DNA from: a virus
Virus record (IMG/VR): IMGVR_UViG_3300020154_000003
Location: 62,001 to 126,000 of that record
Reading direction: 5' to 3' (one strand)
Length of the DNA stretch: 64,000 nt
The position numbers and the translations under genes are program-made. The notes beneath the pieces were generated by a model. That model did not search any database, was not told the DNA's origin, and worked only from the letters and a program-made list of their open reading frames with translations. Each line of letters begins with the position of its first letter. Positions within the stretch are counted from its first letter, which is position 1. Shown piece after piece: positions 1 to 64,000 of the stretch.

Positions 1-937
1 TCGTCAATTCCTTCTGCGTTGCACCAACTTCACCACTGTAAAAACCTCTAATTCCACCGATTGCCATTTTACATTTAGCAATAAATAAATCTCTAATCTG
101 AACTTTGGCAACACTGTTTAATTTTTCCCATTTAATGATGTCGATGGGAGCATCGCTAGGAAGTTTCACAACATCATTATTGGCTTCCAAGCACTTATCT
201 CTTCCGATATTGTTGGTATTGTAGTAAAAATACCAGACTTTGGTTCCTTCCATCGATTTACTGAAACCGTTGCTGATTTCATTTCTTTCTCCCGGAACAG
301 GATACAAATACAACAGTTTGGTTCCATTAGGGCCACCTGTTACACGGTATGTTAATTCAGACTGAAGAATACGTCTTTTTGTGCCCCTATCCTGCGCTGA
401 AAGCAACAATGAGTATGTGGGCTGTGCGTATTGGGCTGGTCTACCTAAATAACTCCATCCGAAGCTATTGGCGTTCCAATTCGACAATGCGAAAGGATCG
501 ACCAAACCACTGTCTATTTGAGGCGGGGTAGTCCAGAGCACTTCGTTGATCTCTCTATTGGCTGGAATTATGTAAACTTGGGTGTTTGCTGAGATCGTGA
601 CATAATCCCTATGGAGAACCCAAGAATCGCCAGATGGAGCGTTCATTCCAAGGCCAACCTGCTTAGAGTAGGCGTAGGTGAAACTCTCCATAAAGTCCGT
701 AGATTTCGTTGTATAGGCTTCAAAGAAATTGGAGCCATCGACCTGTAAACCTTGCAGGGATACCCACTGCTGCTCTATGAGCCAGTTGTTTACGATCATG
801 CTGTAGTCCTCAACCACCATTTCAAGATAGGAGTCAAGTTGTTCAGTTTTAAGTTCAAAGGGGCGCAATGGATACCCCAATTCGTGTTTAACTTGTTTGT
901 ATAATTTTTCTTTATCTACCTTTGAAATCAGTGACAT
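1..937 (-). CDS. Probable virion structural protein, 3' end outside window
   Basis: An uninterrupted frame of about 312 residues begins MSLISKVDKEKLYKQ at 937 and runs off the left edge, so its C-terminus is missing. It is rich in aromatic residues and has no transmembrane segment or Cys cluster. A late-type GTATTTAT motif lies 15 bases before the start, as for the capsid and terminase genes, which suggests a particle component. A neck or head-completion role is only a guess; I do not recognise the family. Confidence 0.6.
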   Translation of the reverse strand, partial: MSLISKVDKEKLYKQVKHELGYPLRPFELKTEQLDSYLEMVVEDYSMIVNNWLIEQQWVSLQGLQVDGSNFFEAYTTKSTDFMESFTYAYSKQVGLGMNAPSGDSWVLHRDYVTISANTQVYIIPANREINEVLWTTPPQIDSGLVDPFALSNWNANSFGWSYLGRPAQYAQPTYSLLLSAQDRGTKRRILQSELTYRVTGGPNGTKLLYLYPVPGERNEISNGFSKSMEGTKVWYFYYNTNNIGRDKCLEANNDVVKLPSDAPIDIIKWEKLNSVAKVQIRDLFIAKCKMAIGGIRGFYSGEVGATQKELT

Positions 938-952
938 AATTCGTTATTTTAC

Positions 953-960
953 ATAAATAC
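953..960 (-). promoter_or_regulatory. Late-type promoter motif GTATTTAT
   Basis: Coding-strand GTATTTAT lies 15 bases before the leftmost structural gene. It is one of about twenty copies that sit just upstream of late genes in this window. Confidence 0.5.
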
Positions 961-969
961 TAAAAAAGT

Positions 970-1446
970 ATGTTTTCATTTGAATATAATATAACTACTA
1001 ATGAGCACGGAAGGCCGATAATTGACATTTCCGATAAAACTTTAAAGGAACTCGATTCTATCGAACATAAATTCATGGCATTAGAGATGAGTCGAACTAT
1101 TATAGAAACTTCTGTTATTGCCAATCAGAAAAAACCAGTACTCAGTGAGGAAGAGTTTAATGAGTTAAAATCAGTATTGTTTGGATTACGTAAGATTTCT
1201 GATATATTTGCGCTCACGATAAAAAATCAAAACGCACTCCTAAACACCGTTTGGGACAACTTCGATGTAGAAGTTAAGACAATGGATGATCTTTATAAGT
1301 TAAATTATAATGGGTTCTTCTATAAAGATAGAATCTTCTCCCGGAAGATAGGTCTGAGAGTCAGAGTTATTGAAAACGGAAACGTGTATGAATTGAAGGA
1401 TGGTATTGATAACCAACATTGGGTAGATGTCACAAAAAAAGAATAA
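970..1446 (+). CDS. Hypothetical protein, 158 aa
   Basis: The frame starts at an ATG 32 bases from the divergent structural gene and ends 6 bases before the helicase, so the two probably form a unit. The protein is acidic and soluble. A helical first part (residues 25-100) is followed by a basic beta-rich tail. No family is recognised. The pairing with the helicase suggests a DNA transaction, which is inference only. Confidence 0.6.
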   Translation: MFSFEYNITTNEHGRPIIDISDKTLKELDSIEHKFMALEMSRTIIETSVIANQKKPVLSEEEFNELKSVLFGLRKISDIFALTIKNQNALLNTVWDNFDVEVKTMDDLYKLNYNGFFYKDRIFSRKIGLRVRVIENGNVYELKDGIDNQHWVDVTKKE

Positions 1447-1452
1447 TCTTAA

Positions 1453-2991
1453 ATGAGCGAAGAATTAGCACAACCACAAATAACACATGATTACGATCCT
1501 AGATCAACGGAGGAACAAGTAACAATATACAATTGGGTAGAATATGGTGAAGGTAATTTAGTAATCAGAGCACGGGCTGGTGCTGGTAAAACAACAACAT
1601 TGGTTGAAATCGCAAAGCTATTACCTGCTGATGCTTCAACCACATTTTTAGCATTCAACGTTCACATTAAGGATGAACTTAAGACCAAGCTTCCAAAAAA
1701 CGTATTTTGCTACACCACACACGGCTTAGGATACTCCGCTATCAAGCGAAAATATAAGGATGCTGAGGTTGATAATTTTAAGGCTGATAAGGTCATTGGT
1801 AAGCAAGCTAAAAAGTGGAATCTCGATGGAATCGACAATAAGCTTGATTACATGACCAACATGAAAAAATTGGTCAGCTTAATTCGATTGTCATTAACTC
1901 ATGATAAAAAGTATGTCCCGGACATTTGTGAACGCCATGATATAAAATTTGATGGTGAAGACATTAATCGTGCATTTCAAGTACTGGAAGAAATGTATAA
2001 CGATAAGAAAACCATTGACTATGTTGATATGGTTTACATGCCTTGTGTCGATCCTAAGATATGGTTATTCCCGCAAGATTATGTACTGGTTGATGAAGCA
2101 CAAGATTTATCTCGTGCTCAACATGAACTAATCAAGAAGTGCGTAAAGAAAAATAAGGCAGGTCAGTTTATCGGTAGAATGATTTATGTGGGTGATGACA
2201 TGCAAGCTATCTACGGATTTGCTGGTGCTGATTCTTACTCATTCAACAGTCTAACCAAGATACCTAACACAATAGTACTTCCTCTCACAACTAGTTTTAG
2301 GTGTGCTAAGAACGTTATTCTGGAAGCCAATAAATTGGTTGCAGACATTAAAGCTTTACCTGATGCACCCGATGGTATTGTACGTAAGGGTAGCGTACTT
2401 ATGGAAGTTAAGGATGGTGATTTTGTCTTGTCAAGAAAGACATTTCCGTTGGTAAAATTATTCTTTGAACTTCTCGTTGAAGATCGAAAGGCGTATATTA
2501 AAGGAAGTGATATTGGAGCATCATTAATCGAGTTTACTGAAAACCACAACACGCCCTCACAGTTGGATGCTTCGCTAACGAATAAATTGGCTGAATACCG
2601 AGAAAATTTAAGAGCACATGGAGTCCTTAATTATCAAGAAGATACTCGATACGTTGCTTTAAACGATAAAGTAAAAATATTGAGATTCCTAATGGGTATG
2701 GTCGATAATGTCGCGGCCTTAAAACAAAGAATCAACTATATCTTCAAAGAAACCAGTAATGAGGGTATTGTTCTGAGTACTGTCCATAAAGCAAAGGGTC
2801 TTGAGGCAGATAAAGTGTTTATTATCATGCCTAAAGATTTACCTTTAAGAACTGGAATACCTCAACAGTACGTACAGGAATTAAATTTGAAGTACATCGC
2901 AATTACACGGGCCAAGTATGAACTTGTCTTTGATGAAGATTGGACAGTTGATGACGGTACGTTTGAAGAATTTACATTAGATCACGAATAA
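1453..2991 (+). CDS. Superfamily 1 DNA helicase, UvrD/PcrA-like
   Basis: This 512-residue ATP-driven DNA helicase acts in phage replication or recombination. Walker A is RARAGAGKTTT near residue 40. Motif II is VLVDEAQDLS near residue 215, followed by YVGDDMQAIYGFAGA (motif III), TSFRC (motif IV), STVHKAKGLEADKV (motif V) and YIAITRAKYELV (motif VI) at the C-terminus. It is shorter than UvrD or PcrA (about 720) because the inserted 1B/2B domains are reduced, more like T4 Dda in size. Its 3' end overlaps the convergent membrane gene by 20 bases. Confidence 0.92.
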   Translation: MSEELAQPQITHDYDPRSTEEQVTIYNWVEYGEGNLVIRARAGAGKTTTLVEIAKLLPADASTTFLAFNVHIKDELKTKLPKNVFCYTTHGLGYSAIKRKYKDAEVDNFKADKVIGKQAKKWNLDGIDNKLDYMTNMKKLVSLIRLSLTHDKKYVPDICERHDIKFDGEDINRAFQVLEEMYNDKKTIDYVDMVYMPCVDPKIWLFPQDYVLVDEAQDLSRAQHELIKKCVKKNKAGQFIGRMIYVGDDMQAIYGFAGADSYSFNSLTKIPNTIVLPLTTSFRCAKNVILEANKLVADIKALPDAPDGIVRKGSVLMEVKDGDFVLSRKTFPLVKLFFELLVEDRKAYIKGSDIGASLIEFTENHNTPSQLDASLTNKLAEYRENLRAHGVLNYQEDTRYVALNDKVKILRFLMGMVDNVAALKQRINYIFKETSNEGIVLSTVHKAKGLEADKVFIIMPKDLPLRTGIPQQYVQELNLKYIAITRAKYELVFDEDWTVDDGTFEEFTLDHE

Positions 2992-3274
2992 TTCTATTCA
3001 AAGAATCTCGTTTCGCAGCACACTTATTCATTTCATTTTTATAATGAACAATAATACTATCCTGTGCCTTAATTGTTTCATTACTCACAATTAATGAATT
3101 CGTTAAGGCATCGTTTAGTTTTTTTACTTCTCTATACTGCTCGTCATTAGATTTTAAACTAACCTCAAGATTCGAACTATTGTTGAAAAACACTAACGAA
3201 CCGACACTCACAAGAAATACAATGATCGTTATGAACCCAATTATTCCAATATTATTGATTTTCCACTTCAACAT
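2972..3274 (-). CDS. Membrane-anchored coiled-coil protein, spanin-like
   Basis: This protein of about 100 residues has one N-terminal transmembrane helix (residues 8-28) followed by a long charged periplasmic coiled coil. That is the topology of an inner-membrane spanin or similar lysis accessory protein. I chose the ATG at 3274, which overlaps the upstream stop as TGATG, over the GTG one codon earlier. The two-gene membrane pair supports a lysis role but no spanin signature can be read, so this is inference. Confidence 0.5.
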   Translation of the reverse strand: MLKWKINNIGIIGFITIIVFLVSVGSLVFFNNSSNLEVSLKSNDEQYREVKKLNDALTNSLIVSNETIKAQDSIIVHYKNEMNKCAAKRDSLNRIIRDLM

Positions 3275-3561
3275 CACTTCGATATATTTAATTTAGTATA
3301 AATTTCTTGGATTTCAATTCTTAATTGCTCTTCAGATTTGATTCTTTCCTTAATGTCTTCGATTCTTTCCTTCTTCATTTGATTGATTTTAATCCATAAT
3401 TTAACAATGACTGCTGCCATAATTAAAATCACTAAGCAAAGAATCCCAAGTATTGCATTATTTTGTTTTAAACTATTAATAGCATGGTCAGTATTTACTG
3501 GATTTGCTTGAGTCAAGACGTAAGTGTAAAGAAATACTGAACTTAAGTATAATAGTTTCAT
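3274..3561 (-). CDS. Small secreted or membrane coiled-coil protein
   Basis: The 95-residue product has an N-terminal hydrophobic segment resembling a signal peptide (residues 1-18), a second hydrophobic helix (38-58) and a basic/acidic coiled coil to the end. It is translationally coupled to the next gene by a TGATG overlap. A late-type motif 17 bases upstream indicates late expression, consistent with lysis. No family is recognised. Confidence 0.5.
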   Translation of the reverse strand: MKLLYLSSVFLYTYVLTQANPVNTDHAINSLKQNNAILGILCLVILIMAAVIVKLWIKINQMKKERIEDIKERIKSEEQLRIEIQEIYTKLNISK

Positions 3562-3578
3562 GGTTTATCGTTTCACCT

Positions 3579-3586
3579 ATAAATAC
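3579..3586 (-). promoter_or_regulatory. Late-type promoter motif GTATTTAT
   Basis: Coding-strand AGTATTTATA lies 17 bases before the start of the coiled-coil membrane gene pair. Confidence 0.55.
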
Positions 3587-3620
3587 TTTTTTGCAGTTTG
3601 AAAAATTTTATCGAACAAAA

Positions 3621-3648
3621 AAAAGGGTAAGATTTCTCTTACCCTTTT
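3621..3648 (-). terminator. Intrinsic terminator after the capsid gene
   Basis: A 12-bp perfect hairpin (AAAAGGGTAAGA / TCTTACCCTTTT, loop TTTC) ends in a U run on the minus strand, 22 bases past the capsid stop. It can also act on the plus strand. Confidence 0.85.
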
Positions 3649-3669
3649 GTATTTTTTCTTACTCAATTA

Positions 3670-5340
3670 TTAGTTAAGTAAACCGATTCCGAATGTTTCC
3701 AAGCCATCGCACAACACTTTACCGAAGTAACGGTTGATGATGAACTTCTTAGCGTAACGGGTCATGATACCACGGATAGGCTTGAAGTCGAATGGATTAT
3801 ACATCACAGGAGTCAATTGCATAGGCACGTAAGGTGCGTAGATGTAACCAGACTCAAGGATTGATGAACCTTTGTGACCAACCAACAAAGTGTTAGCAGG
3901 AGCGTAAGGATCACGGAATACTTGGTATCTTCCTTGGAGTGAACCAATTTTCTCGATACCCATGTTATACTTATCCTGTTCAGGAGCAGCGTTAGATACG
4001 TGGAAGTACTCCAAGTTATCAAATACGGCACTGATTTCAGGAGATACTACAACCCAAGTTGCGCCACCTCTAAGAGTTGACTTATGGATTTGTGCAGAAA
4101 TCTGGTTGATCTTAGTGATCAAAGTTTGGTTCCAGTCTTTCTGAGTACCATGATAGGTGTTAGATTGCTTTCTCAAGCCATTGTAATCCCATCTTGTAAC
4201 CCAAGCTGCACCTCTTCTAAGGTCTCTAAGGATTTCACGGTCAACTTCAGCAGCCATCTGTTCTGACAACAATGCTGTCAATTCAGCTTCTGCATCAATG
4301 TTATGGAATGCACTTACGTCTTGCGCAAGTTCAGGAGTCCACTGTGCTCTCATCTTACGAGTCTCAACTGATACAGTTACTTCATCAAGACCGAAAGTTA
4401 CTTCAGCCATTTCTGAATCTTCTTCAAGATCAGAGTAAACTCTGTAAGAGTATACGAATCTAGTTGCACCACCAGTTGCAGCAGTAAGTGCTTGGTAACC
4501 GTTAGTACCTGCGTAAGTTAAGTCGATGATAACAACCAAGTTTCCAGAAGAATCAACGATTTGCTGACCATATTTCTGAACCTTTACGTTGAAAGGAATT
4601 GCAGCACCAGCAGCCAATGAAGCGTCTGAGTAACCTGCACCAGCGTTAAACGCCTTGTTTGAAGTGATTTGCAATGAAGCCAAGAAGCTTTCAGTGTCCA
4701 TAGGAACACCTTGAGGGCCAACAAGCTTACCTGCAGAAGTAGTTGAGAAACCACCGATTGTTGCAGTTACGTAAGTAGCACCAGTTGCATAAGCAGGAGA
4801 TACTGATGTGTTACCAGTTACGGTTACATATCTACCTTTGCTTCTATCGAACAATGATGAACCTTCGTTACCATATTCAGTTGCATAGAATGCATCGTAC
4901 AATGAAGTTGTTTCAAACTGAGTACCAGAGAAACCAGTAGCTGCAGCGTTTGAGTAAGCACCATCAGGTGAAGTGTGCTTCTGGTTAGGGCCAGCAGTTT
5001 GTCTAGTTGAAATCTTAGGGTTCATGTAGTACAACTTACCGATAGGCAAGTTCAATGCTTGAACTGATACGATTTCGTTAGCCAAAAGCTTTGCGAAAAC
5101 TCTTCTAATTACAGGGAATGCAACTGTTTCGAATGCACCGCTAGATGCTGAATCAGTAGATTCGTTGATCATATAAGACAACTGGTTCTCAAACAATTGA
5201 GCGCAGTTTTCTCTAATGTTACCTTCAAGACCTTTCAACAAACCGATTTTGTCCCATCTGTTTGTGATAAGTTCTCTTTGTTCACGAAGTTGTTTCAAAC
5301 CAATGTTACCAACTTCTTTACTTTCTGTTAAAAATCCCAT
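3670..5340 (-). CDS. gp23: Major capsid protein, T4 gp23-like
   Basis: The 556-residue product is the hexameric shell subunit of a T4-type head. The length fits gp23 (521). It starts MGFLTESKEVGNIG; a cleavable N-terminal segment of about 60-65 residues is expected for a gp21 substrate. The C-terminus holds the family's conserved segment GYIYAPYVPMQLTPV followed by RYAKKFIINRYFGKVL. Codon use is markedly optimised compared with its neighbours, as in highly expressed genes. It lies downstream of scaffold and protease and ends at a strong terminator. Confidence 0.93.
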   Translation of the reverse strand: MGFLTESKEVGNIGLKQLREQRELITNRWDKIGLLKGLEGNIRENCAQLFENQLSYMINESTDSASSGAFETVAFPVIRRVFAKLLANEIVSVQALNLPIGKLYYMNPKISTRQTAGPNQKHTSPDGAYSNAAATGFSGTQFETTSLYDAFYATEYGNEGSSLFDRSKGRYVTVTGNTSVSPAYATGATYVTATIGGFSTTSAGKLVGPQGVPMDTESFLASLQITSNKAFNAGAGYSDASLAAGAAIPFNVKVQKYGQQIVDSSGNLVVIIDLTYAGTNGYQALTAATGGATRFVYSYRVYSDLEEDSEMAEVTFGLDEVTVSVETRKMRAQWTPELAQDVSAFHNIDAEAELTALLSEQMAAEVDREILRDLRRGAAWVTRWDYNGLRKQSNTYHGTQKDWNQTLITKINQISAQIHKSTLRGGATWVVVSPEISAVFDNLEYFHVSNAAPEQDKYNMGIEKIGSLQGRYQVFRDPYAPANTLLVGHKGSSILESGYIYAPYVPMQLTPVMYNPFDFKPIRGIMTRYAKKFIINRYFGKVLCDGLETFGIGLLN

Positions 5341-5409
5341 GATTTTTTAAATATTTACTTTGTTTTTTATTTTATTTTATTCTTCCTAATTCAGTAATCT
5401 TTCTCTCGA

Positions 5410-6903
5410 TTACATGAGTGATTTTTTTTGTGTTATACCAGACAATCTCAATATCTTGTTTACTTGCTCATCTCCACCGCCCATTGATTCCTCAATCACG
5501 TTTTTAGAAGATGATTCAACAATAGTTGAAGCTATCTTGTTTTCGAGTGATTCAGTAAGAGTTTCTTTCTTCGTTTCTGCGTACTCCTTAAGAGTCTCTT
5601 TGTAAACTTTTTCAGATTCGTTGATTGAACCTACTTTCTTAAACTTCTCGATGATGTTTTTCTTATCGTCTTGTGAAAGTGCGAAACTCTCATTAACCAA
5701 CAAGTTATTTACATATGAAATGTTTGTGTTCAATACCGCCATTTCTTTCAATTGGTCTCTGTATTTTTCAAGAGCACCTTTGTAGTTTTCGTTCAAAGAA
5801 GTTACAGCATTTGCTTTCTTAGTTGCTTCAGTCAAAGAAGATTTAGCTTCCGCTAATTCAGCCTTAGCTGTATTCAACTGTTTCATCAAATTCATATTTT
5901 CCTTAAGCATGGCAGACATCTTTTTTTCGATAGACTCTTTTTGGAGAGCCAATCTTACTTTGTTTTCTGCATAACCTTTTCCATTGTCAAGGCTAGGTTG
6001 TGATTCTTGTCCAACAAGTTTATTGTGAGACAATGACACTCCGTGTCCTTCGTCAACTGGCTTTTCAGCAGCTTCAGCAGCAGGTGCTACTTCTTCTTGT
6101 ACCGGAGCCGCAGCAGGCTTTGAAGCACCACCTTTGGTTTTCTTGTACATGTCGAAAAGTTCGTTTACTTTAGATTCCTCCATTTGAGCCTTATATGTTT
6201 CACCATACATCTCAGACATTTTAGAATGGAATTCTTCCATCAATTGTTGATTTTCGTTCATTTCATCAATTTCTTTAAGATATTTACCCATTTCTTCATG
6301 TATTTGCTTAAATCTGTCAATGGGGTTATTGCTTGGTTGTTGTACTACAGCCTGTTGTTGAGGCTGTGCAGCAGCTTGTTGTGCTTGCATTTGTTCAGCT
6401 TGGTTGATTTCCTTCATCATTTCATCAATTTCACCTTCAATTGAAGTGAGATCAAAATTGTCCTCACCACCACTTGCAGGTAATTGCTGTTGATCTGCAG
6501 CACCGAGAACGGGAGCCTGCTGACTAGCATCGTCTCTCACTACTTGAAACTCATCTTCTGGTTGTGCGCTGTCGAACGCTGCCTCTACTTCAGCCAATGA
6601 AGCTTCCTTCATGTTGATCGTATTTGGTGCGCTAACCCCCACTACCTCTTGCGTTTCGCCAATTGGTTTTTGTACCATTGTTGACTCTTTAATATTGTCT
6701 TTTTTAGACTCTTTACCTTCTGCCATTACTGGCTCACTTGTATTAACGTTTTCTTGTAAAAATTTCTGGATCAAACTGTCAAGTTCAGCCTTGTTGTTTT
6801 CAACAAGTTTGCTCTTAGCAGCCTTTAGTACTTGCTCATATTCTAAAAGGGCTTCTTTTAAAACTGATTCATTTTTGAAATTTTCTTTGTTATTATCTTT
6901 CAT
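5410..6903 (-). CDS. Prohead core scaffold protein, gp22-like
   Basis: The product is 497 residues, very acidic and almost entirely helical. It has a Gln/Ala-rich stretch (about 165-200), a Pro/Ala/Glu linker (about 260-290) and long coiled coils to the C-terminus. Composition, position between the gp21-like protease and gp23, and size point to the internal scaffold that the protease digests during maturation. T4 gp22 is shorter (269), so it may combine several core functions. The assignment rests on synteny and composition. Confidence 0.75.
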   Translation of the reverse strand: MKDNNKENFKNESVLKEALLEYEQVLKAAKSKLVENNKAELDSLIQKFLQENVNTSEPVMAEGKESKKDNIKESTMVQKPIGETQEVVGVSAPNTINMKEASLAEVEAAFDSAQPEDEFQVVRDDASQQAPVLGAADQQQLPASGGEDNFDLTSIEGEIDEMMKEINQAEQMQAQQAAAQPQQQAVVQQPSNNPIDRFKQIHEEMGKYLKEIDEMNENQQLMEEFHSKMSEMYGETYKAQMEESKVNELFDMYKKTKGGASKPAAAPVQEEVAPAAEAAEKPVDEGHGVSLSHNKLVGQESQPSLDNGKGYAENKVRLALQKESIEKKMSAMLKENMNLMKQLNTAKAELAEAKSSLTEATKKANAVTSLNENYKGALEKYRDQLKEMAVLNTNISYVNNLLVNESFALSQDDKKNIIEKFKKVGSINESEKVYKETLKEYAETKKETLTESLENKIASTIVESSSKNVIEESMGGGDEQVNKILRLSGITQKKSLM

Positions 6904-6934
6904 ACTAAAGAATGTCTTCTAAATAATTTTATTA

Positions 6935-6942
6935 ATAAATAC
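6935..6942 (-). promoter_or_regulatory. Late-type promoter motif GTATTTAT
   Basis: Coding-strand GTATTTATT lies 31 bases before the scaffold start and lies just outside the 3' end of the protease gene. Confidence 0.5.
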
Positions 6943-6994
6943 AGATGTTTTTACGAAAAGTGTTGCTTTTTATACTTTTTTGTAAAAAAATCCT

Positions 6995-7729
6995 TTATAA
7001 CAAGAATTTATTGATGCTTGTTATGATTTTTTTATGTTTATCGTTTTCATTGATGACATTTTCCCCTTTTACAGTGCCTTCAGTGAAACTCTTAGAAATC
7101 TCAGGAAATAGGTACGCTCCCGGAGTACTAGGTGAATGAACTAAGTCAAAACAGATAAGTTCAAAATCATCCTGTACGATGTTTTGGCCTCTAACTTCTT
7201 TTAGACTACCAACACCTCGACTTGAAATACCTAATCTAATCCCTCTCTTTAAATACTCAACAATTTTATCTCCGATCATACAAACAAACCCATCTCTCAT
7301 ATAAGCAGGAGATGTGATTATTTCTAGTGTGCCATAAAGAATGTGTTTATCTTCACCTTCTCCCCACCACATTTTAGTAATTCTGTGAGATACGTTTAAC
7401 AATGAAACTACTGAAGATTCAGGGTGATCAGCTTCACTTATAGCAGAATTCATATTTACTTGTTCCATGTACCTTTGTACTTCAGGAACTAAAACTTCTG
7501 CTGGATAAATTCTACCGTTCTTATTTTTTACACCCCATTTCTGAAGAATGCAATTTATAAGTACTGGTTGATTAGGTTTAATTTGAAAGTTCTCATTCAC
7601 CATTCTGTCAAACAAGTCCTTATTCATCATCTTGTCTACATACCCTGCATCCTCTTCAATGAGTAAACCAAAACCAGTTTCATTTGGCGATAATATTTTA
7701 CTTTCTCTAATTCTCAGTGAGTTCTTCAT
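6995..7729 (-). CDS. gp21: Prohead maturation protease, T4 gp21-like
   Basis: This 244-residue serine protease of the U9/S80-type family cleaves scaffold and capsid inside the prohead. Seen directly: the His motif SEADHPESS near residue 100 and the nucleophile motif GISSRGVGS near residue 170, with LVHSPSTPGAYL further on. Length matches T4 gp21 (212). It is the first gene of the protease-scaffold-capsid order typical of T4-like phages. Confidence 0.92.
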   Translation of the reverse strand: MKNSLRIRESKILSPNETGFGLLIEEDAGYVDKMMNKDLFDRMVNENFQIKPNQPVLINCILQKWGVKNKNGRIYPAEVLVPEVQRYMEQVNMNSAISEADHPESSVVSLLNVSHRITKMWWGEGEDKHILYGTLEIITSPAYMRDGFVCMIGDKIVEYLKRGIRLGISSRGVGSLKEVRGQNIVQDDFELICFDLVHSPSTPGAYLFPEISKSFTEGTVKGENVINENDKHKKIITSINKFLL

Positions 7730-7750
7730 TATTGTTAGAAACTTTTTGTT

Positions 7751-7758
7751 ATAAATAC
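7751..7758 (-). promoter_or_regulatory. Late-type promoter motif GTATTTAT
   Basis: Coding-strand AAGTATTTATAAC lies 21 bases before the protease start. Confidence 0.55.
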
Positions 7759-7798
7759 TTGAGTTCTATGAATAAATAGTTTAAAAACCCTAGATTTA

Positions 7799-7806
7799 CT
7801 ATTTAT
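7799..7806 (+). promoter_or_regulatory. Late-type promoter motif variant CTATTTAT
   Basis: CTATTTATT lies 14 bases before the ATG of the hub-like gene, on the plus strand. It is divergent from the protease promoter. Confidence 0.45.
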
Positions 7807-7820
7807 TGGAAAGAATAATC

Positions 7821-10800
7821 ATGGCAGCATCGGATAACATTATAGACCCAAATGAAATTATAACCTCTGACTCGTTTAATAAATTGGGGCTTAACGGTAT
7901 GCCAGATCATTCCAAAATGTATTTGTTCGTAGAATTAACCGCAAAAAGAAGAGGTGGCAGTATTTTAGTGACTGATGGAGTGGGATCATCTTCAAAAAGA
8001 ATATTGAAAGATGAAAATGATGCAATAAGTATCAATATGATGGGGTTCGATCAGAACACTAAAAATTACACTACAAGATGGAGCAAGAATTCTGATAATA
8101 ATGAAACAAATTTTGAAGGTTTTGGGATCACGGAAATAAATATCAACACAACCAGTAGTTATGTTCCAGTGGTTGATATTGAATTCGTTGACATTAGAGG
8201 TTCATCTTTATTTACTTTCGGTTCAAAATCCCCGTATTCAGTACTATTCAGCTTTCCACCGCCAGTATTTACCTTAACTGTTAAGGGTTATTACGGTAAG
8301 GCTTTAACCTATAATTTACATCTGGTACGCCAATCAAGTAGATTCGATGCTGCGTCAGGAAATTATTACATATCAGCCAATTTTGTTGCTCAAAAGTTTG
8401 CACCATTAACGGATGTCCTTTTCAAGTATATTGACGTTGTGCCTTTGATTAATGACACTTCTGGAGGTTCTGGTTTAAATGGCGTTGATTTTGATTTTAG
8501 CCAACCACCCAAAAATACTAGAGAACTTATCGTAAGAGCACAAAAACTATATGACGATCTTGAGAAGTTTAAAGCCAATTCTCAATTGGCAAATGATGCA
8601 GATAAATTCAGATCGGATTTTAACACCTCCCAATCACTTCTCTCGACCATAAACAATTTCAAAGCAAAGCTTGATCTTAACCTTCAAAATTTGAGTGATC
8701 TATATGTCATGGAAGTACCTAAGGATAATCCAAATGATGGTGGTGGTAATTTAAATAATGTTATCACTGAAAGATTTACTCCAATCACTTTACAGGAGTA
8801 TAATAATTTAATTAGGGTAGAGTCCCCTAATTTTCAGTCATCAAATATCAGTAGTAGATTATATATTTCTACAAAATTTGCAAATGCAGATACAACAACT
8901 GTGACTGGAACTACTGCATCGATCACAAAAAGAATAAAAAGTAACTTGCTCCAGTTGAAATTAACTATGTTAGGTGAGGCAAGTAGAGTTAACGCGAACA
9001 TTAAACCTAAAAGTAACGACATCAGAGACCCAAAAGAATTTATGGGGTCTGACGATAGATATTTTGGTATTGATATTACTGATTACTACATCAAAATCTT
9101 TCAAGATATTGAAACTAAAAGAAATCAGTTTCAAGCAAAACAAACTGAATTTAAAGATAAGGTTAATGATATTTCAGTAAGTGCATTAGGTAAAACTCCG
9201 ACAATTAAATTTATATTCGACATCCTATGTAATGATGTTGATAAGTTTTTTAATAAGCTTAAGGACGTAGATTACCTTTCCGAAATACATCACCAAAAAT
9301 ACTTTAGTCAAATCGTAACAAATAACGAATCCAAGAAAAATAAAATATCGCCTTTTCCATTAATTAAAAAGAAAACTGTTATCTCGAATTTGAATGATAG
9401 TACAACAGGTAGCATTGAGCGTGAAGAACGTGCTTATCCTCAAGAAGTGTTTAAGGATATTGAAACATTCCCTGAAGTACAGTTTGTTGAAAGCTTTATC
9501 ACTACGTTTTTGGATATTATTAAAAGCGATGAAATTCTTGACCTTAAAGAAGGAACTGACGAACAAGGTAATAATAAGTGGATACCTATCAACCCATTGG
9601 ACTCAGTTGTTAATGGTCGAATTAGTGCAATAACCCCGTATTTCGGTAAACTAAATCCAATACCTGAATTAATTACTGAGTTATTAACTAGATATTATGT
9701 GGTGACGCAATTTAGTTATGGTGAATTATTTTATCATAAGGATGGAAATATTATTACTGAATTTTTCGGTGTTGAAAGCAAACAAAATGATCTCATCTCA
9801 TTTTTAGCTAAAGCTGAGGCTGCTAATATCATAAATTCTATTGTTGATAGTAATCTTCTCAATGGACTTTCTGCACAAGCGACTCAGTGGAAATCAAATA
9901 TTCAAACTTTCTACGATTCTCTTTCTAATAACGTATCAACCTATAATACGATTCCAACTCATGGAACTGCGGGAGTTACATATTTAGAATTGAATGGCCA
10001 ACCAATTGTAAAGGATCGAACAAATTTTCTATATAAAGGATTTGAATTGTTGACTGGCGGTAAGCCAGACTTAAGGAATCCTTCTGACGATGGTAGTAAT
10101 ACAGGTGAGTTGAATGTTGTGGATAAATTTTTGGACAGATTCGCGAATAGTAGAGTTAGAAACTTTTTATTTGAAAATTTTGAATTTGAAGACTTCACTA
10201 AACAAAACATCATTTATGTTAAGGATGAGGCAAGCAGCGATAGTGGCGGGAATGATAGTGATTTTATAAAAAATGGTACAGTTCTCGACTCTGATTTATT
10301 CAGTTTCAATAGAAACGTAGATAAAACTATTTCAAACATTTATGCAGCAACATTAAGTAAAGCTGATAGCACCTTATTAACTATATTGAACGATCCTGAT
10401 ATTACAAACACAGTCAAAACTATGGTGTTTGTGTCAATGTTCGGTAGAACTCTCTCTTATTTTGATAAGGCAGTAAATAAGAAATTTGCATTCCCATCAG
10501 TAATCGAGGCTCCGAAATTTGCACATTTATACATGGGAGGTTTGGCATATTTCTACAAAGACCCAACAACCTTAATTAATGATGAAATTGACACATACAA
10601 TAATAAGTATGCAAGTTTCTTGCGTTTTGATAAGAATCTTGAAAGTGCAATACAAGTACAAAACATATCATCAATCGATGCTGAGGAATTGAAAACATAC
10701 TTCGAATCTTTTGCATCAGACACCACCTCAACTGGCTACATAACATTTGAAAACAGTGTAATTGCGTTGATCGAGGAAGTTCAAGCCCTTGGAATTAGCG

Positions 10801-12122
10801 ATACTGACGATAAATTTGATGAATATTTTAGAAGATTGACGGATGATGAACTTGATTCAGATAAAAATGAAAACGACTATAGCTTTCTTATAAATAAATT
10901 GAATGAGCAGTTATATGTTTTGAATTATACTCAAACAACATTTTATCCAGACACTACCGTTGATCCAGAATTCACAGCCTTGTCTTTATTGAACTTAAAC
11001 GCATCGTTTAAGTCTACCAATGACAAATATTTCAAAGAATTCTTCACTGAAGTAATTAAACTCATTGAAGAAAGAAATAAAAAATTGAAGGAAATTGAAC
11101 AAAGATTCCAACAAAGTATTGAAGATAAAGATATTAAAACCCAATGCTACTATTCATTTAAATCAATATCAGATAAGTGGGTTTTAGGATATGGTAAGGA
11201 AGGTATTATGGGTAATACAACACCTCTCATTGATGATTTTATTTTTGTTGATAGAGCCTTCAATGATATTGGTGATAAAGTTGTTATAGATTTTAGGCCA
11301 ATCATCGAGATGTCAAAAGATTTCGATGTGAGCGTTTTTACTGTAATGTCAAGATTATTATCGCTAAATGGTTTTGAATTTTTTCCAGTACAGAATTTTA
11401 TGAATTTCAAACAAGGGCAGAATCAGTGGGAAGATGCATTTAAAATTTCCGACTCTGCAAAAGTCGATGTCAGCACCAGTCCTAAATTCATATGTATGTA
11501 CGTTGGTGGCGCATCATCCCAATTGGATGATCCTTATGGTGATTTCGATGATGATGGAGTACAGAATTTGTCTGAGTTACCGGACTTCAAAGAAGGAAAC
11601 GTCTTTGGATTTAAAGTTGCATTTGCTAAACAAAATCAATCGTTGTTCACTAATATTGAACTAAACACTAATGAACATAAAGAGACGAATGAAAGCTTGG
11701 CAATACTGTCTGAAATCGCACAAGATCAAAGCGCATCCTCACCAGTACCTAAGGGTCAGAACTTGTTTTCAACTTTTGAACAAAGAAGTTATACGTGTAA
11801 AGTCGAGATGTTGGGCGATATAATGATTCAACCAACTCAGTATTTTTTATTAGAAAACGTACCGATGTTCAAAGGAGCGTATTTAATCCTACAAGTACAG
11901 CACAACATTGTCCCTAATTTTATGAAGACTAGTTTTGAGGGAGTAAGAATTAGAAAGGTTCCTCAACCATTTGTTCAGGAATTTGCAACTGCGGTGGGGG
12001 TTAAAGGAGGTGCTTCCGATTCTACGTTGGTTGGTGAGAATGACGTAAACAATAACCTTAACAACATACCAACTATAAATCCTATTACAACTGATCAAAC
12101 ATCCAGATTGATCAGTCCTTAA
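7821..12122 (+). CDS. Large baseplate-hub-like structural protein
   Basis: The product is 1433 residues. I take the ATG at 7821 (MAASDNIIDP) over an in-frame TTG five codons earlier because it fits the upstream motif. The last 130 residues (CKVEMLGDIMIQPTQYF, then GAYLILQVQHNI and TSFEGVRIRKVP) resemble the end of tail hub proteins of the gp27/late-control-D type: a beta-barrel module that binds the spike or tube. The middle is mostly unrecognised, with helical stretches. The next gene is a wall hydrolase, as gp5 accompanies gp27 in T4. The hub role is an inference from the C-terminus and context. Confidence 0.65.
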   Translation: MAASDNIIDPNEIITSDSFNKLGLNGMPDHSKMYLFVELTAKRRGGSILVTDGVGSSSKRILKDENDAISINMMGFDQNTKNYTTRWSKNSDNNETNFEGFGITEININTTSSYVPVVDIEFVDIRGSSLFTFGSKSPYSVLFSFPPPVFTLTVKGYYGKALTYNLHLVRQSSRFDAASGNYYISANFVAQKFAPLTDVLFKYIDVVPLINDTSGGSGLNGVDFDFSQPPKNTRELIVRAQKLYDDLEKFKANSQLANDADKFRSDFNTSQSLLSTINNFKAKLDLNLQNLSDLYVMEVPKDNPNDGGGNLNNVITERFTPITLQEYNNLIRVESPNFQSSNISSRLYISTKFANADTTTVTGTTASITKRIKSNLLQLKLTMLGEASRVNANIKPKSNDIRDPKEFMGSDDRYFGIDITDYYIKIFQDIETKRNQFQAKQTEFKDKVNDISVSALGKTPTIKFIFDILCNDVDKFFNKLKDVDYLSEIHHQKYFSQIVTNNESKKNKISPFPLIKKKTVISNLNDSTTGSIEREERAYPQEVFKDIETFPEVQFVESFITTFLDIIKSDEILDLKEGTDEQGNNKWIPINPLDSVVNGRISAITPYFGKLNPIPELITELLTRYYVVTQFSYGELFYHKDGNIITEFFGVESKQNDLISFLAKAEAANIINSIVDSNLLNGLSAQATQWKSNIQTFYDSLSNNVSTYNTIPTHGTAGVTYLELNGQPIVKDRTNFLYKGFELLTGGKPDLRNPSDDGSNTGELNVVDKFLDRFANSRVRNFLFENFEFEDFTKQNIIYVKDEASSDSGGNDSDFIKNGTVLDSDLFSFNRNVDKTISNIYAATLSKADSTLLTILNDPDITNTVKTMVFVSMFGRTLSYFDKAVNKKFAFPSVIEAPKFAHLYMGGLAYFYKDPTTLINDEIDTYNNKYASFLRFDKNLESAIQVQNISSIDAEELKTYFESFASDTTSTGYITFENSVIALIEEVQALGISDTDDKFDEYFRRLTDDELDSDKNENDYSFLINKLNEQLYVLNYTQTTFYPDTTVDPEFTALSLLNLNASFKSTNDKYFKEFFTEVIKLIEERNKKLKEIEQRFQQSIEDKDIKTQCYYSFKSISDKWVLGYGKEGIMGNTTPLIDDFIFVDRAFNDIGDKVVIDFRPIIEMSKDFDVSVFTVMSRLLSLNGFEFFPVQNFMNFKQGQNQWEDAFKISDSAKVDVSTSPKFICMYVGGASSQLDDPYGDFDDDGVQNLSELPDFKEGNVFGFKVAFAKQNQSLFTNIELNTNEHKETNESLAILSEIAQDQSASSPVPKGQNLFSTFEQRSYTCKVEMLGDIMIQPTQYFLLENVPMFKGAYLILQVQHNIVPNFMKTSFEGVRIRKVPQPFVQEFATAVGVKGGASDSTLVGENDVNNNLNNIPTINPITTDQTSRLISP

Positions 12123-12123
12123 A

Positions 12124-12131
12124 GTATTTAT
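12124..12131 (+). promoter_or_regulatory. Late-type promoter motif GTATTTAT
   Basis: AAGTATTTATTAAC lies only 4 bases before the ATG of the hydrolase. If it works as a promoter, the transcript would be leaderless or start inside the gene. Confidence 0.5.
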
Positions 12132-12135
12132 TAAC

Positions 12136-13578
12136 ATGGCATATAAACCGCTCACCAATAAAGGTAAAGAATTCATTAGAACTAGATGTACGTCTGCAGG
12201 CGATAGATTATCTGGAAAGCAGAACTATGCATTAGGCAGAAGTAATGTTCCTGCTGGAACCGTATTCACCTCAAACGCCTACAATGATGGTGACCCAAAA
12301 ACAACTGTCGATGATCGTGAAAAAATCACAACGAATGAGCAGTTAGCTGAAAACTTGATCACATGGTTCAATTATTATGCTGAAGAATATCTGCTTGATG
12401 CTAATATTATGGCTGCTCAATGTTATGTGGAAAGCAACTATAATTTATGGGCTTTTTCCTATGGTGGTAAAAGAGGGAGTAGTGCGATGGGTATAACTCA
12501 ATTTATTGATGTTTCCATCTACGACATAATATTCAAGAATTCATATTCGTTTGAACCTGAAATTGTACTTTTAGGACACAACTTAACTGGTGACACATCA
12601 GACATAAGAACGATAGTTCCATATTATAATAATCAAGCTGCTTCAATTATAAGCACTCCCACAACAAATGCTAGAGCGATTGCCAATAGGAAACAGTTGT
12701 TTCAAAATATTGTGGATAATCCTAAAGCAATGATTAAGGCTCAGTGTCATTTAATGCATAAGATTGGGGAGAGAAACAATAATTTAGCTGCATCTTCATT
12801 ATTTGCTTACAATAGAGCAGCTAGTTTGAGGTCTAAAACCTATAATGAAGCTATTGATAAGGCGGTTAAAAAGAAGATACGAATAGAGGAAGGTACTTCT
12901 TATGTTGATAAAATATTCAAACTTTTGAATGGGACATATGGAACCAGAACAGAGAGTAGCTTTGGTAATGGAATATATCAAGGCGAAGGATTTGGGTATG
13001 GTTTTCCGAATGAAATTGATGCGGTAGCTAATAGAAATTTATCCAACACTTTATTAGTTTCAGGAAATTTTGGATTAAATACAGTTCAGGAAAAGTTCAT
13101 ACAGTCATTGCATCCAGTAGCACAAGATAAATTTAGATTGTTTTTATCTACAATAGAAAAACAGACTCCATTCACGGTTTCTTTACAAAGTGCATATAGA
13201 TCATACGCACATCAGCAAAGATTAAAAAAAGAATATGCTGTAACCAAGCCATCTGTACCTGTTTCCTCTCCGGGAAATAGTTATCATAATTTTGGATTGG
13301 CACTGGATATTGTACTGGTTAATGGATACGTTACATACGGGCATGGTCAAACTAAAAAAGAATGGATTGCAACTGGAGTTCCTAAAATAGCTTCAGACCT
13401 TGGACTAGTATGGGGTGGAGATTTTAGTAATTATGATCCTGTACACTTCGATTTGAGCAACACTTACGCTTTGAATTCATTAAAGTCTGCAGCAACGGCA
13501 CAGTTTGGTACTGATCCTAACAAGGTTAACGGAAATCAAATAGCTAATTTACAACCATCTGAAGGAGGTTATTCTTAA
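12136..13578 (+). CDS. Tail-associated cell-wall hydrolase, lytic transglycosylase plus M15 peptidase
   Basis: The product is 480 residues with two wall-degrading domains. Residues 75-260 look like a transglycosylase (NIMAAQCYVESNYN with the catalytic Glu, then SSAMGITQF). Residues 310-450 are a VanY/M15 D,D-peptidase with SAYRSYAHQQ, the zinc motif SYHNFGLALDI and DPVHFDLS. It follows the hub gene directly, so it probably acts at the baseplate during entry, as T4 gp5 lysozyme does. Its 3' end overlaps the convergent next gene by 4 bases. Confidence 0.88.
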   Translation: MAYKPLTNKGKEFIRTRCTSAGDRLSGKQNYALGRSNVPAGTVFTSNAYNDGDPKTTVDDREKITTNEQLAENLITWFNYYAEEYLLDANIMAAQCYVESNYNLWAFSYGGKRGSSAMGITQFIDVSIYDIIFKNSYSFEPEIVLLGHNLTGDTSDIRTIVPYYNNQAASIISTPTTNARAIANRKQLFQNIVDNPKAMIKAQCHLMHKIGERNNNLAASSLFAYNRAASLRSKTYNEAIDKAVKKKIRIEEGTSYVDKIFKLLNGTYGTRTESSFGNGIYQGEGFGYGFPNEIDAVANRNLSNTLLVSGNFGLNTVQEKFIQSLHPVAQDKFRLFLSTIEKQTPFTVSLQSAYRSYAHQQRLKKEYAVTKPSVPVSSPGNSYHNFGLALDIVLVNGYVTYGHGQTKKEWIATGVPKIASDLGLVWGGDFSNYDPVHFDLSNTYALNSLKSAATAQFGTDPNKVNGNQIANLQPSEGGYS

Positions 13579-14363
13579 GACAAACTTTCCTTAAGTTCGT
13601 GAAGCGAAAGAATATCGTTAGCGTATGTTTCATCATTGAAACTCATTGAGTTTATTTTCTCAACGGATTCGTTAATTCTTTCGTCAACTTCGGTAGATTC
13701 CCCTAATAATGATGAAAGAGTGTGAATTGTTTCACTTTTTAATGAATTAAAGAACCCTAATTTTTCTGATCTGCTTTCAGAAATAATACTTTTGAACAGT
13801 TTCTTCTCGCTTTCATTTAATGCGTTATACTTGTCATTAAATTTGTCGATAGCCTTCTTAATGAAGAATTCTTTGGGTATTGAACTGAATTCTGAGAAAT
13901 CTTCACTTTCAACTAGCTTAGGCTTATTATTTTTAATGTGCTCTAGGACGTAAGTAAATGATTCGTGAAGTTTATCAACGTCAGTTAATGACTTTCCTTT
14001 AAGCGATTCATAGATGAGCGTATGGATGTGATTGTAAAGAGATTCTTTATTGTTGGATACTCTAATCGATAGACCCTCAACCAGAGGGAATAATTTGGCA
14101 TTTTCAGCGATCAACGATTCTCTAGTAAATCCGTTGTCTGAAAACAATTTAAGATTTTCATCTATGTATTTTATGGCAAGATTTTCGTTAGGTAGATACT
14201 TATCCTCCAAACTCTTATAAACTTTGAATTCAGTCTGAAGTAGTGCTGATTCTTTAATCAATTTCATGAAATCTTTGAACATATCTTTGGCAAAAATGTT
14301 CTCTGACTCATTAAGATAATAAGTAAACGTAGCTTTGATTACCCCAAAGTTAAATTTTGTCAT
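13575..14363 (-). CDS. Hypothetical head-region protein, 262 aa
   Basis: An acidic, all-helical protein with many Leu/Lys/Glu/Ser repeats and no Cys. It lies downstream of portal and terminase on the same strand with its own late-type motif. Composition resembles prohead core or internal proteins of T4-like heads. No family is recognised. Confidence 0.6.
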   Translation of the reverse strand: MTKFNFGVIKATFTYYLNESENIFAKDMFKDFMKLIKESALLQTEFKVYKSLEDKYLPNENLAIKYIDENLKLFSDNGFTRESLIAENAKLFPLVEGLSIRVSNNKESLYNHIHTLIYESLKGKSLTDVDKLHESFTYVLEHIKNNKPKLVESEDFSEFSSIPKEFFIKKAIDKFNDKYNALNESEKKLFKSIISESRSEKLGFFNSLKSETIHTLSSLLGESTEVDERINESVEKINSMSFNDETYANDILSLHELKESLS

Positions 14364-14374
14364 AAAGTTTAATA

Positions 14375-14382
14375 ATAAATAC
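14375..14382 (-). promoter_or_regulatory. Late-type promoter motif GTATTTAT
   Basis: Coding-strand GAGTATTTATT lies 11 bases before the 262-residue gene. Confidence 0.55.
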
Positions 14383-14403
14383 TCTTTTTTTGAATAAAAG
14401 TTA

Positions 14404-16425
14404 TTAGCTGGACATTGAATTTATAATATCATCGTCTATATCCTTCAATTTTTCGTCCTCCAATTCGTTAGACTTAACCACATTTTCTACCTTATTTTCC
14501 TTATAAGCGAAGTTTTCTGGATTTGTCGCCTCATTGTTAAATGTACCATTACTGTATAATAGCTTATCAATTTCGGTGATCATAGTCCTTGCGGTCTTAT
14601 TTAACTGATCGTTTTTCTTGGCAAATTCATCCTCACTTTGCTTTGCAGCCGTGACGTTTTGTTTGCCCATCAAATCTTCTAATAATTCATCAAATGTTTT
14701 CTTTTCAGTAATAATGTTCTTTTGTGAACTTACTGATTCTTGAGTATTTCCCCCTGCTGGTGCGGCTTGACTTGCACTGCCTTGTGGCTCAGGTAAGGCA
14801 GCAGGAGTTTGCGGAGCGTTAGTTGCTCCACCTTCTGGTGGTGGATTGCTTTCAGGCTGTCCTTCACCTCCCTGTGGAGGTGGGCCACCTTGAGTCAATG
14901 CAGCATCAGGGTTTCCGTATTTCTGGTCAATGTCATCAAATACACCAGTCTTAGGGATAATAACGGCAGTATCTTGAAGTTCTTGACTAATCGCTCTTTC
15001 CATTCTCTGGTTTTTCAAATCTTCAACAATTTCTTTATCAGACCAGCCAAGGATATTTCTCTTAGCCCATGTATGTGAAGATGCTGCGATTCCTGATCCT
15101 TCGTTGCGAGTAATTTCAGTGTACAACTGAATTTTAGCAGTTAATGTTTCTGTCTTAAGCTTATCTGCTTGTGTTGAAGGATTGGTTAATGAAAGACTGA
15201 ATTCGTGTAAATCATTTTCATATCCCTTGAGGAACAAATGAATGATTGCCATTTTATTCAATTCTTGCAATAATGCTTGTTGTATTTTGTTGATTTTTTT
15301 AGCAAATCTAACATCCATCTGTGCAAGGTTTTTACCTTCACCTGCACTACCTGAGAAACCAAGGAAAGGTTTAGGGATTCCAAGACCACTAAATAAATTG
15401 TCACGCAAGTAAGCGATGTCAGCAATAGCGTCCAAGTTGGTTGCTCCGGGTAATGTTTCAATCACTGTGCTTTTGCCATCACGTACTGGTACAAATATAT
15501 CTTCGTCATTCCCTAAGATATTAAATCTGTAGTCGATTTGACCGTTGTTTTTATAAACTTGTTGTTGTTTCTTGAATTTAGTAGCAACTTTATATACGTA
15601 TGCTTCAATGTCTTTATCGTCAATGTTACCTACTTCTATTTTGAAAACTCTTTTTTCACCTGCTCTCAAAATACGATAAGTTAACATTGCATCTTCAGCC
15701 ATAACTAATTGTCTGAATACTCTTCTTATTTTATTAAGTACAGAAGAACCATACGGTAAGTGCTTGTCATCACCAAGTAGTCTGAAGTGAGCAATTTCAA
15801 ACATGTTGAATTCGTCACCAGTTACTTTATTTTTGAAAACAGTACGTGCTTTTCTGTCTTTAACTTCGTCTTTTCTTTCCATGTCGAAGTTAACTAGCTG
15901 ACGTACATAACGTATACCCTTTCCTTTTTCTCCTAGCGTGTACACAAAATTATCACCGTATTTGGCAAGATTTCTAGCCCAAAAAGGTAAATTAACATTT
16001 ACGTTTACAACACCGTAGAAAAAGTCTTCAAGAATAGTTTTAATTCTTTCCTTCTTTGAAAATATATTAAGCATTTTACCATTATCACCAATGGTAGTTG
16101 CTTCTTCTGAAATTAAATCGAGGGCTGATGCGATAAGTGGATAGTACTCCATACCTTCGTAGTCGACGTATGCAGGTATTCTATGACCTTCATACTGCAT
16201 GGCTTTTTGAAAACCGTGCTGTTGTACTTGGTAAAATTTATCAAAGATAAGTTCTCTCTGCTGAAGTTCTAATGCTGCTCGTTGAATATCTTCAGGAGTT
16301 TCAGCCTTAAGAATAATTTTCTTTTCTGGTTGTTGGTTCTGATTAGTTTGACCGCCAAACCCGAAACCATCCAAATTAAGAAATGAATTTATATCCTGAT
16401 ATATCGTTTTTTTGTTCTCAGCCAT
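14404..16425 (-). CDS. gp20: Portal protein, T4 gp20-like
   Basis: The product is 673 residues; gp20-type portals form the dodecameric ring through which DNA is packed. Seen: VPAYVDYEGMEYYPLIASALDL-like N-terminal region, DDKHLPYGSSVLNKIRRVF, and YLRDNLFSGLGIPKPFLGF in the core, which are typical of T4-family portals. Residues about 500-580 form a Gly/Pro/Gln-rich linker followed by an acidic helical tail, making it longer than T4 gp20 (524). It lies immediately downstream of the terminase. Confidence 0.9.
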   Translation of the reverse strand: MAENKKTIYQDINSFLNLDGFGFGGQTNQNQQPEKKIILKAETPEDIQRAALELQQRELIFDKFYQVQQHGFQKAMQYEGHRIPAYVDYEGMEYYPLIASALDLISEEATTIGDNGKMLNIFSKKERIKTILEDFFYGVVNVNVNLPFWARNLAKYGDNFVYTLGEKGKGIRYVRQLVNFDMERKDEVKDRKARTVFKNKVTGDEFNMFEIAHFRLLGDDKHLPYGSSVLNKIRRVFRQLVMAEDAMLTYRILRAGEKRVFKIEVGNIDDKDIEAYVYKVATKFKKQQQVYKNNGQIDYRFNILGNDEDIFVPVRDGKSTVIETLPGATNLDAIADIAYLRDNLFSGLGIPKPFLGFSGSAGEGKNLAQMDVRFAKKINKIQQALLQELNKMAIIHLFLKGYENDLHEFSLSLTNPSTQADKLKTETLTAKIQLYTEITRNEGSGIAASSHTWAKRNILGWSDKEIVEDLKNQRMERAISQELQDTAVIIPKTGVFDDIDQKYGNPDAALTQGGPPPQGGEGQPESNPPPEGGATNAPQTPAALPEPQGSASQAAPAGGNTQESVSSQKNIITEKKTFDELLEDLMGKQNVTAAKQSEDEFAKKNDQLNKTARTMITEIDKLLYSNGTFNNEATNPENFAYKENKVENVVKSNELEDEKLKDIDDDIINSMSS

Positions 16426-16450
16426 TTTATAGTTTTTTATACTTTTTTAT

Positions 16451-16458
16451 ATAAATAC
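16451..16458 (-). promoter_or_regulatory. Late-type promoter motif GTATTTAT
   Basis: Coding-strand CAGTATTTATA lies 25 bases before the portal start. Confidence 0.55.
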
Positions 16459-16494
16459 TGATTTGTTTAAGCAAAATCCTCTATTAACGTTAAA

Positions 16495-18546
16495 TTATCG
16501 GTATTTATTTCCGAAGACCCATGCGTTTGAGCCATAGGGGTTATTTCTATGAACTACATAATCATGTGAGTCTGGCATTTTAGTTTCTGCCTCTCTAATA
16601 TGCTCATTATCATTTACAACCAGTATTGCATTTAACATACTTTTAACTCTTTCTACATTATCATTGACTTTATGTAGTTCGCAGTTAATTACATATAGTG
16701 CAATCGCCAATCCCATAATCAAATCATCATGGAATGTTCGTTTATGGTCAGCAAGACGATTCTTATTTTCAACAATTACGAAGGTTTTGAATTCGTTGGT
16801 CAACCTAACCGAACGAATAACAACATCCTCCATCCTGACACATCTCTCCATTTCTTGAAGTACCAAAGGGCGATTACTACCAATCATAAATCCCGGAATT
16901 AAGTCAACCTTTTTAGTTTGACCATTACCAGCATCGCGTTCAACAGTCTTCACATAAACGTTAAGTCTGTCTCTTGATGGCTTGTGCTGGACATCGGAAT
17001 AGTGTACGTTATTATATCCGAACATTTTCAATGATTCCATTGCAGACACACCGTAACCACCACTCACGTCAATTACACAATATGCATTATTGTACTTTTG
17101 TCCATAGTAATAGGCCATTTCAGCTAATTGCTGTGGTGTTACTTTACCACAGTATTCAGCAACTTCTTCTGAAATAGTTCTTTTTCTCTTTCTCGTTTTT
17201 TTGATTCCGTTATGTAGGTATTCTTGATCGACTAATGTTTCAGTAGTTTTCAGAATCACGATAGTTGAAAAGTCTTCTCCATAACCACTGGCAACGTCAA
17301 GAGCCATAACGTATTTTGCTTCAGGAATTGGGTCTTCGAAAATGTACATGAATTTATCTGTGTACTCAGTACGAAGAGGCTGTCTTTGTTCGTTATCTTC
17401 AATACGCTTTACAAATTCCTCATTGATGAAGTTATCACCAGAACCTAAAAACGAACAAAGAATCTCTTGAGCAAGTCTTCGCATGTCACCGTTGTAACCT
17501 GCCTTTGCATTTTCAAACCAACTACTGGTTGCAGAAAATCTTTTCTTAATTAACTCATCACGAACTTCTTTTGTAAAATTGTCGTCCTTAATTCGTATTT
17601 CAGTATCTTTTCCTTCGTCCTTAACCCACTCAAGATCAATCTCACCAGTTTCTTTATTGCGTATGTATCTAGGATCGTTATACCACCACAATTCAATAGC
17701 ATTAACGTATGGTTTTTTACCTTCCGATCTAGCTACAACGGATGAGTTGAAGGTTTTATAAAAAATAGGGTCTAAACCATTTGGAGTCGAAACAAAAATT
17801 ACGCGACCGCCAGTGTTTCGTACTGCAGGGCCAGCAGATTCCCAAAACTTTTCTCCCTTCTCCGTCCACGCAGTTTCATCCCAAAATACTAGCGTAGGTG
17901 TCGGCCCTCTAAGTTTGGTCGCAGCAAAAGCTTTTACTTGACTACCATTCGAATATTTTTTGTGACCCATAGAATCTTTACCACCGACTTTAGCAAGGCT
18001 AGGTCGCACGTATGATGGACAGTTCTCAATGAAATCAATGATGTCACTCATCAACTCATCACGAGCGGTTTCAAGTTTATCCGCAATAACTGCTACGTAT
18101 CTATTTTTATTGAAAGTAATATACCACGCGATATATGCACAAGTTGTTGTTGACACACCAGCCTGTCTGTATTTGTTAGCTACATTCTCTTTGTTAGACA
18201 TGTAAGCTTTGATGAGTTCCTTTTGGAATGGGAAAAGTTTGAAAGGCACGATTGAACCACCATCTCCGACTGTTTGGTCAAATACGGTTAGATAAGTCTC
18301 AATGTAATAAACTGGATCGATACCACATCTGTAGATTTCATATGCCTGTTCATCAACATTGAGAAGATTCGCTGGTTTAGCTTCCCCACTTTTTGTGATT
18401 ACAATGGGTTGGTTAACGTGTCGTTTTCTTAACTCACTAACTAATTTTTTGAGTTCTATCTTCCTGAGTTCATCAGTAGTAAGTGGACGATCATTATTAT
18501 CCGGTATAAAGTCTAAATCATCATCATCAGTTTTTTTCTTACTCAT
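16495..18546 (-). CDS. gp17: Terminase large subunit, T4 gp17-like
   Basis: The 683-residue DNA-packaging motor and headful nuclease. The Walker A variant KYRQAGVSTTT lies near residue 140 and Walker B PTLVFWDETAW near residue 225. The RNase H-like nuclease acidic residues are in MALDVASGYGEDF (about 440), YCVIDVSGGYG (about 510) and HDDLIMGLAIA (about 630). Length is a little above T4 gp17 (610). No small-subunit gene is visible beside it. Confidence 0.94.
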   Translation of the reverse strand: MSKKKTDDDDLDFIPDNNDRPLTTDELRKIELKKLVSELRKRHVNQPIVITKSGEAKPANLLNVDEQAYEIYRCGIDPVYYIETYLTVFDQTVGDGGSIVPFKLFPFQKELIKAYMSNKENVANKYRQAGVSTTTCAYIAWYITFNKNRYVAVIADKLETARDELMSDIIDFIENCPSYVRPSLAKVGGKDSMGHKKYSNGSQVKAFAATKLRGPTPTLVFWDETAWTEKGEKFWESAGPAVRNTGGRVIFVSTPNGLDPIFYKTFNSSVVARSEGKKPYVNAIELWWYNDPRYIRNKETGEIDLEWVKDEGKDTEIRIKDDNFTKEVRDELIKKRFSATSSWFENAKAGYNGDMRRLAQEILCSFLGSGDNFINEEFVKRIEDNEQRQPLRTEYTDKFMYIFEDPIPEAKYVMALDVASGYGEDFSTIVILKTTETLVDQEYLHNGIKKTRKRKRTISEEVAEYCGKVTPQQLAEMAYYYGQKYNNAYCVIDVSGGYGVSAMESLKMFGYNNVHYSDVQHKPSRDRLNVYVKTVERDAGNGQTKKVDLIPGFMIGSNRPLVLQEMERCVRMEDVVIRSVRLTNEFKTFVIVENKNRLADHKRTFHDDLIMGLAIALYVINCELHKVNDNVERVKSMLNAILVVNDNEHIREAETKMPDSHDYVVHRNNPYGSNAWVFGNKYR

Positions 18547-18562
18547 GCTTTTACACTTTTTT

Positions 18563-18570
18563 ATAAATAC
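18563..18570 (-). promoter_or_regulatory. Late-type promoter motif GTATTTAT
   Basis: Coding-strand GAGTATTTATA lies 16 bases before the terminase start. Confidence 0.55.
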
Positions 18571-18589
18571 TCGGTTATATAAAACCGCA

Positions 18590-18620
18590 AAACCCGAAAC
18601 ATATCAAGATGTCCGGGTTT
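18590..18620 (-). terminator. Terminator-like hairpin upstream of terminase
   Basis: AAACCCG / CGGGTTT with an inner ACAT / ATGT pair closes a compact hairpin followed by TTTT on the minus strand. It lies between the acidic 163-residue gene and the terminase promoter. Confidence 0.55.
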
Positions 18621-18663
18621 CGAATCTCCTTCCTCCGAGTATGGCAGGATGAGCAAATCTTAA

Positions 18664-19155
18664 TTAATCCTCTTCTTCGTATTCAGGTTCCTCTTCATCT
18701 TCTGAGTTTGCACTGTTTACGGTTTCAGATTTACTTATTTCAACTTCCTTGAGCATAATATCTCTCGACATGAACAATTCTTTAACTTCACCAGCCTTCA
18801 TCCCATAATGAAATACTAGTAGCGGTGTTTCATCAAATAGAATATCGTTATTACTACTCTCAATATTCTCGTATGCTAGGCAGTGGATGGTATAATACCC
18901 ATCAATGTATGCTCTATCATCAAGTTCGTGTAAACATTTGAAATCAATTTTATTTGATTTTAGCGATAATATCATGTCGACATCGCCTTCTTCAGGTGGG
19001 TTCGCATTATTGCTTGCTGGTGCATCATCCCATCCTAATGATGCTGTGTCAATTGCAGATGCATCTTTAACGAATATGAATTCGTATAATCCTTCTTGTT
19101 TGCTGTTGTATCCTATCTTAAGGATATACACTAATTTTAAATCATCTTTATTCAT
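18664..19155 (-). CDS. Hypothetical protein with acidic tail, 163 aa
   Basis: A beta-rich acidic protein with a strongly acidic C-terminus (EDEEEPEYEEED). It lies between two terminators, so it may be a single-gene transcript, and no GTATTTAT motif is visible because its upstream region is the preceding gene's terminator. Similar acidic proteins occur near packaging genes in other T4-like phages, but no family is recognised. Confidence 0.6.
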   Translation of the reverse strand: MNKDDLKLVYILKIGYNSKQEGLYEFIFVKDASAIDTASLGWDDAPASNNANPPEEGDVDMILSLKSNKIDFKCLHELDDRAYIDGYYTIHCLAYENIESSNNDILFDETPLLVFHYGMKAGEVKELFMSRDIMLKEVEISKSETVNSANSEDEEEPEYEEED

Positions 19156-19162
19156 GAAAATA

Positions 19163-19195
19163 AAAGCCCTAACACATTACGTTTTAGGGCTTTTT
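19163..19195 (-). terminator. Intrinsic terminator after the repeat protein
   Basis: A 10-bp hairpin, AAAGCCCTAA / TTAGGGCTTT, with U-rich flanks on either strand, lies 21 bases past the stop of the 720-residue gene and abuts the start of the next gene. Confidence 0.8.
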
Positions 19196-19215
19196 GTTTA
19201 ATTGAAAACTGATTA

Positions 19216-21378
19216 TTACTTTATATTAAATTTTTTCAAGAAATCTTTGTTGTTCTTAATCTCTTCGTTGATCATTGCATCAATTCTCTTTGAAAGATTT
19301 GATTTTGAACTTTCACTCAACGAAGGCTTTCTCAAACCTAAACGCTCTTGAATTTTTGTCTTAATGATCGACTTCAATTTGTTAACACTTTCAGAAACTT
19401 CTTCTTTTTTTTCTTCCTTTTTGTCTTCTTTCTTATCTTCTTTCTTTATAAGTGAATCACCAGCAGGAGCGAATTTAATTTCGTTCTTTTTAGGTTCTTC
19501 AACTACTTCTTCAGCGACAACTTTAGGTTCTTTTGAAGCGTATTTCTTGGGTTTAACTGAGAAAGTGTCAACACTTTCAGCCAAAGTTCCAAAACCACAT
19601 TCAACAACACCTTCTTTAACTTCTGGTGACCAGAATTCAGCGATTGCTTTAACGTCAGCTTGTGACAAGTCACCGCATTCATTTGCATATCCGCTAACCA
19701 ATGAAACCATTTCCATAATAGAAACTTCATTAACATTTTCAGCATCGTAACCTCTTTCTGCCATGTAACCTTTAAAAGGTTTCACTTCAGTTTCGCCACC
19801 TTCTTCGCCATTCACCATGTCTGAAAGATGTGCGTTGATAGCTTCTTCAATTTCCTTGTCATCAGGTTCGCCTTCAGCACCAGCTTCTTCACTACCTTCA
19901 GCACCACTGAAATCAGGAGCACTTGAAGCTTCTGGTTCAGCACCACCATCAACAGGTTCAGCAGATTCAGGAGAACCGTTAGATTCTTCACCTTCAGCGT
20001 CAGCTTTCAATATGATATTTGCAAGTTCTTTTCTGAAATCAGAATCGAGTTCAGGAATTTTTGCATCGAATGATTTCAACAATGCTTTCAAGAAACCGCC
20101 AGCCATTTCAGGAGTCAACTCAGTAGTTCTTACTTTTTGACCTGTCTTACCAACTAATTTCTCAACATCTTTTACTGCAGCGTCATCGCCAATTGCAGCA
20201 TTTGCAGTTCCGCTTGCAGGAGCATCATCGATAGGAGCAGCTTCTGCGCCAGCATCTGCAACAGGTGCTTCAGCACCGCCTTGAGCAGCACCATCAACAT
20301 CTGAAGAAGTGATGTCCAAGTTATCCAAAGCTTGAGCAGCAGCGTCTAAGCTTGCATCTTCATCACCAGCAGCAGGTACTGCATCAGATGCAGCAGGGGT
20401 TGGAGCCTGAGTTTCAGGTGCGCTTTGTGCAGGAGCAGCATCAGCCACAGGAAGTTCTTCTTCTTGTCCGAAAGCTTCCGCAATCTGAACAGTTTTAACG
20501 CTTGCGTTAATTTGAGAATCTGCAGTAGCTAAAGGCGATGGTTGGCTATGACCAGCATCAGCTTTAGATTTTGCGTTAGTATCGTTTATAGGAGCCGTAG
20601 CTTTTTCTTTTCCAGTAGTTTTGTTAGCCACTACATCAGAATCCTTAATTTCAGAATCTTCAGTTGAAGGAGCAGCAGGAGTTTTCAAACCTGCGTCAGC
20701 CTTTGTCTTTGCAGTAGCATCATTAACAGGTGCCTGAGGTTTTTCTTTACCGCCTTGTTTGTTAGCAACCATGTCACCGTCAGCAATTTCAGAATCGGCA
20801 GTTGCCAATGCTTCACTTTCAGCGATTTTCTTTGTAGGGGTAGATACTGATCTCTCAGAATCTGCAGTTGCTAATGGAGAAGGTTGGCTAGTTCCTTTGT
20901 CTGCTTTTGATTTTGCGTTGCCATCGTTGACTGGTGCTTGAGGGGCACCTTTGCCTCCTGTTTTGTCTGATACGATGTCAGAATCTTTTATTTCAGAATC
21001 AGCAGTTGCAAGTGCTGCTTGTTCGTTCAACGTTTTTGCGGGGTTGAATTTTCTATCTAAACTTTCGTTAATGTTTTGAATGTAGAAGTTTCTAGTTTTA
21101 ACCGCTTCAGACAAACTTGCATATTTGTACTTAAGCTTGTTTTCCAATCCACCAATATATGTGAAATTTTCAACACCAATGTTATCACCTTTAACGTTTG
21201 ATGACTTTATGTAAAAGCTATCATTCTCTTTTATGATACCTAATGCTGACCCATCGTTTGCTCTTGCGTATTCGATAAGAGTTGCATTTTCCAAAGAACC
21301 TGATTTTGAAGGAGATTCGACATTACCTAGTTCTCTTAGTCTCTTATAAAAATTTTCTTGATTTGAAAATTGTCTCAT
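19216..21378 (-). CDS. Ala/Glu-rich repeat protein of the head region, 720 aa
   Basis: After an ordered N-terminal 100 residues, positions about 120-310 hold imperfect repeats of roughly 50 residues. Each has the pattern ATADSEIKDSD, then GGK...PQAPVND, then AKSKADAG. Next come a low-complexity Ala/Pro/Asp region, an acidic region (about 470-540) and a Lys/Glu-rich tail. The composition suggests a disordered, highly expressed particle or core protein. The late-type promoter and its own terminator make it a single-gene unit. Function is unknown; the repeats probably grew by tandem duplication. Confidence 0.7.
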   Translation of the reverse strand: MRQFSNQENFYKRLRELGNVESPSKSGSLENATLIEYARANDGSALGIIKENDSFYIKSSNVKGDNIGVENFTYIGGLENKLKYKYASLSEAVKTRNFYIQNINESLDRKFNPAKTLNEQAALATADSEIKDSDIVSDKTGGKGAPQAPVNDGNAKSKADKGTSQPSPLATADSERSVSTPTKKIAESEALATADSEIADGDMVANKQGGKEKPQAPVNDATAKTKADAGLKTPAAPSTEDSEIKDSDVVANKTTGKEKATAPINDTNAKSKADAGHSQPSPLATADSQINASVKTVQIAEAFGQEEELPVADAAPAQSAPETQAPTPAASDAVPAAGDEDASLDAAAQALDNLDITSSDVDGAAQGGAEAPVADAGAEAAPIDDAPASGTANAAIGDDAAVKDVEKLVGKTGQKVRTTELTPEMAGGFLKALLKSFDAKIPELDSDFRKELANIILKADAEGEESNGSPESAEPVDGGAEPEASSAPDFSGAEGSEEAGAEGEPDDKEIEEAINAHLSDMVNGEEGGETEVKPFKGYMAERGYDAENVNEVSIMEMVSLVSGYANECGDLSQADVKAIAEFWSPEVKEGVVECGFGTLAESVDTFSVKPKKYASKEPKVVAEEVVEEPKKNEIKFAPAGDSLIKKEDKKEDKKEEKKEEVSESVNKLKSIIKTKIQERLGLRKPSLSESSKSNLSKRIDAMINEEIKNNKDFLKKFNIK

Positions 21379-21429
21379 TGTATAGTGTGTTAATTTAATT
21401 ATTCGTATAAGTTTATTTAAACTTTTTTT

Positions 21430-21437
21430 ATAAATAC
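21430..21437 (-). promoter_or_regulatory. Late-type promoter motif GTATTTAT
   Basis: Coding-strand GAGTATTTATA lies 51 bases before the repeat protein start, the longest spacing seen in the window. Confidence 0.5.
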
Positions 21438-21518
21438 TCTTTTTAGGTTGAAAAATACACTTTCTTACAAATTTTTATAACATTTCCGCAGATTTTACGT
21501 ATATTTTAAAAAAAGTTT

Positions 21519-21866
21519 ATGAAAACACTGTTTATAGTAGTCATATCCATGTTCATGGCGATAGCGTCATTTGGCCAGACTGCATCCTATTATGTCGCCT
21601 ACGTAAAAGATACCAACTGTGGGACTACTATAATCTTGGAAAATGCCAAGCGAGTTCGTACCCAAAAAGTCGCAAATTTCCTTGAAAAGTACCCTGTGCT
21701 GACCTTAATTAAGGATTTTGACAAAGCCAAGAAATACTCCTTGATTAATTCGCACTTGGTAAAAGGACTTCCAGAAGAAAAAGGGAACAACATCATTTTT
21801 TATCTTATCAACGGCCAAAAATACGTTGTGAAAGGTAAAAAAAGAGTGACTTTTAGTTCACTTTAA
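21519..21866 (+). CDS. Small exported protein, 115 aa
   Basis: MKTLFIVVISMFMAIASFGQ is a clear signal peptide, probably cut after Ala or Gly near residue 19, leaving a basic mature domain of about 95 residues. An upstream TATATTTT with flanking AT resembles a Bacteroidota minus-7 element, so it may be early, unlike its minus-strand neighbours. It overlaps the convergent OmpA-like gene by 14 bases. Family unknown. Confidence 0.65.
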   Translation: MKTLFIVVISMFMAIASFGQTASYYVAYVKDTNCGTTIILENAKRVRTQKVANFLEKYPVLTLIKDFDKAKKYSLINSHLVKGLPEEKGNNIIFYLINGQKYVVKGKKRVTFSSL

Positions 21867-23076
21867 ACTGTACTGGACATTTGCTGACATCAGCAGGTTT
21901 GTTGCTGCCTTTCTCAACGTTCAACTTGATACCCATATCCTTTACTTTAAGAAAAATGTATCGGTAAGAAGGAACATCTTCAGTTTCGGTCTCAACAATT
22001 CTACCCTTAATTACAACATTCACATACTGGTACTGATCATATTCCTCTAAGTTTTCCAGAGGGGCTTCCTGAGCGTTAGATTTCCACAAGGAGGCATCAA
22101 TACCTCTTTGTTGGTAACTAGCTACTGCTTGCGGATCGACTTCATACGGGCTTTTAGGGCCAGAAGTTCCATCACCGTTTTGGCCTGCCACATTTATCTT
22201 AATCTTTTCAGCCGTAATCGCTCCCTTTTTATTTACTCCCTGACCACCAAGGTCTTGTTCCATACCGTTAATTAAGCTTACGATGGTCTCTGCTCTTTTT
22301 TGAGAAGATTGCTGCCATGTCATACCTTCAAATTCCCCTCTGTTTCTTAGGGTTGATGAAGATGCTTCAATGATTACACTATCCACTTCGGTGAACATAT
22401 TCATCATTTCTTGAACTTGTGCTTTAACTTGTTCAGGGCTTTCTAATTGTGCCGAGTTAGGCTTAAATGTACGCTTCAATGGAACTGACATTGTACTGAT
22501 CACAGTATCTACTCTGATCACTTGCTGTGAATTCTGATCGAATTGTATAGCGTTAGGATTGTTATCTTGATTCTTCTGCCATCCACCGATACTTGCATAG
22601 TTGAATTTATCAACATCCTCAAGACTCTTTATTTTACTTTTAATACCATTAAGTATATTCTGTTTCTGTTCTGGCGATAGCTTGTTATAAGCATTTAAAC
22701 TACCTTCAAGCCCGTTCTTTTTCATTACTCGAATAAGTCTGTTCTCAATTTTTGCCAATGGAATGTCACCATCAGTTTGTTGTCCAGATACTTGTTCAAT
22801 TTTTTCTTTAGGAACACCAGCAGCCATAAGTTGCTGCGCATTTACGTTGTTCGCCAGAAGGGTAGAGATCACTGCAGCAGTTAATAAACCTTTGGTCGCA
22901 TAACTTTTAATCGTATCAACAATACCTTCCTCAATAAGAGCAGCTTCGTTTAGCGAACTTCTCTTTTTTCTGATTTCCTCCATTATTTGGGTACAAACAA
23001 GCTTTTCCTTTTTCTTGGATTCGACTAACGCTTTGAATTGACTTTCAGTAATGTAATAGGTTCTATTTGTACTCAT
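21853..23076 (-). CDS. OmpA-like domain protein, 407 aa
   Basis: Residues about 45-85 contain a hydrophobic stretch (GLLTAAVISTLLANN). Residues about 205-300 resemble an OmpA/MotB peptidoglycan-binding fold, with FKPNSAQL, VIIEASSSTLR and SSQKRAETIVSLI in family order. The Asp and Arg that bind diaminopimelate are not certain. It follows a nucleotidyltransferase-like gene with no gap. A wall-anchoring or virion role is inferred. Confidence 0.65.
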   Translation of the reverse strand: MSTNRTYYITESQFKALVESKKKEKLVCTQIMEEIRKKRSSLNEAALIEEGIVDTIKSYATKGLLTAAVISTLLANNVNAQQLMAAGVPKEKIEQVSGQQTDGDIPLAKIENRLIRVMKKNGLEGSLNAYNKLSPEQKQNILNGIKSKIKSLEDVDKFNYASIGGWQKNQDNNPNAIQFDQNSQQVIRVDTVISTMSVPLKRTFKPNSAQLESPEQVKAQVQEMMNMFTEVDSVIIEASSSTLRNRGEFEGMTWQQSSQKRAETIVSLINGMEQDLGGQGVNKKGAITAEKIKINVAGQNGDGTSGPKSPYEVDPQAVASYQQRGIDASLWKSNAQEAPLENLEEYDQYQYVNVVIKGRIVETETEDVPSYRYIFLKVKDMGIKLNVEKGSNKPADVSKCPVQFKVN

Positions 23077-23931
23077 TTATTTTTCTGTTTTAATTTCATC
23101 TGATGATACTGTACGATCAAAACTATCATTCTTAAGATTTGATAACTTATCTAAGTACCCTGTATTTCTTAATATTTTAAATGCTAAATTTTCTGGAGAA
23201 AACTCACCTTCTTTATATAGGCCAGCTTGTCTCATTTTTTTTATCTTCTCTTTGATCATTGTTGCCTTGTTTGCAACATCTTCACCCTTGTTAAACTCGT
23301 CAACCAAAGTGTCGATTCTATTCATAATATCTGCGGCTTTTAGTTGAACTGCAGATTCATCAATATTTATGAACTTCTTTATTGGCTTTCTAACCCAATC
23401 GTTATTCATTAATGAGTAAATACCTAATGATGCGTTCGGTTCTTCAGTACTTTGAACGTAGCATTCAACAGTATGGTCATCGATTGAAATGTCGTGCTGT
23501 ATTCCCCACAACTCTTTCTTTGCTTTAAAAAACTCACCAATGATTTCAGGTTCAGCCTTGATTTGTGAAAAATTCAATACAATGTGTAGGTCTATGTCTG
23601 AATAGGGTGAATAATTATAATTTGCGTTACTGCCAAGAACGACTATATCACTAAACTTTTTATCTTCAACTTTACAAAATTTAATAAATTCAACTGCGAT
23701 CTTCAGTAGCTTCTGCCTGATGTCCTCTTTTAATTTGTCGTTTTTATCCCAAAGCACTGGATTTAGGTCATCATTCAACTTTATTGAAGACATATCAATC
23801 TCTTCAGGTTCAATAACTTCTTGCAAAACTTGCTTTATTGAAGCATTGTTCCAGTACTTACCACACCAATTTCTCGGATTTTTGATACTAGTTTTATCCT
23901 TTTTATCAATGTTTTCAGCCTTTTTTGCCAT
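23077..23931 (-). CDS. Nucleotidyltransferase-fold protein, 284 aa
   Basis: The pol-beta-type signature is visible near residue 100: VVLGSNANYNYSPYSDIDLH, with Gly-Ser and Asp-x-Asp, and a further acidic strand at HTVECYV. Such enzymes move nucleotides onto RNA, DNA, proteins or small molecules; the substrate cannot be read. It is fused end to end with the OmpA-like gene. Three late-type motifs lie upstream. Confidence 0.75.
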   Translation of the reverse strand: MAKKAENIDKKDKTSIKNPRNWCGKYWNNASIKQVLQEVIEPEEIDMSSIKLNDDLNPVLWDKNDKLKEDIRQKLLKIAVEFIKFCKVEDKKFSDIVVLGSNANYNYSPYSDIDLHIVLNFSQIKAEPEIIGEFFKAKKELWGIQHDISIDDHTVECYVQSTEEPNASLGIYSLMNNDWVRKPIKKFINIDESAVQLKAADIMNRIDTLVDEFNKGEDVANKATMIKEKIKKMRQAGLYKEGEFSPENLAFKILRNTGYLDKLSNLKNDSFDRTVSSDEIKTEK

Positions 23932-23956
23932 GAGTGATCAATAAATATAGTTTTTT

Positions 23957-23964
23957 ATAAATAC
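23957..23964 (-). promoter_or_regulatory. Late-type promoter motif GTATTTAT
   Basis: Coding-strand TGTATTTATA lies 25 bases before the nucleotidyltransferase-like gene. An inexact copy (ATATTTAT) follows at 23941-23948. Confidence 0.5.
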
Positions 23965-23975
23965 AGAAATTTCCA

Positions 23976-23983
23976 ATAAATAC
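23976..23983 (-). promoter_or_regulatory. Second late-type motif GTATTTAT
   Basis: A further minus-strand copy 44 bases before the same gene, in the divergent promoter region. Confidence 0.4.
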
Positions 23984-23995
23984 CATTTCAATTTA

Positions 23996-24003
23996 GTATT
24001 TAT
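23996..24003 (+). promoter_or_regulatory. Late-type promoter motif GTATTTAT
   Basis: AGTATTTATG lies 14 bases before the fibre gene on the plus strand. Confidence 0.5.
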
Positions 24004-24017
24004 GAAAAAAAGAAGAA

Positions 24018-25904
24018 ATGATGGATTTAAATTGTCTTAACACAATTATTACTGATAACTTGGCTGTTCACATCGATTTAACCAGCTTAAAATCATGGAA
24101 TTTGAATACTGGTTACACATCGGTTAGCTTAAATAAATGGGCAGGTGCTGTTTCAGACAATATATTTCTATACGATTTCGGGTTAACAGCATTCGACAAC
24201 GGAAGAGTTGATCACATGCATGATACCTTAACCATTACTCCTAGTGATAATAAAGTAACATTATACCGTATCGGGTATAATAACAGTACTGGCGGTACTT
24301 TCTATACCCCATCGGGTATAACTGCAGTGACTGCGCTCACGGCAACAACGGTCGGTAACTACTTCCAACTTAATGGGGATTACTTACAAGGCTTCTTTAA
24401 ATTGAAAGACTATAACTACGAATTGATTCCAGCACGTTATGGTAAAGGTATTACCATTGAAACTCTTATCAATATTAGTGAGGATTCCTTCAATGACGGA
24501 TATTTCTATTTGATGGGTGCAAGAGCAGAAAGTAAGTACATTCCACCTTTCTCAGGAGAATCATCAGTGTTTAGTAGTGGTTATACCGAAGCTAACGGTA
24601 AACATGTAATTGAGAAGGCAAAGATTGTTTTCAGTGGCGTGACAACTAGCGAAGGTCATTACTTAAATAATTATGTCGAGACTGAAGTACTAAAAACAAG
24701 TATCAATAGCGAAAAATACTTCGACACTCTTTGGGTAGAAAATGACGACAACGGTATCAACAATAACGTAATTGGATTTTTCATCTCATCCGATCAAAGA
24801 ATTGGATTCACACGAATCAACAATCAAGGATTGATTGAAACTCAATCATCTGACAATTTGCTTTCGACTGGATGGACACTCATAACTATTGTCTTCAAAC
24901 CATATGAAATTATTACTGATACTGAAGTTCTAAAATGTACTCCAAGCAGAAAGGGTGATTTCACAATTTATGTGAACGGTAGAAGATTTTGGAAGATAGA
25001 AGATTTTGATGAATACTATTTCAAAGGTTTCAAAACACAAAAAGAAAAACAATTAGGTGTTCCATATAATATTAGTTGGGGTGGTGGTAGTTTCGGATTG
25101 AGACATTCACATCATTATGATCTCAACACAAGAACTATATTCAATGGAAATAGTGAATTAAGCGTTGGAACTGGCTTCACATTTATCAATAACCCGAATC
25201 CTATTGATAGCTGCGAATTACCTAATGTAAGTGGATTCACACAGTACGTAGTGGTAACTGGCGACAACACAACCTTCACTGTTGCTGACGAGTGTGGTAC
25301 TGGTACGACTGGTCAGACTGTTTTGAAAATTCACAATACGGGCACTACAACTGGATTGACAACTAACGAATACTATCTCCAATTCAATGAAGAATATGAG
25401 TTACTGAGTAATCGCGACTATATCTTTACAGTTCAAGTTTATGATGCTGGTATATTCACAAATAACGATGGTGTGATTGGACTGTTCTTCTCAGGCAGCA
25501 CAGGAATAACCGTTGTTGAAGCAATTAACTACAATCAAATTGGTTATGCTGTGAATACATGGAACCAACTTCGATATAAAATAAGAACTACTGAAAATAC
25601 TGGTCTATCAACAGTTAAGGTTGGTCTATATATGAAATCAGCATATGAATTGAGTGATAATTTCCTTCTTTATTTTAATGAATTCAGTTTTGTTGGCCCT
25701 GACAAACTTACCCACGATATAATTAAGGATGATCAGACAATTGAAAATACGTATTCACAATCATTTGTCGGTAGCATCCAGAAGTTAAGAATATACGACA
25801 CCGCATTCAATTCACAGATGGTATTGCACAATGCTTCAATAGAAAGTAGAACTGCAGGTTATAATATGGTTGTTAATAGAGGTGGTAGAATAATTAATGG
25901 ATGA
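24018..25904 (+). CDS. Lectin-like tail fibre or surface protein, 628 aa
   Basis: A beta-rich protein with two concanavalin/LamG-like regions. Residues about 120-365 contain GITIETLINISEDSF and DFTIYVNGRRFWKI, then GGGSFGLRHSHHYDLN. A second beta-sandwich (about 400-560) has YVVVTGDNTTF and LQFNEEYELLSN. The end SIQKLRIYDTAFNSQMV is typical of LamG domains. Such proteins bind surface glycans, so a fibre or adhesin is likely. Start is ATG-ATG at 24018. The 3' end overlaps the next gene by 8 bases. Confidence 0.75.
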   Translation: MMDLNCLNTIITDNLAVHIDLTSLKSWNLNTGYTSVSLNKWAGAVSDNIFLYDFGLTAFDNGRVDHMHDTLTITPSDNKVTLYRIGYNNSTGGTFYTPSGITAVTALTATTVGNYFQLNGDYLQGFFKLKDYNYELIPARYGKGITIETLINISEDSFNDGYFYLMGARAESKYIPPFSGESSVFSSGYTEANGKHVIEKAKIVFSGVTTSEGHYLNNYVETEVLKTSINSEKYFDTLWVENDDNGINNNVIGFFISSDQRIGFTRINNQGLIETQSSDNLLSTGWTLITIVFKPYEIITDTEVLKCTPSRKGDFTIYVNGRRFWKIEDFDEYYFKGFKTQKEKQLGVPYNISWGGGSFGLRHSHHYDLNTRTIFNGNSELSVGTGFTFINNPNPIDSCELPNVSGFTQYVVVTGDNTTFTVADECGTGTTGQTVLKIHNTGTTTGLTTNEYYLQFNEEYELLSNRDYIFTVQVYDAGIFTNNDGVIGLFFSGSTGITVVEAINYNQIGYAVNTWNQLRYKIRTTENTGLSTVKVGLYMKSAYELSDNFLLYFNEFSFVGPDKLTHDIIKDDQTIENTYSQSFVGSIQKLRIYDTAFNSQMVLHNASIESRTAGYNMVVNRGGRIING

Positions 25905-26103
25905 GTTTAATGAAATTGTGAATGGGTGGAAGAATTACATATTCAAAACCCCTGAAACAGAAGAGTTAGCTAAGAAAAGATTGCGAAGCTGTCTTATGTG
26001 TAGACACTATATGAATGCATCAAAGCGATGTAGATTATGTGGTTGCCCTGTCGCAGCAGCAGTTAGATCAATTCCTAAAAAATGTCCCGTAGGTAAGTGG
26101 TGA
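25897..26103 (+). CDS. Small Cys-cluster protein, 68 aa
   Basis: A cluster CLMCRHY...CRLCGC...CPVGKW (residues 34-66) probably binds zinc. It overlaps the fibre gene stop. Similar Cys-rich small proteins accompany structural genes in related phages. No specific role can be given. Confidence 0.6.
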   Translation: MDEFNEIVNGWKNYIFKTPETEELAKKRLRSCLMCRHYMNASKRCRLCGCPVAAAVRSIPKKCPVGKW

Positions 26104-26763
26104 TTAGTCTCTAAATCCAAGTATATTCAATAAAAATTTCTTTCTAAAAACTGGAATGTTTGTTTCCTTAAGTGGATACATTTCTTTGAATATTACGTCA
26201 AATACATTTTTCTTAAATCTAGCATCATAGTAGTCAGTTAAATCAGCCTTATAGGTTTTTAAAACGAAGTGCGGATGTGGATGTATTTTTCTAATCACCT
26301 CATAATACAAAATCTTTTCCTTGTTGTTGTCATACTTTAAAATTATGAAACCAGTATATGGATTAAAAATTTCGACCTTACATCCTGAGATAATAATGTT
26401 ATTATTGACTTCTTCTAGTAAGCCACTGAATTTCATATATAGATCAACTAGAATTTCCTTCGAGAATTGTGCGATTGCTTTGATTTCATTAAGGGATTTA
26501 TCGTCAACCAGAGACTGCGTTACAGCTTGCATATTTTTTAGATCGAAACCAACAACGCTAGTTTTTGATTCTTCCATCTTCTTAGTGTTACTCAAAAATT
26601 CATTAACGATTTTTATTTTATCGATAATGTCAGTCAAGTAAGGATAAATTTTTTTCTGATCTAAGTAATTGGTGCTTGCCTGATCATATGCTAAAAGCAA
26701 GTATTTTTTATATTCAAAATCTATGGGGTCACTGGTCAGCCAATTATTGTCAAGTTTCTGCAT
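26104..26763 (-). CDS. Hypothetical protein, 219 aa
   Basis: The first half is helical and the second half beta-rich with many Tyr and Lys. No motif is recognised. A late-type motif lies 4 bases before its ATG, and the stop is directly beside that of the convergent Cys-cluster gene. Confidence 0.6.
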   Translation of the reverse strand: MQKLDNNWLTSDPIDFEYKKYLLLAYDQASTNYLDQKKIYPYLTDIIDKIKIVNEFLSNTKKMEESKTSVVGFDLKNMQAVTQSLVDDKSLNEIKAIAQFSKEILVDLYMKFSGLLEEVNNNIIISGCKVEIFNPYTGFIILKYDNNKEKILYYEVIRKIHPHPHFVLKTYKADLTDYYDARFKKNVFDVIFKEMYPLKETNIPVFRKKFLLNILGFRD

Positions 26764-26767
26764 GTAT

Positions 26768-26775
26768 ATAAATAC
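26768..26775 (-). promoter_or_regulatory. Late-type promoter motif GTATTTAT
   Basis: Coding-strand AAGTATTTATATAC lies 4 bases before the ATG of the 219-residue gene. Confidence 0.5.
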
Positions 26776-26848
26776 TTACATAAAAATGACAATAATTTAA
26801 CTTATTCACAAATAATGCGTATAATTGTAATATATACAAAATGCTCTT

Positions 26849-27109
26849 ATGGAAGTTGAAGTGTTGAACGCATTTGTTACCAAATGGAATGATACCACGG
26901 TAATATGTTACATGGTTGAGGAAGAGTCACTTAGAGAGTTCAATAGGACACCATTATTTGCTGATTATAAGCTATTTAAAGGTAAGGAAGTAACGTTCGA
27001 AGTGAACATCCAGCCCGGAGAAATGAAAGTGCTATGTAAGGAGAAAGGAACTAAGAAAATAGTTCAAAAGAAACGGTACTGGCTTTGGAAGCTTAAAAAT
27101 ATGTTTTAG
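26849..27109 (+). CDS. Hypothetical protein, 86 aa
   Basis: A small mixed protein with a basic C-terminus rich in Lys and Trp. It ends TAG-TAA, a double stop, and the next bases begin the minus-strand tRNA cluster. No family is recognised. Confidence 0.55.
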   Translation: MEVEVLNAFVTKWNDTTVICYMVEEESLREFNRTPLFADYKLFKGKEVTFEVNIQPGEMKVLCKEKGTKKIVQKKRYWLWKLKNMF

Positions 27110-27110
27110 T

Positions 27111-27180
27111 AACCATGATTGGAATCGAACCAATATCCTTCGAGTCAGAGTCGAAAATAATAACCGTTATACTACATGGT
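27111..27180 (-). tRNA. tRNA-Gln(CTG)
   Basis: The cloverleaf has anticodon loop CTCTGAC on stem TTCGA/TCGAA, T-loop TTCGATT and acceptor ACCATG/CATGGT. The innermost acceptor pair is a mismatch. It reads CAG. Confidence 0.8.
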
Positions 27181-27182
27181 AG

Positions 27183-27255
27183 TTTTCCTGTCAGGATTCG
27201 AACCTGAACTGAGTAATCCAAAGTTACTCGTGCTGAACCGTTACACTACAGGAAA
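27183..27255 (-). tRNA. tRNA-Gln(TTG)
   Basis: Acceptor TTTCCTG/CAGGAAA is perfect; the anticodon loop is CTTTGGA on AGTAA/TTACT. It reads CAA. Confidence 0.88.
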
Positions 27256-27258
27256 ATA

Positions 27259-27334
27259 TGGGGCGATGAGTAGGAGTCGAACCTACATCTGCCCGCCTCA
27301 ATGCAGGCCGTGTTACCACAACACTTCCCTCGCC
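27259..27334 (-). tRNA. tRNA-like gene with an 8-base anticodon loop
   Basis: Acceptor GCGAGGG/TCATCGC has one mismatch. It has a G at -1, C73 and an encoded CCA, which are histidine-type identity elements. The D-stem is GTGT/ACAC and the T-arm is normal. The anticodon stem GCCTG/CGGGC closes an 8-base loop CATTGAGG, and bases 8-9 are AA instead of a U8. The isotype cannot be assigned; a tRNA-His(GTG) exists separately at 27602. Confidence 0.55.
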
Positions 27335-27336
27335 AT

Positions 27337-27519
27337 TTAACTTACAAACTTGAATTTCTTCATGAAATCACTTTGAGTAAACCATTGTTTACAATTAATT
27401 CCTTCTTTAGTTCGGGCAGTACGAGTGACTTCAATTGAGTTACTTGTCTTACCAGTAATTTTTTCAATTACTTTTCCATCCAATACGGAATCACCAATTT
27501 TTATTTCTTCGAAACTCAT
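27337..27519 (-). CDS. Small hypothetical protein, 60 aa
   Basis: The start MSFEEIKIGD lies 2 bases from the tRNA-Pro gene and the stop 2 bases from the irregular tRNA. A longer frame would read through the tRNA and is not credible. The sequence resembles a small beta-barrel with a basic C-terminus. Family unknown. Confidence 0.55.
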   Translation of the reverse strand: MSFEEIKIGDSVLDGKVIEKITGKTSNSIEVTRTARTKEGINCKQWFTQSDFMKKFKFVS

Positions 27520-27521
27520 AG

Positions 27522-27595
27522 TCGGGGCAGCAGGATTCGAACCTGCGATTTCTTGCTCCCAAAGCAAGCGCGATACCGGACTTCGCTATACCCCG
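27522..27595 (-). tRNA. tRNA-Pro(TGG)
   Basis: Acceptor CGGGGTA/TGCCCCG with the C1-G72 pair usual for bacterial proline tRNAs; loop TTTGGGA on CTTGC/GCAAG. Confidence 0.88.
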
Positions 27596-27601
27596 TGTTT
27601 G

Positions 27602-27677
27602 GGTGATTGAGGGGACTCGAACCCCCGTTCTTCAGAGCCACAATCTGACGCTTTCGGCCAACTAAGCTACAACCACC
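27602..27677 (-). tRNA. tRNA-His(GTG)
   Basis: Loop TTGTGGC on TCAGA/TCTGA; an extra 5' G pairs with the 3' C, as in histidine tRNAs. Confidence 0.88.
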
Positions 27678-27684
27678 ATGTATA

Positions 27685-28020
27685 TTAAAAATCAAAATTC
27701 TTTGTCAATCTTTTTAAAATATAATCTTTGACACAAGAAGCCAACACCTTACTTCTTTTATAACCTAAAACTTTTTTCGTGTAACTGCCAGTACCTTTGC
27801 AATCACTGCACTCAGGATCATAATTATTTCCGTAATCATAGTTCTCATTGCAGTAACACGTTTCATTTCTAGTTGTATCTTCTAAATTACCTCCACCACT
27901 ACTATTCTCACTAGAGAATGAAACCCAATCCACATAATCATCAGTACAATTGGTGACGATGCAGATGCTACCATAAGGGCTTTTAATTACGTTACCTGTT
28001 CTAAAGGGTGTCATGTTCAT
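27685..28020 (-). CDS. DnaJ-type zinc-finger-like protein, 111 aa
   Basis: The C-terminal half holds CYCN and CSDCKGTGSYTKK, the CxxCxGxG pattern of DnaJ-like cysteine-rich domains; only about one and a half repeats are present. The N-terminal half is a small beta domain. It lies inside the minus-strand tRNA cluster. The role is unknown. Confidence 0.6.
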   Translation of the reverse strand: MNMTPFRTGNVIKSPYGSICIVTNCTDDYVDWVSFSSENSSGGGNLEDTTRNETCYCNENYDYGNNYDPECSDCKGTGSYTKKVLGYKRSKVLASCVKDYILKRLTKNFDF

Positions 28021-28030
28021 TTTTATTTAA

Positions 28031-28063
28031 AAACTGGACATACTATCATAATGTGTCCAGTTT
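28031..28063 (-). other. Hairpin between tRNA-Pro and the zinc-finger gene
   Basis: AAACTGGACA / TGTCCAGTTT is a perfect 10-bp stem with a 13-base loop, adjacent to the tRNA 3' end. The U tract is short (UUU), so it may serve tRNA 3' processing or weak termination. Confidence 0.5.
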
Positions 28064-28064
28064 G

Positions 28065-28143
28065 TCGCGTAGGCAGGATTCGAACCTGCGCAAATCTCCT
28101 GTGTCCAAGACAGGCGGGAACGGCCAGACTTCCCCACTACACG
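28065..28143 (-). tRNA. tRNA-Pro(TGG), second copy
   Basis: Acceptor CGTGTAG/CTACGCG, again C1-G72; loop CTTGGAC on CCTGT/ACAGG. The sequence differs throughout from the copy at 27522, so it is not a recent duplication. Confidence 0.8.
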
Positions 28144-28154
28144 ATATAAACAAA

Positions 28155-28183
28155 AAAAACCCAAGCTTTTGGCTTGGGTTTTC
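28155..28183 (-). terminator. Intrinsic terminator of the tiny ORF cassette
   Basis: AAAACCCAAGC / GCTTGGGTTTT, 11 bp with a short loop, lies 21 bases downstream of the 32-residue frame and upstream of the tRNA-Pro gene. Confidence 0.75.
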
Positions 28184-28203
28184 TGTATTGTCCTAATTAT
28201 ATT

Positions 28204-28302
28204 TTATCTATTTAGTGGACATAGAATACAAAATCCTCCCAAGCATGAGCATTGTGGCTGATGTTGGGGGTGTTGAAGTGCTATGTTTACTAATGTTTTC
28301 AT
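28204..28302 (-). CDS. Tiny Cys-containing peptide, 32 aa
   Basis: The frame starts MKTLVNIALQ and ends with two close Cys pairs (CSC, then CILC). It has a near-perfect Bacteroidota promoter 16 bases upstream and a terminator downstream, which is the reason I call it. A function cannot be read. It belongs to a set of tiny single-gene cassettes (31319, 39880, 51455, 63023). Confidence 0.45.
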   Translation of the reverse strand: MKTLVNIALQHPQHQPQCSCLGGFCILCPLNR

Positions 28303-28317
28303 TTCGTTATTGTGATG

Positions 28318-28348
28318 CAAATGTAATAGTAAATACGTAGATTCCAAA
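28318..28348 (-). promoter_or_regulatory. Bacteroidota-type promoter
   Basis: Minus-strand TTTG (minus-33), exactly 19 bases, then TACATTTG (minus-7 TANNTTTG), just before the tiny Cys peptide. Confidence 0.75.
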
Positions 28349-28375
28349 AAAAGGTTCAATTATTTTTTCACTTTT

Positions 28376-29422
28376 TTATTTAGGGCCAAAACTTCTATTT
28401 GGATTACCCCACAATTTAGCAGCAGAATCGGAGTGGGGAACATCAGGATGCAATGTCTCGCCAGTAAGTTCCTCAACCCATTTATACATCTCAGATGCAA
28501 TACCCATCCTTCTTTTATCGGGTCTCACATCAATACTTGCTTTCATTATTGAAGACTCATGCTGTTTACCGTAACTTACGTGACCTACCTCAGTACCATC
28601 TTCATTATCGAATGCGTATATATCGCCCCAAAGAAACCATTTCTCTTCAGGATATGGGTCTTTAATATGTATTAATGTAACCTTCGGAAGAACTTTCTTT
28701 TGATCGTAATTGGTGTAGTCCTTAAGTTTTTCTCTTTTATTTTTAACAAATTCAACACCAACATCATCATATGCCTCTTGAATCATTTCACCAACAAAAG
28801 CTGGTACTGGTCGCTTCGATCTATTCAATGAAAGTTCTAAACCCTTCTTCCAGTTAGGAGGCAAATTTGTAACGACATCGTTTATGTCTGTTTTTGTTTT
28901 TTCAAAATAATCTAAGATTTGGTCTTCCTGATGATCTTGAATATCTGGTGACACTAAAAATATAGTCCTGTTTGGAAACTCTATAAAGTAGTTCGTACTA
29001 ACTCTTTTAAGGCTGTCCCACACTCTGGTTGCATCGACTGTTCTATCAGTGTCAGTTGTTTTGTCTTTGTCTGATGACGATACAAACCCTAATTGATCGG
29101 AAAGCTTCTCATATATTTTCTTACCTAAACCGAGATTTCTAAAAGTATTTGGGATAGGCTCAACCGTCAAAATGTAATTAAAATTGGTAGGATCAATCAT
29201 GATTGATGGATTCCCAATTTCAGAATCAGCTTTAAACTGTGCATTAATTTCAGGGTCTCTGAAACCAATTTCATACCTACGATTATTGGCTTTTGGGATC
29301 AAAAGAATATCGTCTTTGGAAAGATTTTTGACTTTTTGCTGAATAGGGCTAACAGCATTGTCTGGTACGAGTTCAGAAATGTAGTTTTCCAGTTCTTCCT
29401 TAATTAAGTATTTTAAATCCAT
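28376..29422 (-). CDS. GNAT-like acetyltransferase, 348 aa
   Basis: Two regions look like N-acetyltransferase cores. An N-terminal one has ILTVEPIPNTFRNLGLGKKI (residues about 85-105). A clear C-terminal one has SIDVRPDKRRMGIASEMYKW, the acetyl-CoA binding loop, near residue 300. The substrate is unknown. Its late-type motif is 13 bases upstream. Duplicated GNAT-type proteins of this size occur in large T4-like phages. Confidence 0.7.
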   Translation of the reverse strand: MDLKYLIKEELENYISELVPDNAVSPIQQKVKNLSKDDILLIPKANNRRYEIGFRDPEINAQFKADSEIGNPSIMIDPTNFNYILTVEPIPNTFRNLGLGKKIYEKLSDQLGFVSSSDKDKTTDTDRTVDATRVWDSLKRVSTNYFIEFPNRTIFLVSPDIQDHQEDQILDYFEKTKTDINDVVTNLPPNWKKGLELSLNRSKRPVPAFVGEMIQEAYDDVGVEFVKNKREKLKDYTNYDQKKVLPKVTLIHIKDPYPEEKWFLWGDIYAFDNEDGTEVGHVSYGKQHESSIMKASIDVRPDKRRMGIASEMYKWVEELTGETLHPDVPHSDSAAKLWGNPNRSFGPK

Positions 29423-29435
29423 TTAAGATTTTTTT

Positions 29436-29443
29436 ATAAATAC
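29436..29443 (-). promoter_or_regulatory. Late-type promoter motif GTATTTAT
   Basis: Coding-strand AAGTATTTATA lies 13 bases before the acetyltransferase start. Confidence 0.55.
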
Positions 29444-29455
29444 TTAACTTTATGC

Positions 29456-29463
29456 TATATTTG
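29456..29463 (+). promoter_or_regulatory. Bacteroidota minus-7 element TATATTTG
   Basis: It lies 6 bases before the ATG at 29470, implying an almost leaderless transcript. No clear minus-33 TTTG is visible. Confidence 0.45.
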
Positions 29464-29469
29464 TATTTT

Positions 29470-29955
29470 ATGGGATTGGACATCAATACAAGTAAAGGTC
29501 AACTTTCACTCACTCAGGAACGAGAGGTTCAGGAGATTGTTAGTAGTAAATGGAAGGTTGACGTAATTGAAACAGGGAAGGACTCGATTGCTGCCTGTGA
29601 TGGCTTTCTAAGCCGAAATAACGTGATTATAGCCTGTTTTGAGACTAAATGCAGGTATGACATGACTTATGAGGAACTACTGGACAGGGGTAGCTGGTTG
29701 GTCACTTTCGATAAAATAAAGAAGTGTCAATTAGTGTCAAAATTGTTGCAAGTTCCCTTTATAGGGTTCCTTTATTTGCTACCTAAAAGCAACCCGGAAC
29801 AAAAATTGTTGGTCTATTGGAAGATTACGGATAAACAAGGGAACTTTGTTTTTGATTTTGAGGTAATGGATCAGGCAACGCAAAGGACGATTAACGGTGG
29901 AGAGACGGTCAGGCGAAATGCTTATCTTCCCGTAAATGAAATGGTTATTCTATAA
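29470..29955 (+). CDS. PD-(D/E)XK nuclease-like protein, 161 aa
   Basis: The start MGLDINTSKG is chosen because a longer frame would cross the promoter. The core CDGFLSRNNVIIACFETKCR (about residues 45-65) gives Asp, then Glu-x-Lys, as in PD-(D/E)XK nucleases; a helix with DRGSWLVTFDKI follows. It may be a DNA end-trimming or restriction-like nuclease. The assignment rests on this pattern only. Confidence 0.5.
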   Translation: MGLDINTSKGQLSLTQEREVQEIVSSKWKVDVIETGKDSIAACDGFLSRNNVIIACFETKCRYDMTYEELLDRGSWLVTFDKIKKCQLVSKLLQVPFIGFLYLLPKSNPEQKLLVYWKITDKQGNFVFDFEVMDQATQRTINGGETVRRNAYLPVNEMVIL

Positions 29956-29963
29956 GTATTTAT
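29956..29963 (+). promoter_or_regulatory. Late-type promoter motif GTATTTAT abutting ATG
   Basis: AAGTATTTAT is followed directly by the ATG at 29964. Either the motif is not a promoter here or translation starts at the second ATG at 29976. Confidence 0.4.
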
Positions 29964-30479
29964 ATGAAAAACAAAATGAAAAAGCCTACTAACGAATCGA
30001 TTACTAAAAATGCTGCTAATCTGGACGAGATCATCAACAATGTGGATGAGATGGAAATGATTCTACAGTCTAAAGAATTCCAAACCGCATTGGTTAATGA
30101 TTTAATCAGTGGGAAAAGGAATGTTGTAGAGTGGAAGTTGATTGACGGTAGTGGTAGTTTGGATGATGTTGAAAAGGGAACAATCAAAGACTATTTTGGT
30201 ATTGATTATAGCTTCGACTTCAAATACAGATACAATGGAAAGGTAATTCCTTTGACATTGTTCATTGGTGGTAGAGTGCATTTTAATGCGACACCAGTAC
30301 GTAGTGGAGATTGGATGACACCTCCCGAAGGTGGTGAAGTAACGGTAGATGAGAAGAACTTAGGGAGCGGTCTTGAATTAAGTTTGTTTGATCAAGAAGG
30401 TTCAGAAATTAGTGTGAAATGGCTAACACCTGATTTAGAGAAAAAATTAGCCAGAGAAATTATTAAGGATTACGTTTAA
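29964..30479 (+). CDS. Hypothetical protein, 171 aa
   Basis: A helical N-terminal 50 residues precedes a beta-rich domain containing WMTPPEGGEV and VKWLTPDLEK. It is directly followed by the receiver-like gene with no gap, so the two are probably cotranslated. No family is recognised. Confidence 0.55.
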   Translation: MKNKMKKPTNESITKNAANLDEIINNVDEMEMILQSKEFQTALVNDLISGKRNVVEWKLIDGSGSLDDVEKGTIKDYFGIDYSFDFKYRYNGKVIPLTLFIGGRVHFNATPVRSGDWMTPPEGGEVTVDEKNLGSGLELSLFDQEGSEISVKWLTPDLEKKLAREIIKDYV

Positions 30480-30887
30480 ATGAAAAAGTACAATCTCTAT
30501 TTGGATGATGTTAGAAAGCCAATTGATTCTTTGGATTATACCAAGAATAAGGCATATGTTACAGAAGAATGGGAGATCGTAAGATCATATGATGCTTTTG
30601 TGGCGCATATTACGAAGCATGGTTTGCCCGAACTTGTTTCGTTCGACCATGACTTGGCAGAGCCACATTATCATGAAAGCATGTATAAAGATGGGAAGGT
30701 TTATATGAAATATTTGGAAACCATTTCTGAAAAAACTGGCATGGATTGCGTTAAGTGGTTGGTGGAATACTGTCTCGATAACGGAAAAAAATTCCCAAAT
30801 TGGTACTTACACACCATGAATCCAGTTGGCCACGAGAACATGAAATCGTACATAATGTCGTTTTTGAAGCATTCAAGCACGATTTAG
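30480..30887 (+). CDS. Cyclic-phosphate-processing receiver-like protein, 135 aa
   Basis: The pattern LYLDDVRKP at the N-terminus, LVSFDHDLAE near 60, GMDCVKWLVEYC near 95 and HTMNPVGHENM near 115 matches the predicted cREC family, a receiver-like fold thought to act on cyclic phosphates in RNA repair. T4-type RNA repair genes also lie in this window (43407, 48813), which supports a role in RNA end healing. Family recall, not a search, so activity is unproven. Confidence 0.7.
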   Translation: MKKYNLYLDDVRKPIDSLDYTKNKAYVTEEWEIVRSYDAFVAHITKHGLPELVSFDHDLAEPHYHESMYKDGKVYMKYLETISEKTGMDCVKWLVEYCLDNGKKFPNWYLHTMNPVGHENMKSYIMSFLKHSSTI

Positions 30888-30951
30888 TATAGTTTACATT
30901 ATATTGGCATTAGGTTCGCATAAGGACTAATGTATTTAACCCCAAAGTGTA

Positions 30952-31266
30952 ATGAAACTGTTTGATAAGGTTAGTAATTTCCAAGAAGGCAAGGCAAATG
31001 TCCTTTATAATGAGATCGTTGATAAATTATCAGGTGATACTACCAATGAGAAAATCAGAACCGTTTGCCTTGACATTCTTGATAAGAAAATCAAGTTTGC
31101 TAACTCGCATAGAAAAAAAGGGAAAATAAATTTGATGGAAAATGAAATTTTCTTTGCAAATACGATAATTCATAATATCTTTGCGCCAGAGTATTCGATC
31201 ATCATCTCGAACGATGAGTTCGGACTCTCAGGAAGAAAAATCAAAAATAAATGGGAAAAACTGTAA
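30952..31266 (+). CDS. Hypothetical protein, 104 aa
   Basis: A basic, mostly helical protein. It lies between the receiver-like gene and a tiny ORF cassette. No motif is recognised. Confidence 0.5.
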   Translation: MKLFDKVSNFQEGKANVLYNEIVDKLSGDTTNEKIRTVCLDILDKKIKFANSHRKKGKINLMENEIFFANTIIHNIFAPEYSIIISNDEFGLSGRKIKNKWEKL

Positions 31267-31318
31267 CATTTTATAATTTTTTCCGTATTTACTAACAAAC
31301 CAGATAATACATTCGAAA

Positions 31319-31435
31319 ATGAAAACTTTAATATCATCAGTAACTTTAGAAGCATTAGCATTGAACGCTATGGCGGTTGCCTTAGTGGAGGATGATATGC
31401 GTCATGGGTTTTCTGATATTATAGTTGGATTCTAA
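31319..31435 (+). CDS. Tiny peptide, 38 aa
   Basis: It starts MKTLISSVTLEALALNAM, with a hydrophobic first half and an acidic second half. A strong terminator lies 23 bases downstream. Its promoter is weak: TACATTCG ends 3 bases before the ATG, one base off TANNTTTG. It is grouped with the other tiny cassettes by architecture. Confidence 0.4.
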   Translation: MKTLISSVTLEALALNAMAVALVEDDMRHGFSDIIVGF

Positions 31436-31458
31436 AAAAATAACAACATCAAATCAGG

Positions 31459-31486
31459 AAACCCGACCGAAAGTCGGGTTTTTTGT
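31459..31486 (+). terminator. Intrinsic terminator
   Basis: AAACCCGAC-CGAAA-GTCGGGTTT followed by TTTG. Nearly the same stem ends the cassettes at 39880 and 51455. Confidence 0.85.
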
Positions 31487-31517
31487 TTTTAGGAGTTCTT
31501 TGAAAATAAAAAGTAAT

Positions 31518-31699
31518 CGATGCGTGGTGGAATTGGTATACACTGCCTTTGAAACGCGATAAAACACATGAGCAACCAGTAAGCTGTTGTCATGATGCGC
31601 TGAGTAGTTGGACTGTCCGATGAAATCTAATCGGGCTGCGGGGGATAAACCGTGGGTTGTTTTCAACATCCAATACAGGTTCGAGTCCTGTCGCTGAAG
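31518..31699 (+). ncRNA. Long tRNA-Leu-like element, about 180 nt
   Basis: The 5' part (TGCGTGGTGGAATTGG) is a leucine-type acceptor/D region and the 3' end has a perfect T-arm ACAGG-TTCGAGT-CCTGT. About 100 extra bases with strong hairpins lie between (CATGA(G)CAAC/GTTGTCATG, CCGAT/ATCGG). The acceptor ends pair over only 3 bp and no anticodon can be fixed. It could be a decayed leucine tRNA with an insertion, or another RNA. Confidence 0.35.
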
Positions 31700-31717
31700 A
31701 TTGCTAGTAATTAAAAT

Positions 31718-31794
31718 GGTGCATTGGTGAAGTTGGTTATCATGCTTGCCTGTCACGCAAGAGTTCACGGGTTCGAGTCCCGTATGCACCGCCA
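31718..31794 (+). tRNA. tRNA-Asp(GTC) with encoded CCA
   Basis: Acceptor GGTGCAT/ATGCACC, loop CTGTCAC on CTTGC/GCAAG, and G73-CCA encoded, unlike most of the array. Confidence 0.9.
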
Positions 31795-31797
31795 CTT

Positions 31798-31869
31798 AGT
31801 CAGTGGGTACGTAGGTATGTATGTCCGGCTGTCACCCGGAAGAAGCGGGTTCAATTCCCGTACTGACTG
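31798..31869 (+). tRNA. tRNA-Asp(GTC), second
   Basis: Acceptor AGTCAGT/ACTGACT; loop CTGTCAC on TCCGG/CCGGA. A different body from the first Asp tRNA. Confidence 0.85.
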
Positions 31870-31895
31870 CGAAGGATGGTTGCAAACATCAGGGT

Positions 31896-31967
31896 TGTAT
31901 GTTCGTCTAGGGGTCTAGGACACTCCCTTCATCGGGGGAAACATTGGTTCGAATCCAATACATACTC
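31896..31967 (+). tRNA. tRNA-Glu-like with shortened anticodon loop
   Basis: D-arm TCGTCTAGGGGTCTAGGAC and the whole body align with bacterial tRNA-Glu. One base is missing between positions 27 and 43: stem CTCCC/GGGGG closes only TTCATC. Depending on pairing the anticodon could read TTC, TCA or CAT. Two normal Glu(TTC) tRNAs exist at 33039 and 33317. Confidence 0.5.
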
Positions 31968-31972
31968 AAATT

Positions 31973-32080
31973 GGTTGTGTAGTTTATGCGACTGTAAAAT
32001 CGGTCGGGCGTGTGATGCGCAGCATGTTTGGTTAGAATACTCTGGAATGAGAGAAGCAGGTTCGAATCCTGACACAACCG
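31973..32080 (+). ncRNA. tRNA-like element of 108 nt
   Basis: Acceptor GGTTGTG/CACAACC is a perfect 7 bp and the T-loop TTCGAAT is normal. The interior has two anticodon-like hairpins (CGACTG-TAAAAT-CGGTCG and CTCT-GGAATG-AGAG) and a D-loop-like GTTTGGTTAGA between them. The isotype is unresolved; it may be a fused or inserted tRNA. Confidence 0.45.
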
Positions 32081-32094
32081 CAAAAAAAGAAGAA

Positions 32095-32220
32095 ATGAAA
32101 ATTGAATTTATCACAATTGGGAACGTGCAGTTTTGGAGAGTCACAACATATGACTATTCATATAGCAGCAAAGATTTAGGTAAAGCTATTTTCAAATGCA
32201 TTGGCAGAATGCCCCAATGA
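32095..32220 (+). CDS. Small protein, 41 aa, stop inside a tRNA
   Basis: It starts MKIEFITIGN right after the 108-nt tRNA-like element. Its last codons ATG-CCC-CAA-TGA form the first ten bases of tRNA-Leu(CAA). Unknown function. Confidence 0.5.
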   Translation: MKIEFITIGNVQFWRVTTYDYSYSSKDLGKAIFKCIGRMPQ

Positions 32221-32294
32221 TGGAACTGGTAGTCATGCCACACTCAAAATGTGGTGCTCGTAAGGGCGTGTAGGTTCGAATCCTACTTGGGGTA
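32211..32294 (+). tRNA. tRNA-Leu(CAA)
   Basis: Class II tRNA with loop CTCAAAA on CCACA/TGTGG; acceptor GCCCCAA/TTGGGGT. It overlaps the preceding gene by 10 bases. Confidence 0.88.
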
Positions 32295-32304
32295 CAATAA
32301 ATAT

Positions 32305-32376
32305 GGGGCCATCGTATAATGGCTATTACTCCTGACTTGCACTCAGGGAATTAGGGTTCGAATCCCTATGGCTCCA
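32305..32376 (+). tRNA. tRNA-Ala(TGC)
   Basis: Acceptor GGGGCCA/TGGCTCC, loop CTTGCAC on CCTGA/TCAGG. The next gene starts one base later. Confidence 0.9.
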
Positions 32377-32377
32377 C

Positions 32378-32590
32378 ATGTATAAGAAATATAGTAAAGA
32401 AGAGTTTGGAAAAATATTTAACAAAGTTGTTGAAGAAGCTTTTTCAGAAGATGAAGTAGGTGAAACTGGTGTGTTGATTAAAGCGGGTGATATGGTGGTA
32501 TATACTAGTAGAGAGTTTTACGAAGAATTTAAAACTGATTTAATAAGACAATCACTCAAACCAGATGGAACCACTACGGAAGGAAATTAA
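32378..32590 (+). CDS. Hypothetical acidic protein, 70 aa
   Basis: The ATG is one base past tRNA-Ala, so its mRNA is probably released by tRNA processing. Helical, acidic, no motif. It overlaps the next gene by 26 bases. Confidence 0.55.
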   Translation: MYKKYSKEEFGKIFNKVVEEAFSEDEVGETGVLIKAGDMVVYTSREFYEEFKTDLIRQSLKPDGTTTEGN

Positions 32591-32765
32591 TACTAGATTC
32601 AAATTTGCTAAAGAGCAAGGTGAAATCTTTTTTAAACAGATAAAGAATGTTGAACGTGGAGGTGGAAATGTAGTCTCTTGTCTCGCAGCAAGAAAATATA
32701 GACAGGCTGGAAGAATTTACGATCATTATCAAAAGGAGTTTACTAAATATATAAACCAGAAATGA
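32565..32765 (+). CDS. Hypothetical basic protein, 66 aa
   Basis: Basic and helical with a central CLAARKYRQAGRIYDHY. It overlaps the previous gene in another frame. No family. Confidence 0.5.
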   Translation: MEPLRKEINTRFKFAKEQGEIFFKQIKNVERGGGNVVSCLAARKYRQAGRIYDHYQKEFTKYINQK

Positions 32766-32799
32766 AAAAGAAGGCACGATTATGTCGCCACGATAGCAA

Positions 32800-32884
32800 G
32801 GCTTCGTGGTGGAACGGCAGACACGCTAGACTTAAAATCTAGTGCTCAGTAATGGGCGTATGGGTTCAAGTCCCATCGAGGCTA
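32800..32884 (+). tRNA. tRNA-Leu(TAA)
   Basis: Class II; loop CTTAAAA on CTAGA/TCTAG; acceptor GGCTTCG/CGAGGCT with two G-U pairs. Confidence 0.88.
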
Positions 32885-32905
32885 CAATTTAAATGTAGTA
32901 AAGTT

Positions 32906-33034
32906 ATGAATGAAAAAAGATTAGAGCAATTAAGAGAAACGTGGGTTAAGAACGTAATGAAAGTTCAGAACATCACAAGAGCAGAGGCTGAAGTTTTATA
33001 TAGTAAAATTCAACCTCACAATTTAGCCAAGTAA
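32906..33034 (+). CDS. Small basic protein, 42 aa
   Basis: The ATG at 32906 gives MNEKRLEQLRETWVKNVM, a single amphipathic helix-rich protein between two tRNAs. Unknown. Confidence 0.45.
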   Translation: MNEKRLEQLRETWVKNVMKVQNITRAEAEVLYSKIQPHNLAK

Positions 33035-33038
33035 AAAT

Positions 33039-33111
33039 GGCGCATAGGACGATAGGCTAAGTCACAACCCTTTCAAGGTTGAAAAACAGGGTTCGAGTCC
33101 CTGATGCGCTA
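33039..33111 (+). tRNA. tRNA-Glu(TTC)
   Basis: Loop CTTTCAA on CAACC/GGTTG; acceptor GGCGCAT/ATGCGCT. Confidence 0.88.
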
Positions 33112-33113
33112 CG

Positions 33114-33311
33114 ATGGAACAAAAGAAATTTAAGTTAGTCTTTGATGTTGAAAAACTTGTCAAAGAAGGTAAGGCAACCATAATACCTGAGCATGAAGTT
33201 CAAAATTCTTTTAGGAGAATTAATGCTGAAATGAAAAAAGCACATCGTGATTTTAGACGTAAATCAAAGATGTCAGAACTGAGGGCCAGTAAGATTATAT
33301 TGAATTCTTAA
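33114..33311 (+). CDS. Small basic protein, 65 aa
   Basis: The ATG follows tRNA-Glu by 2 bases. The second half is very basic (RDFRRKSK region), so nucleic-acid binding is possible. No family. Confidence 0.5.
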   Translation: MEQKKFKLVFDVEKLVKEGKATIIPEHEVQNSFRRINAEMKKAHRDFRRKSKMSELRASKIILNS

Positions 33312-33316
33312 TTAAG

Positions 33317-33388
33317 GCTCCCATCGAATAACGGTTAGTTCGCGTCACTTTCAATGACGAAATAGGGGTTCGATTCCCCTTGGGAGTA
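33317..33388 (+). tRNA. tRNA-Glu(TTC), second
   Basis: Loop CTTTCAA on CGTCA/TGACG; acceptor GCTCCCA/TGGGAGT. Confidence 0.86.
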
Positions 33389-33446
33389 CAAAAAAAGTTC
33401 TTTGAAATTTTGAATATTGTAACTTGTTTATTAAGTTTACATAAAT

Positions 33447-33519
33447 GGCGATATAGTATAACGGCTTATTACGTCCCTCTCATAAGGGGAAAAAGATGGT
33501 TCGATTCCATCTATCGCTA
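33447..33519 (+). tRNA. tRNA with CAT anticodon (Met or Ile2)
   Basis: Loop CTCATAA on TCCCT/GGGGA; acceptor GGCGATA/TATCGCT. It lacks initiator features, so it is elongator Met or lysidine-modified Ile. Confidence 0.8.
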
Positions 33520-33522
33520 CTT

Positions 33523-33598
33523 ACGACAGAATAATCACAAGTGGTGCTTGTGGCTTCCGTGCTTTGGAAGTGATCATGGTTCGATTCCATCTGTCGTT
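33523..33598 (+). tRNA. Irregular tRNA with GCT anticodon and long D-stem
   Basis: Acceptor ACGACAG/CTGTCGT is perfect. The D-arm is an unusual 6-bp stem CACAAG/CTTGTG, the loop is GTGCTTT on CTTCC/GGAAG, and no long variable arm is present although GCT is a serine anticodon. A normal Ser(GCT) is at 54393. Confidence 0.5.
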
Positions 33599-33605
33599 AC
33601 AACAT

Positions 33606-33693
33606 CGCGGGATAGAGTAGTGGCCTAACTCGTCAGTCTCATAAGCTGAACCGTCTCATAAGGATGGCGTTGGTTCGAATCCAACTCCCGCTA
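33606..33693 (+). tRNA. Initiator-like tRNA(CAT) with duplicated anticodon hairpin
   Basis: Acceptor CGCGGGA/TCCCGCT leaves C1 unpaired, as in tRNA-fMet. The loop CTCATAA sits on TCAGT/GCTGA. The variable region is a second hairpin CCGTC-TCATAAG-GATGG. GTCTCATAAG occurs in both hairpins, which suggests a duplication of the anticodon arm. Confidence 0.65.
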
Positions 33694-33716
33694 CAAAATT
33701 TGTTAAACTTAAAGGT

Positions 33717-33911
33717 ATGTATTATGGATGTCCAAAATGTGGTTCAACTCAAGTAAGTGTTCTAACAGAAAATTATTATATCTGTTTGGGTTGTAACAAT
33801 ACATGGACTGAAAATATAAAAAATAAACATCGCGGGGTGGAGAAGTCGGTATCTCGTTTGGCTCATAACCAAAAGGTCGCAGGTTCAAGTCCTGCTCCCG
33901 CTACAAAGTAA
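33717..33911 (+). CDS. Zinc-ribbon protein running through a tRNA
   Basis: The first 40 residues hold a zinc ribbon, CPKCG then CLGCNNTW. The frame has no stop before tRNA-fMet and continues through it to a TAA at 33911, so the C-terminal 25 residues are encoded by the tRNA sequence. If the tRNA is cut out, the mRNA has no stop codon. Confidence 0.45.
   Translation: MYYGCPKCGSTQVSVLTENYYICLGCNNTWTENIKNKHRGVEKSVSRLAHNQKVAGSSPAPATK
33831..33903 (+). tRNA. tRNA-fMet(CAT), initiator
   Basis: CGCGGGGTGGAGAAGTC, unpaired C1-T72, and GGCTCATAACC anticodon arm with AGGTCG match bacterial initiator tRNA closely. Confidence 0.9.
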
Positions 33912-33912
33912 A

Positions 33913-34305
33913 ATGAGGAATAAGGAAAAACAAAAGCAGTATGCTAGGAAACATTATTTAAAGAATAAGGATAAAGTAAAAAAAAGTGCTGCATTTTATA
34001 AAAAAATTTCTAAAAAAAGAAATAAAGATTTTGTTATTGATTATTTATTAAAGCATCCATGTATTGATTGTTCAGAATCAGATATTGTTGTATTGGATTT
34101 TGATCATGTAAAAGATGATAAAATAATGAATATCGCTGATGCGATAAATAATGGTTGGTCAATAGAAAAACTAAAGACAGAAATTGAAAAATGTGTTATT
34201 CGATGTGCAAATTGTCATAGAAGAATAACACATCTAAGAAGACATAGCAGCTTGCGCATAGCTGGTAAACTTGTTAGATCGGATCATGCCCGAATCGGAC
34301 TTTAA
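33913..34305 (+). CDS. HNH homing-type endonuclease, 130 aa
   Basis: A Lys-rich N-terminus is followed by CIDCSESD, VVLDFDHVKDDK, and CANCHRRITHLRR: the paired Cys-x2-Cys zinc sites and the DFDH of HNH enzymes. It sits between tRNA genes, a common site of free-standing homing endonucleases in T4-like phages. Its C-terminus (after about residue 110) may be non-native. Confidence 0.85.
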   Translation: MRNKEKQKQYARKHYLKNKDKVKKSAAFYKKISKKRNKDFVIDYLLKHPCIDCSESDIVVLDFDHVKDDKIMNIADAINNGWSIEKLKTEIEKCVIRCANCHRRITHLRRHSSLRIAGKLVRSDHARIGL

Positions 34306-34357
34306 TCTGCGGAGCAATAGCTTACATTGGGGTCTGAATCAAGTATGCTGCAATTAT

Positions 34358-34430
34358 GCTTTCGTAGCTTAGTGGCAAAAGCACCATCTCGACAAGGTGG
34401 GAACCGTGAGTTCGAGTCTCACCGAAAGTA
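34358..34430 (+). tRNA. tRNA-Val(GAC) with C33
   Basis: It aligns base for base with the Val(TAC) at 34622, but the loop is TCGACAA, giving C at position 33 where nearly all tRNAs have U. Acceptor GCTTTCG/CGAAAGT. Confidence 0.75.
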
Positions 34431-34431
34431 C

Positions 34432-34620
34432 ATGAATGTTAAAACAGTTGACGAAAAAATTATTGGCCTCACAATAGATGAGGCTAAAAAATTATGGGAT
34501 GATATTCGTGTTATAGAAATTGATGGAAATCAAACAGTAATAACAAGGAATTACGTTCTAATGAGAATGAATGTAAAAGTAAGAGACGGTAAAATTGTTG
34601 AGTTCGTCAACTTCGGATAA
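34432..34620 (+). CDS. I78-family-like peptidase inhibitor, 62 aa
   Basis: The ATG is one base past tRNA-Val. IIGLTIDEAKKLW, IRVIEIDGNQTVIT and YVLMRMNVKVRDGKI follow the pattern of potato-inhibitor-like I78 proteins (GxxxxEA, then the Arg-Val loop and RxN). It is cytoplasmic here, as there is no signal peptide. It may block a host protease. Confidence 0.6.
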   Translation: MNVKTVDEKIIGLTIDEAKKLWDDIRVIEIDGNQTVITRNYVLMRMNVKVRDGKIVEFVNFG

Positions 34621-34621
34621 C

Positions 34622-34694
34622 ACTTTCGTAGCTTAGTGGCAAAAGCATCTGCATTACAAGCAGACAACCGGGGGTTCGAGTCCCTCCGAAAGTA
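34622..34694 (+). tRNA. tRNA-Val(TAC)
   Basis: Loop ATTACAA on TCTGC/GCAGA; acceptor ACTTTCG/CGAAAGT. Confidence 0.88.
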
Positions 34695-34700
34695 CAACAT

Positions 34701-34774
34701 GCCCACGTAACTCAGTGGTTCAGAGAGGTCGCCTTACAAGCGATCAGTCGGGAGTTCGATTCTCTCCGTGGGTA
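34701..34774 (+). tRNA. tRNA-Val(TAC), second
   Basis: Loop CTTACAA on GTCGC/GCGAT; acceptor GCCCACG/CGTGGGT. Its body differs from the first. Confidence 0.86.
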
Positions 34775-34775
34775 C

Positions 34776-35126
34776 TTATTTTTTAAGATTCTTGAAAAAA
34801 GGTATGACATATTTTATCCAAGCGTATGGCTTACGCTCGAATAAATAAGTCAGGTTGCTTTCATTATCATAAGCTTCATGCTCAAACGGATTTTGACGAT
34901 AAGCTTTGTAATGATCCTTGGTAGCCAATCTCTTAATTAAATAGAAGATACCATAAAGAATCCAATGAAATATAAAACCCATTTCAACTTGTTGGTGGAA
35001 ATGAACTAACTCATGATTGATAAGAACGTGATCATTCAATTTTGATTTATCTTTTAAGAAGATAAAAATGAAAATTGACATACCGTTAAAGTTTTTTAGG
35101 AGTTTAGGTGCTACAATTTTGAACAT
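34776..35126 (-). CDS. HExxH metalloprotease-like membrane protein, 116 aa
   Basis: INHELVHFHQQVEMG (residues about 38-52) is a zinc-peptidase HExxH motif, followed by a hydrophobic helix (FIFHWILYGIFYLI) and HEAYDNES, which may supply a third ligand. The protein is short and basic. The substrate is unknown. Confidence 0.65.
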   Translation of the reverse strand: MFKIVAPKLLKNFNGMSIFIFIFLKDKSKLNDHVLINHELVHFHQQVEMGFIFHWILYGIFYLIKRLATKDHYKAYRQNPFEHEAYDNESNLTYLFERKPYAWIKYVIPFFKNLKK

Positions 35127-35140
35127 AAGAAGGTTTATTA

Positions 35141-35148
35141 ATAAATAC
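35141..35148 (-). promoter_or_regulatory. Late-type promoter motif GTATTTAT
   Basis: Coding-strand CAGTATTTATT lies 14 bases before the metalloprotease-like gene. Confidence 0.5.
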
Positions 35149-35156
35149 TGAAAAAA

Positions 35157-35762
35157 GTGAAAATAGAATTAAAAAATAAGAGTTGGTTTTCTAGTGATTT
35201 TCACTTAGGTCACACAAATATTGCAGGGAAAAAAGTATCGAAATGGAATGGCGGCTATAGGGATTTCGATAGTGTTAGCCAGATGGATGAAACGATTATA
35301 AATACAATCAATCGCTATGTTGGAGTAGAGGACACGTTGTTTTTTTTAGGTGATTTTACATTCGCAAGAAAAGAAGCAGTGGCTAATTATCGTGATAGAA
35401 TTTATTGTCAAACAATTCATTTTGTAAAAGGTAATCATGATCCGCACGTTGACATGTATGCGGAAAAGTTTACTTCAGTAGGGACTGAACTTTTATTCGA
35501 ATACGAACCAAACAAACGATTGTACCTCCATCATTTCTCACACAGAGTATGGCACAGTTCGCACAGAGGTACAATTCATTTGTATGGCCATTCACATGGG
35601 ACAATTCCTGATCATGGTAAATCTATGGATGTTGGGGTTGATGTAGCCTACAGAATGTTCGGAGAATATAGACCATTCTCACTTGAAGAAATAATTGATA
35701 TAATGGCAAAAAAGGAGATACCAAATCTTGATCATCACAGAGCCAAGTTGGTAAGAGGATAA
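35157..35762 (+). CDS. Calcineurin-like phosphoesterase, 201 aa
   Basis: The metal-site motifs are in order: FSSDFHLGHTNI (GD-H variant), FFLGDFTF, FVKGNHD, and HLYGHSHG. The start is a GTG at 35157. It overlaps the second phosphoesterase by one base. Such phage enzymes hydrolyse phosphodiesters or nucleotides. Confidence 0.85.
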   Translation: MKIELKNKSWFSSDFHLGHTNIAGKKVSKWNGGYRDFDSVSQMDETIINTINRYVGVEDTLFFLGDFTFARKEAVANYRDRIYCQTIHFVKGNHDPHVDMYAEKFTSVGTELLFEYEPNKRLYLHHFSHRVWHSSHRGTIHLYGHSHGTIPDHGKSMDVGVDVAYRMFGEYRPFSLEEIIDIMAKKEIPNLDHHRAKLVRG

Positions 35763-36475
35763 TGAAAGTAGTAGTAATTGGAGATATTCATGGTAGAGAC
35801 AATTGGAAAGCAATTATTCCTAAAGTAGACGAATACGATAAAATTGTCTTCGTGGGGGACTATACTGACAGTTATGAATTGCCAAATCCAGTAATTCTTC
35901 AAAACCTACAGGAGATCATTAAATTCAGAAGAGAATTTCCTGATAAAGTCGTGACATTGGTGGGGAACCATGATATTGCTTATATGTGGTATGGTGAAAC
36001 ATTATTCTTAAATAACGGTTTTAGACCTGAAGCAGCACACGATTTATCTACAATTTTTAGAGCACATCACGATATTTTTGATGTTGCATGGCAAAGCGGT
36101 AAAACTATCATCACCCATGCTGGTATTACAAATGGATGGATGAGATACAATGCTGAAACGATTCAACATGCTCGTGAAAGATATAAAACTGAAACGATTG
36201 CAGATACATTTAATATGATGTTACGTAATTATACGTATAATCGGTGTTTACATCAACTCAGTGGTAAAAGAGGTGGCCCGTATAACTACGGAGGAATTAC
36301 TTGGGCAGATAAACAAGAAACCGAAAAAGACGGTTTGAAAGGATACATACAGGTAGTAGGACACACACCTGTTGAAGACATCACAACAGTGAAGTTGGAA
36401 GATTATGATTTCCAAATTACGTATTGTGATGTATTATGGAAAAAGACATCATTTTATGAATTTATTATTGACTAA
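35762..36475 (+). CDS. Metallophosphoesterase, 237 aa
   Basis: VVIGDIHGRDNW, FVGDYTDSY, LVGNHDIAYMW, THAGIT and VVGHTPVE are the five PPP/calcineurin motifs. It is coupled to its neighbours (TAATG overlaps at both ends), giving a three-gene operon. It may be a Ser/Thr phosphatase or ApaH-type hydrolase. Confidence 0.87.
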   Translation: MKVVVIGDIHGRDNWKAIIPKVDEYDKIVFVGDYTDSYELPNPVILQNLQEIIKFRREFPDKVVTLVGNHDIAYMWYGETLFLNNGFRPEAAHDLSTIFRAHHDIFDVAWQSGKTIITHAGITNGWMRYNAETIQHARERYKTETIADTFNMMLRNYTYNRCLHQLSGKRGGPYNYGGITWADKQETEKDGLKGYIQVVGHTPVEDITTVKLEDYDFQITYCDVLWKKTSFYEFIID

Positions 36476-36684
36476 TGGGAGAAATTGAATTAAATATATC
36501 AGTAAACAGAAGAACGAAAGAACTAATTGGATATTGGTCGCCTGACGGTGATCCGATAGGAATTATTGTTAAGGCATATGCTGTTGATGATCTCGAAAGA
36601 AAATTCGAGGAAGCAAAAAAACAATACATAAACTTGCATGGTGGTAGCCATGAGGTGTATGTGCAATTAAAAAAAGAGGACTAA
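36475..36684 (+). CDS. Hypothetical protein, 69 aa
   Basis: A small alpha/beta protein at the end of the phosphoesterase operon. It starts in a TAATG overlap and ends at a terminator. No family. Confidence 0.6.
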   Translation: MGEIELNISVNRRTKELIGYWSPDGDPIGIIVKAYAVDDLERKFEEAKKQYINLHGGSHEVYVQLKKED

Positions 36685-36698
36685 TAATCCTCTTTTTT
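36672..36698 (+). terminator. Intrinsic terminator, bidirectional
   Basis: AGAGGA-CTAATAA-TCCTCT with A and U tracts on the two sides, shared by the converging operons. Confidence 0.85.
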
Positions 36699-36699
36699 C

Positions 36700-37449
36700 T
36701 TATGCTTTCTGACAATCTACATGCAAGCAGTTGTTTTCCCTTTCTGCAAGATACCCTCTCAATCCGGGGATTTTTTTATCTTTCATGGCCTTTAGAATAA
36801 TTGCAAGTTCGTCATTAATACCATTACCTCCACCGCCAATGTCAAGTGCTAAACCCGGAGCATGTGGTGATGAACCAATAACTTTACCTTTTCTATTCAC
36901 CGTACCACGGATGTAGTTCATCAATACTGTTGCAGGTAGTGGTGGATTAATAATTACATTTATGTTGAGTAGATTACTCCAAGCCATTTGCCAAACATAG
37001 TCACCGTTCGGTAACTTATCGTTCACATCACAACTCATCGCTTCAGGATATTTCTTATCCAAACCTTTTCTAACTAGATAACCTTTAATGATGCGAAGTT
37101 GATCTTTCGAATCTCTCAGACCAGATGTTACGTATGCTTTGTGATTTGCTTCTTCAAAATACTTATCTAAAGCCACGATTACTGGCTCAATAACAGGTGT
37201 TAAAACAACACTATCTTGTACGATCAGCCATTTGTTGTCTTCAGCAGATGGAACCCCTAAAGCATTCCATGATATTTTACCTACAACACCATCAGCCAAA
37301 AGACCTTTTTTCTGTTGAAATTCTTTTACTTTGGCTTCAGTACCGTTACCGAAATCACCATCAGCTATACAAGTAAACCCATGTTTTGTTAGCAGTTCTT
37401 GCAATTGAACGACTAAAACGCCATCATCACCCTTTTTTAATACAGTCAT
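36700..37449 (-). CDS. Endolysin: peptidoglycan-binding domain plus M15-like peptidase
   Basis: Residues 1-70 are a PG_binding_1 repeat (VLVVQLQELLTKHGF, DGDFGNGTEAKVKEFQ, DGVVGKISWNALG). The C-terminal half has SSPHAPGLALDIGG and ENNCLHVDCQ, the zinc ligands of a VanY-type D,D- or L,D-peptidase. No signal peptide, so it would need a holin. A variant late motif lies 17 bases upstream, as expected for lysis. Confidence 0.82.
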   Translation of the reverse strand: MTVLKKGDDGVLVVQLQELLTKHGFTCIADGDFGNGTEAKVKEFQQKKGLLADGVVGKISWNALGVPSAEDNKWLIVQDSVVLTPVIEPVIVALDKYFEEANHKAYVTSGLRDSKDQLRIIKGYLVRKGLDKKYPEAMSCDVNDKLPNGDYVWQMAWSNLLNINVIINPPLPATVLMNYIRGTVNRKGKVIGSSPHAPGLALDIGGGGNGINDELAIILKAMKDKKIPGLRGYLAERENNCLHVDCQKA

Positions 37450-37466
37450 ATTATTTATAATTTCTT

Positions 37467-37474
37467 ATAAATAG
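37467..37474 (-). promoter_or_regulatory. Late-type motif variant CTATTTAT
   Basis: Coding-strand CTATTTATAAG lies 17 bases before the endolysin start. Confidence 0.45.
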
Positions 37475-37480
37475 TTGACT

Positions 37481-39244
37481 TTAGATTTTTACGACACCGT
37501 GTTTATATTTACCTTTAGATGTAACAAAAATCATTTCGTTGTTCATCACATACTGCTCAACAATAATTTCCTTTTCTGGTTCAGGTTCGTTTGGTATCGG
37601 TTCAGGTTCTGGCTCAGTTGTAGTAACAATACCCTTCACACCGAATCCTTTTGCCTTCCAGTAACAATCATCAGCTAAACGAAGATCATCAGGAGGGAAA
37701 AATGATTGAACAGTATTCGGATTATGTCCAGCTTTATCATTTCTGATACCATTTTCATCCCATGTCAATGTTAAAAATTGCTCACTTTCTTTTGGTCTAA
37801 TAACAGTTGCACCAGTTTTTGTTACGTGATCTTGGATACATTTACAAAAAACATATGTACCATCTTCTCTTGAATCAATCGCGATGTCATCGTATTTCCA
37901 GATTGTTGGAGTGTTATCAGGGCCATCAAAATACTTTCCATATGTTTGATGCCATACCTTAATTTTACTTACAGGAGTTTCACCGAAACCACTGTTAATA
38001 TATTTTGGTGCTGGTAAAGCTTTGTCGAGAATGACTTCACCAATTTCAGTTGCTAAGAAGTCTCTAGTATCTTCAAATACTCTTTCTTTAGAACCGTCAT
38101 GTATAATTCTTTCGTAATGTACGGGGTCAGTACCGTGTCTGTTGGAGATGATATAAGGAATTTTCTTTTCGCCAGTACCATCAGCATATGAATTATTGAA
38201 GCCACGGAAGTAAACGTTTTTGTATTTCCACGTAATACCCATCTTGGCACTGTTGTGAAGGTATTGACCTTGATTCCTTCCATCATTAAGGAGAACATTT
38301 TCAACTAATGAAACACCGTTAGGTGCATTTGTAGGGTCTTCACCCGAACCGTATACTGCCAATCCTTGAGATGCAAAACCGTCAAGAATAACGTTACTTA
38401 ATTTGTTAACACCTGACGACACAACCCACTGCATACCAGTATCTTGATAAGGCTGGAAGGCATGTAAATAATCCATATCTGATCCGTAGATAACAATGTC
38501 AGCTACATCTGCACCACCGATCATATGTTGTAACTGAAGCGATTCAGCAGCAGTTCTAGCCACAATACCATTCTTAATTTTGAGATTTCTCAATTTAGCT
38601 TTGGCTCCTGATTGTGTTGAGCCGATGTAGAATCCTTCGCCACCGCCAGTGTCATGTATATAGAAATTACTAATGTCGATGCTTTCGACAAATATATCGA
38701 CCGCACTGCTGTATAATCTAACTCCTGAGAAACCGAATTGAATTTCGAATCCGTCAAGTTTAATTGATCCACCATTTAAAGTTGAAAGTTCAATACCATG
38801 ACCACCAGTCATGTTTAGATTTTTAACGTGTATACCGAAGTTTCCTGTAAGGAATTTTCTTGAGTAAGGCCATTCGAGAAGACCTTTATATTTTTCACAC
38901 ACACCAGAAATGTGTAGGTTCACTAAGCCATGTGATGTTATTGCTCCACATACAACTTTTGTATTTGGAATATTTTTTATTGATGCTGACTTAATCAGCC
39001 ATCCTGTTTGTCCGTTTGAAGTATTCCTAAATTGATATTTATTAACGAAACCTAACTTCTCGCCATCAAGCCAGATCACTGCACCTTCCCTTAAAGTCGG
39101 CCATTCTTTAACCATGAAGTAGTAGCTTACTTCTTTTGAACCATCTTCAAATGTTCTGGTTGGTGAATCGATAATTAAATCTCCGGGTGTGATATAATTT
39201 CCGTATAAGGAAATGTCTTCTGCTTTTGCAATTCTATTTGCCAT
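37481..39244 (-). CDS. Beta-helix tailspike or pectate-lyase-fold protein, 587 aa
   Basis: Residues about 80-360 are a right-handed beta-helix with repeated GI/V-N-L rungs (GNFGIHVKNLNMTGGHGIE, SIDISNFYIHDTGGG, KIKNGIVARTAAE). The C-terminal part holds a WDENGIRND-type carbohydrate-binding module and a Pro-Glu hinge (about 540-560). This fits a receptor-degrading tailspike. No exact late motif is seen upstream. Confidence 0.78.
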   Translation of the reverse strand: MANRIAKAEDISLYGNYITPGDLIIDSPTRTFEDGSKEVSYYFMVKEWPTLREGAVIWLDGEKLGFVNKYQFRNTSNGQTGWLIKSASIKNIPNTKVVCGAITSHGLVNLHISGVCEKYKGLLEWPYSRKFLTGNFGIHVKNLNMTGGHGIELSTLNGGSIKLDGFEIQFGFSGVRLYSSAVDIFVESIDISNFYIHDTGGGEGFYIGSTQSGAKAKLRNLKIKNGIVARTAAESLQLQHMIGGADVADIVIYGSDMDYLHAFQPYQDTGMQWVVSSGVNKLSNVILDGFASQGLAVYGSGEDPTNAPNGVSLVENVLLNDGRNQGQYLHNSAKMGITWKYKNVYFRGFNNSYADGTGEKKIPYIISNRHGTDPVHYERIIHDGSKERVFEDTRDFLATEIGEVILDKALPAPKYINSGFGETPVSKIKVWHQTYGKYFDGPDNTPTIWKYDDIAIDSREDGTYVFCKCIQDHVTKTGATVIRPKESEQFLTLTWDENGIRNDKAGHNPNTVQSFFPPDDLRLADDCYWKAKGFGVKGIVTTTEPEPEPIPNEPEPEKEIIVEQYVMNNEMIFVTSKGKYKHGVVKI

Positions 39245-39368
39245 AATTCTTTCGCCTCCACCGTTAAATAGTTTGGGATTTCCAAACGAAGCGGCTGTAT
39301 CGGCAGAATGTCGATAAAATAGTTTAAGTCGAAAAAAACATTTTCTTGACTTTTACGTAAAAGACTGT

Positions 39369-39779
39369 ATGGAACAAATATTCTTAGTTTTAGGGTTACT
39401 GTCTCCGGGAGATTTTAAGCCTTGCCAATGTGTTGTAAATCAGAACATGCAGGTAGTGGGCGAAACTGAAATCCTAGTCAAAGGTACTGGTGATGAGAAG
39501 TGTATGGTCGATTTGACGAATCTCATAATTGAGATCACCCCGGAAGACGATAATTACTTAAATAAGAAATATGAAGTTACCTTGGTTTCCTCCAAAAGGG
39601 GTGAAATTGAGGGTTATGTGCTTTCTGGTTTCACCAGTAGCATGAGGGGTTGGAAAACCCAAAATCTTATTATTCAACAGCGATTTGTGGCCAAAAAGAA
39701 TGAGAAAATCTGGTTTAAAGTCAAAACAGTGACCGAATCAGAGCCAAATTTCCTCTTTTCGATGAGCAAAATGTATTAA
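39369..39779 (+). CDS. Hypothetical beta-rich protein, 136 aa
   Basis: The N-terminus (MEQIFLVLGLLSPGDF) is hydrophobic but not a convincing signal peptide. The rest is beta-rich. TTTTACGTAAAA precedes the start. No family. Confidence 0.55.
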   Translation: MEQIFLVLGLLSPGDFKPCQCVVNQNMQVVGETEILVKGTGDEKCMVDLTNLIIEITPEDDNYLNKKYEVTLVSSKRGEIEGYVLSGFTSSMRGWKTQNLIIQQRFVAKKNEKIWFKVKTVTESEPNFLFSMSKMY

Positions 39780-39812
39780 GCGATATTATTTACATCAATT
39801 TTGAAACTTTTT

Positions 39813-39843
39813 TTTGGAAATTACGTATTTATCTTTACCTTTG
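39813..39843 (+). promoter_or_regulatory. Bacteroidota-type promoter
   Basis: TTTG, 19 bases, TACCTTTG: an exact fit to minus-33/minus-7, driving the 22-residue tiny frame. Confidence 0.8.
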
Positions 39844-39879
39844 TGCAACAATTGCGAAGGCAAAAAAGAAAAAGAAATC

Positions 39880-39948
39880 ATGAGAACTTCAAAGACATAT
39901 AAAACTTATAAGTATCAGCCACAAGCTGAGTCGAGTTTTATTGTCTAA
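39880..39948 (+). CDS. Tiny peptide, 22 aa
   Basis: MRTSKTYKTYKYQPQAES, basic and Tyr-rich. Exact promoter and 10-bp GAAA-loop terminator flank it, so transcription is certain even if translation is not. It may instead be a small RNA of about 155 nt. Confidence 0.4.
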   Translation: MRTSKTYKTYKYQPQAESSFIV

Positions 39949-39972
39949 AAATATCTTGCAAGGAAGACACCA

Positions 39973-40005
39973 AAAACCCGATTCAGAAATGAGTCGGGTT
40001 TTTTG
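39973..40005 (+). terminator. Intrinsic terminator with GAAA tetraloop
   Basis: ACCCGATTCA-GAAA-TGAGTCGGGT, then TTTTT. Confidence 0.88.
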
Positions 40006-40019
40006 TTTTATAGAGATTT

Positions 40020-40277
40020 ATGCTAGACCTGAAAAAAATAAGTGGCGAGTTTGATGCTCTCTTGAAAACCAAGACCAAAGAGGATTTGGAGAAATGGTTG
40101 CGCATGGATAAAAAGCGAATGAAAAAAGAACGAATACCGAGGAAGGATAAAAAATCCTTGAAAAAAGAAGGTGAGCGTTTCAAAAAGGAATTGAAAAACA
40201 GTCCACTGCTAAAAGGTACTGGACGATCATTTAAAACGGCAGAAGAATTTAAAAGTTATGTCAACAAAAAAGGATAA
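40020..40277 (+). CDS. Very basic small protein, 85 aa
   Basis: Nearly a third Lys/Arg; helical, with KKERIPRKDKKSLKK in the middle. Probably binds nucleic acid. No family. Confidence 0.55.
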   Translation: MLDLKKISGEFDALLKTKTKEDLEKWLRMDKKRMKKERIPRKDKKSLKKEGERFKKELKNSPLLKGTGRSFKTAEEFKSYVNKKG

Positions 40278-40395
40278 ATGTGAGATTGGAATTTGCGTGT
40301 TGTCGATCATTCGTTCAACTACGAGTGCGACTACACCATGCGATCACACATGCCAATACTACGATAAAATGAAAAAGATGAAACGAAAACAATAA
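40258..40395 (+). CDS. Small Cys-containing protein, 45 aa
   Basis: The frame overlaps the previous gene by 20 bases, starting MSTKKDKCEIGICVLS. CDHTCQYYD gives possible zinc ligands, and the C-terminus is basic. Weakly supported. Confidence 0.4.
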   Translation: MSTKKDKCEIGICVLSIIRSTTSATTPCDHTCQYYDKMKKMKRKQ

Positions 40396-40398
40396 AAC

Positions 40399-40433
40399 TA
40401 CACTACCAGTGAGTCATGTCACGGGTGTGTAGT
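40399..40433 (+). other. Hairpin before the Lys tRNAs
   Basis: ACTACAC/GTGTAGT with a 21-base loop. No U tract follows, so a processing or spacer role is more likely than termination. Confidence 0.4.
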
Positions 40434-40441
40434 TAAAAAAC

Positions 40442-40529
40442 GCATCCGTGGCAGAATGGAGAATGATGCCCCACACTTTTAATGTGGACTGTCGTAAGAC
40501 TAACGTAGGTTCGATCCCTACCGGATGCA
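40442..40529 (+). tRNA. tRNA-Lys(TTT) with a class II variable arm
   Basis: Acceptor GCATCCG/CGGATGC is perfect; loop CTTTTAA on CCACA/TGTGG reads AAA. The variable region is 17 bases with GTC-GTAA-GAC hairpin, and the D-loop is Leu-like. Lysine tRNAs normally have a 5-base variable loop. Confidence 0.7.
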
Positions 40530-40543
40530 CAAACGTAGATTTA

Positions 40544-40572
40544 TGCGGTGAATAGAGACGCTATTCATCGCA
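40544..40572 (+). other. 12-bp hairpin between the two Lys tRNAs
   Basis: TGCGGTGAATAG-AGACG-CTATTCATCGCA pairs over 12 bp with one G-U. No U tract; probably a processing signal or spacer RNA. Confidence 0.5.
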
Positions 40573-40591
40573 GAATATGCGGAGATTAGTC

Positions 40592-40663
40592 GCCTCCTTA
40601 ACTCAATGGTAGAGTACCATACTTTTAATATGGGAGTTATCAGTTCGAATCTGATAGGGGGTA
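40592..40663 (+). tRNA. tRNA-Lys(TTT)
   Basis: Normal length; loop CTTTTAA on CCATA/TATGG; acceptor GCCTCCT/AGGGGGT. Confidence 0.88.
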
Positions 40664-40779
40664 CTAGGGCTTTGCAGATTGTTTCTCAATTGCATAGAAC
40701 ATGTGCCCATATCAAACAAGGGTTCATAGAAATTGAAATACGGGTTGACTTTCGGTGTGGAGAACCGAGCCGCCTATAG

Positions 40780-40888
40780 GGGCGGTGCCATTGTGCTAAG
40801 GTAAAATAATGTAGAATGCTGCTGAATAGAATAGATGCGCATAAAGATTCAGTAAGGTCTACAGTAGGTTCGAATCCCCTGCAGCCCA
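40780..40888 (+). ncRNA. Degenerate tRNA-like element, about 109 nt
   Basis: GGGCGGT/GCAGCCC gives 6 of 7 acceptor pairs, CATT/AATG a D-stem with GG in the loop, and TGTAGA/TCTACA an anticodon-position stem. That stem encloses a 6-bp insert hairpin CTGAAT/ATTCAG. The T-stem is weak although the loop TTCGAAT is intact. The upstream 110 bases hold more hairpins (TTCGGT/AACCGA, CCGCC/GGCGG). Confidence 0.4.
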
Positions 40889-40894
40889 CAATAT

Positions 40895-40967
40895 ACCTTC
40901 GTAGCTTAACTGGTAGAGTAGGTGACTCTTAATCATCGGGTTGTGGGTTCGAGTCCCACCGGAGGTA
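40895..40967 (+). tRNA. tRNA-Lys(CTT)
   Basis: Loop CTCTTAA on GGTGA/TCATC; acceptor ACCTTCG/CGGAGGT. Confidence 0.88.
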
Positions 40968-40968
40968 C

Positions 40969-41130
40969 ATGAATGAAATTAATACCATATGTATGGATTG
41001 TGGAAAAGAGTGTGAACGATGGCAAATCGTAAATACTGCCATGATCGGAAAAGTATGGGAAGTGTGGTGTTATTGTAAGGAATGTAACGTTGAAACTTTT
41101 CATCCTTTTGAGGGTGGAGAAGATGATTAA
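40969..41130 (+). CDS. Small zinc-finger protein, 53 aa
   Basis: The ATG is one base past tRNA-Lys. CMDCGKEC and CYCKECN give two Cys pairs spaced like a zinc ribbon; the tail is acidic. Function unknown. Confidence 0.55.
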   Translation: MNEINTICMDCGKECERWQIVNTAMIGKVWEVWCYCKECNVETFHPFEGGEDD

Positions 41131-41272
41131 AAAAAACAATGTTATGAATATTGCGTATAAGTTATAAAGTTCGTAATATTGTCTTCCCAATCGCAGTTAA
41201 TTCTAAGGCGTAGAATGTCACGATAGGAATAAGGTTATATCAAAATGAGGGAGTAGCAATACTTCCTCACAT
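41131..41272 (+). other. Noncoding spacer with hairpin
   Basis: No credible frame. GAGGGAGTA-GCAA-TACTTCCTC (9 bp, GCAA tetraloop) ends just before the first Tyr tRNA and may guide 5' processing. Confidence 0.45.
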
Positions 41273-41357
41273 GGGTAGGTAGCAAAGTTCGGTTAAATGC
41301 GCCACGCTGTAAACGTGGTCTCTTCGGAGTTCGGTGGTTCAAATCCATCCCTGCCCA
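41273..41357 (+). tRNA. tRNA-Tyr(GTA), first
   Basis: Class II variable arm; loop CTGTAAA on CCACG/CGTGG; acceptor GGGTAGG/CCTGCCC. Confidence 0.9.
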
Positions 41358-41545
41358 CAAGACACATCATGGTACTCTGACCGAGAACGATAGTGTGCTG
41401 GATGAAATATAGGTAAGGCCAGCAGAGCGGATAGGAGATTGAATAAGACTACAATCGTCAGTCACTTCCGAGTATAGTTGCACTTCAGAGAGTTTGAGCA
41501 TGTCGGTTATATCGCTTAGATGAAAGGTTCTTGATGTTCTTACAT
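41358..41545 (+). other. Noncoding spacer, 188 nt
   Basis: No frame or tRNA is credible. Short inverted repeats only; I see no clear function. Confidence 0.4.
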
Positions 41546-41630
41546 AGGTTGGTAGCAAAGTTCGGTCAAATGCGCTGCGCTGTAAACGCAGTCTCTTCGG
41601 AGTTCGGGGGTTCAAATCCCTCTCAACCTA
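41546..41630 (+). tRNA. tRNA-Tyr(GTA), second
   Basis: Loop CTGTAAA on CTGCG/CGCAG; the variable arm is identical to the first copy, which suggests duplication with its leader. Confidence 0.9.
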
Positions 41631-41634
41631 CAAA

Positions 41635-41796
41635 ATGGACTTAATTAAAGAAACGTATATCGATAAGGAAACTGGCATGTATGTCTCTGTGATTAATAAA
41701 GAAGCATTGATTGATCGAGAGAGTAAAACACCTCAGGAAGCCTTAATAAGATCGTACAATCGATTCATGGATGCAATAAAGAAGCCATTGAAAAAT

Positions 41797-41802
<6 letters not shown>
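41635..41802 (+). CDS. Small protein, 55 aa, TAG stop inside tRNA-Tyr
   Basis: Starts MDLIKETYIDKETGMY, helical C-terminus. Its TAG is bases 4-6 of the third Tyr tRNA. Unknown function. Confidence 0.55.
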
Positions 41803-41879
<77 letters not shown>

Positions 41880-41888
41880 CTATTTATG

Positions 41889-41918
41889 ATGAGACCTATG
41901 TAAATGGGTCTCATTTTA
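41889..41918 (+). terminator. Terminator of the 40-42 kb tRNA cluster
   Basis: ATGAGACC/GGGTCTCAT hairpin followed by TTTATTTTAT. Confidence 0.8.
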
Positions 41919-41953
41919 TTTTATAATAATTTTATTTTTGAAAAGAGTGCAGT

Positions 41954-42223
41954 ATGTTTTACGTGGTGCAGAAAAAAGATTTGAAAGATGGGTATTACTA
42001 TTCAGGATTAATTACTCAGAACTGGTGTGCTGTTAGTAAGGAGCAGCCAATGATTATTGGGAAATGGGATAAGGAAGATGGATGTTTTTATTTTTGGGAA
42101 TTTGATGGAAACATAAAATCAAAATCAAAGCTGTACTATCTGCCTGATATAGATAATGAAATTGAACTTGGGTTTTTCCCTATTAAAGAAATCATTCCGA
42201 AAGATGAACATGTTATTGAGTAA
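41954..42223 (+). CDS. Hypothetical protein, 89 aa
   Basis: An aromatic-rich soluble beta domain (DGCFYFWEFDG). Pfam-type small phage protein of unknown role; the frame is clean. Confidence 0.55.
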   Translation: MFYVVQKKDLKDGYYYSGLITQNWCAVSKEQPMIIGKWDKEDGCFYFWEFDGNIKSKSKLYYLPDIDNEIELGFFPIKEIIPKDEHVIE

Positions 42224-42267
42224 TGTTTGAACATTACAAATAGTTTGTTATTTTTGGTTTTGATAAT

Positions 42268-42275
42268 CTATTTAT
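42268..42275 (+). promoter_or_regulatory. Late-type motif variant CTATTTAT
   Basis: Lies 15 bases before the 87-residue gene. Confidence 0.35.
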
Positions 42276-42290
42276 AGTAAATATACCTAT

Positions 42291-42554
42291 ATGTCTGAAA
42301 ACAAATTTTATTGCCTATACAGTGACAGTGATCAAACAAAATTCTTGAGTATGGCTTCTACTCTGGAAAAATTGAAAGAGGAAAGTGAATATTGGAGCGA
42401 GGGTGTATGGTTCGAATACACGCACAAAGATGGCAGCAATTTGCTTGAGAATGAAACAGAAATGGCTGGTATCGAATTTCCTAAAGACCCTAAAAAAAGA
42501 TCATTTAAAGAAATCGAAGGAACACCAAAAACCGCATTTAAGTGGGTATCTTAG
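42291..42554 (+). CDS. Hypothetical acidic protein, 87 aa
   Basis: Starts MSENKFYCLYSDSD. It ends in TAG, 4 bases before the next start. No family. Confidence 0.55.
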   Translation: MSENKFYCLYSDSDQTKFLSMASTLEKLKEESEYWSEGVWFEYTHKDGSNLLENETEMAGIEFPKDPKKRSFKEIEGTPKTAFKWVS

Positions 42555-42558
42555 TCAC

Positions 42559-42756
42559 ATGGACTATAAGTATTTTACATACGGCAGTAAGGTCGTTGTA
42601 AAAAAATCCATTATTAAAAACGGTGTCGATTTGGAAAATAAAACTGGTTTTATTGTCAACAAAAACAGAAACCTTAAGGGTATTGTGAAGGTATTAATTA
42701 CGGAGTTGGAGTTAACTTATAACCTTCACTATACCGATCTCACAATAGTGAATTGA
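42559..42756 (+). CDS. Hypothetical protein, 65 aa
   Basis: MDYKYFTYGSKVVVKKS; a small beta-barrel-like protein coupled to the previous gene. The 3' end overlaps the convergent gene by 17 bases. Confidence 0.55.
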   Translation: MDYKYFTYGSKVVVKKSIIKNGVDLENKTGFIVNKNRNLKGIVKVLITELELTYNLHYTDLTIVN

Positions 42757-42991
42757 GGTATGTTAATATTTTTTGAACGTCCTCTTCAGCGTAAATGTCA
42801 ATCGGACTGAATTCGTAACCATCCCTGTCAATCAACTTCTGATCCTTGATCAGCACTATCGTAATTCTTCCTAACAGGTCTATACCGTCTCTCTCGGTGT
42901 GTAGTTCAAAAACAATATCTTGCTTAGGTATTGCAAGGGGATATTCAAGGTTATATATTTTTTCTTGGAGTAGTTCTTTAGATGGGGTCAT
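42740..42991 (-). CDS. Hypothetical protein, 83 aa
   Basis: Small alpha/beta protein, overlapping the next upstream gene by ATGA. No family. Confidence 0.5.
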   Translation of the reverse strand: MTPSKELLQEKIYNLEYPLAIPKQDIVFELHTERDGIDLLGRITIVLIKDQKLIDRDGYEFSPIDIYAEEDVQKILTYLNSLL

Positions 42992-43389
42992 GATAATCTC
43001 TTTCTGAAAAATTTTATTTTTCTATCGTAATTTAGGTTTTTACTTTTGATGAATTTCTTTACATGGTATCGCATGAGACCATCGAATTCATTGTCAGTAT
43101 ATTTAAGTTCCTTTTTTAGTACGTACCAAATATCTTCTGAGGGTTCGGTAAGTTCATGGAAATGGAAATGACAGAATTTGCTGTTGTATGTAAAATACGT
43201 ACCGGCTAAATGTCCACGAATACTTCCATTGTTATATTTCCCGAACCTCATTTCATCAGTAAAAGATACTGCTGAGTTCATATGTTCGAAAATCGTAAAC
43301 ACAAAACTCTCAACCTCCTTTTTGTAAAGTTGCTTGATGGGTTTTTCCGTGAATTGGGAGATGTGTTGTAAATATTCGATGCGAGTCAT
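42988..43389 (-). CDS. Hypothetical protein, 133 aa
   Basis: A basic protein with a His/Phe-rich central region (KFCHFHFHELTEPSED), possibly metal-binding. It starts just past the terminator of pseT. Confidence 0.55.
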   Translation of the reverse strand: MTRIEYLQHISQFTEKPIKQLYKKEVESFVFTIFEHMNSAVSFTDEMRFGKYNNGSIRGHLAGTYFTYNSKFCHFHFHELTEPSEDIWYVLKKELKYTDNEFDGLMRYHVKKFIKSKNLNYDRKIKFFRKRLS

Positions 43390-43390
43390 A

Positions 43391-43419
43391 AAAAAGGGGT
43401 GAGTAATTAATACTCACCC
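43391..43419 (-). terminator. Terminator overlapping the end of pseT
   Basis: GGGTGAGTA/TACTCACCC, 9 bp, with a U tract on the minus strand; the stem includes the last codons of pseT. Confidence 0.85.
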
Positions 43420-44315
43420 TTGCTTACTTGGAACACTTTAAGTCCGTTTTCTCTCCACATGTTGACAACTGGTTGACGATCCTCCAGTACTGCCCGGACA
43501 GAATATTTCCCCTTCACATTTTCCACCCACAATTCTCTCTTTACGACAATATCCTTACGGAAATCATCCATCTTACGCATCAACAGCAGGTCATACTCAA
43601 CACCATATGTTCTTAGCGACAGTTCGGTGCCCTCACGGGATTCCTCACTTCTACCAGTACAGATGATGATCGTGTAACCAGCAGCTTTGTAACAAAGATA
43701 GGTTTCGTATACAACCTGATCAAGATCATCCCGATCAACTTTATGCCAATCGAAATAACCACGCTTACCGTTCGCGTGAAACAATGTGCCATCCAGATCA
43801 ATCATAACGGCTTTAGGAAGCGCAGGATCGAATTCTGGTTCTTTGTACACGTAAGTCTTTTTAGACTGGTTTTGCAAAGCAAAGCTGTCCATTAAGATCA
43901 TGTAGTCTTCGTACATTTTCTTGATAACTTCCTCACCGACTGGTCTTTCACGAACACTGTCCCTCTCAACTGCCTTCTCGAATGAGATGTCAAATACCAT
44001 GAATTCAACGTCCGCACGATATTCCACGTACTTGATCATATCCTCAATGTATCTGGATTTGACGTGAGTAGCGTCAAGCAGGATGTTAAGTCTTCTATCC
44101 AAAGCCACATCGATGGCGTTCAAAACCAATTGAGTAATCATATCCTCAATCTTTGGTTCGCAAAATCCTTGATCCTTCAACATATAGCGGAAGTCATCCC
44201 GGTTAATTCTCACATAATCAGGGTTTTTGCGGACATATTCCTTTGACCACGTTGATTTACCTGCTGCAGGGATTCCGATAAGGATTTTGACGATTTGATT
44301 CTTTTTCTGTGCCAT
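43407..44315 (-). CDS. pseT: Polynucleotide 5'-kinase/3'-phosphatase, T4 PseT (Pnkp)
   Basis: The 302-residue enzyme matches T4 Pnkp (301). The kinase half has P-loop GIPAAGKSTWS and the RINRDDFR and ERDSVRERPVG catalytic segments. The phosphatase half has the haloacid-dehalogenase motif VMIDLDGTLF near residue 168, IICTGRSE and LEDRQPVV. In T4 it heals tRNA ends cut by host anticodon nucleases before RNA ligase seals them, which fits this tRNA-rich genome. Confidence 0.95.
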   Translation of the reverse strand: MAQKKNQIVKILIGIPAAGKSTWSKEYVRKNPDYVRINRDDFRYMLKDQGFCEPKIEDMITQLVLNAIDVALDRRLNILLDATHVKSRYIEDMIKYVEYRADVEFMVFDISFEKAVERDSVRERPVGEEVIKKMYEDYMILMDSFALQNQSKKTYVYKEPEFDPALPKAVMIDLDGTLFHANGKRGYFDWHKVDRDDLDQVVYETYLCYKAAGYTIIICTGRSEESREGTELSLRTYGVEYDLLLMRKMDDFRKDIVVKRELWVENVKGKYSVRAVLEDRQPVVNMWRENGLKVFQVSKGEY

Positions 44316-44391
44316 AATGTAAAGTTACTATAATTATATGTTATACGAAAACTTTGTATAAATGTTTCAAAACATATTAAATAATATTACG

Positions 44392-44399
44392 TATATTTG
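44392..44399 (+). promoter_or_regulatory. Bacteroidota minus-7 element TATATTTG
   Basis: Lies 14 bases before the ATG at 44414; no clear minus-33 match. Confidence 0.45.
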
Positions 44400-44413
44400 T
44401 GAAAAGTACAAGG

Positions 44414-44704
44414 ATGCCTGAATTTAGATATGAAGATTTGCCTAACGGGGAAAAAACTCGTGCAAAAGATGTGTATCGGCAGTTAGATGTATTCCGAAAG
44501 TTTCAAAATAAAGCGTCATTACCTCTCTTTACTTACCTTTTTAAGGAAAGGGGAGAACATCTGTTTGTTGAGGTATTTGTGAGAAAATCCAATAGAAATC
44601 TCCTTGATTTTTTTAACCGAGTAGATGCAGACGTTCATGAAATAATTATAATGAATGTTATGTTTAACGAATCGCTATACGCCCACGACTTTTTATATGA
44701 ATAA
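44414..44704 (+). CDS. Hypothetical protein, 96 aa
   Basis: The ATG at 44414 is chosen over a GTG at 44399 that overlaps the promoter. Basic/acidic mixed helix-strand protein. It overlaps the next gene by 8 bases. Confidence 0.5.
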   Translation: MPEFRYEDLPNGEKTRAKDVYRQLDVFRKFQNKASLPLFTYLFKERGEHLFVEVFVRKSNRNLLDFFNRVDADVHEIIIMNVMFNESLYAHDFLYE

Positions 44705-44993
44705 ATATCAACGCTTAATTAAGGATTTGGAAGAAACTGGTACTGGAAAGATGAAAGTTTTCGGTCAGTCCATGAAACCCTTAATTTACACAGGCTCCCT
44801 ACTCACCTTCACGAAAGTCTCTGAATACGAAGTCGGGGATATTGTCTTTTGCAAAGTAAAAGGCAGATTCATTGACGCACATCTCATAACCAAAAAAGAT
44901 CAAAACAAAGGCTTCATGATCTCCAATAATCATGGGTATGATAACGGATGGACTAAAACAATTTATGCTAAAGTAACTAATATCGAAGCATGA
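44697..44993 (+). CDS. S24/S26 (signal-peptidase-like) protein, 98 aa
   Basis: MKVFGQSMKPLIYTGSLLTF matches the GxSMxP nucleophile box, and VGDIVFCKVKGRFIDAHLITKK supplies the barrel and a Lys. NNHGYDNGWT is also typical. No transmembrane anchor, so it resembles LexA/UmuD-type self-cleaving or small peptidase folds. Coupled to both neighbours. Confidence 0.72.
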   Translation: MNKYQRLIKDLEETGTGKMKVFGQSMKPLIYTGSLLTFTKVSEYEVGDIVFCKVKGRFIDAHLITKKDQNKGFMISNNHGYDNGWTKTIYAKVTNIEA

Positions 44994-45331
44994 AATATTT
45001 ATTTGTCGGAGAGAAAAGAAGTGAATTGGCTAAAAAAATGAAAGTTACGTGGACTGACGGAAGGTTGGCTGCAAAACAATTATTTGATGCTTTCGTATAT
45101 TGTGGTATCGATCCTGAAAAACAGGAATTTTGCAACTGGTTTGAAGGGGGTAAAACTAAGGTACGATCTTACAACGGAACTATCGTAGCAATGGGTAAAA
45201 AGGTAAGTGATGCTCTTACTAAGGAAAAAATTAATCATATTTACATTGTTCATCCAGCAGCCAGAGGCAAAATCAGGAAAAAAGAATTATATTTCCAACA
45301 CGTAAAACAAGCACTAATAAAAACAAATTAA
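44990..45331 (+). CDS. Uracil-DNA-glycosylase-like protein, 113 aa
   Basis: The C-terminal IYIVHPAARGKIRKKELYF recalls the HPS/A-R segment of UDG-superfamily enzymes, and TIVAMGKKV fits the preceding strand. It is much shorter than true UDGs, with no clear catalytic Asp. Tentative. Confidence 0.45.
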   Translation: MKYLFVGEKRSELAKKMKVTWTDGRLAAKQLFDAFVYCGIDPEKQEFCNWFEGGKTKVRSYNGTIVAMGKKVSDALTKEKINHIYIVHPAARGKIRKKELYFQHVKQALIKTN

Positions 45332-45344
45332 ACTATAAACCAAA

Positions 45345-45893
45345 ATGAAAGGATTACTTATTGCCCTACTATTATTCGGTATTCTCGGTGTCACATTTTT
45401 CGTTATGTACATCTCTTACGACAACAAGTTTGTCACCACCAAGAATCTTTACGAAGCACAGGTCTCACAAGACCAGATCATCCACGATGAAATGTGGAAA
45501 GTTATTCAGCAGCAAGCTGGAGTTTCTGAAAAGTACAGCGAAGATTTCACTCGTAACTATAAAGAAATTATGAATGCCAGAAACTATGGTGGTGAATTGA
45601 TGAAATGGATTACTGAACAGAACCCTAATTTCAGTCCTGATTTATATTCCAAACTCATGAACACCATTGAAGTTCAAAGAAATAAATTTACTGTAGTACA
45701 ATCCAAGCTGATCTCCATTCATAATGAAATGAAAAATCAACTTACATTATTTCCGAGTAGATTGTTTTTGGTAAATATTGGTGGCCACGTATTGCCTGAC
45801 CTTAACATCGTAACTAGTTCACGTACTGATGAAGTATTCAGAACCGGGAAGGATGATGATGTCCAGCTTTTCAAGTCTGACACTGCAAAATAA
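45345..45893 (+). CDS. LemA-family membrane protein, 182 aa
   Basis: One N-terminal transmembrane helix (residues 3-24) is followed by the LemA-type helical bundle (NLYEAQVSQDQIIHDEMWKV...). It is followed by a membrane protein, as in other large phages. Role unknown. Confidence 0.65.
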   Translation: MKGLLIALLLFGILGVTFFVMYISYDNKFVTTKNLYEAQVSQDQIIHDEMWKVIQQQAGVSEKYSEDFTRNYKEIMNARNYGGELMKWITEQNPNFSPDLYSKLMNTIEVQRNKFTVVQSKLISIHNEMKNQLTLFPSRLFLVNIGGHVLPDLNIVTSSRTDEVFRTGKDDDVQLFKSDTAK

Positions 45894-45944
45894 TTCATGG
45901 GGTGCTGCCACTGGTAGCACCCTTCACTTCTTAAACCAACTCCA

Positions 45945-47096
45945 ATGGTTCTCTATCTAGCTTTTGCTATTCCGGTCTTAGCTGCTTTAGTTCTATACAC
46001 ATTCTTCAAACACAAAACCAAGATATGGGAAGTAGCAATTCCGATGCTCTTCACAATCCTTTTGATTTTGGGTGCAAAAGCCATTTGTGTTAGTTCACTA
46101 ACTGGCGACACAGAATATTTGGGTGGGATGGTTTATGAAGTTAGATATTACGAAGAATGGGATGAATACATTCACCAGACTTGTAGTAGAGAATGTTGCT
46201 GCTCAAAAGATTCAGATGGACATGAATCATGTAGCACCGAATACTACGATTGTTCTTACGTGGATAACCATCCAGAATATTGGGAGGTAGTGACAACCCT
46301 AGGCTCATTCAATGTCTCTGAAAATTATTATAGGTATCTGGTAAAAAAATTCGAAGTTGCCCCGACCTTTAAAGACATGCATAGAGATTATCACAGCATC
46401 GATGGTGATATGTACTTTGCGAAATGGGATAACACAGACGAAAAGTTGGAACCTGTCACTATTACTCATTCGTATGAAAATCGACCTAAAGTATCAAGCA
46501 GCATTTATCGCTTCGAAGAAGTTGATACTTTTGATATAAGACAATATAAACCATACAACTATCCTGAAGTTAATGGACTGAAACAGCGTGTTATATTGGG
46601 TTATGACGATCCTAAAGCGGAACATGCACTACAAGTTCTTAATTCAAGGTTGGGTAAAGAGAAACAAGTAAGGGTTTATTTTTTGATTTTTAAAAATCAA
46701 CCATTAGATGCTGGTTCGATTCAGGAACGGTATTGGGAAGGTGGAAATAAAAATGAGTTGAATGTGTGCATCGGGATTGACGATAATAATAACGTCAAGT
46801 GGGCCTACGTTTTCTCGTGGACAGAACAAAGCGAAGTCAAAGTAAATATCAGAACGCATATTCAGGAATCAAAAAAGCTTGATCTTTATGAATATGTTAA
46901 CTATACGAAAGCAGAGGTTCTTGAGAATTGGGTTAGGAAGCAATTTAAAGATTTTGATTATCTGACAATCGAACCAACCATGAAGCAGATCATATGGATT
47001 TATATCTTGACGATCATCTTCAATGCAGGTATTTGTGTCTGGATAGTTAATAATGAATTTGATGATGAACCGAGAGGAAAATACTACTGGAAATGA
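45945..47096 (+). CDS. Cys-rich membrane protein, 383 aa
   Basis: Two N-terminal transmembrane helices (residues 1-20 and 26-48) precede a large outside domain containing CSRECCCSKDSDGHESC and YYDCS. A C-terminal helix (about 345-365) anchors it again. Paired with the LemA-like gene; possibly envelope remodelling or superinfection exclusion, by inference. Confidence 0.6.
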   Translation: MVLYLAFAIPVLAALVLYTFFKHKTKIWEVAIPMLFTILLILGAKAICVSSLTGDTEYLGGMVYEVRYYEEWDEYIHQTCSRECCCSKDSDGHESCSTEYYDCSYVDNHPEYWEVVTTLGSFNVSENYYRYLVKKFEVAPTFKDMHRDYHSIDGDMYFAKWDNTDEKLEPVTITHSYENRPKVSSSIYRFEEVDTFDIRQYKPYNYPEVNGLKQRVILGYDDPKAEHALQVLNSRLGKEKQVRVYFLIFKNQPLDAGSIQERYWEGGNKNELNVCIGIDDNNNVKWAYVFSWTEQSEVKVNIRTHIQESKKLDLYEYVNYTKAEVLENWVRKQFKDFDYLTIEPTMKQIIWIYILTIIFNAGICVWIVNNEFDDEPRGKYYWK

Positions 47097-47569
47097 AAGT
47101 GAAACCAAGAATACCAGAAACTTTATACAAGTCGAGAGTCATATTACATTCACAAAAAAGAGCAAAGGAACGATACGACATATATCTGATCACTGACGTT
47201 TATTCCATCAACAGGGTAATACGAAGTGAACTGGAAGCTAAGAACCCAAATCCAAACACACTATTACTGCTGTATCGGGAAAATAAAAAATCAAATAGAT
47301 TTCATTATTTGGTGTATTGGAGGAATAACTATTATTGGGTGGTTTGGAATGATACATTGAAAACAATTCACACATTTATGCCGACCGATGGGCTACAAAC
47401 CAGAATAAGTAGGTTTACGAATTCCGTAGCTGCATTTTTATCGTGCAGAGGATTGATTGATATGCAGCAATATAGAAGAATGAAAATTCTTAATATCTCG
47501 AAAAAGAAGCCTTCTGCTTTGGTGCATAGTGATCTTGGTAAACATCATCATTTAGACCATAATCAATAA
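47093..47569 (+). CDS. Hypothetical basic protein, 158 aa
   Basis: HSQKRAKERYDIYL near residue 20 resembles the start of phage proteins with a small beta domain. ATGA overlap with the membrane gene. It overlaps the convergent kinase-like gene by 80 bases, so its C-terminus is doubtful. Confidence 0.5.
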   Translation: MKVKPRIPETLYKSRVILHSQKRAKERYDIYLITDVYSINRVIRSELEAKNPNPNTLLLLYRENKKSNRFHYLVYWRNNYYWVVWNDTLKTIHTFMPTDGLQTRISRFTNSVAAFLSCRGLIDMQQYRRMKILNISKKKPSALVHSDLGKHHHLDHNQ

Positions 47570-48173
47570 TCACGATTTCTGGCTGGCCATTTCTGTTGAC
47601 TTCTCCGTAGGAAGAGATTCTACTAAGATCGCCAGATGGCATGTCGTAATTCAGCATAAGATCAAGAATTGTGCTTGCGAATTCGTTATTCTCAACCATT
47701 TCCAGTTGTTCTGGTGTCATCTCTGACCCCATCTTCCCCCTGCCTTTGTTTTCAGCATGTTTTTTCCAGAGATATGTGCTGAGAGTTTTGATGTCAATAC
47801 CAGTTAATTCTCGGAATCTTGTGGGTGTCACTCTTTTAGCATGTTCAGCCTCAATCCATTCGTCTTTAGGGTGTGTTTTGAAGACTTGGGCCACCATGTC
47901 CCTGATATAATAATCGTTGCTTAAACTGGCCTCTAATTCATTCTGAGCGATGCCTTTGGCGTTCTTTGCAAGTTTCAGAACCGACTTATCGTCAATTTCG
48001 TATACAATCCGTGCGCTGCCAGCACCAATTTTTCTTAAATGTTGGGCGCAGTAACGTACTCTTTCAGCGAATGAGCGTAAATTGGCGAATTCCTCATGGT
48101 TGAATGACGCTGGATAGTCCTCTTTCATGAAATATCCTGCTAATTCTTCAAAAACCATGTCGCGAATGTTCAT
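47490..48173 (-). CDS. Protein-kinase-fold protein, 227 aa
   Basis: IGAGSARIVYEIDD is a Gly-rich loop, SVLKLAKN gives the Lys, QNELEAS a possible helix-C Glu, and IVIIDYGLND a DFG-like site. The catalytic loop is SGDLSRISS, lacking the usual HRD. It may phosphorylate host proteins or be inactive. Confidence 0.6.
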   Translation of the reverse strand: MNIRDMVFEELAGYFMKEDYPASFNHEEFANLRSFAERVRYCAQHLRKIGAGSARIVYEIDDKSVLKLAKNAKGIAQNELEASLSNDYYIRDMVAQVFKTHPKDEWIEAEHAKRVTPTRFRELTGIDIKTLSTYLWKKHAENKGRGKMGSEMTPEQLEMVENNEFASTILDLMLNYDMPSGDLSRISSYGEVNRNGQPEIVIIDYGLNDDVYQDHYAPKQKASFSRY

Positions 48174-48190
48174 AATTTGCTAACTTTACT

Positions 48191-48198
48191 ATAAATAC
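48191..48198 (-). promoter_or_regulatory. Late-type promoter motif GTATTTAT
   Basis: Coding-strand TTGTATTTATAG lies 17 bases before the kinase-like gene. Confidence 0.5.
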
Positions 48199-48248
48199 AA
48201 CAAAAACCTGTATTTTACGTATTACCAAGTATCAAAAACACTCATTTT

Positions 48249-48485
48249 ATGAAAGTACGAGACTTAATTAAGCAATTGGCAAAGTTTGATCAGAATTCCA
48301 CTGTGATTGTGACTTCTAGCAATTTTGAATTGGATGGAAGTCAAGTGGCTGTCACTTCTGTTTACGGAACTGAAGAGGGTTCAAAAAAAGAACAGACTTT
48401 CAGAGATGCTTTCGATGGGGAATCATACAACAAAACCACATGGTCAACACAGGGAGGAAAACTCAAAGTGGTGAAAATATCTTAA
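48249..48485 (+). CDS. Hypothetical protein, 78 aa
   Basis: MKVRDLIKQLAKFDQNSTV resembles small phage proteins of unknown role that begin with an LI-x-L-x-x-D-x-x-x-V helix-strand unit. Ends 2 bases before the next gene. Confidence 0.55.
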   Translation: MKVRDLIKQLAKFDQNSTVIVTSSNFELDGSQVAVTSVYGTEEGSKKEQTFRDAFDGESYNKTTWSTQGGKLKVVKIS

Positions 48486-48487
48486 CA

Positions 48488-48802
48488 ATGAATTATTTAG
48501 AAAAAGAAATAGCCCTTTTCAAAAGGAGAAAACAACTTTTGAACCAGCCAATATTGAAAGTTGTTGGGGAAGGTTGTCAAGCAATTAGCGAATTTCAATG
48601 GATTGGAAAAGTAATCGGTTTCGAAGAAGATAAGGAAAAGGGTTGGACTGTGGCAGTCATCAAAATTTTGAAACATAATCGTTCATACGGTGATGCCAGA
48701 GACGCTAAGGAGGATGAAATTTATACTTATCCAATAGCGAACAAGTATTACATGATCAATGACATTCAAAACGTTGATGGTGTATGGATACTTTACACAT
48801 AG
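48488..48802 (+). CDS. Hypothetical protein, 104 aa
   Basis: The start MNYLEKEIALFKRR is just past the previous stop. A helix then a beta-barrel-like domain. Ends with TAG, 10 bases before the ligase gene. Confidence 0.55.
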   Translation: MNYLEKEIALFKRRKQLLNQPILKVVGEGCQAISEFQWIGKVIGFEEDKEKGWTVAVIKILKHNRSYGDARDAKEDEIYTYPIANKYYMINDIQNVDGVWILYT

Positions 48803-48812
48803 AAATGCGGAT

Positions 48813-49874
48813 ATGTTACTAACTAGAGATCAATTCAGGGAAGGTGTCTTTAAAAGAGATAAATACAGATGTGTCGTGTGCTTTAATCCTGCAGTTGATG
48901 CTCACCATATCATTGAAAGAAAATTATGGGATGACGGTGGATACTATTTGGATAACGGGGTTTCTCTTTGTGAACGTTGTCACATGAAAGCAGAACAAAC
49001 GATTATTTCTTGCGATGAGTTAAGAAATTCTGTTGGTATCACAACTAATCATTTACCAGCAATATTGTTTGATCGATTGATGGATGACAACAGAATCACG
49101 AATATAGGAAAGGTAAGTTTCGATAAATGGGGTAACCTAATACTGGCAGACGGTAGCCGTAGACCGGGGCCAATGTTTAATACGGAACAGGTTCAAAAAA
49201 TCATAAAGCAAGCCAATTTATTACATCTGTTTGTGGAAGATAAATATGTAAAATATCCAAGGACGTATCACTTACCATACAGCGAAAAAGCCTCTGCAGA
49301 CGATAAAAGATTATCCAGTACTGAGCAATTCGCAGGTAAGGAAGTGGTAGCAACCATCAAACTTGATGGGGAAAACACCACTTTGTATCAAGATCATATC
49401 CATGCAAGGTCTTTGGATTCAGCACATCATCCCTCTCGCGATTGGGTTAAAGGTTTGTGGGGAAGTTTCAAACATGAAATACCTGACGGTTGGAGAATTT
49501 GTGGTGAGAATGTTTACGCACTGCACACAATACCCTACAACAACTTAGAAACATACTTCTACGTTTTTTCCATATGGGATAATACGAATACCTGCCTTTC
49601 GTGGGATGAAACGGTTGCATACTGTGAAATGCTCGGACTAAAAACAGTACCCGTAATTTATCGTGGTGATTTTGATCAAGCGAAAATACAAGCTGCTTTT
49701 CCTGCAACACACAATGGTGATCCCACTGAAGGATATGTGGTTAGACTGACCGAACGTTTTCATTACGATGAGTTTGAAAATTCGTTAGCTAAATATGTGT
49801 CAAAGTCCTTCATTATCGAAGGCGCACAACATTGGATGCAGAATGCAATAATACCAAACAAGCTTTCTTCTTAA
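48813..49874 (+). CDS. HNH nuclease fused to RNA ligase, 353 aa
   Basis: Residues 1-75 are an HNH domain: CVVCFNPAVDAHHIIERKLW then SLCERCHMKAEQ. From about 140 a nucleotidyltransferase RNA ligase follows: adenylated-Lys motif ATIKLDGENTTLY, ARSLDS, WRICGENVYA (motif III-like), EGYVVRL (motif IV) and LAKYVSKS (motif V). It probably seals broken RNA after Pnkp healing. Both halves are intact; the ATG at 48813 avoids overlap. Confidence 0.88.
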   Translation: MLLTRDQFREGVFKRDKYRCVVCFNPAVDAHHIIERKLWDDGGYYLDNGVSLCERCHMKAEQTIISCDELRNSVGITTNHLPAILFDRLMDDNRITNIGKVSFDKWGNLILADGSRRPGPMFNTEQVQKIIKQANLLHLFVEDKYVKYPRTYHLPYSEKASADDKRLSSTEQFAGKEVVATIKLDGENTTLYQDHIHARSLDSAHHPSRDWVKGLWGSFKHEIPDGWRICGENVYALHTIPYNNLETYFYVFSIWDNTNTCLSWDETVAYCEMLGLKTVPVIYRGDFDQAKIQAAFPATHNGDPTEGYVVRLTERFHYDEFENSLAKYVSKSFIIEGAQHWMQNAIIPNKLSS

Positions 49875-49877
49875 TAG

Positions 49878-50051
49878 ATGGACATTGAAACATATTTCTT
49901 TCAAGATAAAATTATTGTAGAGGTTTATAACGCCTATATTGATGGTTTATCTTCGCAGGATATTGCATTTAAAATGAATTTGTTTCACGATGTTAGTCTT
50001 GACGAAAATCAAATAAATAATATTATCGATCTCATAAACCAAATTTTATAA
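49878..50051 (+). CDS. Small acidic protein, 57 aa
   Basis: Starts MDIETYFFQDKIIVEVYN. GLSSQDIAFKM suggests a small helix-turn-helix-like motif. It is coupled by TAATG to the SGNH gene. Tentative. Confidence 0.5.
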   Translation: MDIETYFFQDKIIVEVYNAYIDGLSSQDIAFKMNLFHDVSLDENQINNIIDLINQIL

Positions 50052-50644
50052 TGTTTAAAACATCTCGCTTCTTAGTCATTTTGTCTATATTTTTTTTATG
50101 TTCCTTCGTGTCGAATAAAGAAGTAATGGTGATTGGCGACAGCATAACAGCTAATGGCACTTTTGTGGATTACCTTAAAGTTGAAACTGGTATGAACTTT
50201 AAATCGTATGGGTTCACTGGTGAAGGAACTTCACATATATTGAAGAGGTTGAAAAACATCAATGTCACAAAATACAATTACATCATTATTGAAGCGGGTA
50301 TAAACAACATCGACAATGCTTCTCAAGTAATGAGTGATATGAAGGAAATGTTTCAATACGCAAAATCTGAAAACCCTGACATCAAGGTTATCGTGTTGAC
50401 AATCGTACCATTCAAAGGTTATCCAACATGGACACCGAAGAAACAAGAAAATCTTCTGAAAGTAAATTCATGGCTTTTAACAAAACCAGAAAATGTCGAT
50501 ATTGTTGTTGATATTTATGATGTCATGTCCGTTAATGGATTTCAACCACACTCGACTGATGGTCTTCATCCTTCCAGAAAGGGACATAGATTAATGGCTG
50601 ATTTGATAAAACCTCATTTACAAGATGGCATACGGAGTTATTGA
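50051..50644 (+). CDS. Exported SGNH/GDSL hydrolase, 197 aa
   Basis: The signal peptide MFKTSRFLVILSIFFLC is followed by VMVIGDSITANG (nucleophile Ser), GFTGEGTS (Gly), EAGINNI (Asn) and DGLHPSRKGH (Asp-His). It is a periplasmic or surface esterase, probably removing acetyl groups from envelope glycans. Confidence 0.87.
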   Translation: MFKTSRFLVILSIFFLCSFVSNKEVMVIGDSITANGTFVDYLKVETGMNFKSYGFTGEGTSHILKRLKNINVTKYNYIIIEAGINNIDNASQVMSDMKEMFQYAKSENPDIKVIVLTIVPFKGYPTWTPKKQENLLKVNSWLLTKPENVDIVVDIYDVMSVNGFQPHSTDGLHPSRKGHRLMADLIKPHLQDGIRSY

Positions 50645-51053
50645 ATACGATGATGATGGCAATCCCATTTGTGAGATTTGTAAAAAATCTTTCAAAAGAG
50701 TATTGAGTCATGTTCGCCAAAAGCATGACATGAATGAACGAGAGTATAAGCTTAAGTTCGGTTTTGATCTCACCAAGGGAATATGCAGTGAAGAAAGTTC
50801 GGAAGCATCAAGAATTATGGTGTACCAGAATTATGATCGCTGTATATCTAAGAATTTAATAAGAAAGGGTGTTAAAACCAGATACAAAAAAGGTGATCCC
50901 GGACGAACCAAAGATATGGTGCAAGAACAAACCAGAATTGCATTAATTGAACGGTTAAAAGAACCGAAGATGGTCAAAGCAATGAAAGCGTCTGGTAAGA
51001 AAGTAGGGAAAACAGGTTTAGGAAATTTAGCCCGATGGGGTAAAAAAAGTTAG
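50625..51053 (+). CDS. MucR/Ros-like zinc-finger regulator, 142 aa
   Basis: CEICKKSFKRVLSHVRQKHD then EREYKLKFGF is the zinc finger and helix of MucR/Ros-type DNA-binding proteins, also common in large phages. The rest is basic. It overlaps the hydrolase gene by 20 bases. It may regulate phage or host promoters, or bind DNA as an HNH-associated module. Confidence 0.72.
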   Translation: MAYGVIEYDDDGNPICEICKKSFKRVLSHVRQKHDMNEREYKLKFGFDLTKGICSEESSEASRIMVYQNYDRCISKNLIRKGVKTRYKKGDPGRTKDMVQEQTRIALIERLKEPKMVKAMKASGKKVGKTGLGNLARWGKKS

Positions 51054-51083
51054 TAAATGTTGAATAGTATTCATTTCTCTTCC

Positions 51084-51091
51084 TATATTTG
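51084..51091 (+). promoter_or_regulatory. Bacteroidota minus-7 element TATATTTG
   Basis: Four bases before the ATG at 51096; a TTG lies 21 bases upstream. The transcript would be essentially leaderless. Confidence 0.5.
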
Positions 51092-51095
51092 AGAC

Positions 51096-51371
51096 ATGAA
51101 TTTGATCGGTGAGTTGGGGACTGCATTTACTAAATTAAGACTGTATTGGAAATATTTCGGTCTGCCTGCGGAAGATAAAAAGTTGTTAGTTGAGATTGAA
51201 ATGTTGGCAATGGAGCCTGATTCACCTCAAAAATGGGGACTTCTTGCTGAACGGTACTGGAAGCTAATTGAGTGTCATGATGGTTTAAGCAGGCACTCAA
51301 TTGAACATTACGCGAACCAATACACTGCTTGTAGAACTAAGTTTCTGAAGAAAAGTCTGCCTCTTAATTAA
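51096..51371 (+). CDS. Hypothetical helical protein, 91 aa
   Basis: All-helical with GLLAERYWKLIECHDG; no family. Has its own promoter. Confidence 0.55.
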   Translation: MNLIGELGTAFTKLRLYWKYFGLPAEDKKLLVEIEMLAMEPDSPQKWGLLAERYWKLIECHDGLSRHSIEHYANQYTACRTKFLKKSLPLN

Positions 51372-51408
51372 TTTTTATAAAAAAATACATAAAAAATCGC
51401 AACTTTTA

Positions 51409-51439
51409 ATTGCAAGTCTCGTATTTATGGTTACATTTG
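51409..51439 (+). promoter_or_regulatory. Bacteroidota-type promoter
   Basis: ATTG, 19 bases, TACATTTG, in front of the tiny 43-residue frame. Confidence 0.7.
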
Positions 51440-51454
51440 CAACGCATTAAAAAA

Positions 51455-51586
51455 ATGGAAAAACTAACGTCAAATATTAATCGATCAAACTGGTGTGGAA
51501 GTAATTCTATATCAGGGAATATTCTTGGCTCTACATTTAGAGGCACGAACGGGTTAATGTTTGATACAGATGGTGGAACACTGTAA
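51455..51586 (+). CDS. Tiny peptide, 43 aa
   Basis: Starts MEKLTSNINRSNWCGSNS; Asn/Gly/Ser-rich with one Cys. A promoter and terminator flank it. Function unknown. Confidence 0.42.
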   Translation: MEKLTSNINRSNWCGSNSISGNILGSTFRGTNGLMFDTDGGTL

Positions 51587-51610
51587 ATAGAAGAAAAAAT
51601 ATCAAACACT

Positions 51611-51638
51611 AACCCGACCCAAAAAGTCGGGTTTTTTT
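51611..51638 (+). terminator. Intrinsic terminator
   Basis: AACCCGAC-CCAAAAA-GTCGGGTT then TTTTT. Confidence 0.87.
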
Positions 51639-51646
51639 ATGTCTAT

Positions 51647-51740
51647 ACATCGGCATTCATTGGTGAGATAAGCAGTCTCCAAAACTGTGCGAAAGGAGTA
51701 ATTACTGAGTAGCTTGTGGGTTCGAATCCCACCCTTTGTG
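51647..51740 (+). tRNA. Degenerate tRNA-Trp(CCA) with a long variable arm
   Basis: Loop CTCCAAA on GCAGT/ACTGT and a perfect T-arm, but acceptor ACATCGG/CCTTTGT has only 5 of 7 pairs, the D-stem is poor and the variable region is 27 bases. A normal Trp tRNA is at 57149. It may be decaying. Confidence 0.45.
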
Positions 51741-51754
51741 CGAAAATAGTAAAT

Positions 51755-51826
51755 GGATAGGTAGCTTAATGGTGAAGCTTTCGGCTGTTAACCGAATGAG
51801 TGTGGGTTCGAGTCCCACCCTGTCCT
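51755..51826 (+). tRNA. tRNA-Asn(GTT)
   Basis: Loop CTGTTAA on TTCGG/CCGAA; acceptor GGATAGG/CCTGTCC. Confidence 0.9.
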
Positions 51827-51835
51827 CAATAATAA

Positions 51836-51908
51836 GGGGTTCAAGCTAATCTGGTGAAAGCGTCTGCCTGAAGAGCAGAAGAGTTCGGTTCGAAACCGAA
51901 GTTCCCCA
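51836..51908 (+). tRNA. tRNA-Phe(GAA)
   Basis: Loop CTGAAGA on TCTGC/GCAGA. Acceptor GGGGTTC/GTTCCCC has two T-T mismatches in the middle. Confidence 0.8.
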
Positions 51909-52007
51909 CCGTGATCTAAAGTATTTCGAGACCTAAATCGGGTACTGGTGATGACAACGATCATTGACATGCTGGAAAAAAATTTGATAAAATTAGGTTA
52001 ATTTTGG

Positions 52008-52051
52008 AAAAAGTTAACTATGTTTACAATTGTTGAACAAGTTAACTTTTT
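52008..52051 (+). terminator. Long inverted repeat, probable terminator
   Basis: AAAAAGTTAACT and AGTTAACTTTTT, a perfect 12-bp pair with a 20-base loop and a U tract, after tRNA-Phe. It could also be an operator. Confidence 0.6.
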
Positions 52052-52059
52052 CTATATTT

Positions 52060-52143
52060 GCCGATGTCGCATAGTGGTTGATTGCACCTGACTTGTAATC
52101 AGGAAGATAATATCTCGCGGGGGTTCGAATCCCTCCATCGGCT
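52060..52143 (+). tRNA. tRNA-Thr(TGT) with expanded variable arm
   Basis: Acceptor GCCGATG/CATCGGC; loop CTTGTAA on CCTGA/TCAGG. The variable region has 15 bases with AGAT-AAT-ATCT, not the 5 expected for Thr. Confidence 0.75.
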
Positions 52144-52159
52144 CAAGAAATTTTAAAAC

Positions 52160-52504
52160 ATGATTATTGATCAATACTTAATAATATCTGAAGGAAAAAA
52201 GAAGTGGAATCCCAATGTTAAATTGGTGAAAACATTGAAAGGCAACATGCCTTCGAATGCTATCGCTCTTAAACTTAACATTGACATACCCGACAGTATT
52301 TTCAAGCGTCCTCAGCTTCAAGCTTCAATTAAGATTAATGAAGAAGACATTGCCAAACCAGTAATTAATGGACAGGTACTGGATAACATTAAAGAAGTGT
52401 TTAAGCAGCAGCTTGGAGTTGAAGTAACCTTACAACACATTCAACCTGATTTAGAACTTGCTAATTATAATATTGGTGTTAAGAATTTCCTAAAGGAAGA
52501 ATAA
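52160..52504 (+). CDS. Hypothetical protein, 114 aa
   Basis: Basic start then a beta-rich middle (NAIALKLNIDIPDSIF) and a helical end. Lies between tRNAs. No family. Confidence 0.6.
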   Translation: MIIDQYLIISEGKKKWNPNVKLVKTLKGNMPSNAIALKLNIDIPDSIFKRPQLQASIKINEEDIAKPVINGQVLDNIKEVFKQQLGVEVTLQHIQPDLELANYNIGVKNFLKEE

Positions 52505-52510
52505 TAATTT

Positions 52511-52583
52511 GCCTTCGTAGTTCAACGGAAGAACATCACTCTTCTAAAGTGTATGGTTGGGGGTTCGAATCCCTCCGAAGGTA
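52511..52583 (+). tRNA. tRNA-Arg(TCT)
   Basis: Loop CTTCTAA on TCACT/AGTGT; acceptor GCCTTCG/CGAAGGT. Confidence 0.88.
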
Positions 52584-52597
52584 CGATTTAATGAAAT

Positions 52598-52669
52598 GCC
52601 CTTGTAGTTCAATGGATAGAATAGTTGCCTTCTAAGCAATTGATATTGGTTCGATTCCAATCAGGGGTA
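52598..52669 (+). tRNA. tRNA-Arg(TCT), second
   Basis: Loop CTTCTAA on GTTGC/GCAAT; acceptor GCCCTTG/CAGGGGT. Confidence 0.87.
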
Positions 52670-52673
52670 CTAA

Positions 52674-52808
52674 ATGGAAAAAAGAAGAGTAAGACCTTCT
52701 GCTTTAATGTGGTGGAGAATACAATTAATGATCGCAATATTAATGTATCTTTTTTCACATGAGATTGCTGAAGTTATAGTTATATTAGTACAAGCCCTTA
52801 TAGATTAA
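52674..52808 (+). CDS. Small membrane protein, 44 aa
   Basis: A basic N-terminus followed by one long hydrophobic helix (residues 16-43). Its 3' end overlaps tRNA-Arg(ACG) by 15 bases. Confidence 0.5.
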   Translation: MEKRRVRPSALMWWRIQLMIAILMYLFSHEIAEVIVILVQALID

Positions 52809-52866
52809 CTGGAAAATCACTCCGCTACGAACGGAGAGACTGTAGGTTCGACTCCTACTAGGGGTA
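52794..52866 (+). tRNA. tRNA-Arg(ACG)
   Basis: Loop CTACGAA on CTCCG/CGGAG; needs inosine at 34 to read CGN. Acceptor GCCCTTA/TAGGGGT. Confidence 0.87.
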
Positions 52867-52870
52867 CAAT

Positions 52871-53083
52871 ATGAAAAACAAAAGGGTTATTAAAATAAAG
52901 TTTTATGGGTTTGCCCAATTACTTACTGTCCTATTTATAGGATTGAAATTAACAGATCATATTGACTGGTCATGGTTATGGGTTCTATCCCCGTTATGGT
53001 TGCCTGCAGTAGTTGTGATTTCAATATTATTAATTATGTTTCTATTCATGTTAATTGTTGCAGCAGCTTCAAGTAGTAGATAA
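52871..53083 (+). CDS. Two-helix membrane protein, Fragile-X-F-like, 70 aa
   Basis: IKFYGFAQLLTVLFIGLKLT, then IDWSWLWVLSPLWLP and a second long hydrophobic helix, is the pattern of short phage proteins annotated as transmembrane Fragile-X-F. Inner-membrane location; role unknown. Confidence 0.7.
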   Translation: MKNKRVIKIKFYGFAQLLTVLFIGLKLTDHIDWSWLWVLSPLWLPAVVVISILLIMFLFMLIVAAASSSR

Positions 53084-53089
53084 ATAAAT

Positions 53090-53263
53090 TGTAGAGTGGC
53101 GAAATTGGCAGACGTTGCCCATCGGTCTCATGGGAGGGGAGCAAGAAATAAAGATGAAACAATGTTGTTTGTTGGTTGGAAATCAATAAACGGGTGGCGA
53201 AAGAAATTTTAACATTAAAGTAATCCTAATCTCCCCGTGTAGGTTCGACCCCTACCTCTACAG
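53090..53263 (+). tRNA. Leu-like tRNA gene of 174 nt with a large variable-arm insertion
   Basis: Acceptor TGTAGAG/CTCTACA and T-arm GTAGG/CCTAC are perfect and the D-arm is Leu-like. The stem CCCAT/ATGGG closes a 7-base loop CGGTCTC lacking U33. GGGGAG/CTCCCC then closes a variable arm holding about 85 bases. No normal Leu anticodon is visible. Confidence 0.5.
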
Positions 53264-53277
53264 CAAAAAATACAAGT

Positions 53278-53511
53278 ATGGAAGGGCCAACGAAATTATT
53301 TTTCCCTGCAAGGGAAGAACTTCATTGTTCAGGATGTAAATATTATGATTATCATTTAGTGAAAAGTGGTCATCATCCTGTTTATGCGAAGCATTGTACT
53401 CACCCAACAGTTGAGCAATCAATGTGGTGTTTCGAAGGAAATTTACCTAAAGATGGTATCACTCCTGAATGGTGTCCATACTTGAAGAAAAATGAAAGAT
53501 CAACATATTAG
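53278..53511 (+). CDS. Cys-rich small protein, 77 aa
   Basis: CSGCKYYDYH, HCTHP, WCFEGN and WCPYL give six Cys, as in small redox or zinc proteins. It overlaps the next gene by 20 bases and ends in TAG. Confidence 0.6.
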   Translation: MEGPTKLFFPAREELHCSGCKYYDYHLVKSGHHPVYAKHCTHPTVEQSMWCFEGNLPKDGITPEWCPYLKKNERSTY

Positions 53512-53713
53512 TAGAGCACGAGCACATTGCTCGTTATGTGATATAAATTTCGTTGCGTCTGCAACACATGAAATTTCGGTTGAAGCTGAATTGAAATCAA
53601 TTGATCAATTAAAAGAACAATTAGAAGAACATTTTATTACTTCAATGCATCAAAAAAATGTTGAAGCATTTAAGCAATACAATGAAGAAATAGTCGGGTA
53701 TATCAACGGTTAG
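53492..53713 (+). CDS. Small zinc-finger-like protein, 73 aa
   Basis: AHCSLCDINFVASATHE then a coiled helix with HFITSMHQ (C2H2-like spacing). The final 22 bases, including the TAG, are the start of tRNA-Ile. Confidence 0.55.
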   Translation: MKDQHISRARAHCSLCDINFVASATHEISVEAELKSIDQLKEQLEEHFITSMHQKNVEAFKQYNEEIVGYING

Positions 53714-53764
53714 ATTGTCATCCTGATAAGATGAAGGTAGTGGGTTCGACTCCCACCCTGACTA
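53692..53764 (+). tRNA. tRNA-Ile(GAT), first
   Basis: Loop CTGATAA on TCATC/GATGA; acceptor AGTCGGG/CCTGACT. Confidence 0.85.
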
Positions 53765-53850
53765 CTGAGATATGTTATGAATTAATAACAGTGTTTTGAA
53801 ATTCTGTAGAACGTGTACAGAAACACGAGAGCAATCTCGTCTCAAAGAAT
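53765..53850 (+). other. Structured spacer between Ile tRNAs
   Basis: TTCTGTA/TACAGAA within GTGTTT/AACAC, then CGAGA-GCAA-TCTCG. No frame; probably a processed spacer. Confidence 0.4.
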
Positions 53851-53922
53851 GGGCGGTTCATATAAGGGTAAATATGCGAAGCTGATAACTTCGACACAGC
53901 AGTTCGACTCTGCTACTGCCTA
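53851..53922 (+). tRNA. tRNA-Ile(GAT), second
   Basis: Loop CTGATAA on CGAAG/CTTCG; acceptor GGGCGGT/ACTGCCT; D-stem CATAT/ATATG. Confidence 0.85.
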
Positions 53923-54025
53923 CTTGCATCGAAGGATGGTGTAGTTTCATCTTAGGCCAATGTAACCTGAGCCTTAATCACTGAACGTGGGAGCAGAAAG
54001 AGAGATGATTAGCATATCGATATAT

Positions 54026-54100
54026 TGGCCCTTAGCTTAGTCCGGTGAAAGCGACACACTCATAATGTGAAGATCGGGGGTTCGAATCCCTCAGGGCCAA
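54026..54100 (+). tRNA. tRNA with CAT anticodon (Met or Ile2)
   Basis: Loop CTCATAA on CACA/TGTG; acceptor TGGCCCT/AGGGCCA. The preceding 103 bases hold no recognisable gene. Confidence 0.8.
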
Positions 54101-54109
54101 CTTAAAATT

Positions 54110-54388
54110 ATGGAAGAAAGAATATACACAATTGATCGAGTTCGTTTCGAAGGGAAATGGGTCGAGTACTGGTTCGTTGAAAAACCGCTTGAAGGAAGAA
54201 TGAGTTTTGATGCTTGCTCTAAAGGCTACATGCTTTGGAATGCAATAGATAAAGCGGGTATTTATGATGAAGTCGTTTCAAACGGACTTAAAGGAAGAAA
54301 AATGAAATGGGTTAAGAATGAAAATTCATATGTTTTCGAACCAAAAGAATTTGTGATGGACGTTTCTTGTTTCTGTAATCAAGATTAA
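54110..54388 (+). CDS. Hypothetical protein, 92 aa
   Basis: Mixed protein with basic middle and C-terminal CFCNQD. Clean frame between tRNAs; no family. Confidence 0.55.
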   Translation: MEERIYTIDRVRFEGKWVEYWFVEKPLEGRMSFDACSKGYMLWNAIDKAGIYDEVVSNGLKGRKMKWVKNENSYVFEPKEFVMDVSCFCNQD

Positions 54389-54392
54389 AAAT

Positions 54393-54482
54393 AGAGAGTT
54401 ACCCAAGCTGGTGAAGGGGCCGATTTGCTAAATCGGTAGGTCATGTTAAAGTGGCGCGAGGGTTCGAACCCCTCACTCTCTG
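54393..54482 (+). tRNA. tRNA-Ser(GCT)
   Basis: Class II; loop TTGCTAA on CCGAT/ATCGG; acceptor AGAGAGT/ACTCTCT. Confidence 0.9.
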
Positions 54483-54495
54483 CGAGAATGAATAC

Positions 54496-54542
54496 ATGCC
54501 AAGTTGAAAGGGAACTCACAGTGGGAGCACTGCCCCTTGGCT
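54496..54542 (+). other. Nested hairpin spacer
   Basis: GCCAAG/CTTGGC encloses GGG/CCC and CAGTG-GGAG-CACTG. No frame; a compact RNA element between Ser and Gly tRNAs. Confidence 0.45.
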
Positions 54543-54546
54543 CCAT

Positions 54547-54617
54547 GCAGATGTGGTATAGTGGTATTACGTTAGCTTGCCAAGCTAAGGACGAGGGTTC
54601 GATTCCCTTCATCTGCT
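54547..54617 (+). tRNA. tRNA-Gly(GCC)
   Basis: Loop TTGCCAA on TTAGC/GCTAA; acceptor GCAGATG/CATCTGC. Confidence 0.9.
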
Positions 54618-54620
54618 CAT

Positions 54621-54977
54621 ATGTTTTACGAAAATTATCCAATTGAAGAAATTCCTAATGATATTAGGGAAATCTATGAACGTGATGTTAAACCATACAT
54701 CGGTCAATTAGTATTAAATGGCCATGAGGTTGTAAGGTTAGCAGGAATGACATTAGCTGGCGATGGAGAATGGTGTTATCGATACATGATTTTTCCTTCA
54801 TTTTATTATTGGAATCAAAATCGTAAACAAGAAATTTGTGAACCATCACTTTTGATTATGCATCCAATCCCGCTTAAAGGAGTTTTACCGGATGAGACTT
54901 ATGATGAGTTAGAAAGAGTATGGAAAATGAATGAAGAACGTTGTCCTTATTCTAAAGATTGGTTTAAGGAATTTTAA
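54621..54977 (+). CDS. Hypothetical protein, 118 aa
   Basis: Aromatic, acidic protein (GDGEWCYRYMIFPSFYYW). Starts 3 bases past tRNA-Gly. No family. Confidence 0.55.
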   Translation: MFYENYPIEEIPNDIREIYERDVKPYIGQLVLNGHEVVRLAGMTLAGDGEWCYRYMIFPSFYYWNQNRKQEICEPSLLIMHPIPLKGVLPDETYDELERVWKMNEERCPYSKDWFKEF

Positions 54978-54980
54978 AAT

Positions 54981-55052
54981 GCGAGTGTGGTGCTAGTGGT
55001 AACACAGTGGACTTCCAATTCACAGTCGCGGGTTCGATTCCCGCTACTCGCT
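54981..55052 (+). tRNA. tRNA-Gly(TCC)
   Basis: Loop CTTCCAA on GTGGA/TTCAC; acceptor GCGAGTG/TACTCGC. Confidence 0.9.
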
Positions 55053-55057
55053 CAATA

Positions 55058-55144
55058 GGAGAATTAGCATAATTGGTAATGCAGCACTCTCGAAAAGTGC
55101 CATGACTGTAAAAGGTCTTGTAGGTTCGAGTCCTACATTCTCCG
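55058..55144 (+). tRNA. tRNA-Ser(CGA)
   Basis: Class II; loop CTCGAAA on GCACT/AGTGC; acceptor GGAGAAT/ATTCTCC. Confidence 0.9.
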
Positions 55145-55161
55145 CAAAAATCAAATTTTAC

Positions 55162-55665
55162 ATGAAAGTAATCAATATATTCGGTGGCCCCGGAACGGGT
55201 AAATCAGTAACTGCAGCAAAGTTGTTTGCAGAATTAAAGATCAAAAAGTATAATTGTGAACTAATCACAGAATACGCAAAAGAACTAGTTTACGATGAAT
55301 CTTTTAAGTTGATGGAAAATCAGATTTGGATTTTTGCCAATCAGCACCACCGAATGCATCGCCTCAGGGACAAAGTGGACTACTTAATTACGGATTCACC
55401 GTTATTTAACTCTATTGTTTATTCGGGAAAAGGTGAAGAACACAAAACTTTTCATAGTTTTATCATGACAGAGTTTAACAAATACAACAATTTAAATGTA
55501 TATTTGGAACGTGAAACCGAATACCAAACTGTTGGTAGGTATCAGGATGAGGAAGGTGCGAAACAGGTTGATTTAGAGGTTCTTAGACTGTTTAAATACT
55601 TTGATGTTCCGTATGTGAAGATCGGTTTACATAATGTAACAAGTAATATAATGAATCTTTTATGA
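55162..55665 (+). CDS. P-loop NTPase/kinase (AAA_28-like), 167 aa
   Basis: INIFGGPGTGKSVTAAKLF is Walker A; YLITDSPLFNSIVY holds the Walker B-type Asp; LERETEYQTVGRYQDEEGAKQ is the lid with two Arg. This layout fits NadR-like nucleoside or nicotinamide-riboside kinases. Coupled by ATGA to the next gene. Confidence 0.8.
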   Translation: MKVINIFGGPGTGKSVTAAKLFAELKIKKYNCELITEYAKELVYDESFKLMENQIWIFANQHHRMHRLRDKVDYLITDSPLFNSIVYSGKGEEHKTFHSFIMTEFNKYNNLNVYLERETEYQTVGRYQDEEGAKQVDLEVLRLFKYFDVPYVKIGLHNVTSNIMNLL

Positions 55666-55892
55666 TAACGGAGGAACAACTTGACTCACTCCTTGAATTC
55701 GGGAAAGAAGCTGATGGAAGTTATTGCGATAGATGGCAGTTTTCCATCAAAAAGAGATTCGGGAAATGGAATTTTTACCTGTTTTGTGAGGTAGATGGTA
55801 AATTAACACATATTAAAGTTTTAAAAGACTTTGAAGATTTGAAAAATGTGTATAAAGCCATCACCGATCAAGAATTAGAATATAAAAAATAG
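55662..55892 (+). CDS. Hypothetical protein, 76 aa
   Basis: Acidic alpha/beta protein. Its TAG stop shares two bases with the start of tRNA-Ser(TGA). No family. Confidence 0.55.
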   Translation: MITEEQLDSLLEFGKEADGSYCDRWQFSIKKRFGKWNFYLFCEVDGKLTHIKVLKDFEDLKNVYKAITDQELEYKK

Positions 55893-55977
55893 AGAGTTGC
55901 CAGAGTGGTTTATCGGGGCGGTCTTGAAAACCGTTGAACTGTAACAGGTTCCGGGGGTTCGAATCCCTCACTCTCTG
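55891..55977 (+). tRNA. tRNA-Ser(TGA)
   Basis: Class II; loop CTTGAAA on GCGGT/ACCGT; acceptor AGAGAGT/ACTCTCT. Confidence 0.9.
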
Positions 55978-55978
55978 C

Positions 55979-56308
55979 GTGATATACGTAGTTAACAAAT
56001 ACAAGCACACCCCAACAGAATTTGATGTCAAAATATCAAGACCATCACCTTTGGGTAATCCCTTTACTTCGAAAGATGTTAAATCTACTAGAGCAAAATA
56101 TCAGTCGAGTTCAAGGGAAGAGTCAATCAAAAACTTTGAAAGTTACATAGTTGCTAAGATTGCACAACGCGACAAAGCAATATGTGATGAACTTAACAAG
56201 ATATATTTGATGGCCAAAAGGGGTGATGTGTATTTGGTGTGTTTTTGTAAACCGCAGGACTGTCACGGTGACATCATAAAGAAAATTGTTGAAAGTAAAT
56301 TAGCATGA
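55979..56308 (+). CDS. DUF4326-family protein, 109 aa
   Basis: SRPSPLGNPFTSKD and LVCFCKPQDCHGDIIKK are the two family motifs (SPLGNPF and CxCxPxxCHGD). I take the GTG at 55979, one base past the tRNA, because an upstream ATG lies inside the tRNA. Family function unknown. Confidence 0.8.
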   Translation: MIYVVNKYKHTPTEFDVKISRPSPLGNPFTSKDVKSTRAKYQSSSREESIKNFESYIVAKIAQRDKAICDELNKIYLMAKRGDVYLVCFCKPQDCHGDIIKKIVESKLA

Positions 56309-56643
56309 CCAGAACATTAAAATTTGAAAAAGATACCTTATCACAGTGGTTTGCTGTGATTCCTGAATGGTCTGGTAGCAGAGATGATTTACAAATGGTA
56401 ATGGGTGCTGATACATTACTTGAGATCATTGCCCAAGGAGAAAATAACGTGGAGGTTTTATTTAGTACAGAACCTTTTGAAGGAAGCAATGTCCTCAATT
56501 GGAGTGAAGATGATCTAGTAATTGGCGGTGGTTATTACGAACTACCTACTTACATGAACATTGAATATAATCTAAACATATGGCTTTGTGATGTCACCAA
56601 ATTTGTGTTTGGAGATATGCCAAGACATATTTACTTTAAATAA
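56305..56643 (+). CDS. DUF6717-like hypothetical protein, 112 aa
   Basis: Beta-rich with Trp-flanked strands (WSGSRDDLQMVMGAD). ATGA overlap upstream. Similar small proteins are common in phages and bacteria; function unknown. Confidence 0.5.
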   Translation: MTRTLKFEKDTLSQWFAVIPEWSGSRDDLQMVMGADTLLEIIAQGENNVEVLFSTEPFEGSNVLNWSEDDLVIGGGYYELPTYMNIEYNLNIWLCDVTKFVFGDMPRHIYFK

Positions 56644-56644
56644 C

Positions 56645-56812
56645 ATGGCAAGCGAAATTTTAGCGGTTCCTGAAGAATATCTGGAGGAAGTAATTAAGGT
56701 CATCCGCACAGGGTTGAAACACACAAAAGTTTCAAAAAGCGTAAAATCCAATCTAACTAAATGGTGTAATGAAGAAGAGCAGTATTTATTGGAAATGGAT
56801 GATGACGAATGA
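56645..56812 (+). CDS. Small acidic-tailed protein, 55 aa
   Basis: MASEILAVPEEYLEEVIKV resembles phage proteins with a short helical core. ATGA overlap with the next gene. Confidence 0.55.
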   Translation: MASEILAVPEEYLEEVIKVIRTGLKHTKVSKSVKSNLTKWCNEEEQYLLEMDDDE

Positions 56813-57003
56813 AACCATACGGAAGAAGAGAAAAAGGCGTTCAATTCCACTCAAAAACCGATCATAACATCAGGTTCAAAAATCGAAAGATCGGAAATTG
56901 GTGGGAAGATATAGGTTCTTCTAGTAAGAAAACGGAACGTCAAAAAGCTAAAAAATATTGTAATGAAGAAATGGTGGTATACAATAAGACCGAACCAAAG
57001 TGA
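56809..57003 (+). CDS. Small very basic protein, 64 aa
   Basis: Lys/Arg-rich, with NWWEDIGSSSKKTERQKAKK; nucleic-acid binding is likely. It overlaps the next frame by 41 bases. Confidence 0.5.
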   Translation: MKPYGRREKGVQFHSKTDHNIRFKNRKIGNWWEDIGSSSKKTERQKAKKYCNEEMVVYNKTEPK

Positions 57004-57142
57004 GACTGTTCGTAAATTAATTGCCTTAGGTAAGGGCAGAGATATTATGAACGCAATTCAAATAGAAATGAGATCAGGGAAAGGTCATGGCACTTACAAT
57101 GGGATTAGGGTTGAGCGGGTTGGAAGAATTATTATTGATTAA
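56963..57142 (+). CDS. Small basic protein, 59 aa
   Basis: MKKWWYTIRPNQSETVRKL then a glycine-rich strand region. It starts inside the previous gene in another frame. Unknown. Confidence 0.45.
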   Translation: MKKWWYTIRPNQSETVRKLIALGKGRDIMNAIQIEMRSGKGHGTYNGIRVERVGRIIID

Positions 57143-57148
57143 ATAAAT

Positions 57149-57220
57149 ACGGGTATCGTACAGTGGCTAGTATAGCGATCTCCAAAATCGTTGACGTGGG
57201 TTCGAATCCTACTACCCGTG
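57149..57220 (+). tRNA. tRNA-Trp(CCA)
   Basis: Loop CTCCAAA on GCGAT/ATCGT; acceptor ACGGGTA/TACCCGT; discriminator G. Its anticodon arm is nearly identical to that of the amber suppressor at 61540. Confidence 0.88.
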
Positions 57221-57236
57221 CAAGTTTTAATTTATT

Positions 57237-57479
57237 ATGGCGAAGAAAGTTAAAAAAGTAGAAGATATATTAGGTCAACCAGACATCATAGAATCGTTTA
57301 GTGTTTTTTATTATCAAGATCAAAAATCAAAAGGTTACTCAATATTCTCTGACGAGTTTCCATTCTTTGGGTCTCAAGGCGAAACAAAAGAATTGGCATT
57401 TGAAAACTTCATAAAAGATTTAGGTGCGATTCTCGCCATACAAAGACGAGACAAAGAAAAAAGAAAGAAGAAAAAATAA
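57237..57479 (+). CDS. HicB-like antitoxin-fold protein, 80 aa
   Basis: GYSIFSDEFPFFGSQGETKE recalls the HicB partial RNase H fold (xPxxxGxxTxG). Lys-rich ends. No HicA toxin gene is adjacent, so it may be a solo antitoxin or unrelated. Confidence 0.5.
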   Translation: MAKKVKKVEDILGQPDIIESFSVFYYQDQKSKGYSIFSDEFPFFGSQGETKELAFENFIKDLGAILAIQRRDKEKRKKKK

Positions 57480-57486
57480 AATATAT

Positions 57487-57576
57487 TCTTGGGTTGCTAT
57501 AGTGGCCGAATAGTCCAGACTGTTAATCTGGTGAACGCAAGTTCCATCGCAGGTTCGACTCCTGCCCCAAGAGCCA
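57487..57576 (+). tRNA. tRNA-Asn(GTT) with class II variable arm and encoded CCA
   Basis: Acceptor TCTTGGG/CCCAAGA; loop CTGTTAA on CCAGA/TCTGG. The variable region is a 17-base arm with hairpin GAAC-GCAA-GTTC. G73-CCA is encoded. Asn tRNAs normally have a short variable loop; a normal one is at 51755. Confidence 0.75.
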
Positions 57577-57593
57577 CACATTAAATAATTGAA

Positions 57594-58520
57594 ATGAACA
57601 AGGAATTACTAGACTTCGTAAGGGTTTTATCTGAAAACGATAAAAAGAATCTATGTCAAAAAGCATTGAAAACCTCTGAAGAAGTTGGTGAATTAGCGAA
57701 AGCAGTATTACCATTTGAAAATGCTGCAGGTACGCTGCATAGATTTTCTGACCGAAGAAAAATTCTTGAAAATGTTGCTGACGTTATTTTGAGTGCAATA
57801 TCAATAGCATATGATATGAAGTTCACGGATGAGGCGATTGAAGATATGATGCTTGAGAAGTCTAAAAAGTGGCAGGGAATACAGGCGAAGGAAGACAAAA
57901 CAAAATTTCCTTTACCATATGAAATTCATGTCACGGTTCAACGACCTGAGGATATTGAGGAATTTAAGAAAGTGTGCGGTGTGATTGGGGTTAAACCGAT
58001 CATCATTGAATTGGAAAAGAATCAGGAAGTGGTAATGCAGGATGTTATGACATCATCCGTTCATTTCGGGGATAATAGGTCTGCTTACGAAGAGGTTGAA
58101 AGAATCTCAAAAAGATTGGCATTACATTCGTTCAATGTTTTGAGAAGTAAAATTGAGACTGTGCCTTGGCATCCCGCAGCACCGACAAGGAATGGTGAAA
58201 GTAAAATGCCAATGGACTGTTATTTTGAGTCGCATTTAAGAATTGTAACTGACAAAACTAAATACGATAATTTGAGGGCGATTGCGGAATATCATGAAGC
58301 ACATTTATCAAGAAACTACTTTAAGAAATTAAGCGAAACGGAATACATCATCATGATGACGTTAAGATCGTATGATGATAATGCAGAAAATTTCAAAAGT
58401 AGAGTGGAAGCATTAAAGAACGAATTGCGTGATTTGAATTTTAATGTTGATAAGGTTGAAATTGAATTTGCGGTTTACGATACAAAAACATCTCACGACA
58501 TTGCGTGGATAGGGAAATAA
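57594..58520 (+). CDS. MazG-like pyrophosphohydrolase with extra C-terminal domain, 308 aa
   Basis: Residues 1-100 are MazG-like: KTSEEVGELAKAVLPFEN, ENVADVILSAISIAYD. From 105 an unrecognised domain of about 200 residues begins YEIHVTVQRPEDIEEF and holds two similar halves (EIHVTV..., ESHLRIVTDK...), like a ferredoxin-type fold duplicated. MazG enzymes hydrolyse NTPs and can lower ppGpp. Confidence 0.75.
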   Translation: MNKELLDFVRVLSENDKKNLCQKALKTSEEVGELAKAVLPFENAAGTLHRFSDRRKILENVADVILSAISIAYDMKFTDEAIEDMMLEKSKKWQGIQAKEDKTKFPLPYEIHVTVQRPEDIEEFKKVCGVIGVKPIIIELEKNQEVVMQDVMTSSVHFGDNRSAYEEVERISKRLALHSFNVLRSKIETVPWHPAAPTRNGESKMPMDCYFESHLRIVTDKTKYDNLRAIAEYHEAHLSRNYFKKLSETEYIIMMTLRSYDDNAENFKSRVEALKNELRDLNFNVDKVEIEFAVYDTKTSHDIAWIGK

Positions 58521-58523
58521 AAA

Positions 58524-58874
58524 ATGGACTACAATACGTTTCTTGAAGAATACAAGAAGAATGAAAAAGATGGTGTCTATTGGATAATGACAACACTTAA
58601 GGATATGGGGAATAATAAGGAATATGATGATTTCCAAACTATCCTTGATAATGCGGAACCAGAAATTTTTAAAGACGGATCAGTAACAATTGCCTTAGTT
58701 GCATGGTGGTTTGGAGATCATCTTGATCGCTCGAATTACGTAAAGAAGGCCATCCAATATTACGATGAATTAAAGGGCGATGGCTACGGTGAAAAATTGT
58801 TTGGTCGATTTGGTAATGGTTCATGGAAACCTTCATTCGGATTTGAAAGACGAATGTTTGATATTAAAGAATAG
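58524..58874 (+). CDS. Hypothetical protein, 116 aa
   Basis: Helical N-terminus and basic/aromatic C-terminus (GRFGNGSWKPSFGFERR). Its TAG overlaps tRNA-Ser(GGA) by two bases. Confidence 0.55.
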   Translation: MDYNTFLEEYKKNEKDGVYWIMTTLKDMGNNKEYDDFQTILDNAEPEIFKDGSVTIALVAWWFGDHLDRSNYVKKAIQYYDELKGDGYGEKLFGRFGNGSWKPSFGFERRMFDIKE

Positions 58875-58961
58875 AGAGATGACCGAGTGGCTGATGGTGC
58901 CTGCTTGGAAAGCAGGTTTACGTGTAAAAGCGTAACAAGGGTTCGAATCCCTTTCTCTCTG
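58873..58961 (+). tRNA. tRNA-Ser(GGA)
   Basis: Class II; loop TTGGAAA on CCTGC/GCAGG; acceptor AGAGAGA/TCTCTCT. Confidence 0.9.
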
Positions 58962-58967
58962 CAACAT

Positions 58968-59040
58968 GCGAAGGTAGTTTAACTGGATAAAGCAGCCCCC
59001 TCCGAAGGGGTAGATGTAGGTTCGACTCCTGCCCTTCGCA
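58968..59040 (+). tRNA. tRNA-Arg(CCG)
   Basis: Loop CTCCGAA on GCCCC/GGGGT; acceptor GCGAAGG/CCTTCGC. Confidence 0.88.
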
Positions 59041-59045
59041 CAAAG

Positions 59046-59184
59046 TAAGCGAAAGGTTGTGGGTTGGATTCCCATCATCCGCATCGAAATAGAGATAAAC
59101 CGAATCTGAAAATTCGGTCGTCAGCTATCAGGTAGTCAGGAAGTACAACTGTAGGATGTAACTCAATGTCAGAGTAGTCGCTTA
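59046..59184 (+). ncRNA. Candidate circularly permuted tRNA gene
   Basis: A 3' tRNA half (59046-59083: TAAGCG, variable AGGTT, T-arm GTGGG-TTGGATT-CCCAT, acceptor CATCCGC, A) lies upstream of a 5' half (59152-59184: TAGGATG, TA, D-stem ACTC/GAGT, then GTCGCTTA). The halves pair: GGATG/CATCC in the acceptor and TCGCTTA/TAAGCGA at the anticodon stem. Between them lies a 68-base linker with hairpin ACCGAAT/ATTCGGT. Confidence 0.4.
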
Positions 59185-59191
59185 TTTATTT

Positions 59192-59266
59192 GCCTTAGTG
59201 GTGTCTCAACGGCTAACACACGCCCTTGGTAAGGGCGAGATTCGAGTTCGATTCTCGACTAAGGCT
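59192..59266 (+). tRNA. tRNA-Thr(GGT)
   Basis: Loop TTGGTAA on CGCCC/GGGCG; acceptor GCCTTAG/CTAAGGC. Confidence 0.9.
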
Positions 59267-59270
59267 CACA

Positions 59271-59441
59271 ATGAAAAGATTGAAAAAGACACAATATTGT
59301 ATTTATTGTAAGGAACAAAAAATACACCCCGCATTTAAAGAGGAACTTTTGTGTGGTACTTGTGCTAGTGATTGCTTTGAAGACTATCGAGATAGAATTT
59401 CAACGTATCATAAAAATAAAATTTCTATAATGCCCTCATGA
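59271..59441 (+). CDS. Small zinc-binding protein, 56 aa
   Basis: CIYCKEQKIHP then CGTCASDC gives two Cys pairs. The TGA stop is within the next tRNA. Confidence 0.58.
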   Translation: MKRLKKTQYCIYCKEQKIHPAFKEELLCGTCASDCFEDYRDRISTYHKNKISIMPS

Positions 59442-59514
59442 TGTAACGGTAGCCATGCTGGTCTAAGAAGCCAGTGCTGTAAAAGGCGTGTCAGTTCGAA
59501 TCTGACTGAGGGTA
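59432..59514 (+). tRNA. tRNA-Leu(AAG)
   Basis: Class II; loop CTAAGAA on CTGGT/GCCAG; A34 is uncommon for Leu in bacteria. Acceptor GCCCTCA/TGAGGGT. Confidence 0.83.
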
Positions 59515-59533
59515 CAAAAACTTAAAATTTAAT

Positions 59534-59695
59534 ATGGCAGTTTATAGACCAGTATGTATTTGTCCTGATTGTGGAAAACCGTTTGAAGAAGTACACAAAC
59601 AGTATGATCCTTCTGTAGTGTTTGTTGGAGATACTTTTATGTATTATGATTTCGATGGACATGTCTGCGAAAGGAAGGAAGAAGAAGTTGAATGA
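59534..59695 (+). CDS. Small Cys protein, 53 aa
   Basis: CICPDCGKPF and HVCERKEE suggest a zinc site. ATGA overlap with the next gene. Confidence 0.55.
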   Translation: MAVYRPVCICPDCGKPFEEVHKQYDPSVVFVGDTFMYYDFDGHVCERKEEEVE

Positions 59696-59901
59696 AAGAA
59701 TATGAACCATACCATGTTTGGATGTATAGAAAAGCACCCGAACTTCCTGTTGATTACATATTGAGCAATAAGGAGTGTATGGATTATTTGATGAAGGATG
59801 ATAATTTATTTGATTGGTTGGAAGTTTTAGTTGCTCTTAAAGAGCATAACATGATGGTTGAAATTGCGGATAAGAACCTCGATGAAATCCTATCTACTTA
59901 A
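59692..59901 (+). CDS. Hypothetical acidic protein, 69 aa
   Basis: All-helical (DYLMKDDNLFDWLEVLVALK). No family. Confidence 0.52.
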   Translation: MKEYEPYHVWMYRKAPELPVDYILSNKECMDYLMKDDNLFDWLEVLVALKEHNMMVEIADKNLDEILST

Positions 59902-59905
59902 GAAA

Positions 59906-60148
59906 ATGGAAGACTTGTTTTTTGATAGTTATTACGATGAACTAATCTCTGAAAGAGAGAATGAGATAACTAGGAAAGCATTATTAAGTAATAGAATTTT
60001 AAAAGGATCAATGTATATGGATGTAGGATATGTTTATGCACCATACATACCTATAACTACAACACCATTGACCGTTAACCCAAATATTGTGGGTCGATAT
60101 AAAAAGAAGTGCGTTATGGGAAAATATTATGGAAGACTCGTTCTTTGA
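59906..60148 (+). CDS. Mini protein with a gp23 C-terminus-like segment, 80 aa
   Basis: Residues 42-80 (GYVYAPYIPITTTPLTVNP, then KKCVMGKYYGRLVL) closely resemble the C-terminal segment of the major capsid protein at 3700-3860 (GYIYAPYVPMQLTPVMYNP, KKFIINRYFGKVL). Residues 1-40 instead resemble the next gene. It may have captured a capsid fragment. Confidence 0.6.
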   Translation: MEDLFFDSYYDELISERENEITRKALLSNRILKGSMYMDVGYVYAPYIPITTTPLTVNPNIVGRYKKKCVMGKYYGRLVL

Positions 60149-60344
60149 TGAGTATGAAGAATTAATACGTAAAAGAGAAAAACAGGTAACTGATCACGCC
60201 TTTGCAATGAACAAGTTAGATCGTTCAATGGGCGACATACAACAAAAACTAGTATTATTAGGTACATCAATAAATAATTTTGGTGAGGTACTTACTACAC
60301 ACAATCTGAAATTAGAAGAAGTTCTAAAAAAGATGAAAAAATAA
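60129..60344 (+). CDS. Paralogue of the preceding N-terminus, 71 aa
   Basis: MEDSFFDEYEELIRKREKQV parallels MEDLFFDSYYDELISERENE of the gene before, but continues as a coiled coil without the capsid-like tail. It overlaps that gene by 20 bases. Confidence 0.58.
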   Translation: MEDSFFDEYEELIRKREKQVTDHAFAMNKLDRSMGDIQQKLVLLGTSINNFGEVLTTHNLKLEEVLKKMKK

Positions 60345-60347
60345 TTA

Positions 60348-60430
60348 GCCCCCGTGGTGGAACGGCAGACACAGCAGACTTAGAATCTGCCGCCTTCAGT
60401 GGCATGAGAGTTCGAATCTCTCCGGGGGCA
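60348..60430 (+). tRNA. tRNA-Leu(TAG)
   Basis: Class II; loop CTTAGAA on GCAGA/TCTGC; acceptor GCCCCCG/CGGGGGC. Confidence 0.9.
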
Positions 60431-60432
60431 CT

Positions 60433-60561
60433 ATGAAAGAATTTAAATTTAAAATCAGATTTTATTACTGGTACTGGTTTACATTCTCTAACTGGAAATA
60501 TTTCTTGAGATTCATACTCCTATTTCCAATCATGTACTGGTTAACACAATTTATATTATGA
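60433..60561 (+). CDS. Small aromatic membrane protein, 42 aa
   Basis: Basic and Trp/Tyr/Phe-rich N-terminus, then one hydrophobic helix (FLRFILLFPIMYWL). ATGA overlap with the next gene supports it. Confidence 0.55.
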   Translation: MKEFKFKIRFYYWYWFTFSNWKYFLRFILLFPIMYWLTQFIL

Positions 60562-60779
60562 AAAATTGGGGAAATATTTTTAATATTGAATCTAAAGATG
60601 GAACATGGGAAATCACTCATCATGAGGAAGATAATATCCTGTCATTTCAATTTTGGAATTATGAGAATCAAGGAACAGAGGGAGAGAAACTAAAAAATAA
60701 GAAATATATGTTTCTTACCTATGAACAAGCTAACTCATTGATCGATTTTATTGAGGAAGTAAAAAAGAGGGTAGAATAA
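60558..60779 (+). CDS. Hypothetical protein, 73 aa
   Basis: Beta-rich start and helical end; similar small phage proteins of unknown role. Coupled to the membrane peptide. Confidence 0.55.
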   Translation: MKNWGNIFNIESKDGTWEITHHEEDNILSFQFWNYENQGTEGEKLKNKKYMFLTYEQANSLIDFIEEVKKRVE

Positions 60780-60786
60780 AATAAAT

Positions 60787-60861
60787 GCACGTATGGCTGA
60801 GTGGTCAAAAGCATCTGCCTGCAAAGCAAAAAAATCGTTGGTTCGAATCCAACTACGTGCT
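60787..60861 (+). tRNA. tRNA-Cys(GCA)
   Basis: Loop CTGCAAA on TCTGC/GCAAA (one mismatch); acceptor GCACGTA/TACGTGC. Confidence 0.85.
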
Positions 60862-60862
60862 C

Positions 60863-61258
60863 TTACAATTCGTATAATTTTTTCAGATTTTTTTCCTGTA
60901 CATACATTTTGATGAAGTTACCAGCCTTCACATTGGCTTCGTCTTCAGCAAACCCGCCAATCGCGGTATAGTTGTCACCGATCTGGCCCTTATCTTCCTG
61001 CTTCTTATGCACCATCTCGTGAGCGATGGTTTTGAGAATGTCAACCAAGGCTCTGCCTTCAGCGACAGCCCAAATAGTATCATCATTTCTTTGGTAAAGG
61101 CCAGTACTGCATCCTTCCTTTTCTCCCCTTTTGACGAGAAATATATTAATGTCGTTCTGGAAGGGTAGTTTGGTGGTTACGAATTTGGCAAAATCCAGCA
61201 TGAAATCCAGATATTCATCTGAAAGTTGTAAGGACGGTTTTTTATGGATTTTTATCAT
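60863..61258 (-). CDS. HExxH zinc-protease-like protein, 131 aa
   Basis: TIAHEMVHKKQ near residue 82 is the zinc motif; GGFAEDEANVKAG supplies a downstream Glu ligand. CSTGLYQRNDDTIW precedes it. Resembles short SprT/minigluzincin-type proteases. ATGA overlap with the upstream gene. Confidence 0.68.
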   Translation of the reverse strand: MIKIHKKPSLQLSDEYLDFMLDFAKFVTTKLPFQNDINIFLVKRGEKEGCSTGLYQRNDDTIWAVAEGRALVDILKTIAHEMVHKKQEDKGQIGDNYTAIGGFAEDEANVKAGNFIKMYVQEKNLKKLYEL

Positions 61259-61377
61259 TTCTTCAAATGCATTAAGCGGATCAAAGCACCTACTTTATTC
61301 CATTTATACCCGTGATTATAGAGATTTATTAAATTCTGCTTTTTATCTCCCGTGGGTTTTGGTGGTGTTTTTGCCAT
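61255..61377 (-). CDS. Small basic protein, 40 aa
   Basis: MAKTPPKPTGDKKQNLINLY; the start is 7 bases past a late-type motif. Unknown; coupled to the protease-like gene. Confidence 0.5.
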   Translation of the reverse strand: MAKTPPKPTGDKKQNLINLYNHGYKWNKVGALIRLMHLKK

Positions 61378-61384
61378 TATATTG

Positions 61385-61392
61385 ATAAATAC
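61385..61392 (-). promoter_or_regulatory. Late-type promoter motif GTATTTAT
   Basis: Coding-strand CAGTATTTATC lies 7 bases before the 40-residue gene. Confidence 0.5.
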
Positions 61393-61464
61393 TGCAACAA
61401 AAATCAAAATAAGTCGTATAATTGCACATAGTCTTTCATCCAACCGGAATCCTAAATGTTCAAA

Positions 61465-61508
61465 CCGACTATTGGGCTATGACACAGGGAAGGTCGGCAC
61501 TCCTGTGT
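61465..61508 (+). other. Possible pseudoknot before the amber suppressor tRNA
   Basis: CCGACT (61465-61470) pairs with GGTCGG (61492-61497), and ACACAGGG (61482-61489) with TCCTGTGT (61501-61508). The stems interleave, so they form either a pseudoknot or a switch. A hairpin CAAGG-TGGAA-CCTTG follows at once. Confidence 0.45.
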
Positions 61509-61539
61509 ATTCAAGGTGGAACCTTGTGGAGGATTATAC

Positions 61540-61612
61540 GTCTTAGTAGCACAATTGGCGGTGCAACGATCTCTAAAATCGGAGGATGCGGGTTCGATCC
61601 CCGCCTAAGGCA
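61540..61612 (+). tRNA. Amber suppressor tRNA(CTA)
   Basis: Acceptor GTCTTAG/CTAAGGC, T-arm GCGGG/CCCGC and D-arm are normal. The loop is CTCTAAA, giving anticodon CUA, which reads UAG. Its anticodon arm CGATCTCTAAAATCG differs from that of tRNA-Trp (57149) by one base, so it may descend from Trp. The discriminator is A, so the charged amino acid is not certain (Gln, Trp or other). Confidence 0.9.
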
Positions 61613-61613
61613 C

Positions 61614-61797
61614 AAATAATTCTCCTGCTTGAAAGCCATACAACCACGAATATGACCTATTCGCTTGACAAAGACCAGTTCTGTTCCAGCAGTTAATGGT
61701 GGCCTAGGGATAAGATGAATCCATTAGGATGGAACCTCGTAAGAGTGATAAGAATTACGTCTTATTCCAATCTGGAAGTTGGACAGGAGAATTATTT
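61614..61797 (+). ncRNA. Structured RNA, 184 nt, closed by a perfect 14-bp stem
   Basis: AAATAATTCTCCTG and CAGGAGAATTATTT are exact complements at the two ends. Inside are CCTA(G)GGAT/ATCC(AT)TAGG, GAATA-TGACC-TATTC and AAGA/TCTT hairpins. No frame. It starts 2 bases past the suppressor tRNA, so it is probably cut from the same transcript. The class is unknown. Confidence 0.6.
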
Positions 61798-61844
61798 AAA
61801 TTGTATTGTTTTTTTGAAATGTAGTATTTACTTTTACTAAAATT

Positions 61845-61866
61845 CAGACCCTTAAGGTCTGGTTTT
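61845..61866 (+). terminator. Terminator after the structured RNA
   Basis: CAGACC-CTTAA-GGTCTG followed by GTTTTG. Confidence 0.65.
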
Positions 61867-61894
61867 GAAATAATATTACATTTTCAAGAAGATA

Positions 61895-62674
61895 ATGAAA
61901 GCAAAAAAAACTAAGAAAACTGCTAAAACCAGCACAAAAAGACCCGCCAAGAAGAAGCCTACCGCAAAAGCAAAAGCCTCATCAAAGACCAAAGCGAAAG
62001 CTAAGGTTAAATCCAAATTGGATTATACACACATAATCGCAGTACTGGACAAATCCAGTTCTATGCATTCAGTAGCGAATGCTGCCATGAAAGGTTTTAA
62101 TGAATTCCTGACATCACAAAAAGCCTTAAAAGGGAAAGCCACTATGGACGTGTTATTGTTCAGTAGTGCTGATAAAATCGACTATATCTCGCAGGGTGTT
62201 GACATCAGTGAGGTTGCTGAATTAACCTCTGAGACTTATCGTCCTCAGGGCACTACAGCATTATTCGATGCAATCGTGAAAGCCACTTCAACTTACAAAC
62301 TGAAGTATGATGAATTGAAGCCTTCAAAGAGACCCGATAAGATTTTGGTAATTGCTATTACTGATGGAGAAGAAAATAGCAGCACAGAATTTCCTATAAG
62401 TAAAGTTGGTGATGTCAAAGCATTGATCACAAAACGTAAGTCGGAAAACTGGCAGTTTATGTTCTTGTGCTCGACTGAAGATGCCGTGTTAACTGGCGAA
62501 TCTCTTGGAGTTTCAAGAGGTAACACAATGCAGTTTACCAATAGCGATCTTGGTAATCAAGCCATGTACTCTGCTGTGGCATCTGCTGCGACCATGTACA
62601 GATCGACTTCACTGAGAAGTAAGAGTTTTAGCAAGGTCAGCGATAATTTGCTGGCTGAGGATGATATTTCCTAA
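61895..62674 (+). CDS. VWA-domain protein with histone H1-like tail, 259 aa
   Basis: Residues 1-42 are almost only Lys, Ala, Thr, Pro and Ser (KKTAKTSTKRPAKKK...), like H1 or Hc1 tails that bind DNA. Residues 44-235 are a von Willebrand A domain with a MIDAS: AVLDKSSSMH, QGTTALFD and AITDGEENS. A DNA-bound, metal-dependent adaptor is suggested. Ends at a strong terminator. Confidence 0.82.
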   Translation: MKAKKTKKTAKTSTKRPAKKKPTAKAKASSKTKAKAKVKSKLDYTHIIAVLDKSSSMHSVANAAMKGFNEFLTSQKALKGKATMDVLLFSSADKIDYISQGVDISEVAELTSETYRPQGTTALFDAIVKATSTYKLKYDELKPSKRPDKILVIAITDGEENSSTEFPISKVGDVKALITKRKSENWQFMFLCSTEDAVLTGESLGVSRGNTMQFTNSDLGNQAMYSAVASAATMYRSTSLRSKSFSKVSDNLLAEDDIS

Positions 62675-62683
62675 ATTTAATTA

Positions 62684-62716
62684 ATGGGTGGTATGAATAA
62701 TACCATCCATTTTTTT
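62684..62716 (+). terminator. Intrinsic terminator after the VWA gene
   Basis: ATGGGTGGTAT-GAATA-ATACCATCCAT (11 bp, one G-U) then TTTTTT. Confidence 0.88.
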
Positions 62717-62977
62717 ATGAAACGAAAGAAAGAACCAGTACCAATATTTCGAGATTACGTAGTGTTCTATGAGGTTAAGAATGATAAAAACTCTACCAAA
62801 TGGGACATGTTATGGCGAGAAACAGGCGAAAAGGCAGGTGATGTAGAATTTTTTAAAGATAAATTCGACACTTATGTTTATAATGTTTTCCCACAATTTA
62901 AGCGTTTAAGCGGGGTTTGGGTTGATCTCAGGAAACTTATAAAAGAAAAATCTGGTCACGACATTGCAAAATTCTAA
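62717..62977 (+). CDS. Hypothetical protein, 86 aa
   Basis: MKRKKEPVPIFRDYVVFYEV; the upstream in-frame ATG at 62684 lies in the terminator, so the ATG at 62717 is used. Mixed alpha/beta with Trp; no family. Confidence 0.5.
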   Translation: MKRKKEPVPIFRDYVVFYEVKNDKNSTKWDMLWRETGEKAGDVEFFKDKFDTYVYNVFPQFKRLSGVWVDLRKLIKEKSGHDIAKF

Positions 62978-62994
62978 AACATTTTTTAGATTTG
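62963..62994 (+). promoter_or_regulatory. Bacteroidota-type promoter
   Basis: ATTG, 20 bases, TAGATTTG, before the amber-containing PTH2 gene. Confidence 0.6.
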
Positions 62995-63022
62995 CACGTA
63001 TATATAGAAAACACCAAAAATC

Positions 63023-63403
63023 ATGAAAAAAGAACTGTAGATTTCCAATCCTAGCGATCTTAAACTGGTAACCATTACCAGACAAGACCTACCAATGGGC
63101 GCAATCATTGCCCAAACAGTACATTCAACAGCATCATTTGCCATCCAGTACCCTGACAAATTTCGTCATTGGGAACAAACATCAAACTACGTAGCGTGTC
63201 TAGCTGCAAAGGATGAGCAAGAACTACTCAAGTATTACGACCGATTAATAAAGGCAGGAGCCGATGTGGTATTATTCCGTGAACCCGACATGGATAACCA
63301 AGCAACATCCCTATGCTTTTACGGCACTCCTGAGTTTCGGAAAATTACAAGCAGTTTACCATTAATGTTCAAGCAGAAGAAGGAGGTGGCTATGGCAGCA
63401 TAA
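63023..63403 (+). CDS. Peptidyl-tRNA hydrolase PTH2-type, with in-frame TAG at codon 6
   Basis: Reading from the ATG at 63023 gives MKKEL, TAG (63038-63040), then ISNPSDLKLVTITRQDLPMG and IIAQTVHSTASFAI, the PTH2 pattern with a strand, DLxMG and the QxxH helix. The core strand LVTITRQDLP lies before the internal ATG at 63095, so a start there would delete part of the fold. PTH2 frees tRNA from stalled peptides. Its own promoter precedes the first ATG. The TAG is probably read by the phage suppressor tRNA. Confidence 0.75.
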
Positions 63404-63411
63404 TTTCACAT

Positions 63412-63486
63412 CCTTTGGTAGCTTAAGCTGGTTAAAGCCCATGACTGATCCTCATGGAGATGGTTGTTCGAATCGGCCCCAAAGGA
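63412..63486 (+). tRNA. tRNA-Ile(GAT), third
   Basis: Loop CTGATCC on CATGA/TCATG; acceptor CCTTTGG/CCAAAGG; T-stem GGTTG/CGGCC with two G-U pairs. Confidence 0.78.
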
Positions 63487-63493
63487 CTTAAAA

Positions 63494-63573
63494 CCTCGTG
63501 TAGCTTAGTGGTCTAAAGCAGCATACTTATAATATGCCTATCGTCTTAAACGGTTCGAATCCTACCACGAGGA
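63494..63573 (+). tRNA. tRNA-Ile(TAT) with irregular T-arm
   Basis: Acceptor CCTCGTG/CACGAGG perfect; loop CTTATAA on GCATA/TATGC reads ATA. The variable region is long and the T-stem (AACGG/CCTAC) pairs over only two bases, though the loop TTCGAAT is intact. Confidence 0.65.
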
Positions 63574-63585
63574 CTTTAAAAAAAT

Positions 63586-63658
63586 GAGAGTATGGCTCAG
63601 TGGTTAGAGCAAGGACTTCTAAACTCCTAGGTCGTGGGTTCGAATCCCACTACTCTCT
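63586..63658 (+). tRNA. Probable second amber suppressor tRNA(CTA)
   Basis: Standard numbering from the D-arm and the 5-base variable loop AGGTC puts CTA at 34-36: stem AGGAC/CTCCT, loop TTCTAAA, with a C-C mismatch at 31-39. If the closing pair is ignored, CTTCTAA could be read as Arg(TCT), so this one is less certain. Acceptor GAGAGTA/TACTCTC. Confidence 0.65.
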
Positions 63659-63677
63659 CTCAATAAAATAAAAAGTT

Positions 63678-64000
63678 ATGAAAACAATTAGAGAAACAAG
63701 TCAACCAGTAATCGATGCTCTTTTGAAGCATGTCGATCTTTGTGATGATCATTAGATACTTGAACCTTCAGCAGGCTTCGGTAATCTTGCGGATGGAATC
63801 GTAAGAGCGTGTCCTGACATAAAAGTTGATTGTGTCGAATTGAATGAACGCAACGTACAAATTCTCAAGGAGAAAGGGCATAACGTAGTTGGTCGTGACT
63901 TCTTTCACTTCAAAACAGAAAAGAAGTACTGGTACATCATCGCAGCACCAAACTTCAAAGACAATATTGATGTCGAACACATCATGAAGATGTACACACA
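63678..64000 (+). CDS. DNA methyltransferase-like gene with in-frame TAG, 3' end outside window
   Basis: MKTIRETSQPVIDALLKHVD then TAG (63753-63755) then ILEPSAGFGNLADGIV, the SAM-binding motif of N6-adenine methyltransferases, DCVELNERNVQILK and IIAAPNF (NPPF-like, altered). The TAG lies one residue before the conserved ILEPSAG strand, where homologues have a residue, so the gene only makes sense with readthrough. Partial at the right edge. Confidence 0.7.

What the first reader, a model, noticed from the sequence alone, without database searches (positions are those of the whole stretch)
30480..49874. RNA-repair set: Pnkp, HNH-RNA ligase fusion and cyclic-phosphate receiver-like protein
T4 Pnkp and RNA ligase repair tRNAs cut by anticodon nucleases. 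Here Pnkp is joined by a ligase carrying an N-terminal HNH nuclease and by a predicted cyclic-phosphate-processing protein, in a genome full of tRNAs. The fusion puts a cutter and a sealer in one chain, which would suit processing of permuted or inserted tRNAs as well as defence.
Basis: partly seen in the sequence, partly recalled or inferred. Interest (0 to 1): 0.72.

Follow-up and report, generated by a model that had tools for sequence, protein, structure and literature searches.

The report
Phage HNH nuclease–RNA ligase fusion enzyme
A giant phage with dozens of its own tRNA genes carries an enzyme that joins a DNA/RNA-cutting domain to an RNA-sealing domain; this fusion was already known from large phages, but comparison with relatives now shows that the cutter and the sealer are a recurring team, and that in bacteria the same sealer is paired with an RNA end-repair kinase instead.

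Summary
The window, part of a 366-kb virus record, encodes a cREC protein, a T4/Pnkp1-type polynucleotide kinase-phosphatase and an HNH–RNA ligase fusion (better start 48813). They do not form an operon: they are 4–13 kb apart and Pnkp is on the other strand. Only the closest relative shares all three among 36 HNH-ligase contigs searched. The fusion itself is known (PHROG 24030; Iyer et al. 2021, PMC7824862).

New here:
(1) All 97 aligned fusions keep the HNH catalytic and ligase residues, and HNH is the most conserved part, so it is no remnant.
(2) The NTase-only ligase relatives in cells are fused or adjacent to a polynucleotide kinase/HD protein in 66 of 70 loci, against 3 of 97 HNH fusions. 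HNH takes the kinase's place.
(3) A stand-alone HNH family, sister to the fused one, lies within 1.3 kb of an RNA ligase gene at 18 of 63 loci, always on the same strand; four loci read ligase–HNH–HD-kinase.

Best reading: an RNA-repair sealer whose HNH domain makes ligatable 5'-phosphate/3'-hydroxyl ends. RNA cutting by HNH is inferred, not shown.

The parts
48813..49874 (+). HNH-RNA ligase fusion gene (353 aa; HNH about residues 1-64, conserved linker 65-146, nucleotidyltransferase 147-353)
   Evidence: Pfam HNH 4.9e-5 and RNA_ligase 2.5e-34; PHROG 24030 2.9e-124; AlphaFold2 model pLDDT 92.6
48813..49004 (+). HNH nuclease domain; H31, H32, N48, H57 and C20, C23, C53 invariant in 97 fusions
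   Evidence: weak match to the HNH of IscB
49251..49871 (+). NTase-only RNA ligase domain, nucleotidyl-lysine K183 (codon 49359-49361), no C-terminal domain
   Evidence: VIA Z 15.6 to T4 Rnl2 residues 1-233 and about 15 to NgrRnl; K183, E232, E306, K327 invariant
43407..44315 (-). Polynucleotide 5'-kinase/3'-phosphatase (302 aa, T4 Pnkp layout)
   Evidence: closest solved relatives Pnkp1 4xrp 2.4e-56 and T4 Pnkp 1ltq 1.8e-33
30480..30887 (+). cREC (cyclic-phosphate processing receiver-like) protein; ends in TAG
   Evidence: PF20274 3.4e-23, PHROG 1479 6.1e-28; both acidic motifs (LDDVR, SFDHDL) visible in the sequence

Best explanation
The fusion is the sealing enzyme of a phage RNA-repair kit that keeps tRNAs (phage and host) usable when host defences cut them. 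The C-terminal domain adenylates a 5'-phosphate end and joins it to a 3'-hydroxyl (inferred from fold, motifs and the cellular partners of the same ligase clade). The N-terminal HNH is an active metal-dependent nuclease working in the same pathway. HNH enzymes leave 5'-phosphate and 3'-hydroxyl ends, exactly what this ligase needs, so HNH can make clean, ligatable ends on a damaged or mis-ended RNA (or RNA-containing duplex) without a kinase or phosphatase. That would explain why it takes the place that a polynucleotide kinase/HD end-healer holds beside the same ligase in cells. Shown: intact catalytic residues under strong purifying selection, recurrent coupling of HNH with RNA ligases, and the kinase-for-HNH exchange. 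Inferred: RNA as the HNH substrate, tRNA as the target, cut before seal.
For: 97 of 97 fusions keep HH/N/H, the cysteines and ligase K183. HNH is the most conserved part: mean pairwise identity 0.63 against 0.51 for the ligase; pN/pS 0.18 against 0.19. Cellular relatives of the ligase have a kinase or HD partner in the same ORF or within 1.5 kb in 66 of 70 loci, the HNH fusions in 3 of 97; those partners include 2H, EEP and MJ1316 RNA-end domains. Stand-alone HNH genes lie within 1.3 kb of an RNA ligase gene in 18 of 63 loci, 22 of 22 ligases within 6 kb co-directional, two ligase families; PF09414 in 15 of 111 near against 3 of 142 far proteins, Fisher p=8e-4. Four loci read ligase-HNH-HD-kinase. 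20 of 21 large contigs chosen for lacking a ligase beside the stand-alone HNH (for most of them) hold an RNA ligase in the record. In named phages, 12 of the 16 records hit by the stand-alone HNH are hit inside HNH-ligase fusions. Contigs with the fusion often carry RlaP (24/35), cREC (20/36), Thg1 (16/35).
Against: No activity has been measured. The nearest solved HNH is the DNA-cutting HNH of IscB, and well-studied HNH enzymes cut DNA (own knowledge). RNA-repair genes are not clearly clustered with the fusion along phage genomes. Most stand-alone HNH loci (45 of 63) have no ligase within 1.3 kb. The neighbour counts are of the best-scoring relatives only, and two of the three seeds of the stand-alone HNH search already lay near a ligase.
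Confidence: 0.45

Rival explanations
1. Two jobs on one chain: the HNH cuts host or superinfecting DNA while the ligase repairs damaged RNA (the suggestion of Iyer et al. 2021, PMC7824862).
For: HNH domains of known function mostly cut DNA; the weak structural relative is the HNH of IscB.
Against: Two unlinked jobs do not predict a stand-alone HNH gene beside RNA ligases of two families and inside ligase-HD-kinase operons, nor the exchange of kinase for HNH.
Confidence: 0.2
2. A nick-and-seal enzyme for RNA:DNA hybrids or RNA-primed DNA ends: HNH cuts the DNA strand, the Rnl2-like ligase seals an RNA 3'-OH to a 5'-phosphate across a bridging strand.
For: T4 Rnl2 and NgrRnl are duplex nick sealers (titles of 2hvr and 5cot); the HNH of IscB cuts the DNA strand of an RNA:DNA hybrid (own knowledge).
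Against: The cellular partners of this ligase clade are RNA end-healing enzymes, not replication or R-loop proteins.
Confidence: 0.13
3. The HNH module is a nucleic-acid-binding or positioning domain that stands in for the auxiliary domain that this NTase-only ligase lacks; cutting is not its main role.
For: The ligase ends right after the NTase domain; T4 Rnl2 and NgrRnl each have one further domain (own knowledge); the 82-residue linker is well conserved.
Against: The catalytic HNH residues would not need to be invariant in 97 of 97 fusions and 77 of 77 stand-alone genes; the cellular and phage ligase-only proteins of about 210 aa have no such domain.
Confidence: 0.1
4. Splicing of intron-bearing, inserted or permuted phage tRNAs by the fusion.
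For: Cutter and sealer in one chain; 52 tRNA genes in the window.
Against: ARAGORN with introns allowed finds none in the 52 genes; forced-intron hits mostly join neighbouring genes or call a short insert inside a normal gene. Many relatives have no tRNA gene within 10 kb. Permuted genes were not searched for.
Confidence: 0.03
5. The HNH is a homing-endonuclease remnant that landed in a ligase gene.
For: Free-standing HNH homing genes are common in large phages (own knowledge).
Against: Purifying selection, invariant residues, in-frame fusion at one position in all members, few fused/ligase-only changes on the tree.
Confidence: 0.02

Closest known systems
Rnl2 family with N-terminal HNH in jumbo phages (Iyer et al. 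2021, PMC7824862) / PHROG 24030
   Same: Same domain order over the full length; same kind of phage (large, often tRNA-rich), also Caulobacter CcrSC/CcrBL9, Acinetobacter ME3, Salicola SCTP-2 and the archaeal virus HGTV-1.
   Different: This is another member. The stand-alone HNH partner, the ligase-HNH-HD-kinase operons and the kinase/HNH exchange are not described in the passages found there.
Bacterial end-healing/sealing loci: ligase with kinase-HD (Brevibacillus, Hahella) or ligase-kinase fusion beside MJ1316-EEP-2H (Streptomyces)
   Same: The same NTase-only ligase clade, 45-56% identical over the matched segment.
   Different: They carry a kinase and phosphoesterase and no HNH in the ligase chain; the phage fusion carries HNH and almost never a neighbouring kinase.
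T4 RNA ligase 2 and Naegleria RNA ligase (NgrRnl)
   Same: NTase fold (Z about 15) and motifs.
   Different: T4 Rnl2 has a C-terminal and NgrRnl an N-terminal domain that is missing here; about 18% identity.
Capnocytophaga Pnkp1 of the Pnkp1-Rnl-Hen1 complex (PMC4411300)
   Same: Closest solved relative of the window's Pnkp (4xrp, 2.4e-56; source organism from own knowledge).
   Different: No Hen1 (PF12623) was found in this genome; the ligase in the window is another type.
Trypanosome RNA-editing machinery (editing ligase REL1)
   Same: Works like: a small NTase RNA ligase acting with an endonuclease on one substrate; REL1 (1xdn) matches at Z 13.6.
   Different: There the nuclease is an RNase III protein in a large guided complex (own knowledge), not an HNH on the ligase chain.

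Membership tests
PHROG 24030 / phage HNH-RNA ligase fusion | N-terminal HNH with catalytic H, N, H and zinc cysteines | tested here: met
   H31 H32 N48 H57 C20 C23 C53 invariant in 97 of 97
PHROG 24030 / phage HNH-RNA ligase fusion | C-terminal PF09414 ligase with lysine motif, in one chain | tested here: met
   PF09414 2.5e-34; PHROG 24030 over residues 2-352 at 2.9e-124
T4 Rnl2-type ligase | NTase domain with motifs I-V | tested here: met
   Z 15.6 to 1s68, motif residues invariant
T4 Rnl2-type ligase | Rnl2 C-terminal domain after the NTase domain | tested here: not met
   Alignment ends at residue 335-336 of 353 and near residue 233 of Rnl2; no room for the extra domain
T4 Rnl2-type ligase | Seals RNA nicks | not testable with these tools
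   needs an enzyme assay
T4-type Pnkp | N-terminal P-loop kinase plus C-terminal HAD phosphatase, about 300 aa | tested here: met
cREC | PF20274 domain | tested here: met
   82.6 bits against cut-off 27; no relative of solved structure found by sequence
cREC | Opens cyclic phosphates | not testable with these tools
   a prediction in PMC7824862; PMC9503650 says it remains experimentally uncharacterized
T4 Pnkp/Rnl1 tRNA-repair system | Rnl1 ligase partner (PF09511) | not tested
   PF09511 was not searched; the two ligases found are PF09414
Homing HNH endonuclease insertion | Sporadic insertion, decay or relaxed selection | tested here: not met
   purifying selection equal to the ligase, stable fusion
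Pnkp1-Rnl-Hen1 system | Hen1 partner (PF12623) | tested here: not met
   no match in the 366-kb record, which may be incomplete

The most novel reading that the evidence does not exclude
An HNH nuclease that acts on RNA (or RNA:DNA duplexes) as the end-making step of RNA repair: phages replaced the kinase-based healing used by cells with a cut-fresh-ends-then-seal strategy, in one chain or as an HNH/ligase gene pair.
Probability: 0.33. Interest if true: 0.78.

Novelty: new member of a known kind. Interest (0 to 1): 0.5.

Why it matters
If the HNH works on the ligase's RNA substrate, it would be a new way of RNA repair that needs no end-healing, a route by which large phages could escape anticodon nucleases that leave ends which are hard to seal, and a single-chain cut-and-join RNA tool. 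The kinase-for-HNH exchange and the gene pairs give a sharp, testable prediction for a fusion that has been on record since 2021 with only a guess about its purpose.

Tried and rejected
Three genes as one conserved module: rejected, only the window's phage and its close relative (L021/G002) have all three among 36 contigs, and positions are not clustered (cREC within 20 kb gives p=0.03 uncorrected). A conserved neighbour of the fusion: none, the best neighbour family occurs in 8 of 73 loci. tRNA introns: none. Fission of the fusion in phage LR745206: its neighbouring HNH belongs to the stand-alone family rather than being a cut-off N-terminus, although its ligase is sister to a fused one. The structural searches list mainly ligases, so the fold of the HNH and linker was not tested on its own. 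Sequence search of the PDB with the single protein gave only chance hits. Recoding of TAG: not clear, no ATG-started ORF of 150 aa or more ends in TAG but some short likely genes do. The tree of ligase domains was a quick one with many weak forks and two long rows; only the clustering of the fused label and the L013/L015 pair are used.
Full report
Setting. The window is bases 62001-126000 of a 366,038-base virus record. It carries 52 tRNA genes, with 50 matches above Rfam's threshold, and many short ORFs, as expected of a very large tailed phage. The finding names three genes between 30480 and 49874.

Check of the observation. The 135-aa ORF at 30480-30887 matches cREC_REC (PF20274, 3.4e-23). 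The 302-aa ORF at 43407-44315 on the minus strand has a P-loop kinase and a HAD_PNKP phosphatase (4.5e-41). The ORF at 48759-49874 has HNH (4.9e-5, above the curated cut-off) and RNA_ligase (2.5e-34). Relatives start at the LLTRDxFRE motif, and the preceding ORF ends at 48802, so the gene most likely starts at 48813. The whole chain matches PHROG 24030, 'RNA ligase', at 2.9e-124. The Pnkp is closest to Pnkp1 of the Pnkp1-Rnl-Hen1 complex (4xrp, 2.4e-56) and then T4 Pnkp (1.8e-33) among solved structures. The genes are real but are not an operon.

What else the phage has. The same record encodes RlaP about 3 kb left of the window (58672-59037), Thg1 (133752-134186) and a second RNA ligase (233390-233881) of the NgrRnl/DRB0094 type, but no RtcB and no Hen1. 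This is a broad RNA-repair kit.

Is the set conserved? Among 36 contigs with the HNH-ligase, the Pnkp phosphatase domain was found in 4, cREC in 20, RlaP in 24 of 35, Thg1 in 16 of 35 and RtcB in 6 of 35, and most had further PF09414 ligases. Many contigs are fragments, so these are lower bounds. Distances to the HNH-ligase are mostly what random placement gives. Only the window's phage and its close relative (L021) have all three genes near one another. No gene is a regular neighbour of the fusion (best 8 of 73 loci). About half of the 60 loci scanned have tRNA genes within 10 kb, some up to 31, and the rest none.

The fusion. It is widespread: 33 phage records match the protein, among them Caulobacter, Acinetobacter and Salicola jumbo phages and the archaeal virus HGTV-1, and 318 IMG/VR stretches encode a relative. 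In an alignment of 97 fusions, R5, F8, C20, C23, H31, H32, N48, C53, H57 and E61 of the HNH part and K183, D185, G186, E232, E306, G307, K327 of the ligase are invariant or nearly so; the H, N, H and K positions have no exception. HNH is the most conserved region (mean pairwise identity 0.634; linker 0.540; ligase 0.512), and pN/pS over 17 pairs is 0.18 for HNH, 0.20 for the linker and 0.19 for the ligase (synonymous sites are near saturation, so these are upper guides). An AlphaFold2 model has mean pLDDT 92.6 and pTM 0.76. Residues 144-335 superpose on the T4 Rnl2 NTase domain (Z 15.6, rmsd 2.8, 176 residues) and on NgrRnl. The Rnl2 C-terminal domain is absent. The HNH resembles that of IscB weakly.

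Same ligase, other partner. The best-scoring relatives in bacterial and archaeal genomes are mostly ligase-only. In Streptomyces and other Actinomycetota the ligase is fused to a kinase (AAA_33), and in the locus examined (L128) it lies beside a protein with MJ1316, EEP, 2H and PAP domains. In Brevibacillus and Hahella it lies beside a kinase-HD protein. Overall 66 of 70 such loci have a kinase or HD partner in the same ORF or within 1.5 kb, against 3 of 97 HNH fusions. The best-80 cap over-represents Actinomycetota, but 28 of the 32 short ligases show it too. On a quick tree the fused/ligase-only label changes about five times in 96 rows, against 26 in shuffles.

Split pairs. In the 635-kb phage LR745206 the ligase gene overlaps a stand-alone HNH gene (L015, 2995-3639 and 3632-3952), and on a Lokiarchaeota-binned contig (L116) the two are separated by a NUDIX gene. 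The stand-alone HNH family was then searched in viral contigs. In 63 loci left after removing near-copies, 18 have an RNA ligase gene within 1.3 kb, and all 22 ligases within 6 kb point the same way as the HNH. They belong to two blast-separable ligase families. PF09414 is the commonest family near the HNH (15 of 111 proteins against 3 of 142 farther away, Fisher p=8e-4). Four loci (L187, L194, L206, L217) read ligase-HNH-HD-kinase on one strand (the L194 kinase is assigned by similarity to the others). 20 of 21 further large contigs with this HNH have an RNA ligase in the record. The HNH residues are invariant in 77 of 77. Among 50,697 phage records, the HNH matches 16: four outside a fusion (including seeds) and 12 inside HNH-ligase fusions. 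Bias: two of the three seeds lay near a ligase, and only the 80 best relatives were read.

Mechanism. What is shown is an intact, selected HNH, coupled again and again to RNA ligases, in RNA-repair settings, where cells have an end-healing kinase. From general knowledge, HNH enzymes leave 5'-phosphate and 3'-hydroxyl ends, which ATP-dependent RNA ligases use, whereas most anticodon nucleases leave 2',3'-cyclic phosphate and 5'-hydroxyl, which need Pnkp or similar enzymes. The best reading is therefore that the HNH makes ligatable ends in the RNA-repair pathway. The HNH substrate is not shown, and DNA remains possible; that is why the confidence is only 0.45.

Known or new. Iyer et al. [quoted passage not shown] they also named cRec and its link to RNA ligases. 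The window gene is a new member of that kind. The kinase/HNH exchange, the split pairs and the ligase-HNH-HD-kinase operons were not found in the papers searched; the key earlier paper on RNA-repair systems (reference 178 there) was not found in the library, so priority is not certain.

Noticed in passing
window 40442-40530, 33606-33694, 52060-52144, 57487-57576 (+): tRNA genes with Lys, Met, Thr and Asn anticodons that have a long, class-II-like variable arm, with normal-length tRNAs of the same anticodon for Lys, Met and Asn elsewhere in the window. They might be charged by a non-cognate synthetase or escape nucleases. Similar long Asn and Phe tRNAs occur in L042, L044 and L070.
   Followed up: partly
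window 27259-27333 (-) and 31896-31967 (+): tRNA-like genes with six-base anticodon loops; ARAGORN cannot assign an amino acid.
   Followed up: partly
window 61540-61613 and 63586-63659 (+): Two tRNAs with anticodon CUA. No ATG-started ORF of 150 aa or more in the window ends in TAG (0 of 33), but cREC and two other likely genes do. CUA tRNAs recur in L035, L037, L048, L051 and L064.
   Followed up: partly
window 44655-44993 (+): A small protein that looks like a signal-peptidase/S24-type fold (by eye) recurs right beside the stand-alone HNH gene in L191 (2128-2466) and L203 (5510-5833), and near it in L015 (4346-4642).
   Followed up: no
L029, L030, L037: Predicted tmRNA genes within 10 kb of the HNH-ligase in phage contigs.
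   Followed up: no
L104 5733-6161: Two truncated tandem copies of the first part of the HNH-ligase gene precede the full copy in a Desulfobacterales contig.
   Followed up: no
L128 6004-10643: Streptomyces ligase-kinase fusion beside an MJ1316-EEP-2H-PAP-central protein: a compact RNA end-repair locus.
   Followed up: partly
L194 6331-7062, L206 6572-7291: BtpA-family proteins inside the HNH-ligase-HD-kinase gene clusters.
   Followed up: no

What the first reader, a model, noticed from the sequence alone, without database searches (positions are those of the whole stretch)
40442..57576. Class II variable arms on isotypes that should not have them
Lys(TTT) at 40442, Thr(TGT) at 52060, Asn(GTT) at 57487 and the initiator-like tRNA at 33606 each have a 15-17 base variable region folding into a hairpin (for example GAAC-GCAA-GTTC). 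Only Leu, Ser and bacterial Tyr normally do. For Lys, Asn and initiator Met a normal-arm copy exists in the same window. The arms differ in sequence, so they seem to have arisen separately or under selection, perhaps to block an anticodon nuclease or change aminoacylation.
Basis: seen in the sequence. Interest (0 to 1): 0.8.

Follow-up and report, generated by a model that had tools for sequence, protein, structure and literature searches.

The report
Phage tRNAs with swapped variable arms
Many tRNAs of this giant phage and its relatives carry the extra arm that textbooks reserve for leucine, serine and tyrosine tRNAs, while many of their leucine tRNAs have lost it; one such threonine tRNA has even replaced the normal one in a group of bacteria, so the shape evidently works and may help phages keep their tRNAs safe from bacterial defence nucleases.

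Summary
Lys(UUU), Thr(UGU), Asn(GUU) and an initiator-like Met tRNA in the window have 15-19 nt hairpin variable (V) arms. In the window's phage and 15 related huge phages, long V arms sit on 53 of 356 distinct tRNAs of class I isotypes. The reverse swap also occurs: 21 of 56 distinct Leu tRNAs have 4-6 nt V loops. Ser and Tyr, whose synthetases read the arm, never swap (0/39). Long-arm stems covary, acceptor stems keep the cognate isotype's features, and many have a class II-like D arm. A class II-shaped tRNA-Thr(UGU) is chromosomal in 18 of 150 genomes of one Bacteroidia family; the ordinary Thr(UGU) was found in none of the 18, so the shape appears to work in translation. T5-like, Aeromonas and Cellulophaga phages have the same swaps; reference T5 carries unswapped forms at matching loci. 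Best reading: working, host-charged tRNAs whose V arm can change wherever the synthetase ignores it, probably favoured by escape from tRNA-cutting defences. The window's three long-arm elongator isotypes equal the main targets of PARIS AriB, and the phage encodes tRNA-repair enzymes. The escape step is inferred, not shown.

The parts
33606..33694 (+). initiator-like tRNA-Met(CAU) with long V arm (V region 33650-33668)
   Evidence: C1.U72 mismatch; the V arm holds a 10-nt exact copy (GTCTCATAAG) of its own anticodon-loop region
33831..33904 (+). ordinary-arm initiator tRNA-Met(CAU)
40442..40530 (+). tRNA-Lys(UUU) with long V arm (V region 40488-40504)
40592..40664 (+). ordinary-arm tRNA-Lys(UUU)
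43407..44315 (-). polynucleotide kinase/phosphatase (T4 Pnkp type), a tRNA-repair enzyme in T4
   Evidence: HAD_PNKP 4.5e-41; phrog_505 4.8e-77
48759..49874 (+). RNA ligase with an N-terminal HNH stretch
   Evidence: PF09414 2.5e-34; phrog_24030 3.2e-124
51755..51827 (+). ordinary-arm tRNA-Asn(GUU)
52060..52144 (+). tRNA-Thr(UGU) with long V arm (V region 52104-52118), 3-bp D stem, G1-C72/C2-G71
57487..57576 (+). tRNA-Asn(GUU) with long V arm (V region 57532-57548)
63494..63574 (+). possible fifth case: tRNA-Ile(UAU) with an 11-nt V region, but a broken T stem; doubtful

Best explanation
These are working tRNAs, charged with the amino acid of their anticodon by the host's synthetases and used in translation. 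Their variable arm is a structural module that these phages exchange in both directions wherever the cognate synthetase does not read it (class I isotypes and Leu, but not Ser or Tyr). The arms arise by at least three routes: on Ser-, Leu- or Tyr-like bodies with remodelled anticodon and acceptor (Thr, Gln, Trp, Cys, Gly), by growth of the V region on class I bodies (Asn), and by copying of the anticodon loop (Met). What favours them is probably escape from tRNA-cutting host defences. A long V arm sits next to the 3' strand of the anticodon stem, where AriB of PARIS cuts (40|41), and changes the body that nucleases contact, while host translation still accepts it. Shown: the arms, their covariation, the cognate acceptor features, the two-way swap and its absence in Ser/Tyr, and replacement of the ordinary Thr(UGU) in a bacterial clade. 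Inferred: the three routes of origin, charging in the phage host and the nuclease-escape advantage.
For: Mosaic: among 80 long-arm class I tRNAs sampled, acceptor neighbours are mostly class II in only 3% (own isotype top in 62%, against 57% for ordinary class I), while D-arm neighbours are mostly class II in 60% (1% for ordinary class I). The 13:22 pair is present in 34% of long-arm against 76% of ordinary class I tRNAs. V stems covary. V geometry is mostly 3 unpaired nt on the 3' side, as in Tyr, not 1-2 as in Leu and Ser. Leu short in 21/56 against Ser+Tyr 0/39, p=2e-6; E. coli LeuRS tolerates loss of the arm, while SerRS relies on it (PMC9976931). In 22 phage-anticodon pairs the long-arm gene is the only phage copy. 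Natural test: class II Thr(UGU) in 18/150 genomes of one Bacteroidia family, nearly identical in sequence; ordinary Thr(UGU) in 0 of those 18 against 13 of 14 controls, p=4e-8; its usual place before Tyr-Gly-Thr(GGU) is empty in two genomes. No PF00587 synthetase in 13 phages, so host Thr, Ser and Pro enzymes must serve. Defence context: PNKP and RNA ligase in the window, Rnl1-type ligase in G000 and most relatives (11 of 13 records), mostly inside the tRNA array. Long arms are enriched on AriB anticodons, 17/49 against 36/307, p=1.4e-4. T5_ev212 has long arms only on Thr(UGU) and Asn(GUU) among class I isotypes, both AriB targets.
Against: No expression, charging or cleavage data. The AriB link was noticed after the fact, the tRNAs are not independent, and AriB does not cut Gln(UUG) or Met(CAU), which also carry long arms. 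The rescue experiments with T5 tRNA-Thr used T5, whose reference genome has an ordinary-arm Thr(UGU). Many long arms coexist with ordinary copies (30 phage-anticodon pairs), so some could be spare genes. Neutral exchange would also give a two-way swap limited by the synthetases. It is not known whether the phage's own host has PARIS or any tRNA nuclease.
Confidence: 0.5

Rival explanations
1. Neutral exchange: with host copies present, phage tRNA genes drift. Anticodon shifts, recombination and duplications move V-arm classes between isotypes, and only synthetase requirements (Ser, Tyr) stop it. The arm gives no advantage.
For: Two-way swap with Leu; anticodon-loop copy in Met; D arms resembling a particular class II isotype (Gln-long to Leu, Thr-long to Ser, Trp-long to Tyr), as in alloacceptor remolding (PMC4783518, PMC3923123; abstracts); Asp, Ala, Arg and Phe almost never long, as different constraints would give.
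Against: Enrichment on AriB anticodons; wide conservation of the Thr family (89 long copies in the pattern-selected loci); fixation of class II Thr in a bacterial clade. These do not exclude neutrality.
Confidence: 0.35
2. Identity change: the arm makes SerRS, LeuRS or TyrRS charge these tRNAs, so they insert a wrong amino acid (as proposed for nematode nev-tRNAs) and recode phage or host proteins.
For: Long V arms are the main serine determinant (PMC9976931); nev-tRNAs are misacylated with Leu in vitro (PMC4300185).
Against: Acceptor and discriminator are of the cognate isotype (Cys U73, His C73, Trp G73, Gly U73); V geometry differs from Ser and Leu; in the bacterial clade the class II Thr tRNA appears to be the only reader of ACA, where global Thr-to-Ser recoding would be severe.
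Confidence: 0.05
3. Non-translational RNAs or pseudogenes: decoys that soak up nucleases, or decaying copies.
For: Ordinary copies coexist for Lys, Asn and Met in the window; a similar Asn gene in Cellulophaga phage phi4:1 is annotated tRNA-Pseudo; a decoy role for over-expressed phage tRNAs is discussed in PMC12409363.
Against: All helices are kept with compensatory changes, including acceptor and anticodon stems; often the only phage copy; class II Thr replaces the ordinary tRNA in bacteria.
Confidence: 0.08
4. The extra bases are an intron or insert that is removed during maturation.
For: Archaeal tRNAs can have introns outside the anticodon loop (general knowledge).
Against: No bacterial enzyme is known for this (general knowledge); the D arm is often remodelled to a class II core and the stem covaries as a stable hairpin, features expected of a mature arm.
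Confidence: 0.02

Closest known systems
Canonical bacterial class II tRNAs (Leu, Ser, Tyr; Sec)
   Same: long V hairpin, often a 3-bp D stem with an unpaired 13:22
   Different: different isotypes; cognate class I acceptor stems and discriminators; usually a 3-nt 3' spacer as in Tyr
nev-tRNAs of nematodes (PMC4300185)
   Same: class II arms on other anticodons (Gly CCC, Ile UAU)
   Different: nev-tRNAs are Leu-charged in vitro; here the acceptor identity is cognate and the genes are in phages and bacteria
allo-tRNAs and selC* tRNAs (review PMC7609411)
   Same: long V arm with many anticodons
   Different: those have 8/4 or 9/3 acceptor branches or Sec-like structure; here 7/5
Phage tRNAs that evade tRNA-targeting defence (PMC10264068, PMC11555353, PMC12409363)
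   Same: phage copies of targeted isotypes; PNKP and ligase repair genes alongside; T5 tRNA-Tyr reported as resistant to retron-Eco7 through its V loop (PMC13096335)
   Different: there the changes are anticodon-stem/loop mutations, or V-loop sequence in an isotype that already has the arm; here the V-arm class itself is changed
Alloacceptor tRNA remolding / anticodon shift (PMC4783518, PMC3923123)
   Same: tRNA bodies change isotype over evolution
   Different: here the structural class crosses over, in phages, in both directions, and the acceptor is remodelled too
Animal mitochondrial Leu/Ser tRNAs without long arms (PMC9976931)
   Same: Leu tRNA with short V loop accepted by LeuRS
   Different: here in phages that must use bacterial LeuRS or their own, and Ser keeps its arm

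Membership tests
class II tRNA (structural) | V region of 10 nt or more with a stem | tested here: met
class II tRNA (structural) | class II core: 13:22 unpaired, D arm of class II type | tested here: inconclusive
   met by many (Thr, Gln, Trp, Cys, Gly) but not by Asn or Met; 13:22 paired in 34% against 76% in ordinary class I
class II tRNA (isotype) | Leu, Ser, Tyr or Sec identity | tested here: not met
   cognate acceptor and discriminator; sequence evidence only
nev-tRNA-like misacylated tRNA | Leu-type identity elements | tested here: not met
   V geometry and discriminators differ from Leu
nev-tRNA-like misacylated tRNA | charging with Leu | not testable with these tools
   needs aminoacylation assays
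allo-tRNA / selC* | 8/4 or 9/3 acceptor branch | tested here: not met
   7/5 in all four
defence-evading phage tRNA | phage copy of an isotype cut by a known defence nuclease | tested here: met
   Lys(UUU), Thr(UGU), Asn(GUU) against AriB targets in PMC12409363
defence-evading phage tRNA | resistance to cleavage | not testable with these tools
   needs nuclease assays
remolded tRNA | body closer to another isotype than to its own | tested here: inconclusive
   D arms of Thr, Gln, Trp, Cys and Gly are nearest to Ser, Leu or Tyr; convergence of class II cores not excluded
working cellular tRNA (Thr family) | conserved chromosomal gene and sole gene for its codon | tested here: met
   18/150 genomes; ordinary form found in 0/18 against 13/14 controls by exact pattern

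The most novel reading that the evidence does not exclude
Exchange of the variable arm is a general phage counter-defence: phages change the structural class of exactly those tRNAs that host nucleases attack, because translation tolerates the change and the nuclease does not. Bacteria have in turn taken up such a tRNA (class II tRNA-Thr(UGU)) as their only copy.
Probability: 0.35. Interest if true: 0.9.

Novelty: new variant of a known kind. Interest (0 to 1): 0.75.

Why it matters
It breaks a textbook rule (long V arms only on Leu, Ser, bacterial Tyr and Sec tRNAs) in many phages and in one bacterial clade, and shows which synthetases constrain the arm in nature. It offers a concrete, testable idea for why phages carry tens of tRNAs: altering tRNA shape rather than anticodon sequence to survive tRNA-cutting immunity. 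Reference T5 and its close relatives carry the two arm classes at matching loci, so the question can be settled in laboratory E. coli. Gene finders may also be mislabelling such tRNAs: the Asn one of Cellulophaga phage phi4:1 is annotated as a pseudogene.

Tried and rejected
Nucleotide search of window 1-25000 in the phage collection: no match. The first Gln-long pattern had one N too many and found nothing; the corrected one found 7 contigs. TAG read-through in the window: no long reading frame is split by TAG. The Bacteroidota -7 promoter motif TANNTTTG is not enriched upstream of genes (2 seen, 2.1 expected), so the host phylum is not confirmed. T5 tRNA-Thr as direct proof of escape: rejected, because reference T5 has the ordinary arm. 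Short-arm 'Ser' tRNAs in three loci look like misreads with A73. 'Phe' with a long arm in G009 is a misregistered Gln(UUG). The escape mutation known from T5 Lys (U39A) does not separate long- from short-arm copies clearly: U39 in 11/17 long and 15/31 short, by reading the list. The Rfam listing of genome G560 is incomplete (it lacks Ile(GAU), Ala(UGC) and Leu(UAA)), so absence of ordinary Thr(UGU) rests on the exact-pattern scans and the empty operon place. Whether chromosomal Thr genes came from phages or the reverse was not resolved. Ten full-text searches found no report of this; subscription papers on T5/BF23 tRNAs could not be read.
Full report
The thing itself. The window is bases 62001-126000 of a 366,038-base virus record. 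Its packaging, portal and capsid genes are T4-like. ARAGORN finds 52 tRNAs in the window. The four named tRNAs have V regions of 17 (Lys UUU), 15 (Thr UGU), 17 (Asn GUU) and 19 nt (initiator-like Met), each able to form a hairpin. Ordinary-arm copies of Lys, Asn and initiator Met are present; there is none of Thr(UGU). The V arm of the Met tRNA contains a 10-nt exact copy of its anticodon-loop region, the only such case among 148 long-arm tRNAs (next longest match 5 nt).

Relatives. The capsid protein finds at least 80 related contigs. Sixteen records, the window's included, were read over their tRNA arrays. Long V arms occur there on Met, Lys, Thr, Asn, Pro, His, Gln, Trp, Cys, Glu, Val, Gly and Ile: 53 of 356 distinct class I isotype tRNAs. 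The same clade has the reverse change: 21 of 56 distinct Leu tRNAs have V loops of 4-6 nt and keep A73. Ser and Tyr are long in 39 of 39. Leu tRNAs do not need the arm for E. coli LeuRS, whereas serine identity relies on it (PMC9976931), so the swap stops at the two isotypes whose synthetases use the arm.

Structure and identity. The stems are better than in shuffled arms. In the Thr(UGU) family the V helix has four pairs, all with two-sided changes; one pair is kept in 20 of 20 sequences with all four Watson-Crick types. The Asn(GUU) family, in 16 contigs including phages of 274, 330 and 368 kb, keeps GAAC/GTTC, GAGA/TCTC, AAGA/TCTT or GAGC/GCTC stems. By arm, long-arm tRNAs are mosaics: the acceptor stem and discriminator look like the cognate isotype, while the D arm looks class II in 60%. 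The 3' spacer of the arm is usually 3 nt, as in Tyr, not 1-2 as in Leu and Ser. This argues for cognate charging and against serylation or leucylation; it does not prove it.

Cells. A pattern for the Thr(UGU) family hits 99 viral contigs and 12 bacterial MAG contigs. A covariance model separates the family (77 bits or more) from tRNA-Ser, the next best (67 or less). The family is rare in class-wide samples: in Bacteroidia two seed genomes plus one of 295; in the classes of G036 and G029 only the seeds have a match in the family's score range (weaker hits are tRNA-Ser where checked). But it is present in 18 of 150 genomes of one unnamed Bacteroidia family, almost identical in all, and among housekeeping genes in the one examined. 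The ordinary Thr(UGU), recognisable as TTGTAATCAGTAGGTCGTTGGTTCGATCC or close to it, was found in 0 of those 18 genomes and in 13 of 14 relatives without the class II form (p=4e-8). Its usual place before Tyr-Gly-Thr(GGU) is empty in two genomes. So a class II-shaped tRNA most probably reads ACA alone in those bacteria. This is the strongest evidence that the shape works.

Cultured phages. The same swaps are in T5-like phages. JLBYU40 has class II Thr(UGU) and short-arm Leu(UAG) and Leu(UAA); T5_ev212 has these and a long-arm Asn(GUU). About 100 records match the Thr gene and over 300 cover most of the short-arm Leu(UAG) query, 129 of 511 matching records at 99% identity or more. Reference T5 has an ordinary Thr(UGU) and a long-arm Leu(UAG) at the matching loci. 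Aeromonas phage Ah1 has Thr long and Leu(UAG) short. Cellulophaga phage phi4:1 has Asn long, annotated as a pseudogene, and Leu(UAG) short. Huge phages of 636, 735 and 635 kb have Asn+Thr, Thr+Val and three Lys long-arm tRNAs.

Why. The PARIS effector AriB cuts Lys(UUU), Thr(UGU) and, less, Asn(GUU), between 40 and 41, next to the V region, and depends on contacts away from the anticodon loop (PMC12409363). The window's three long-arm elongators are exactly these. Across the clade long arms are enriched on AriB anticodons (17/49 against 36/307, p=1.4e-4, chosen after seeing the match). The class II Thr(UGU) of the window and of T5-like phages keeps the intact cutting site UAAUC|A, so any resistance must lie elsewhere; the arm is the obvious candidate. 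The phage has PNKP and an RNA ligase in the window and an Rnl1-type ligase elsewhere, as have most relatives, mostly within the tRNA array, which fits repeated tRNA cutting by hosts. Retron and Septu nucleases cut tRNA-Tyr in the V region, and T5 tRNA-Tyr is reported resistant because of its V loop (PMC13096335). Against a single cause, AriB does not cut Gln(UUG) or Met(CAU), which also carry long arms. Neutral exchange limited only by the synthetases remains a serious rival.

Verdict. The membership claims 'class II by isotype', 'nev-tRNA' and 'allo-tRNA' fail on sequence evidence. 'Works like a class II-shaped tRNA with cognate identity' is well supported. 'Protects against tRNA-cutting defence' is an inference with moderate support and a cheap test in laboratory E. 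coli.

Noticed in passing
L091-L125 and L388-L408 (related phages); L409, L416, L417: Reverse swap: tRNA-Leu genes with 4-6 nt V loops and A73 are common in this clade, in 21 viral contigs found by pattern, and in T5-like and Aeromonas phages.
   Followed up: yes
L254, L273, L318-L334 (unnamed Bacteroidia family); L227, L229, L234-L237 (PVC MAGs): Chromosomal class II tRNA-Thr(UGU); in the Bacteroidia clade it appears to be the only Thr(UGU); in three Kiritimatiellae or Verrucomicrobia MAGs it sits next to a RidA-like gene.
   Followed up: yes
window 33650-33668: The V arm of the initiator-like Met tRNA repeats 10 nt (GTCTCATAAG) of its own anticodon-loop region, so the RNA shows two CAU loops.
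   Followed up: partly
window 61540-61613 and 63586-63659: Two tRNAs with anticodon CUA (amber). None of 33 long ORFs ends in TAG (TAA 29, TGA 4), yet no long frame in the window is split by TAG.
   Followed up: partly
window 27259-27333 (-) and 31896-31967 (+): Two tRNAs whose anticodon loops have only 6 nt in ARAGORN's fold (reported as tRNA-???).
   Followed up: no
L001 249-307 (-) = G000:C1:190148-190206: tRNA-like gene with acceptor, D and T arms and a CCA end but no anticodon arm.
   Followed up: no
L002 231-319 (-) = G000:C1:249730-249818: tRNA-like gene with an enlarged anticodon arm, about 1.2 kb from the Rnl1-type RNA ligase.
   Followed up: no
L413 14809-15074: In the 634,780-base phage LR745206 three consecutive Lys tRNAs (UUU, UUU, CUU) have long V arms, next to an ordinary Lys(UUU).
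   Followed up: no
L409 6648-6781: T5-like phage JLBYU40 has a 134-base gene annotated tRNA-Leu(taa) that ARAGORN without introns does not report; possibly interrupted.
   Followed up: no
window 59432-59515: tRNA-Leu with anticodon AAG (A34), an unusual wobble base for bacterial Leu; also present in several relatives.
   Followed up: no
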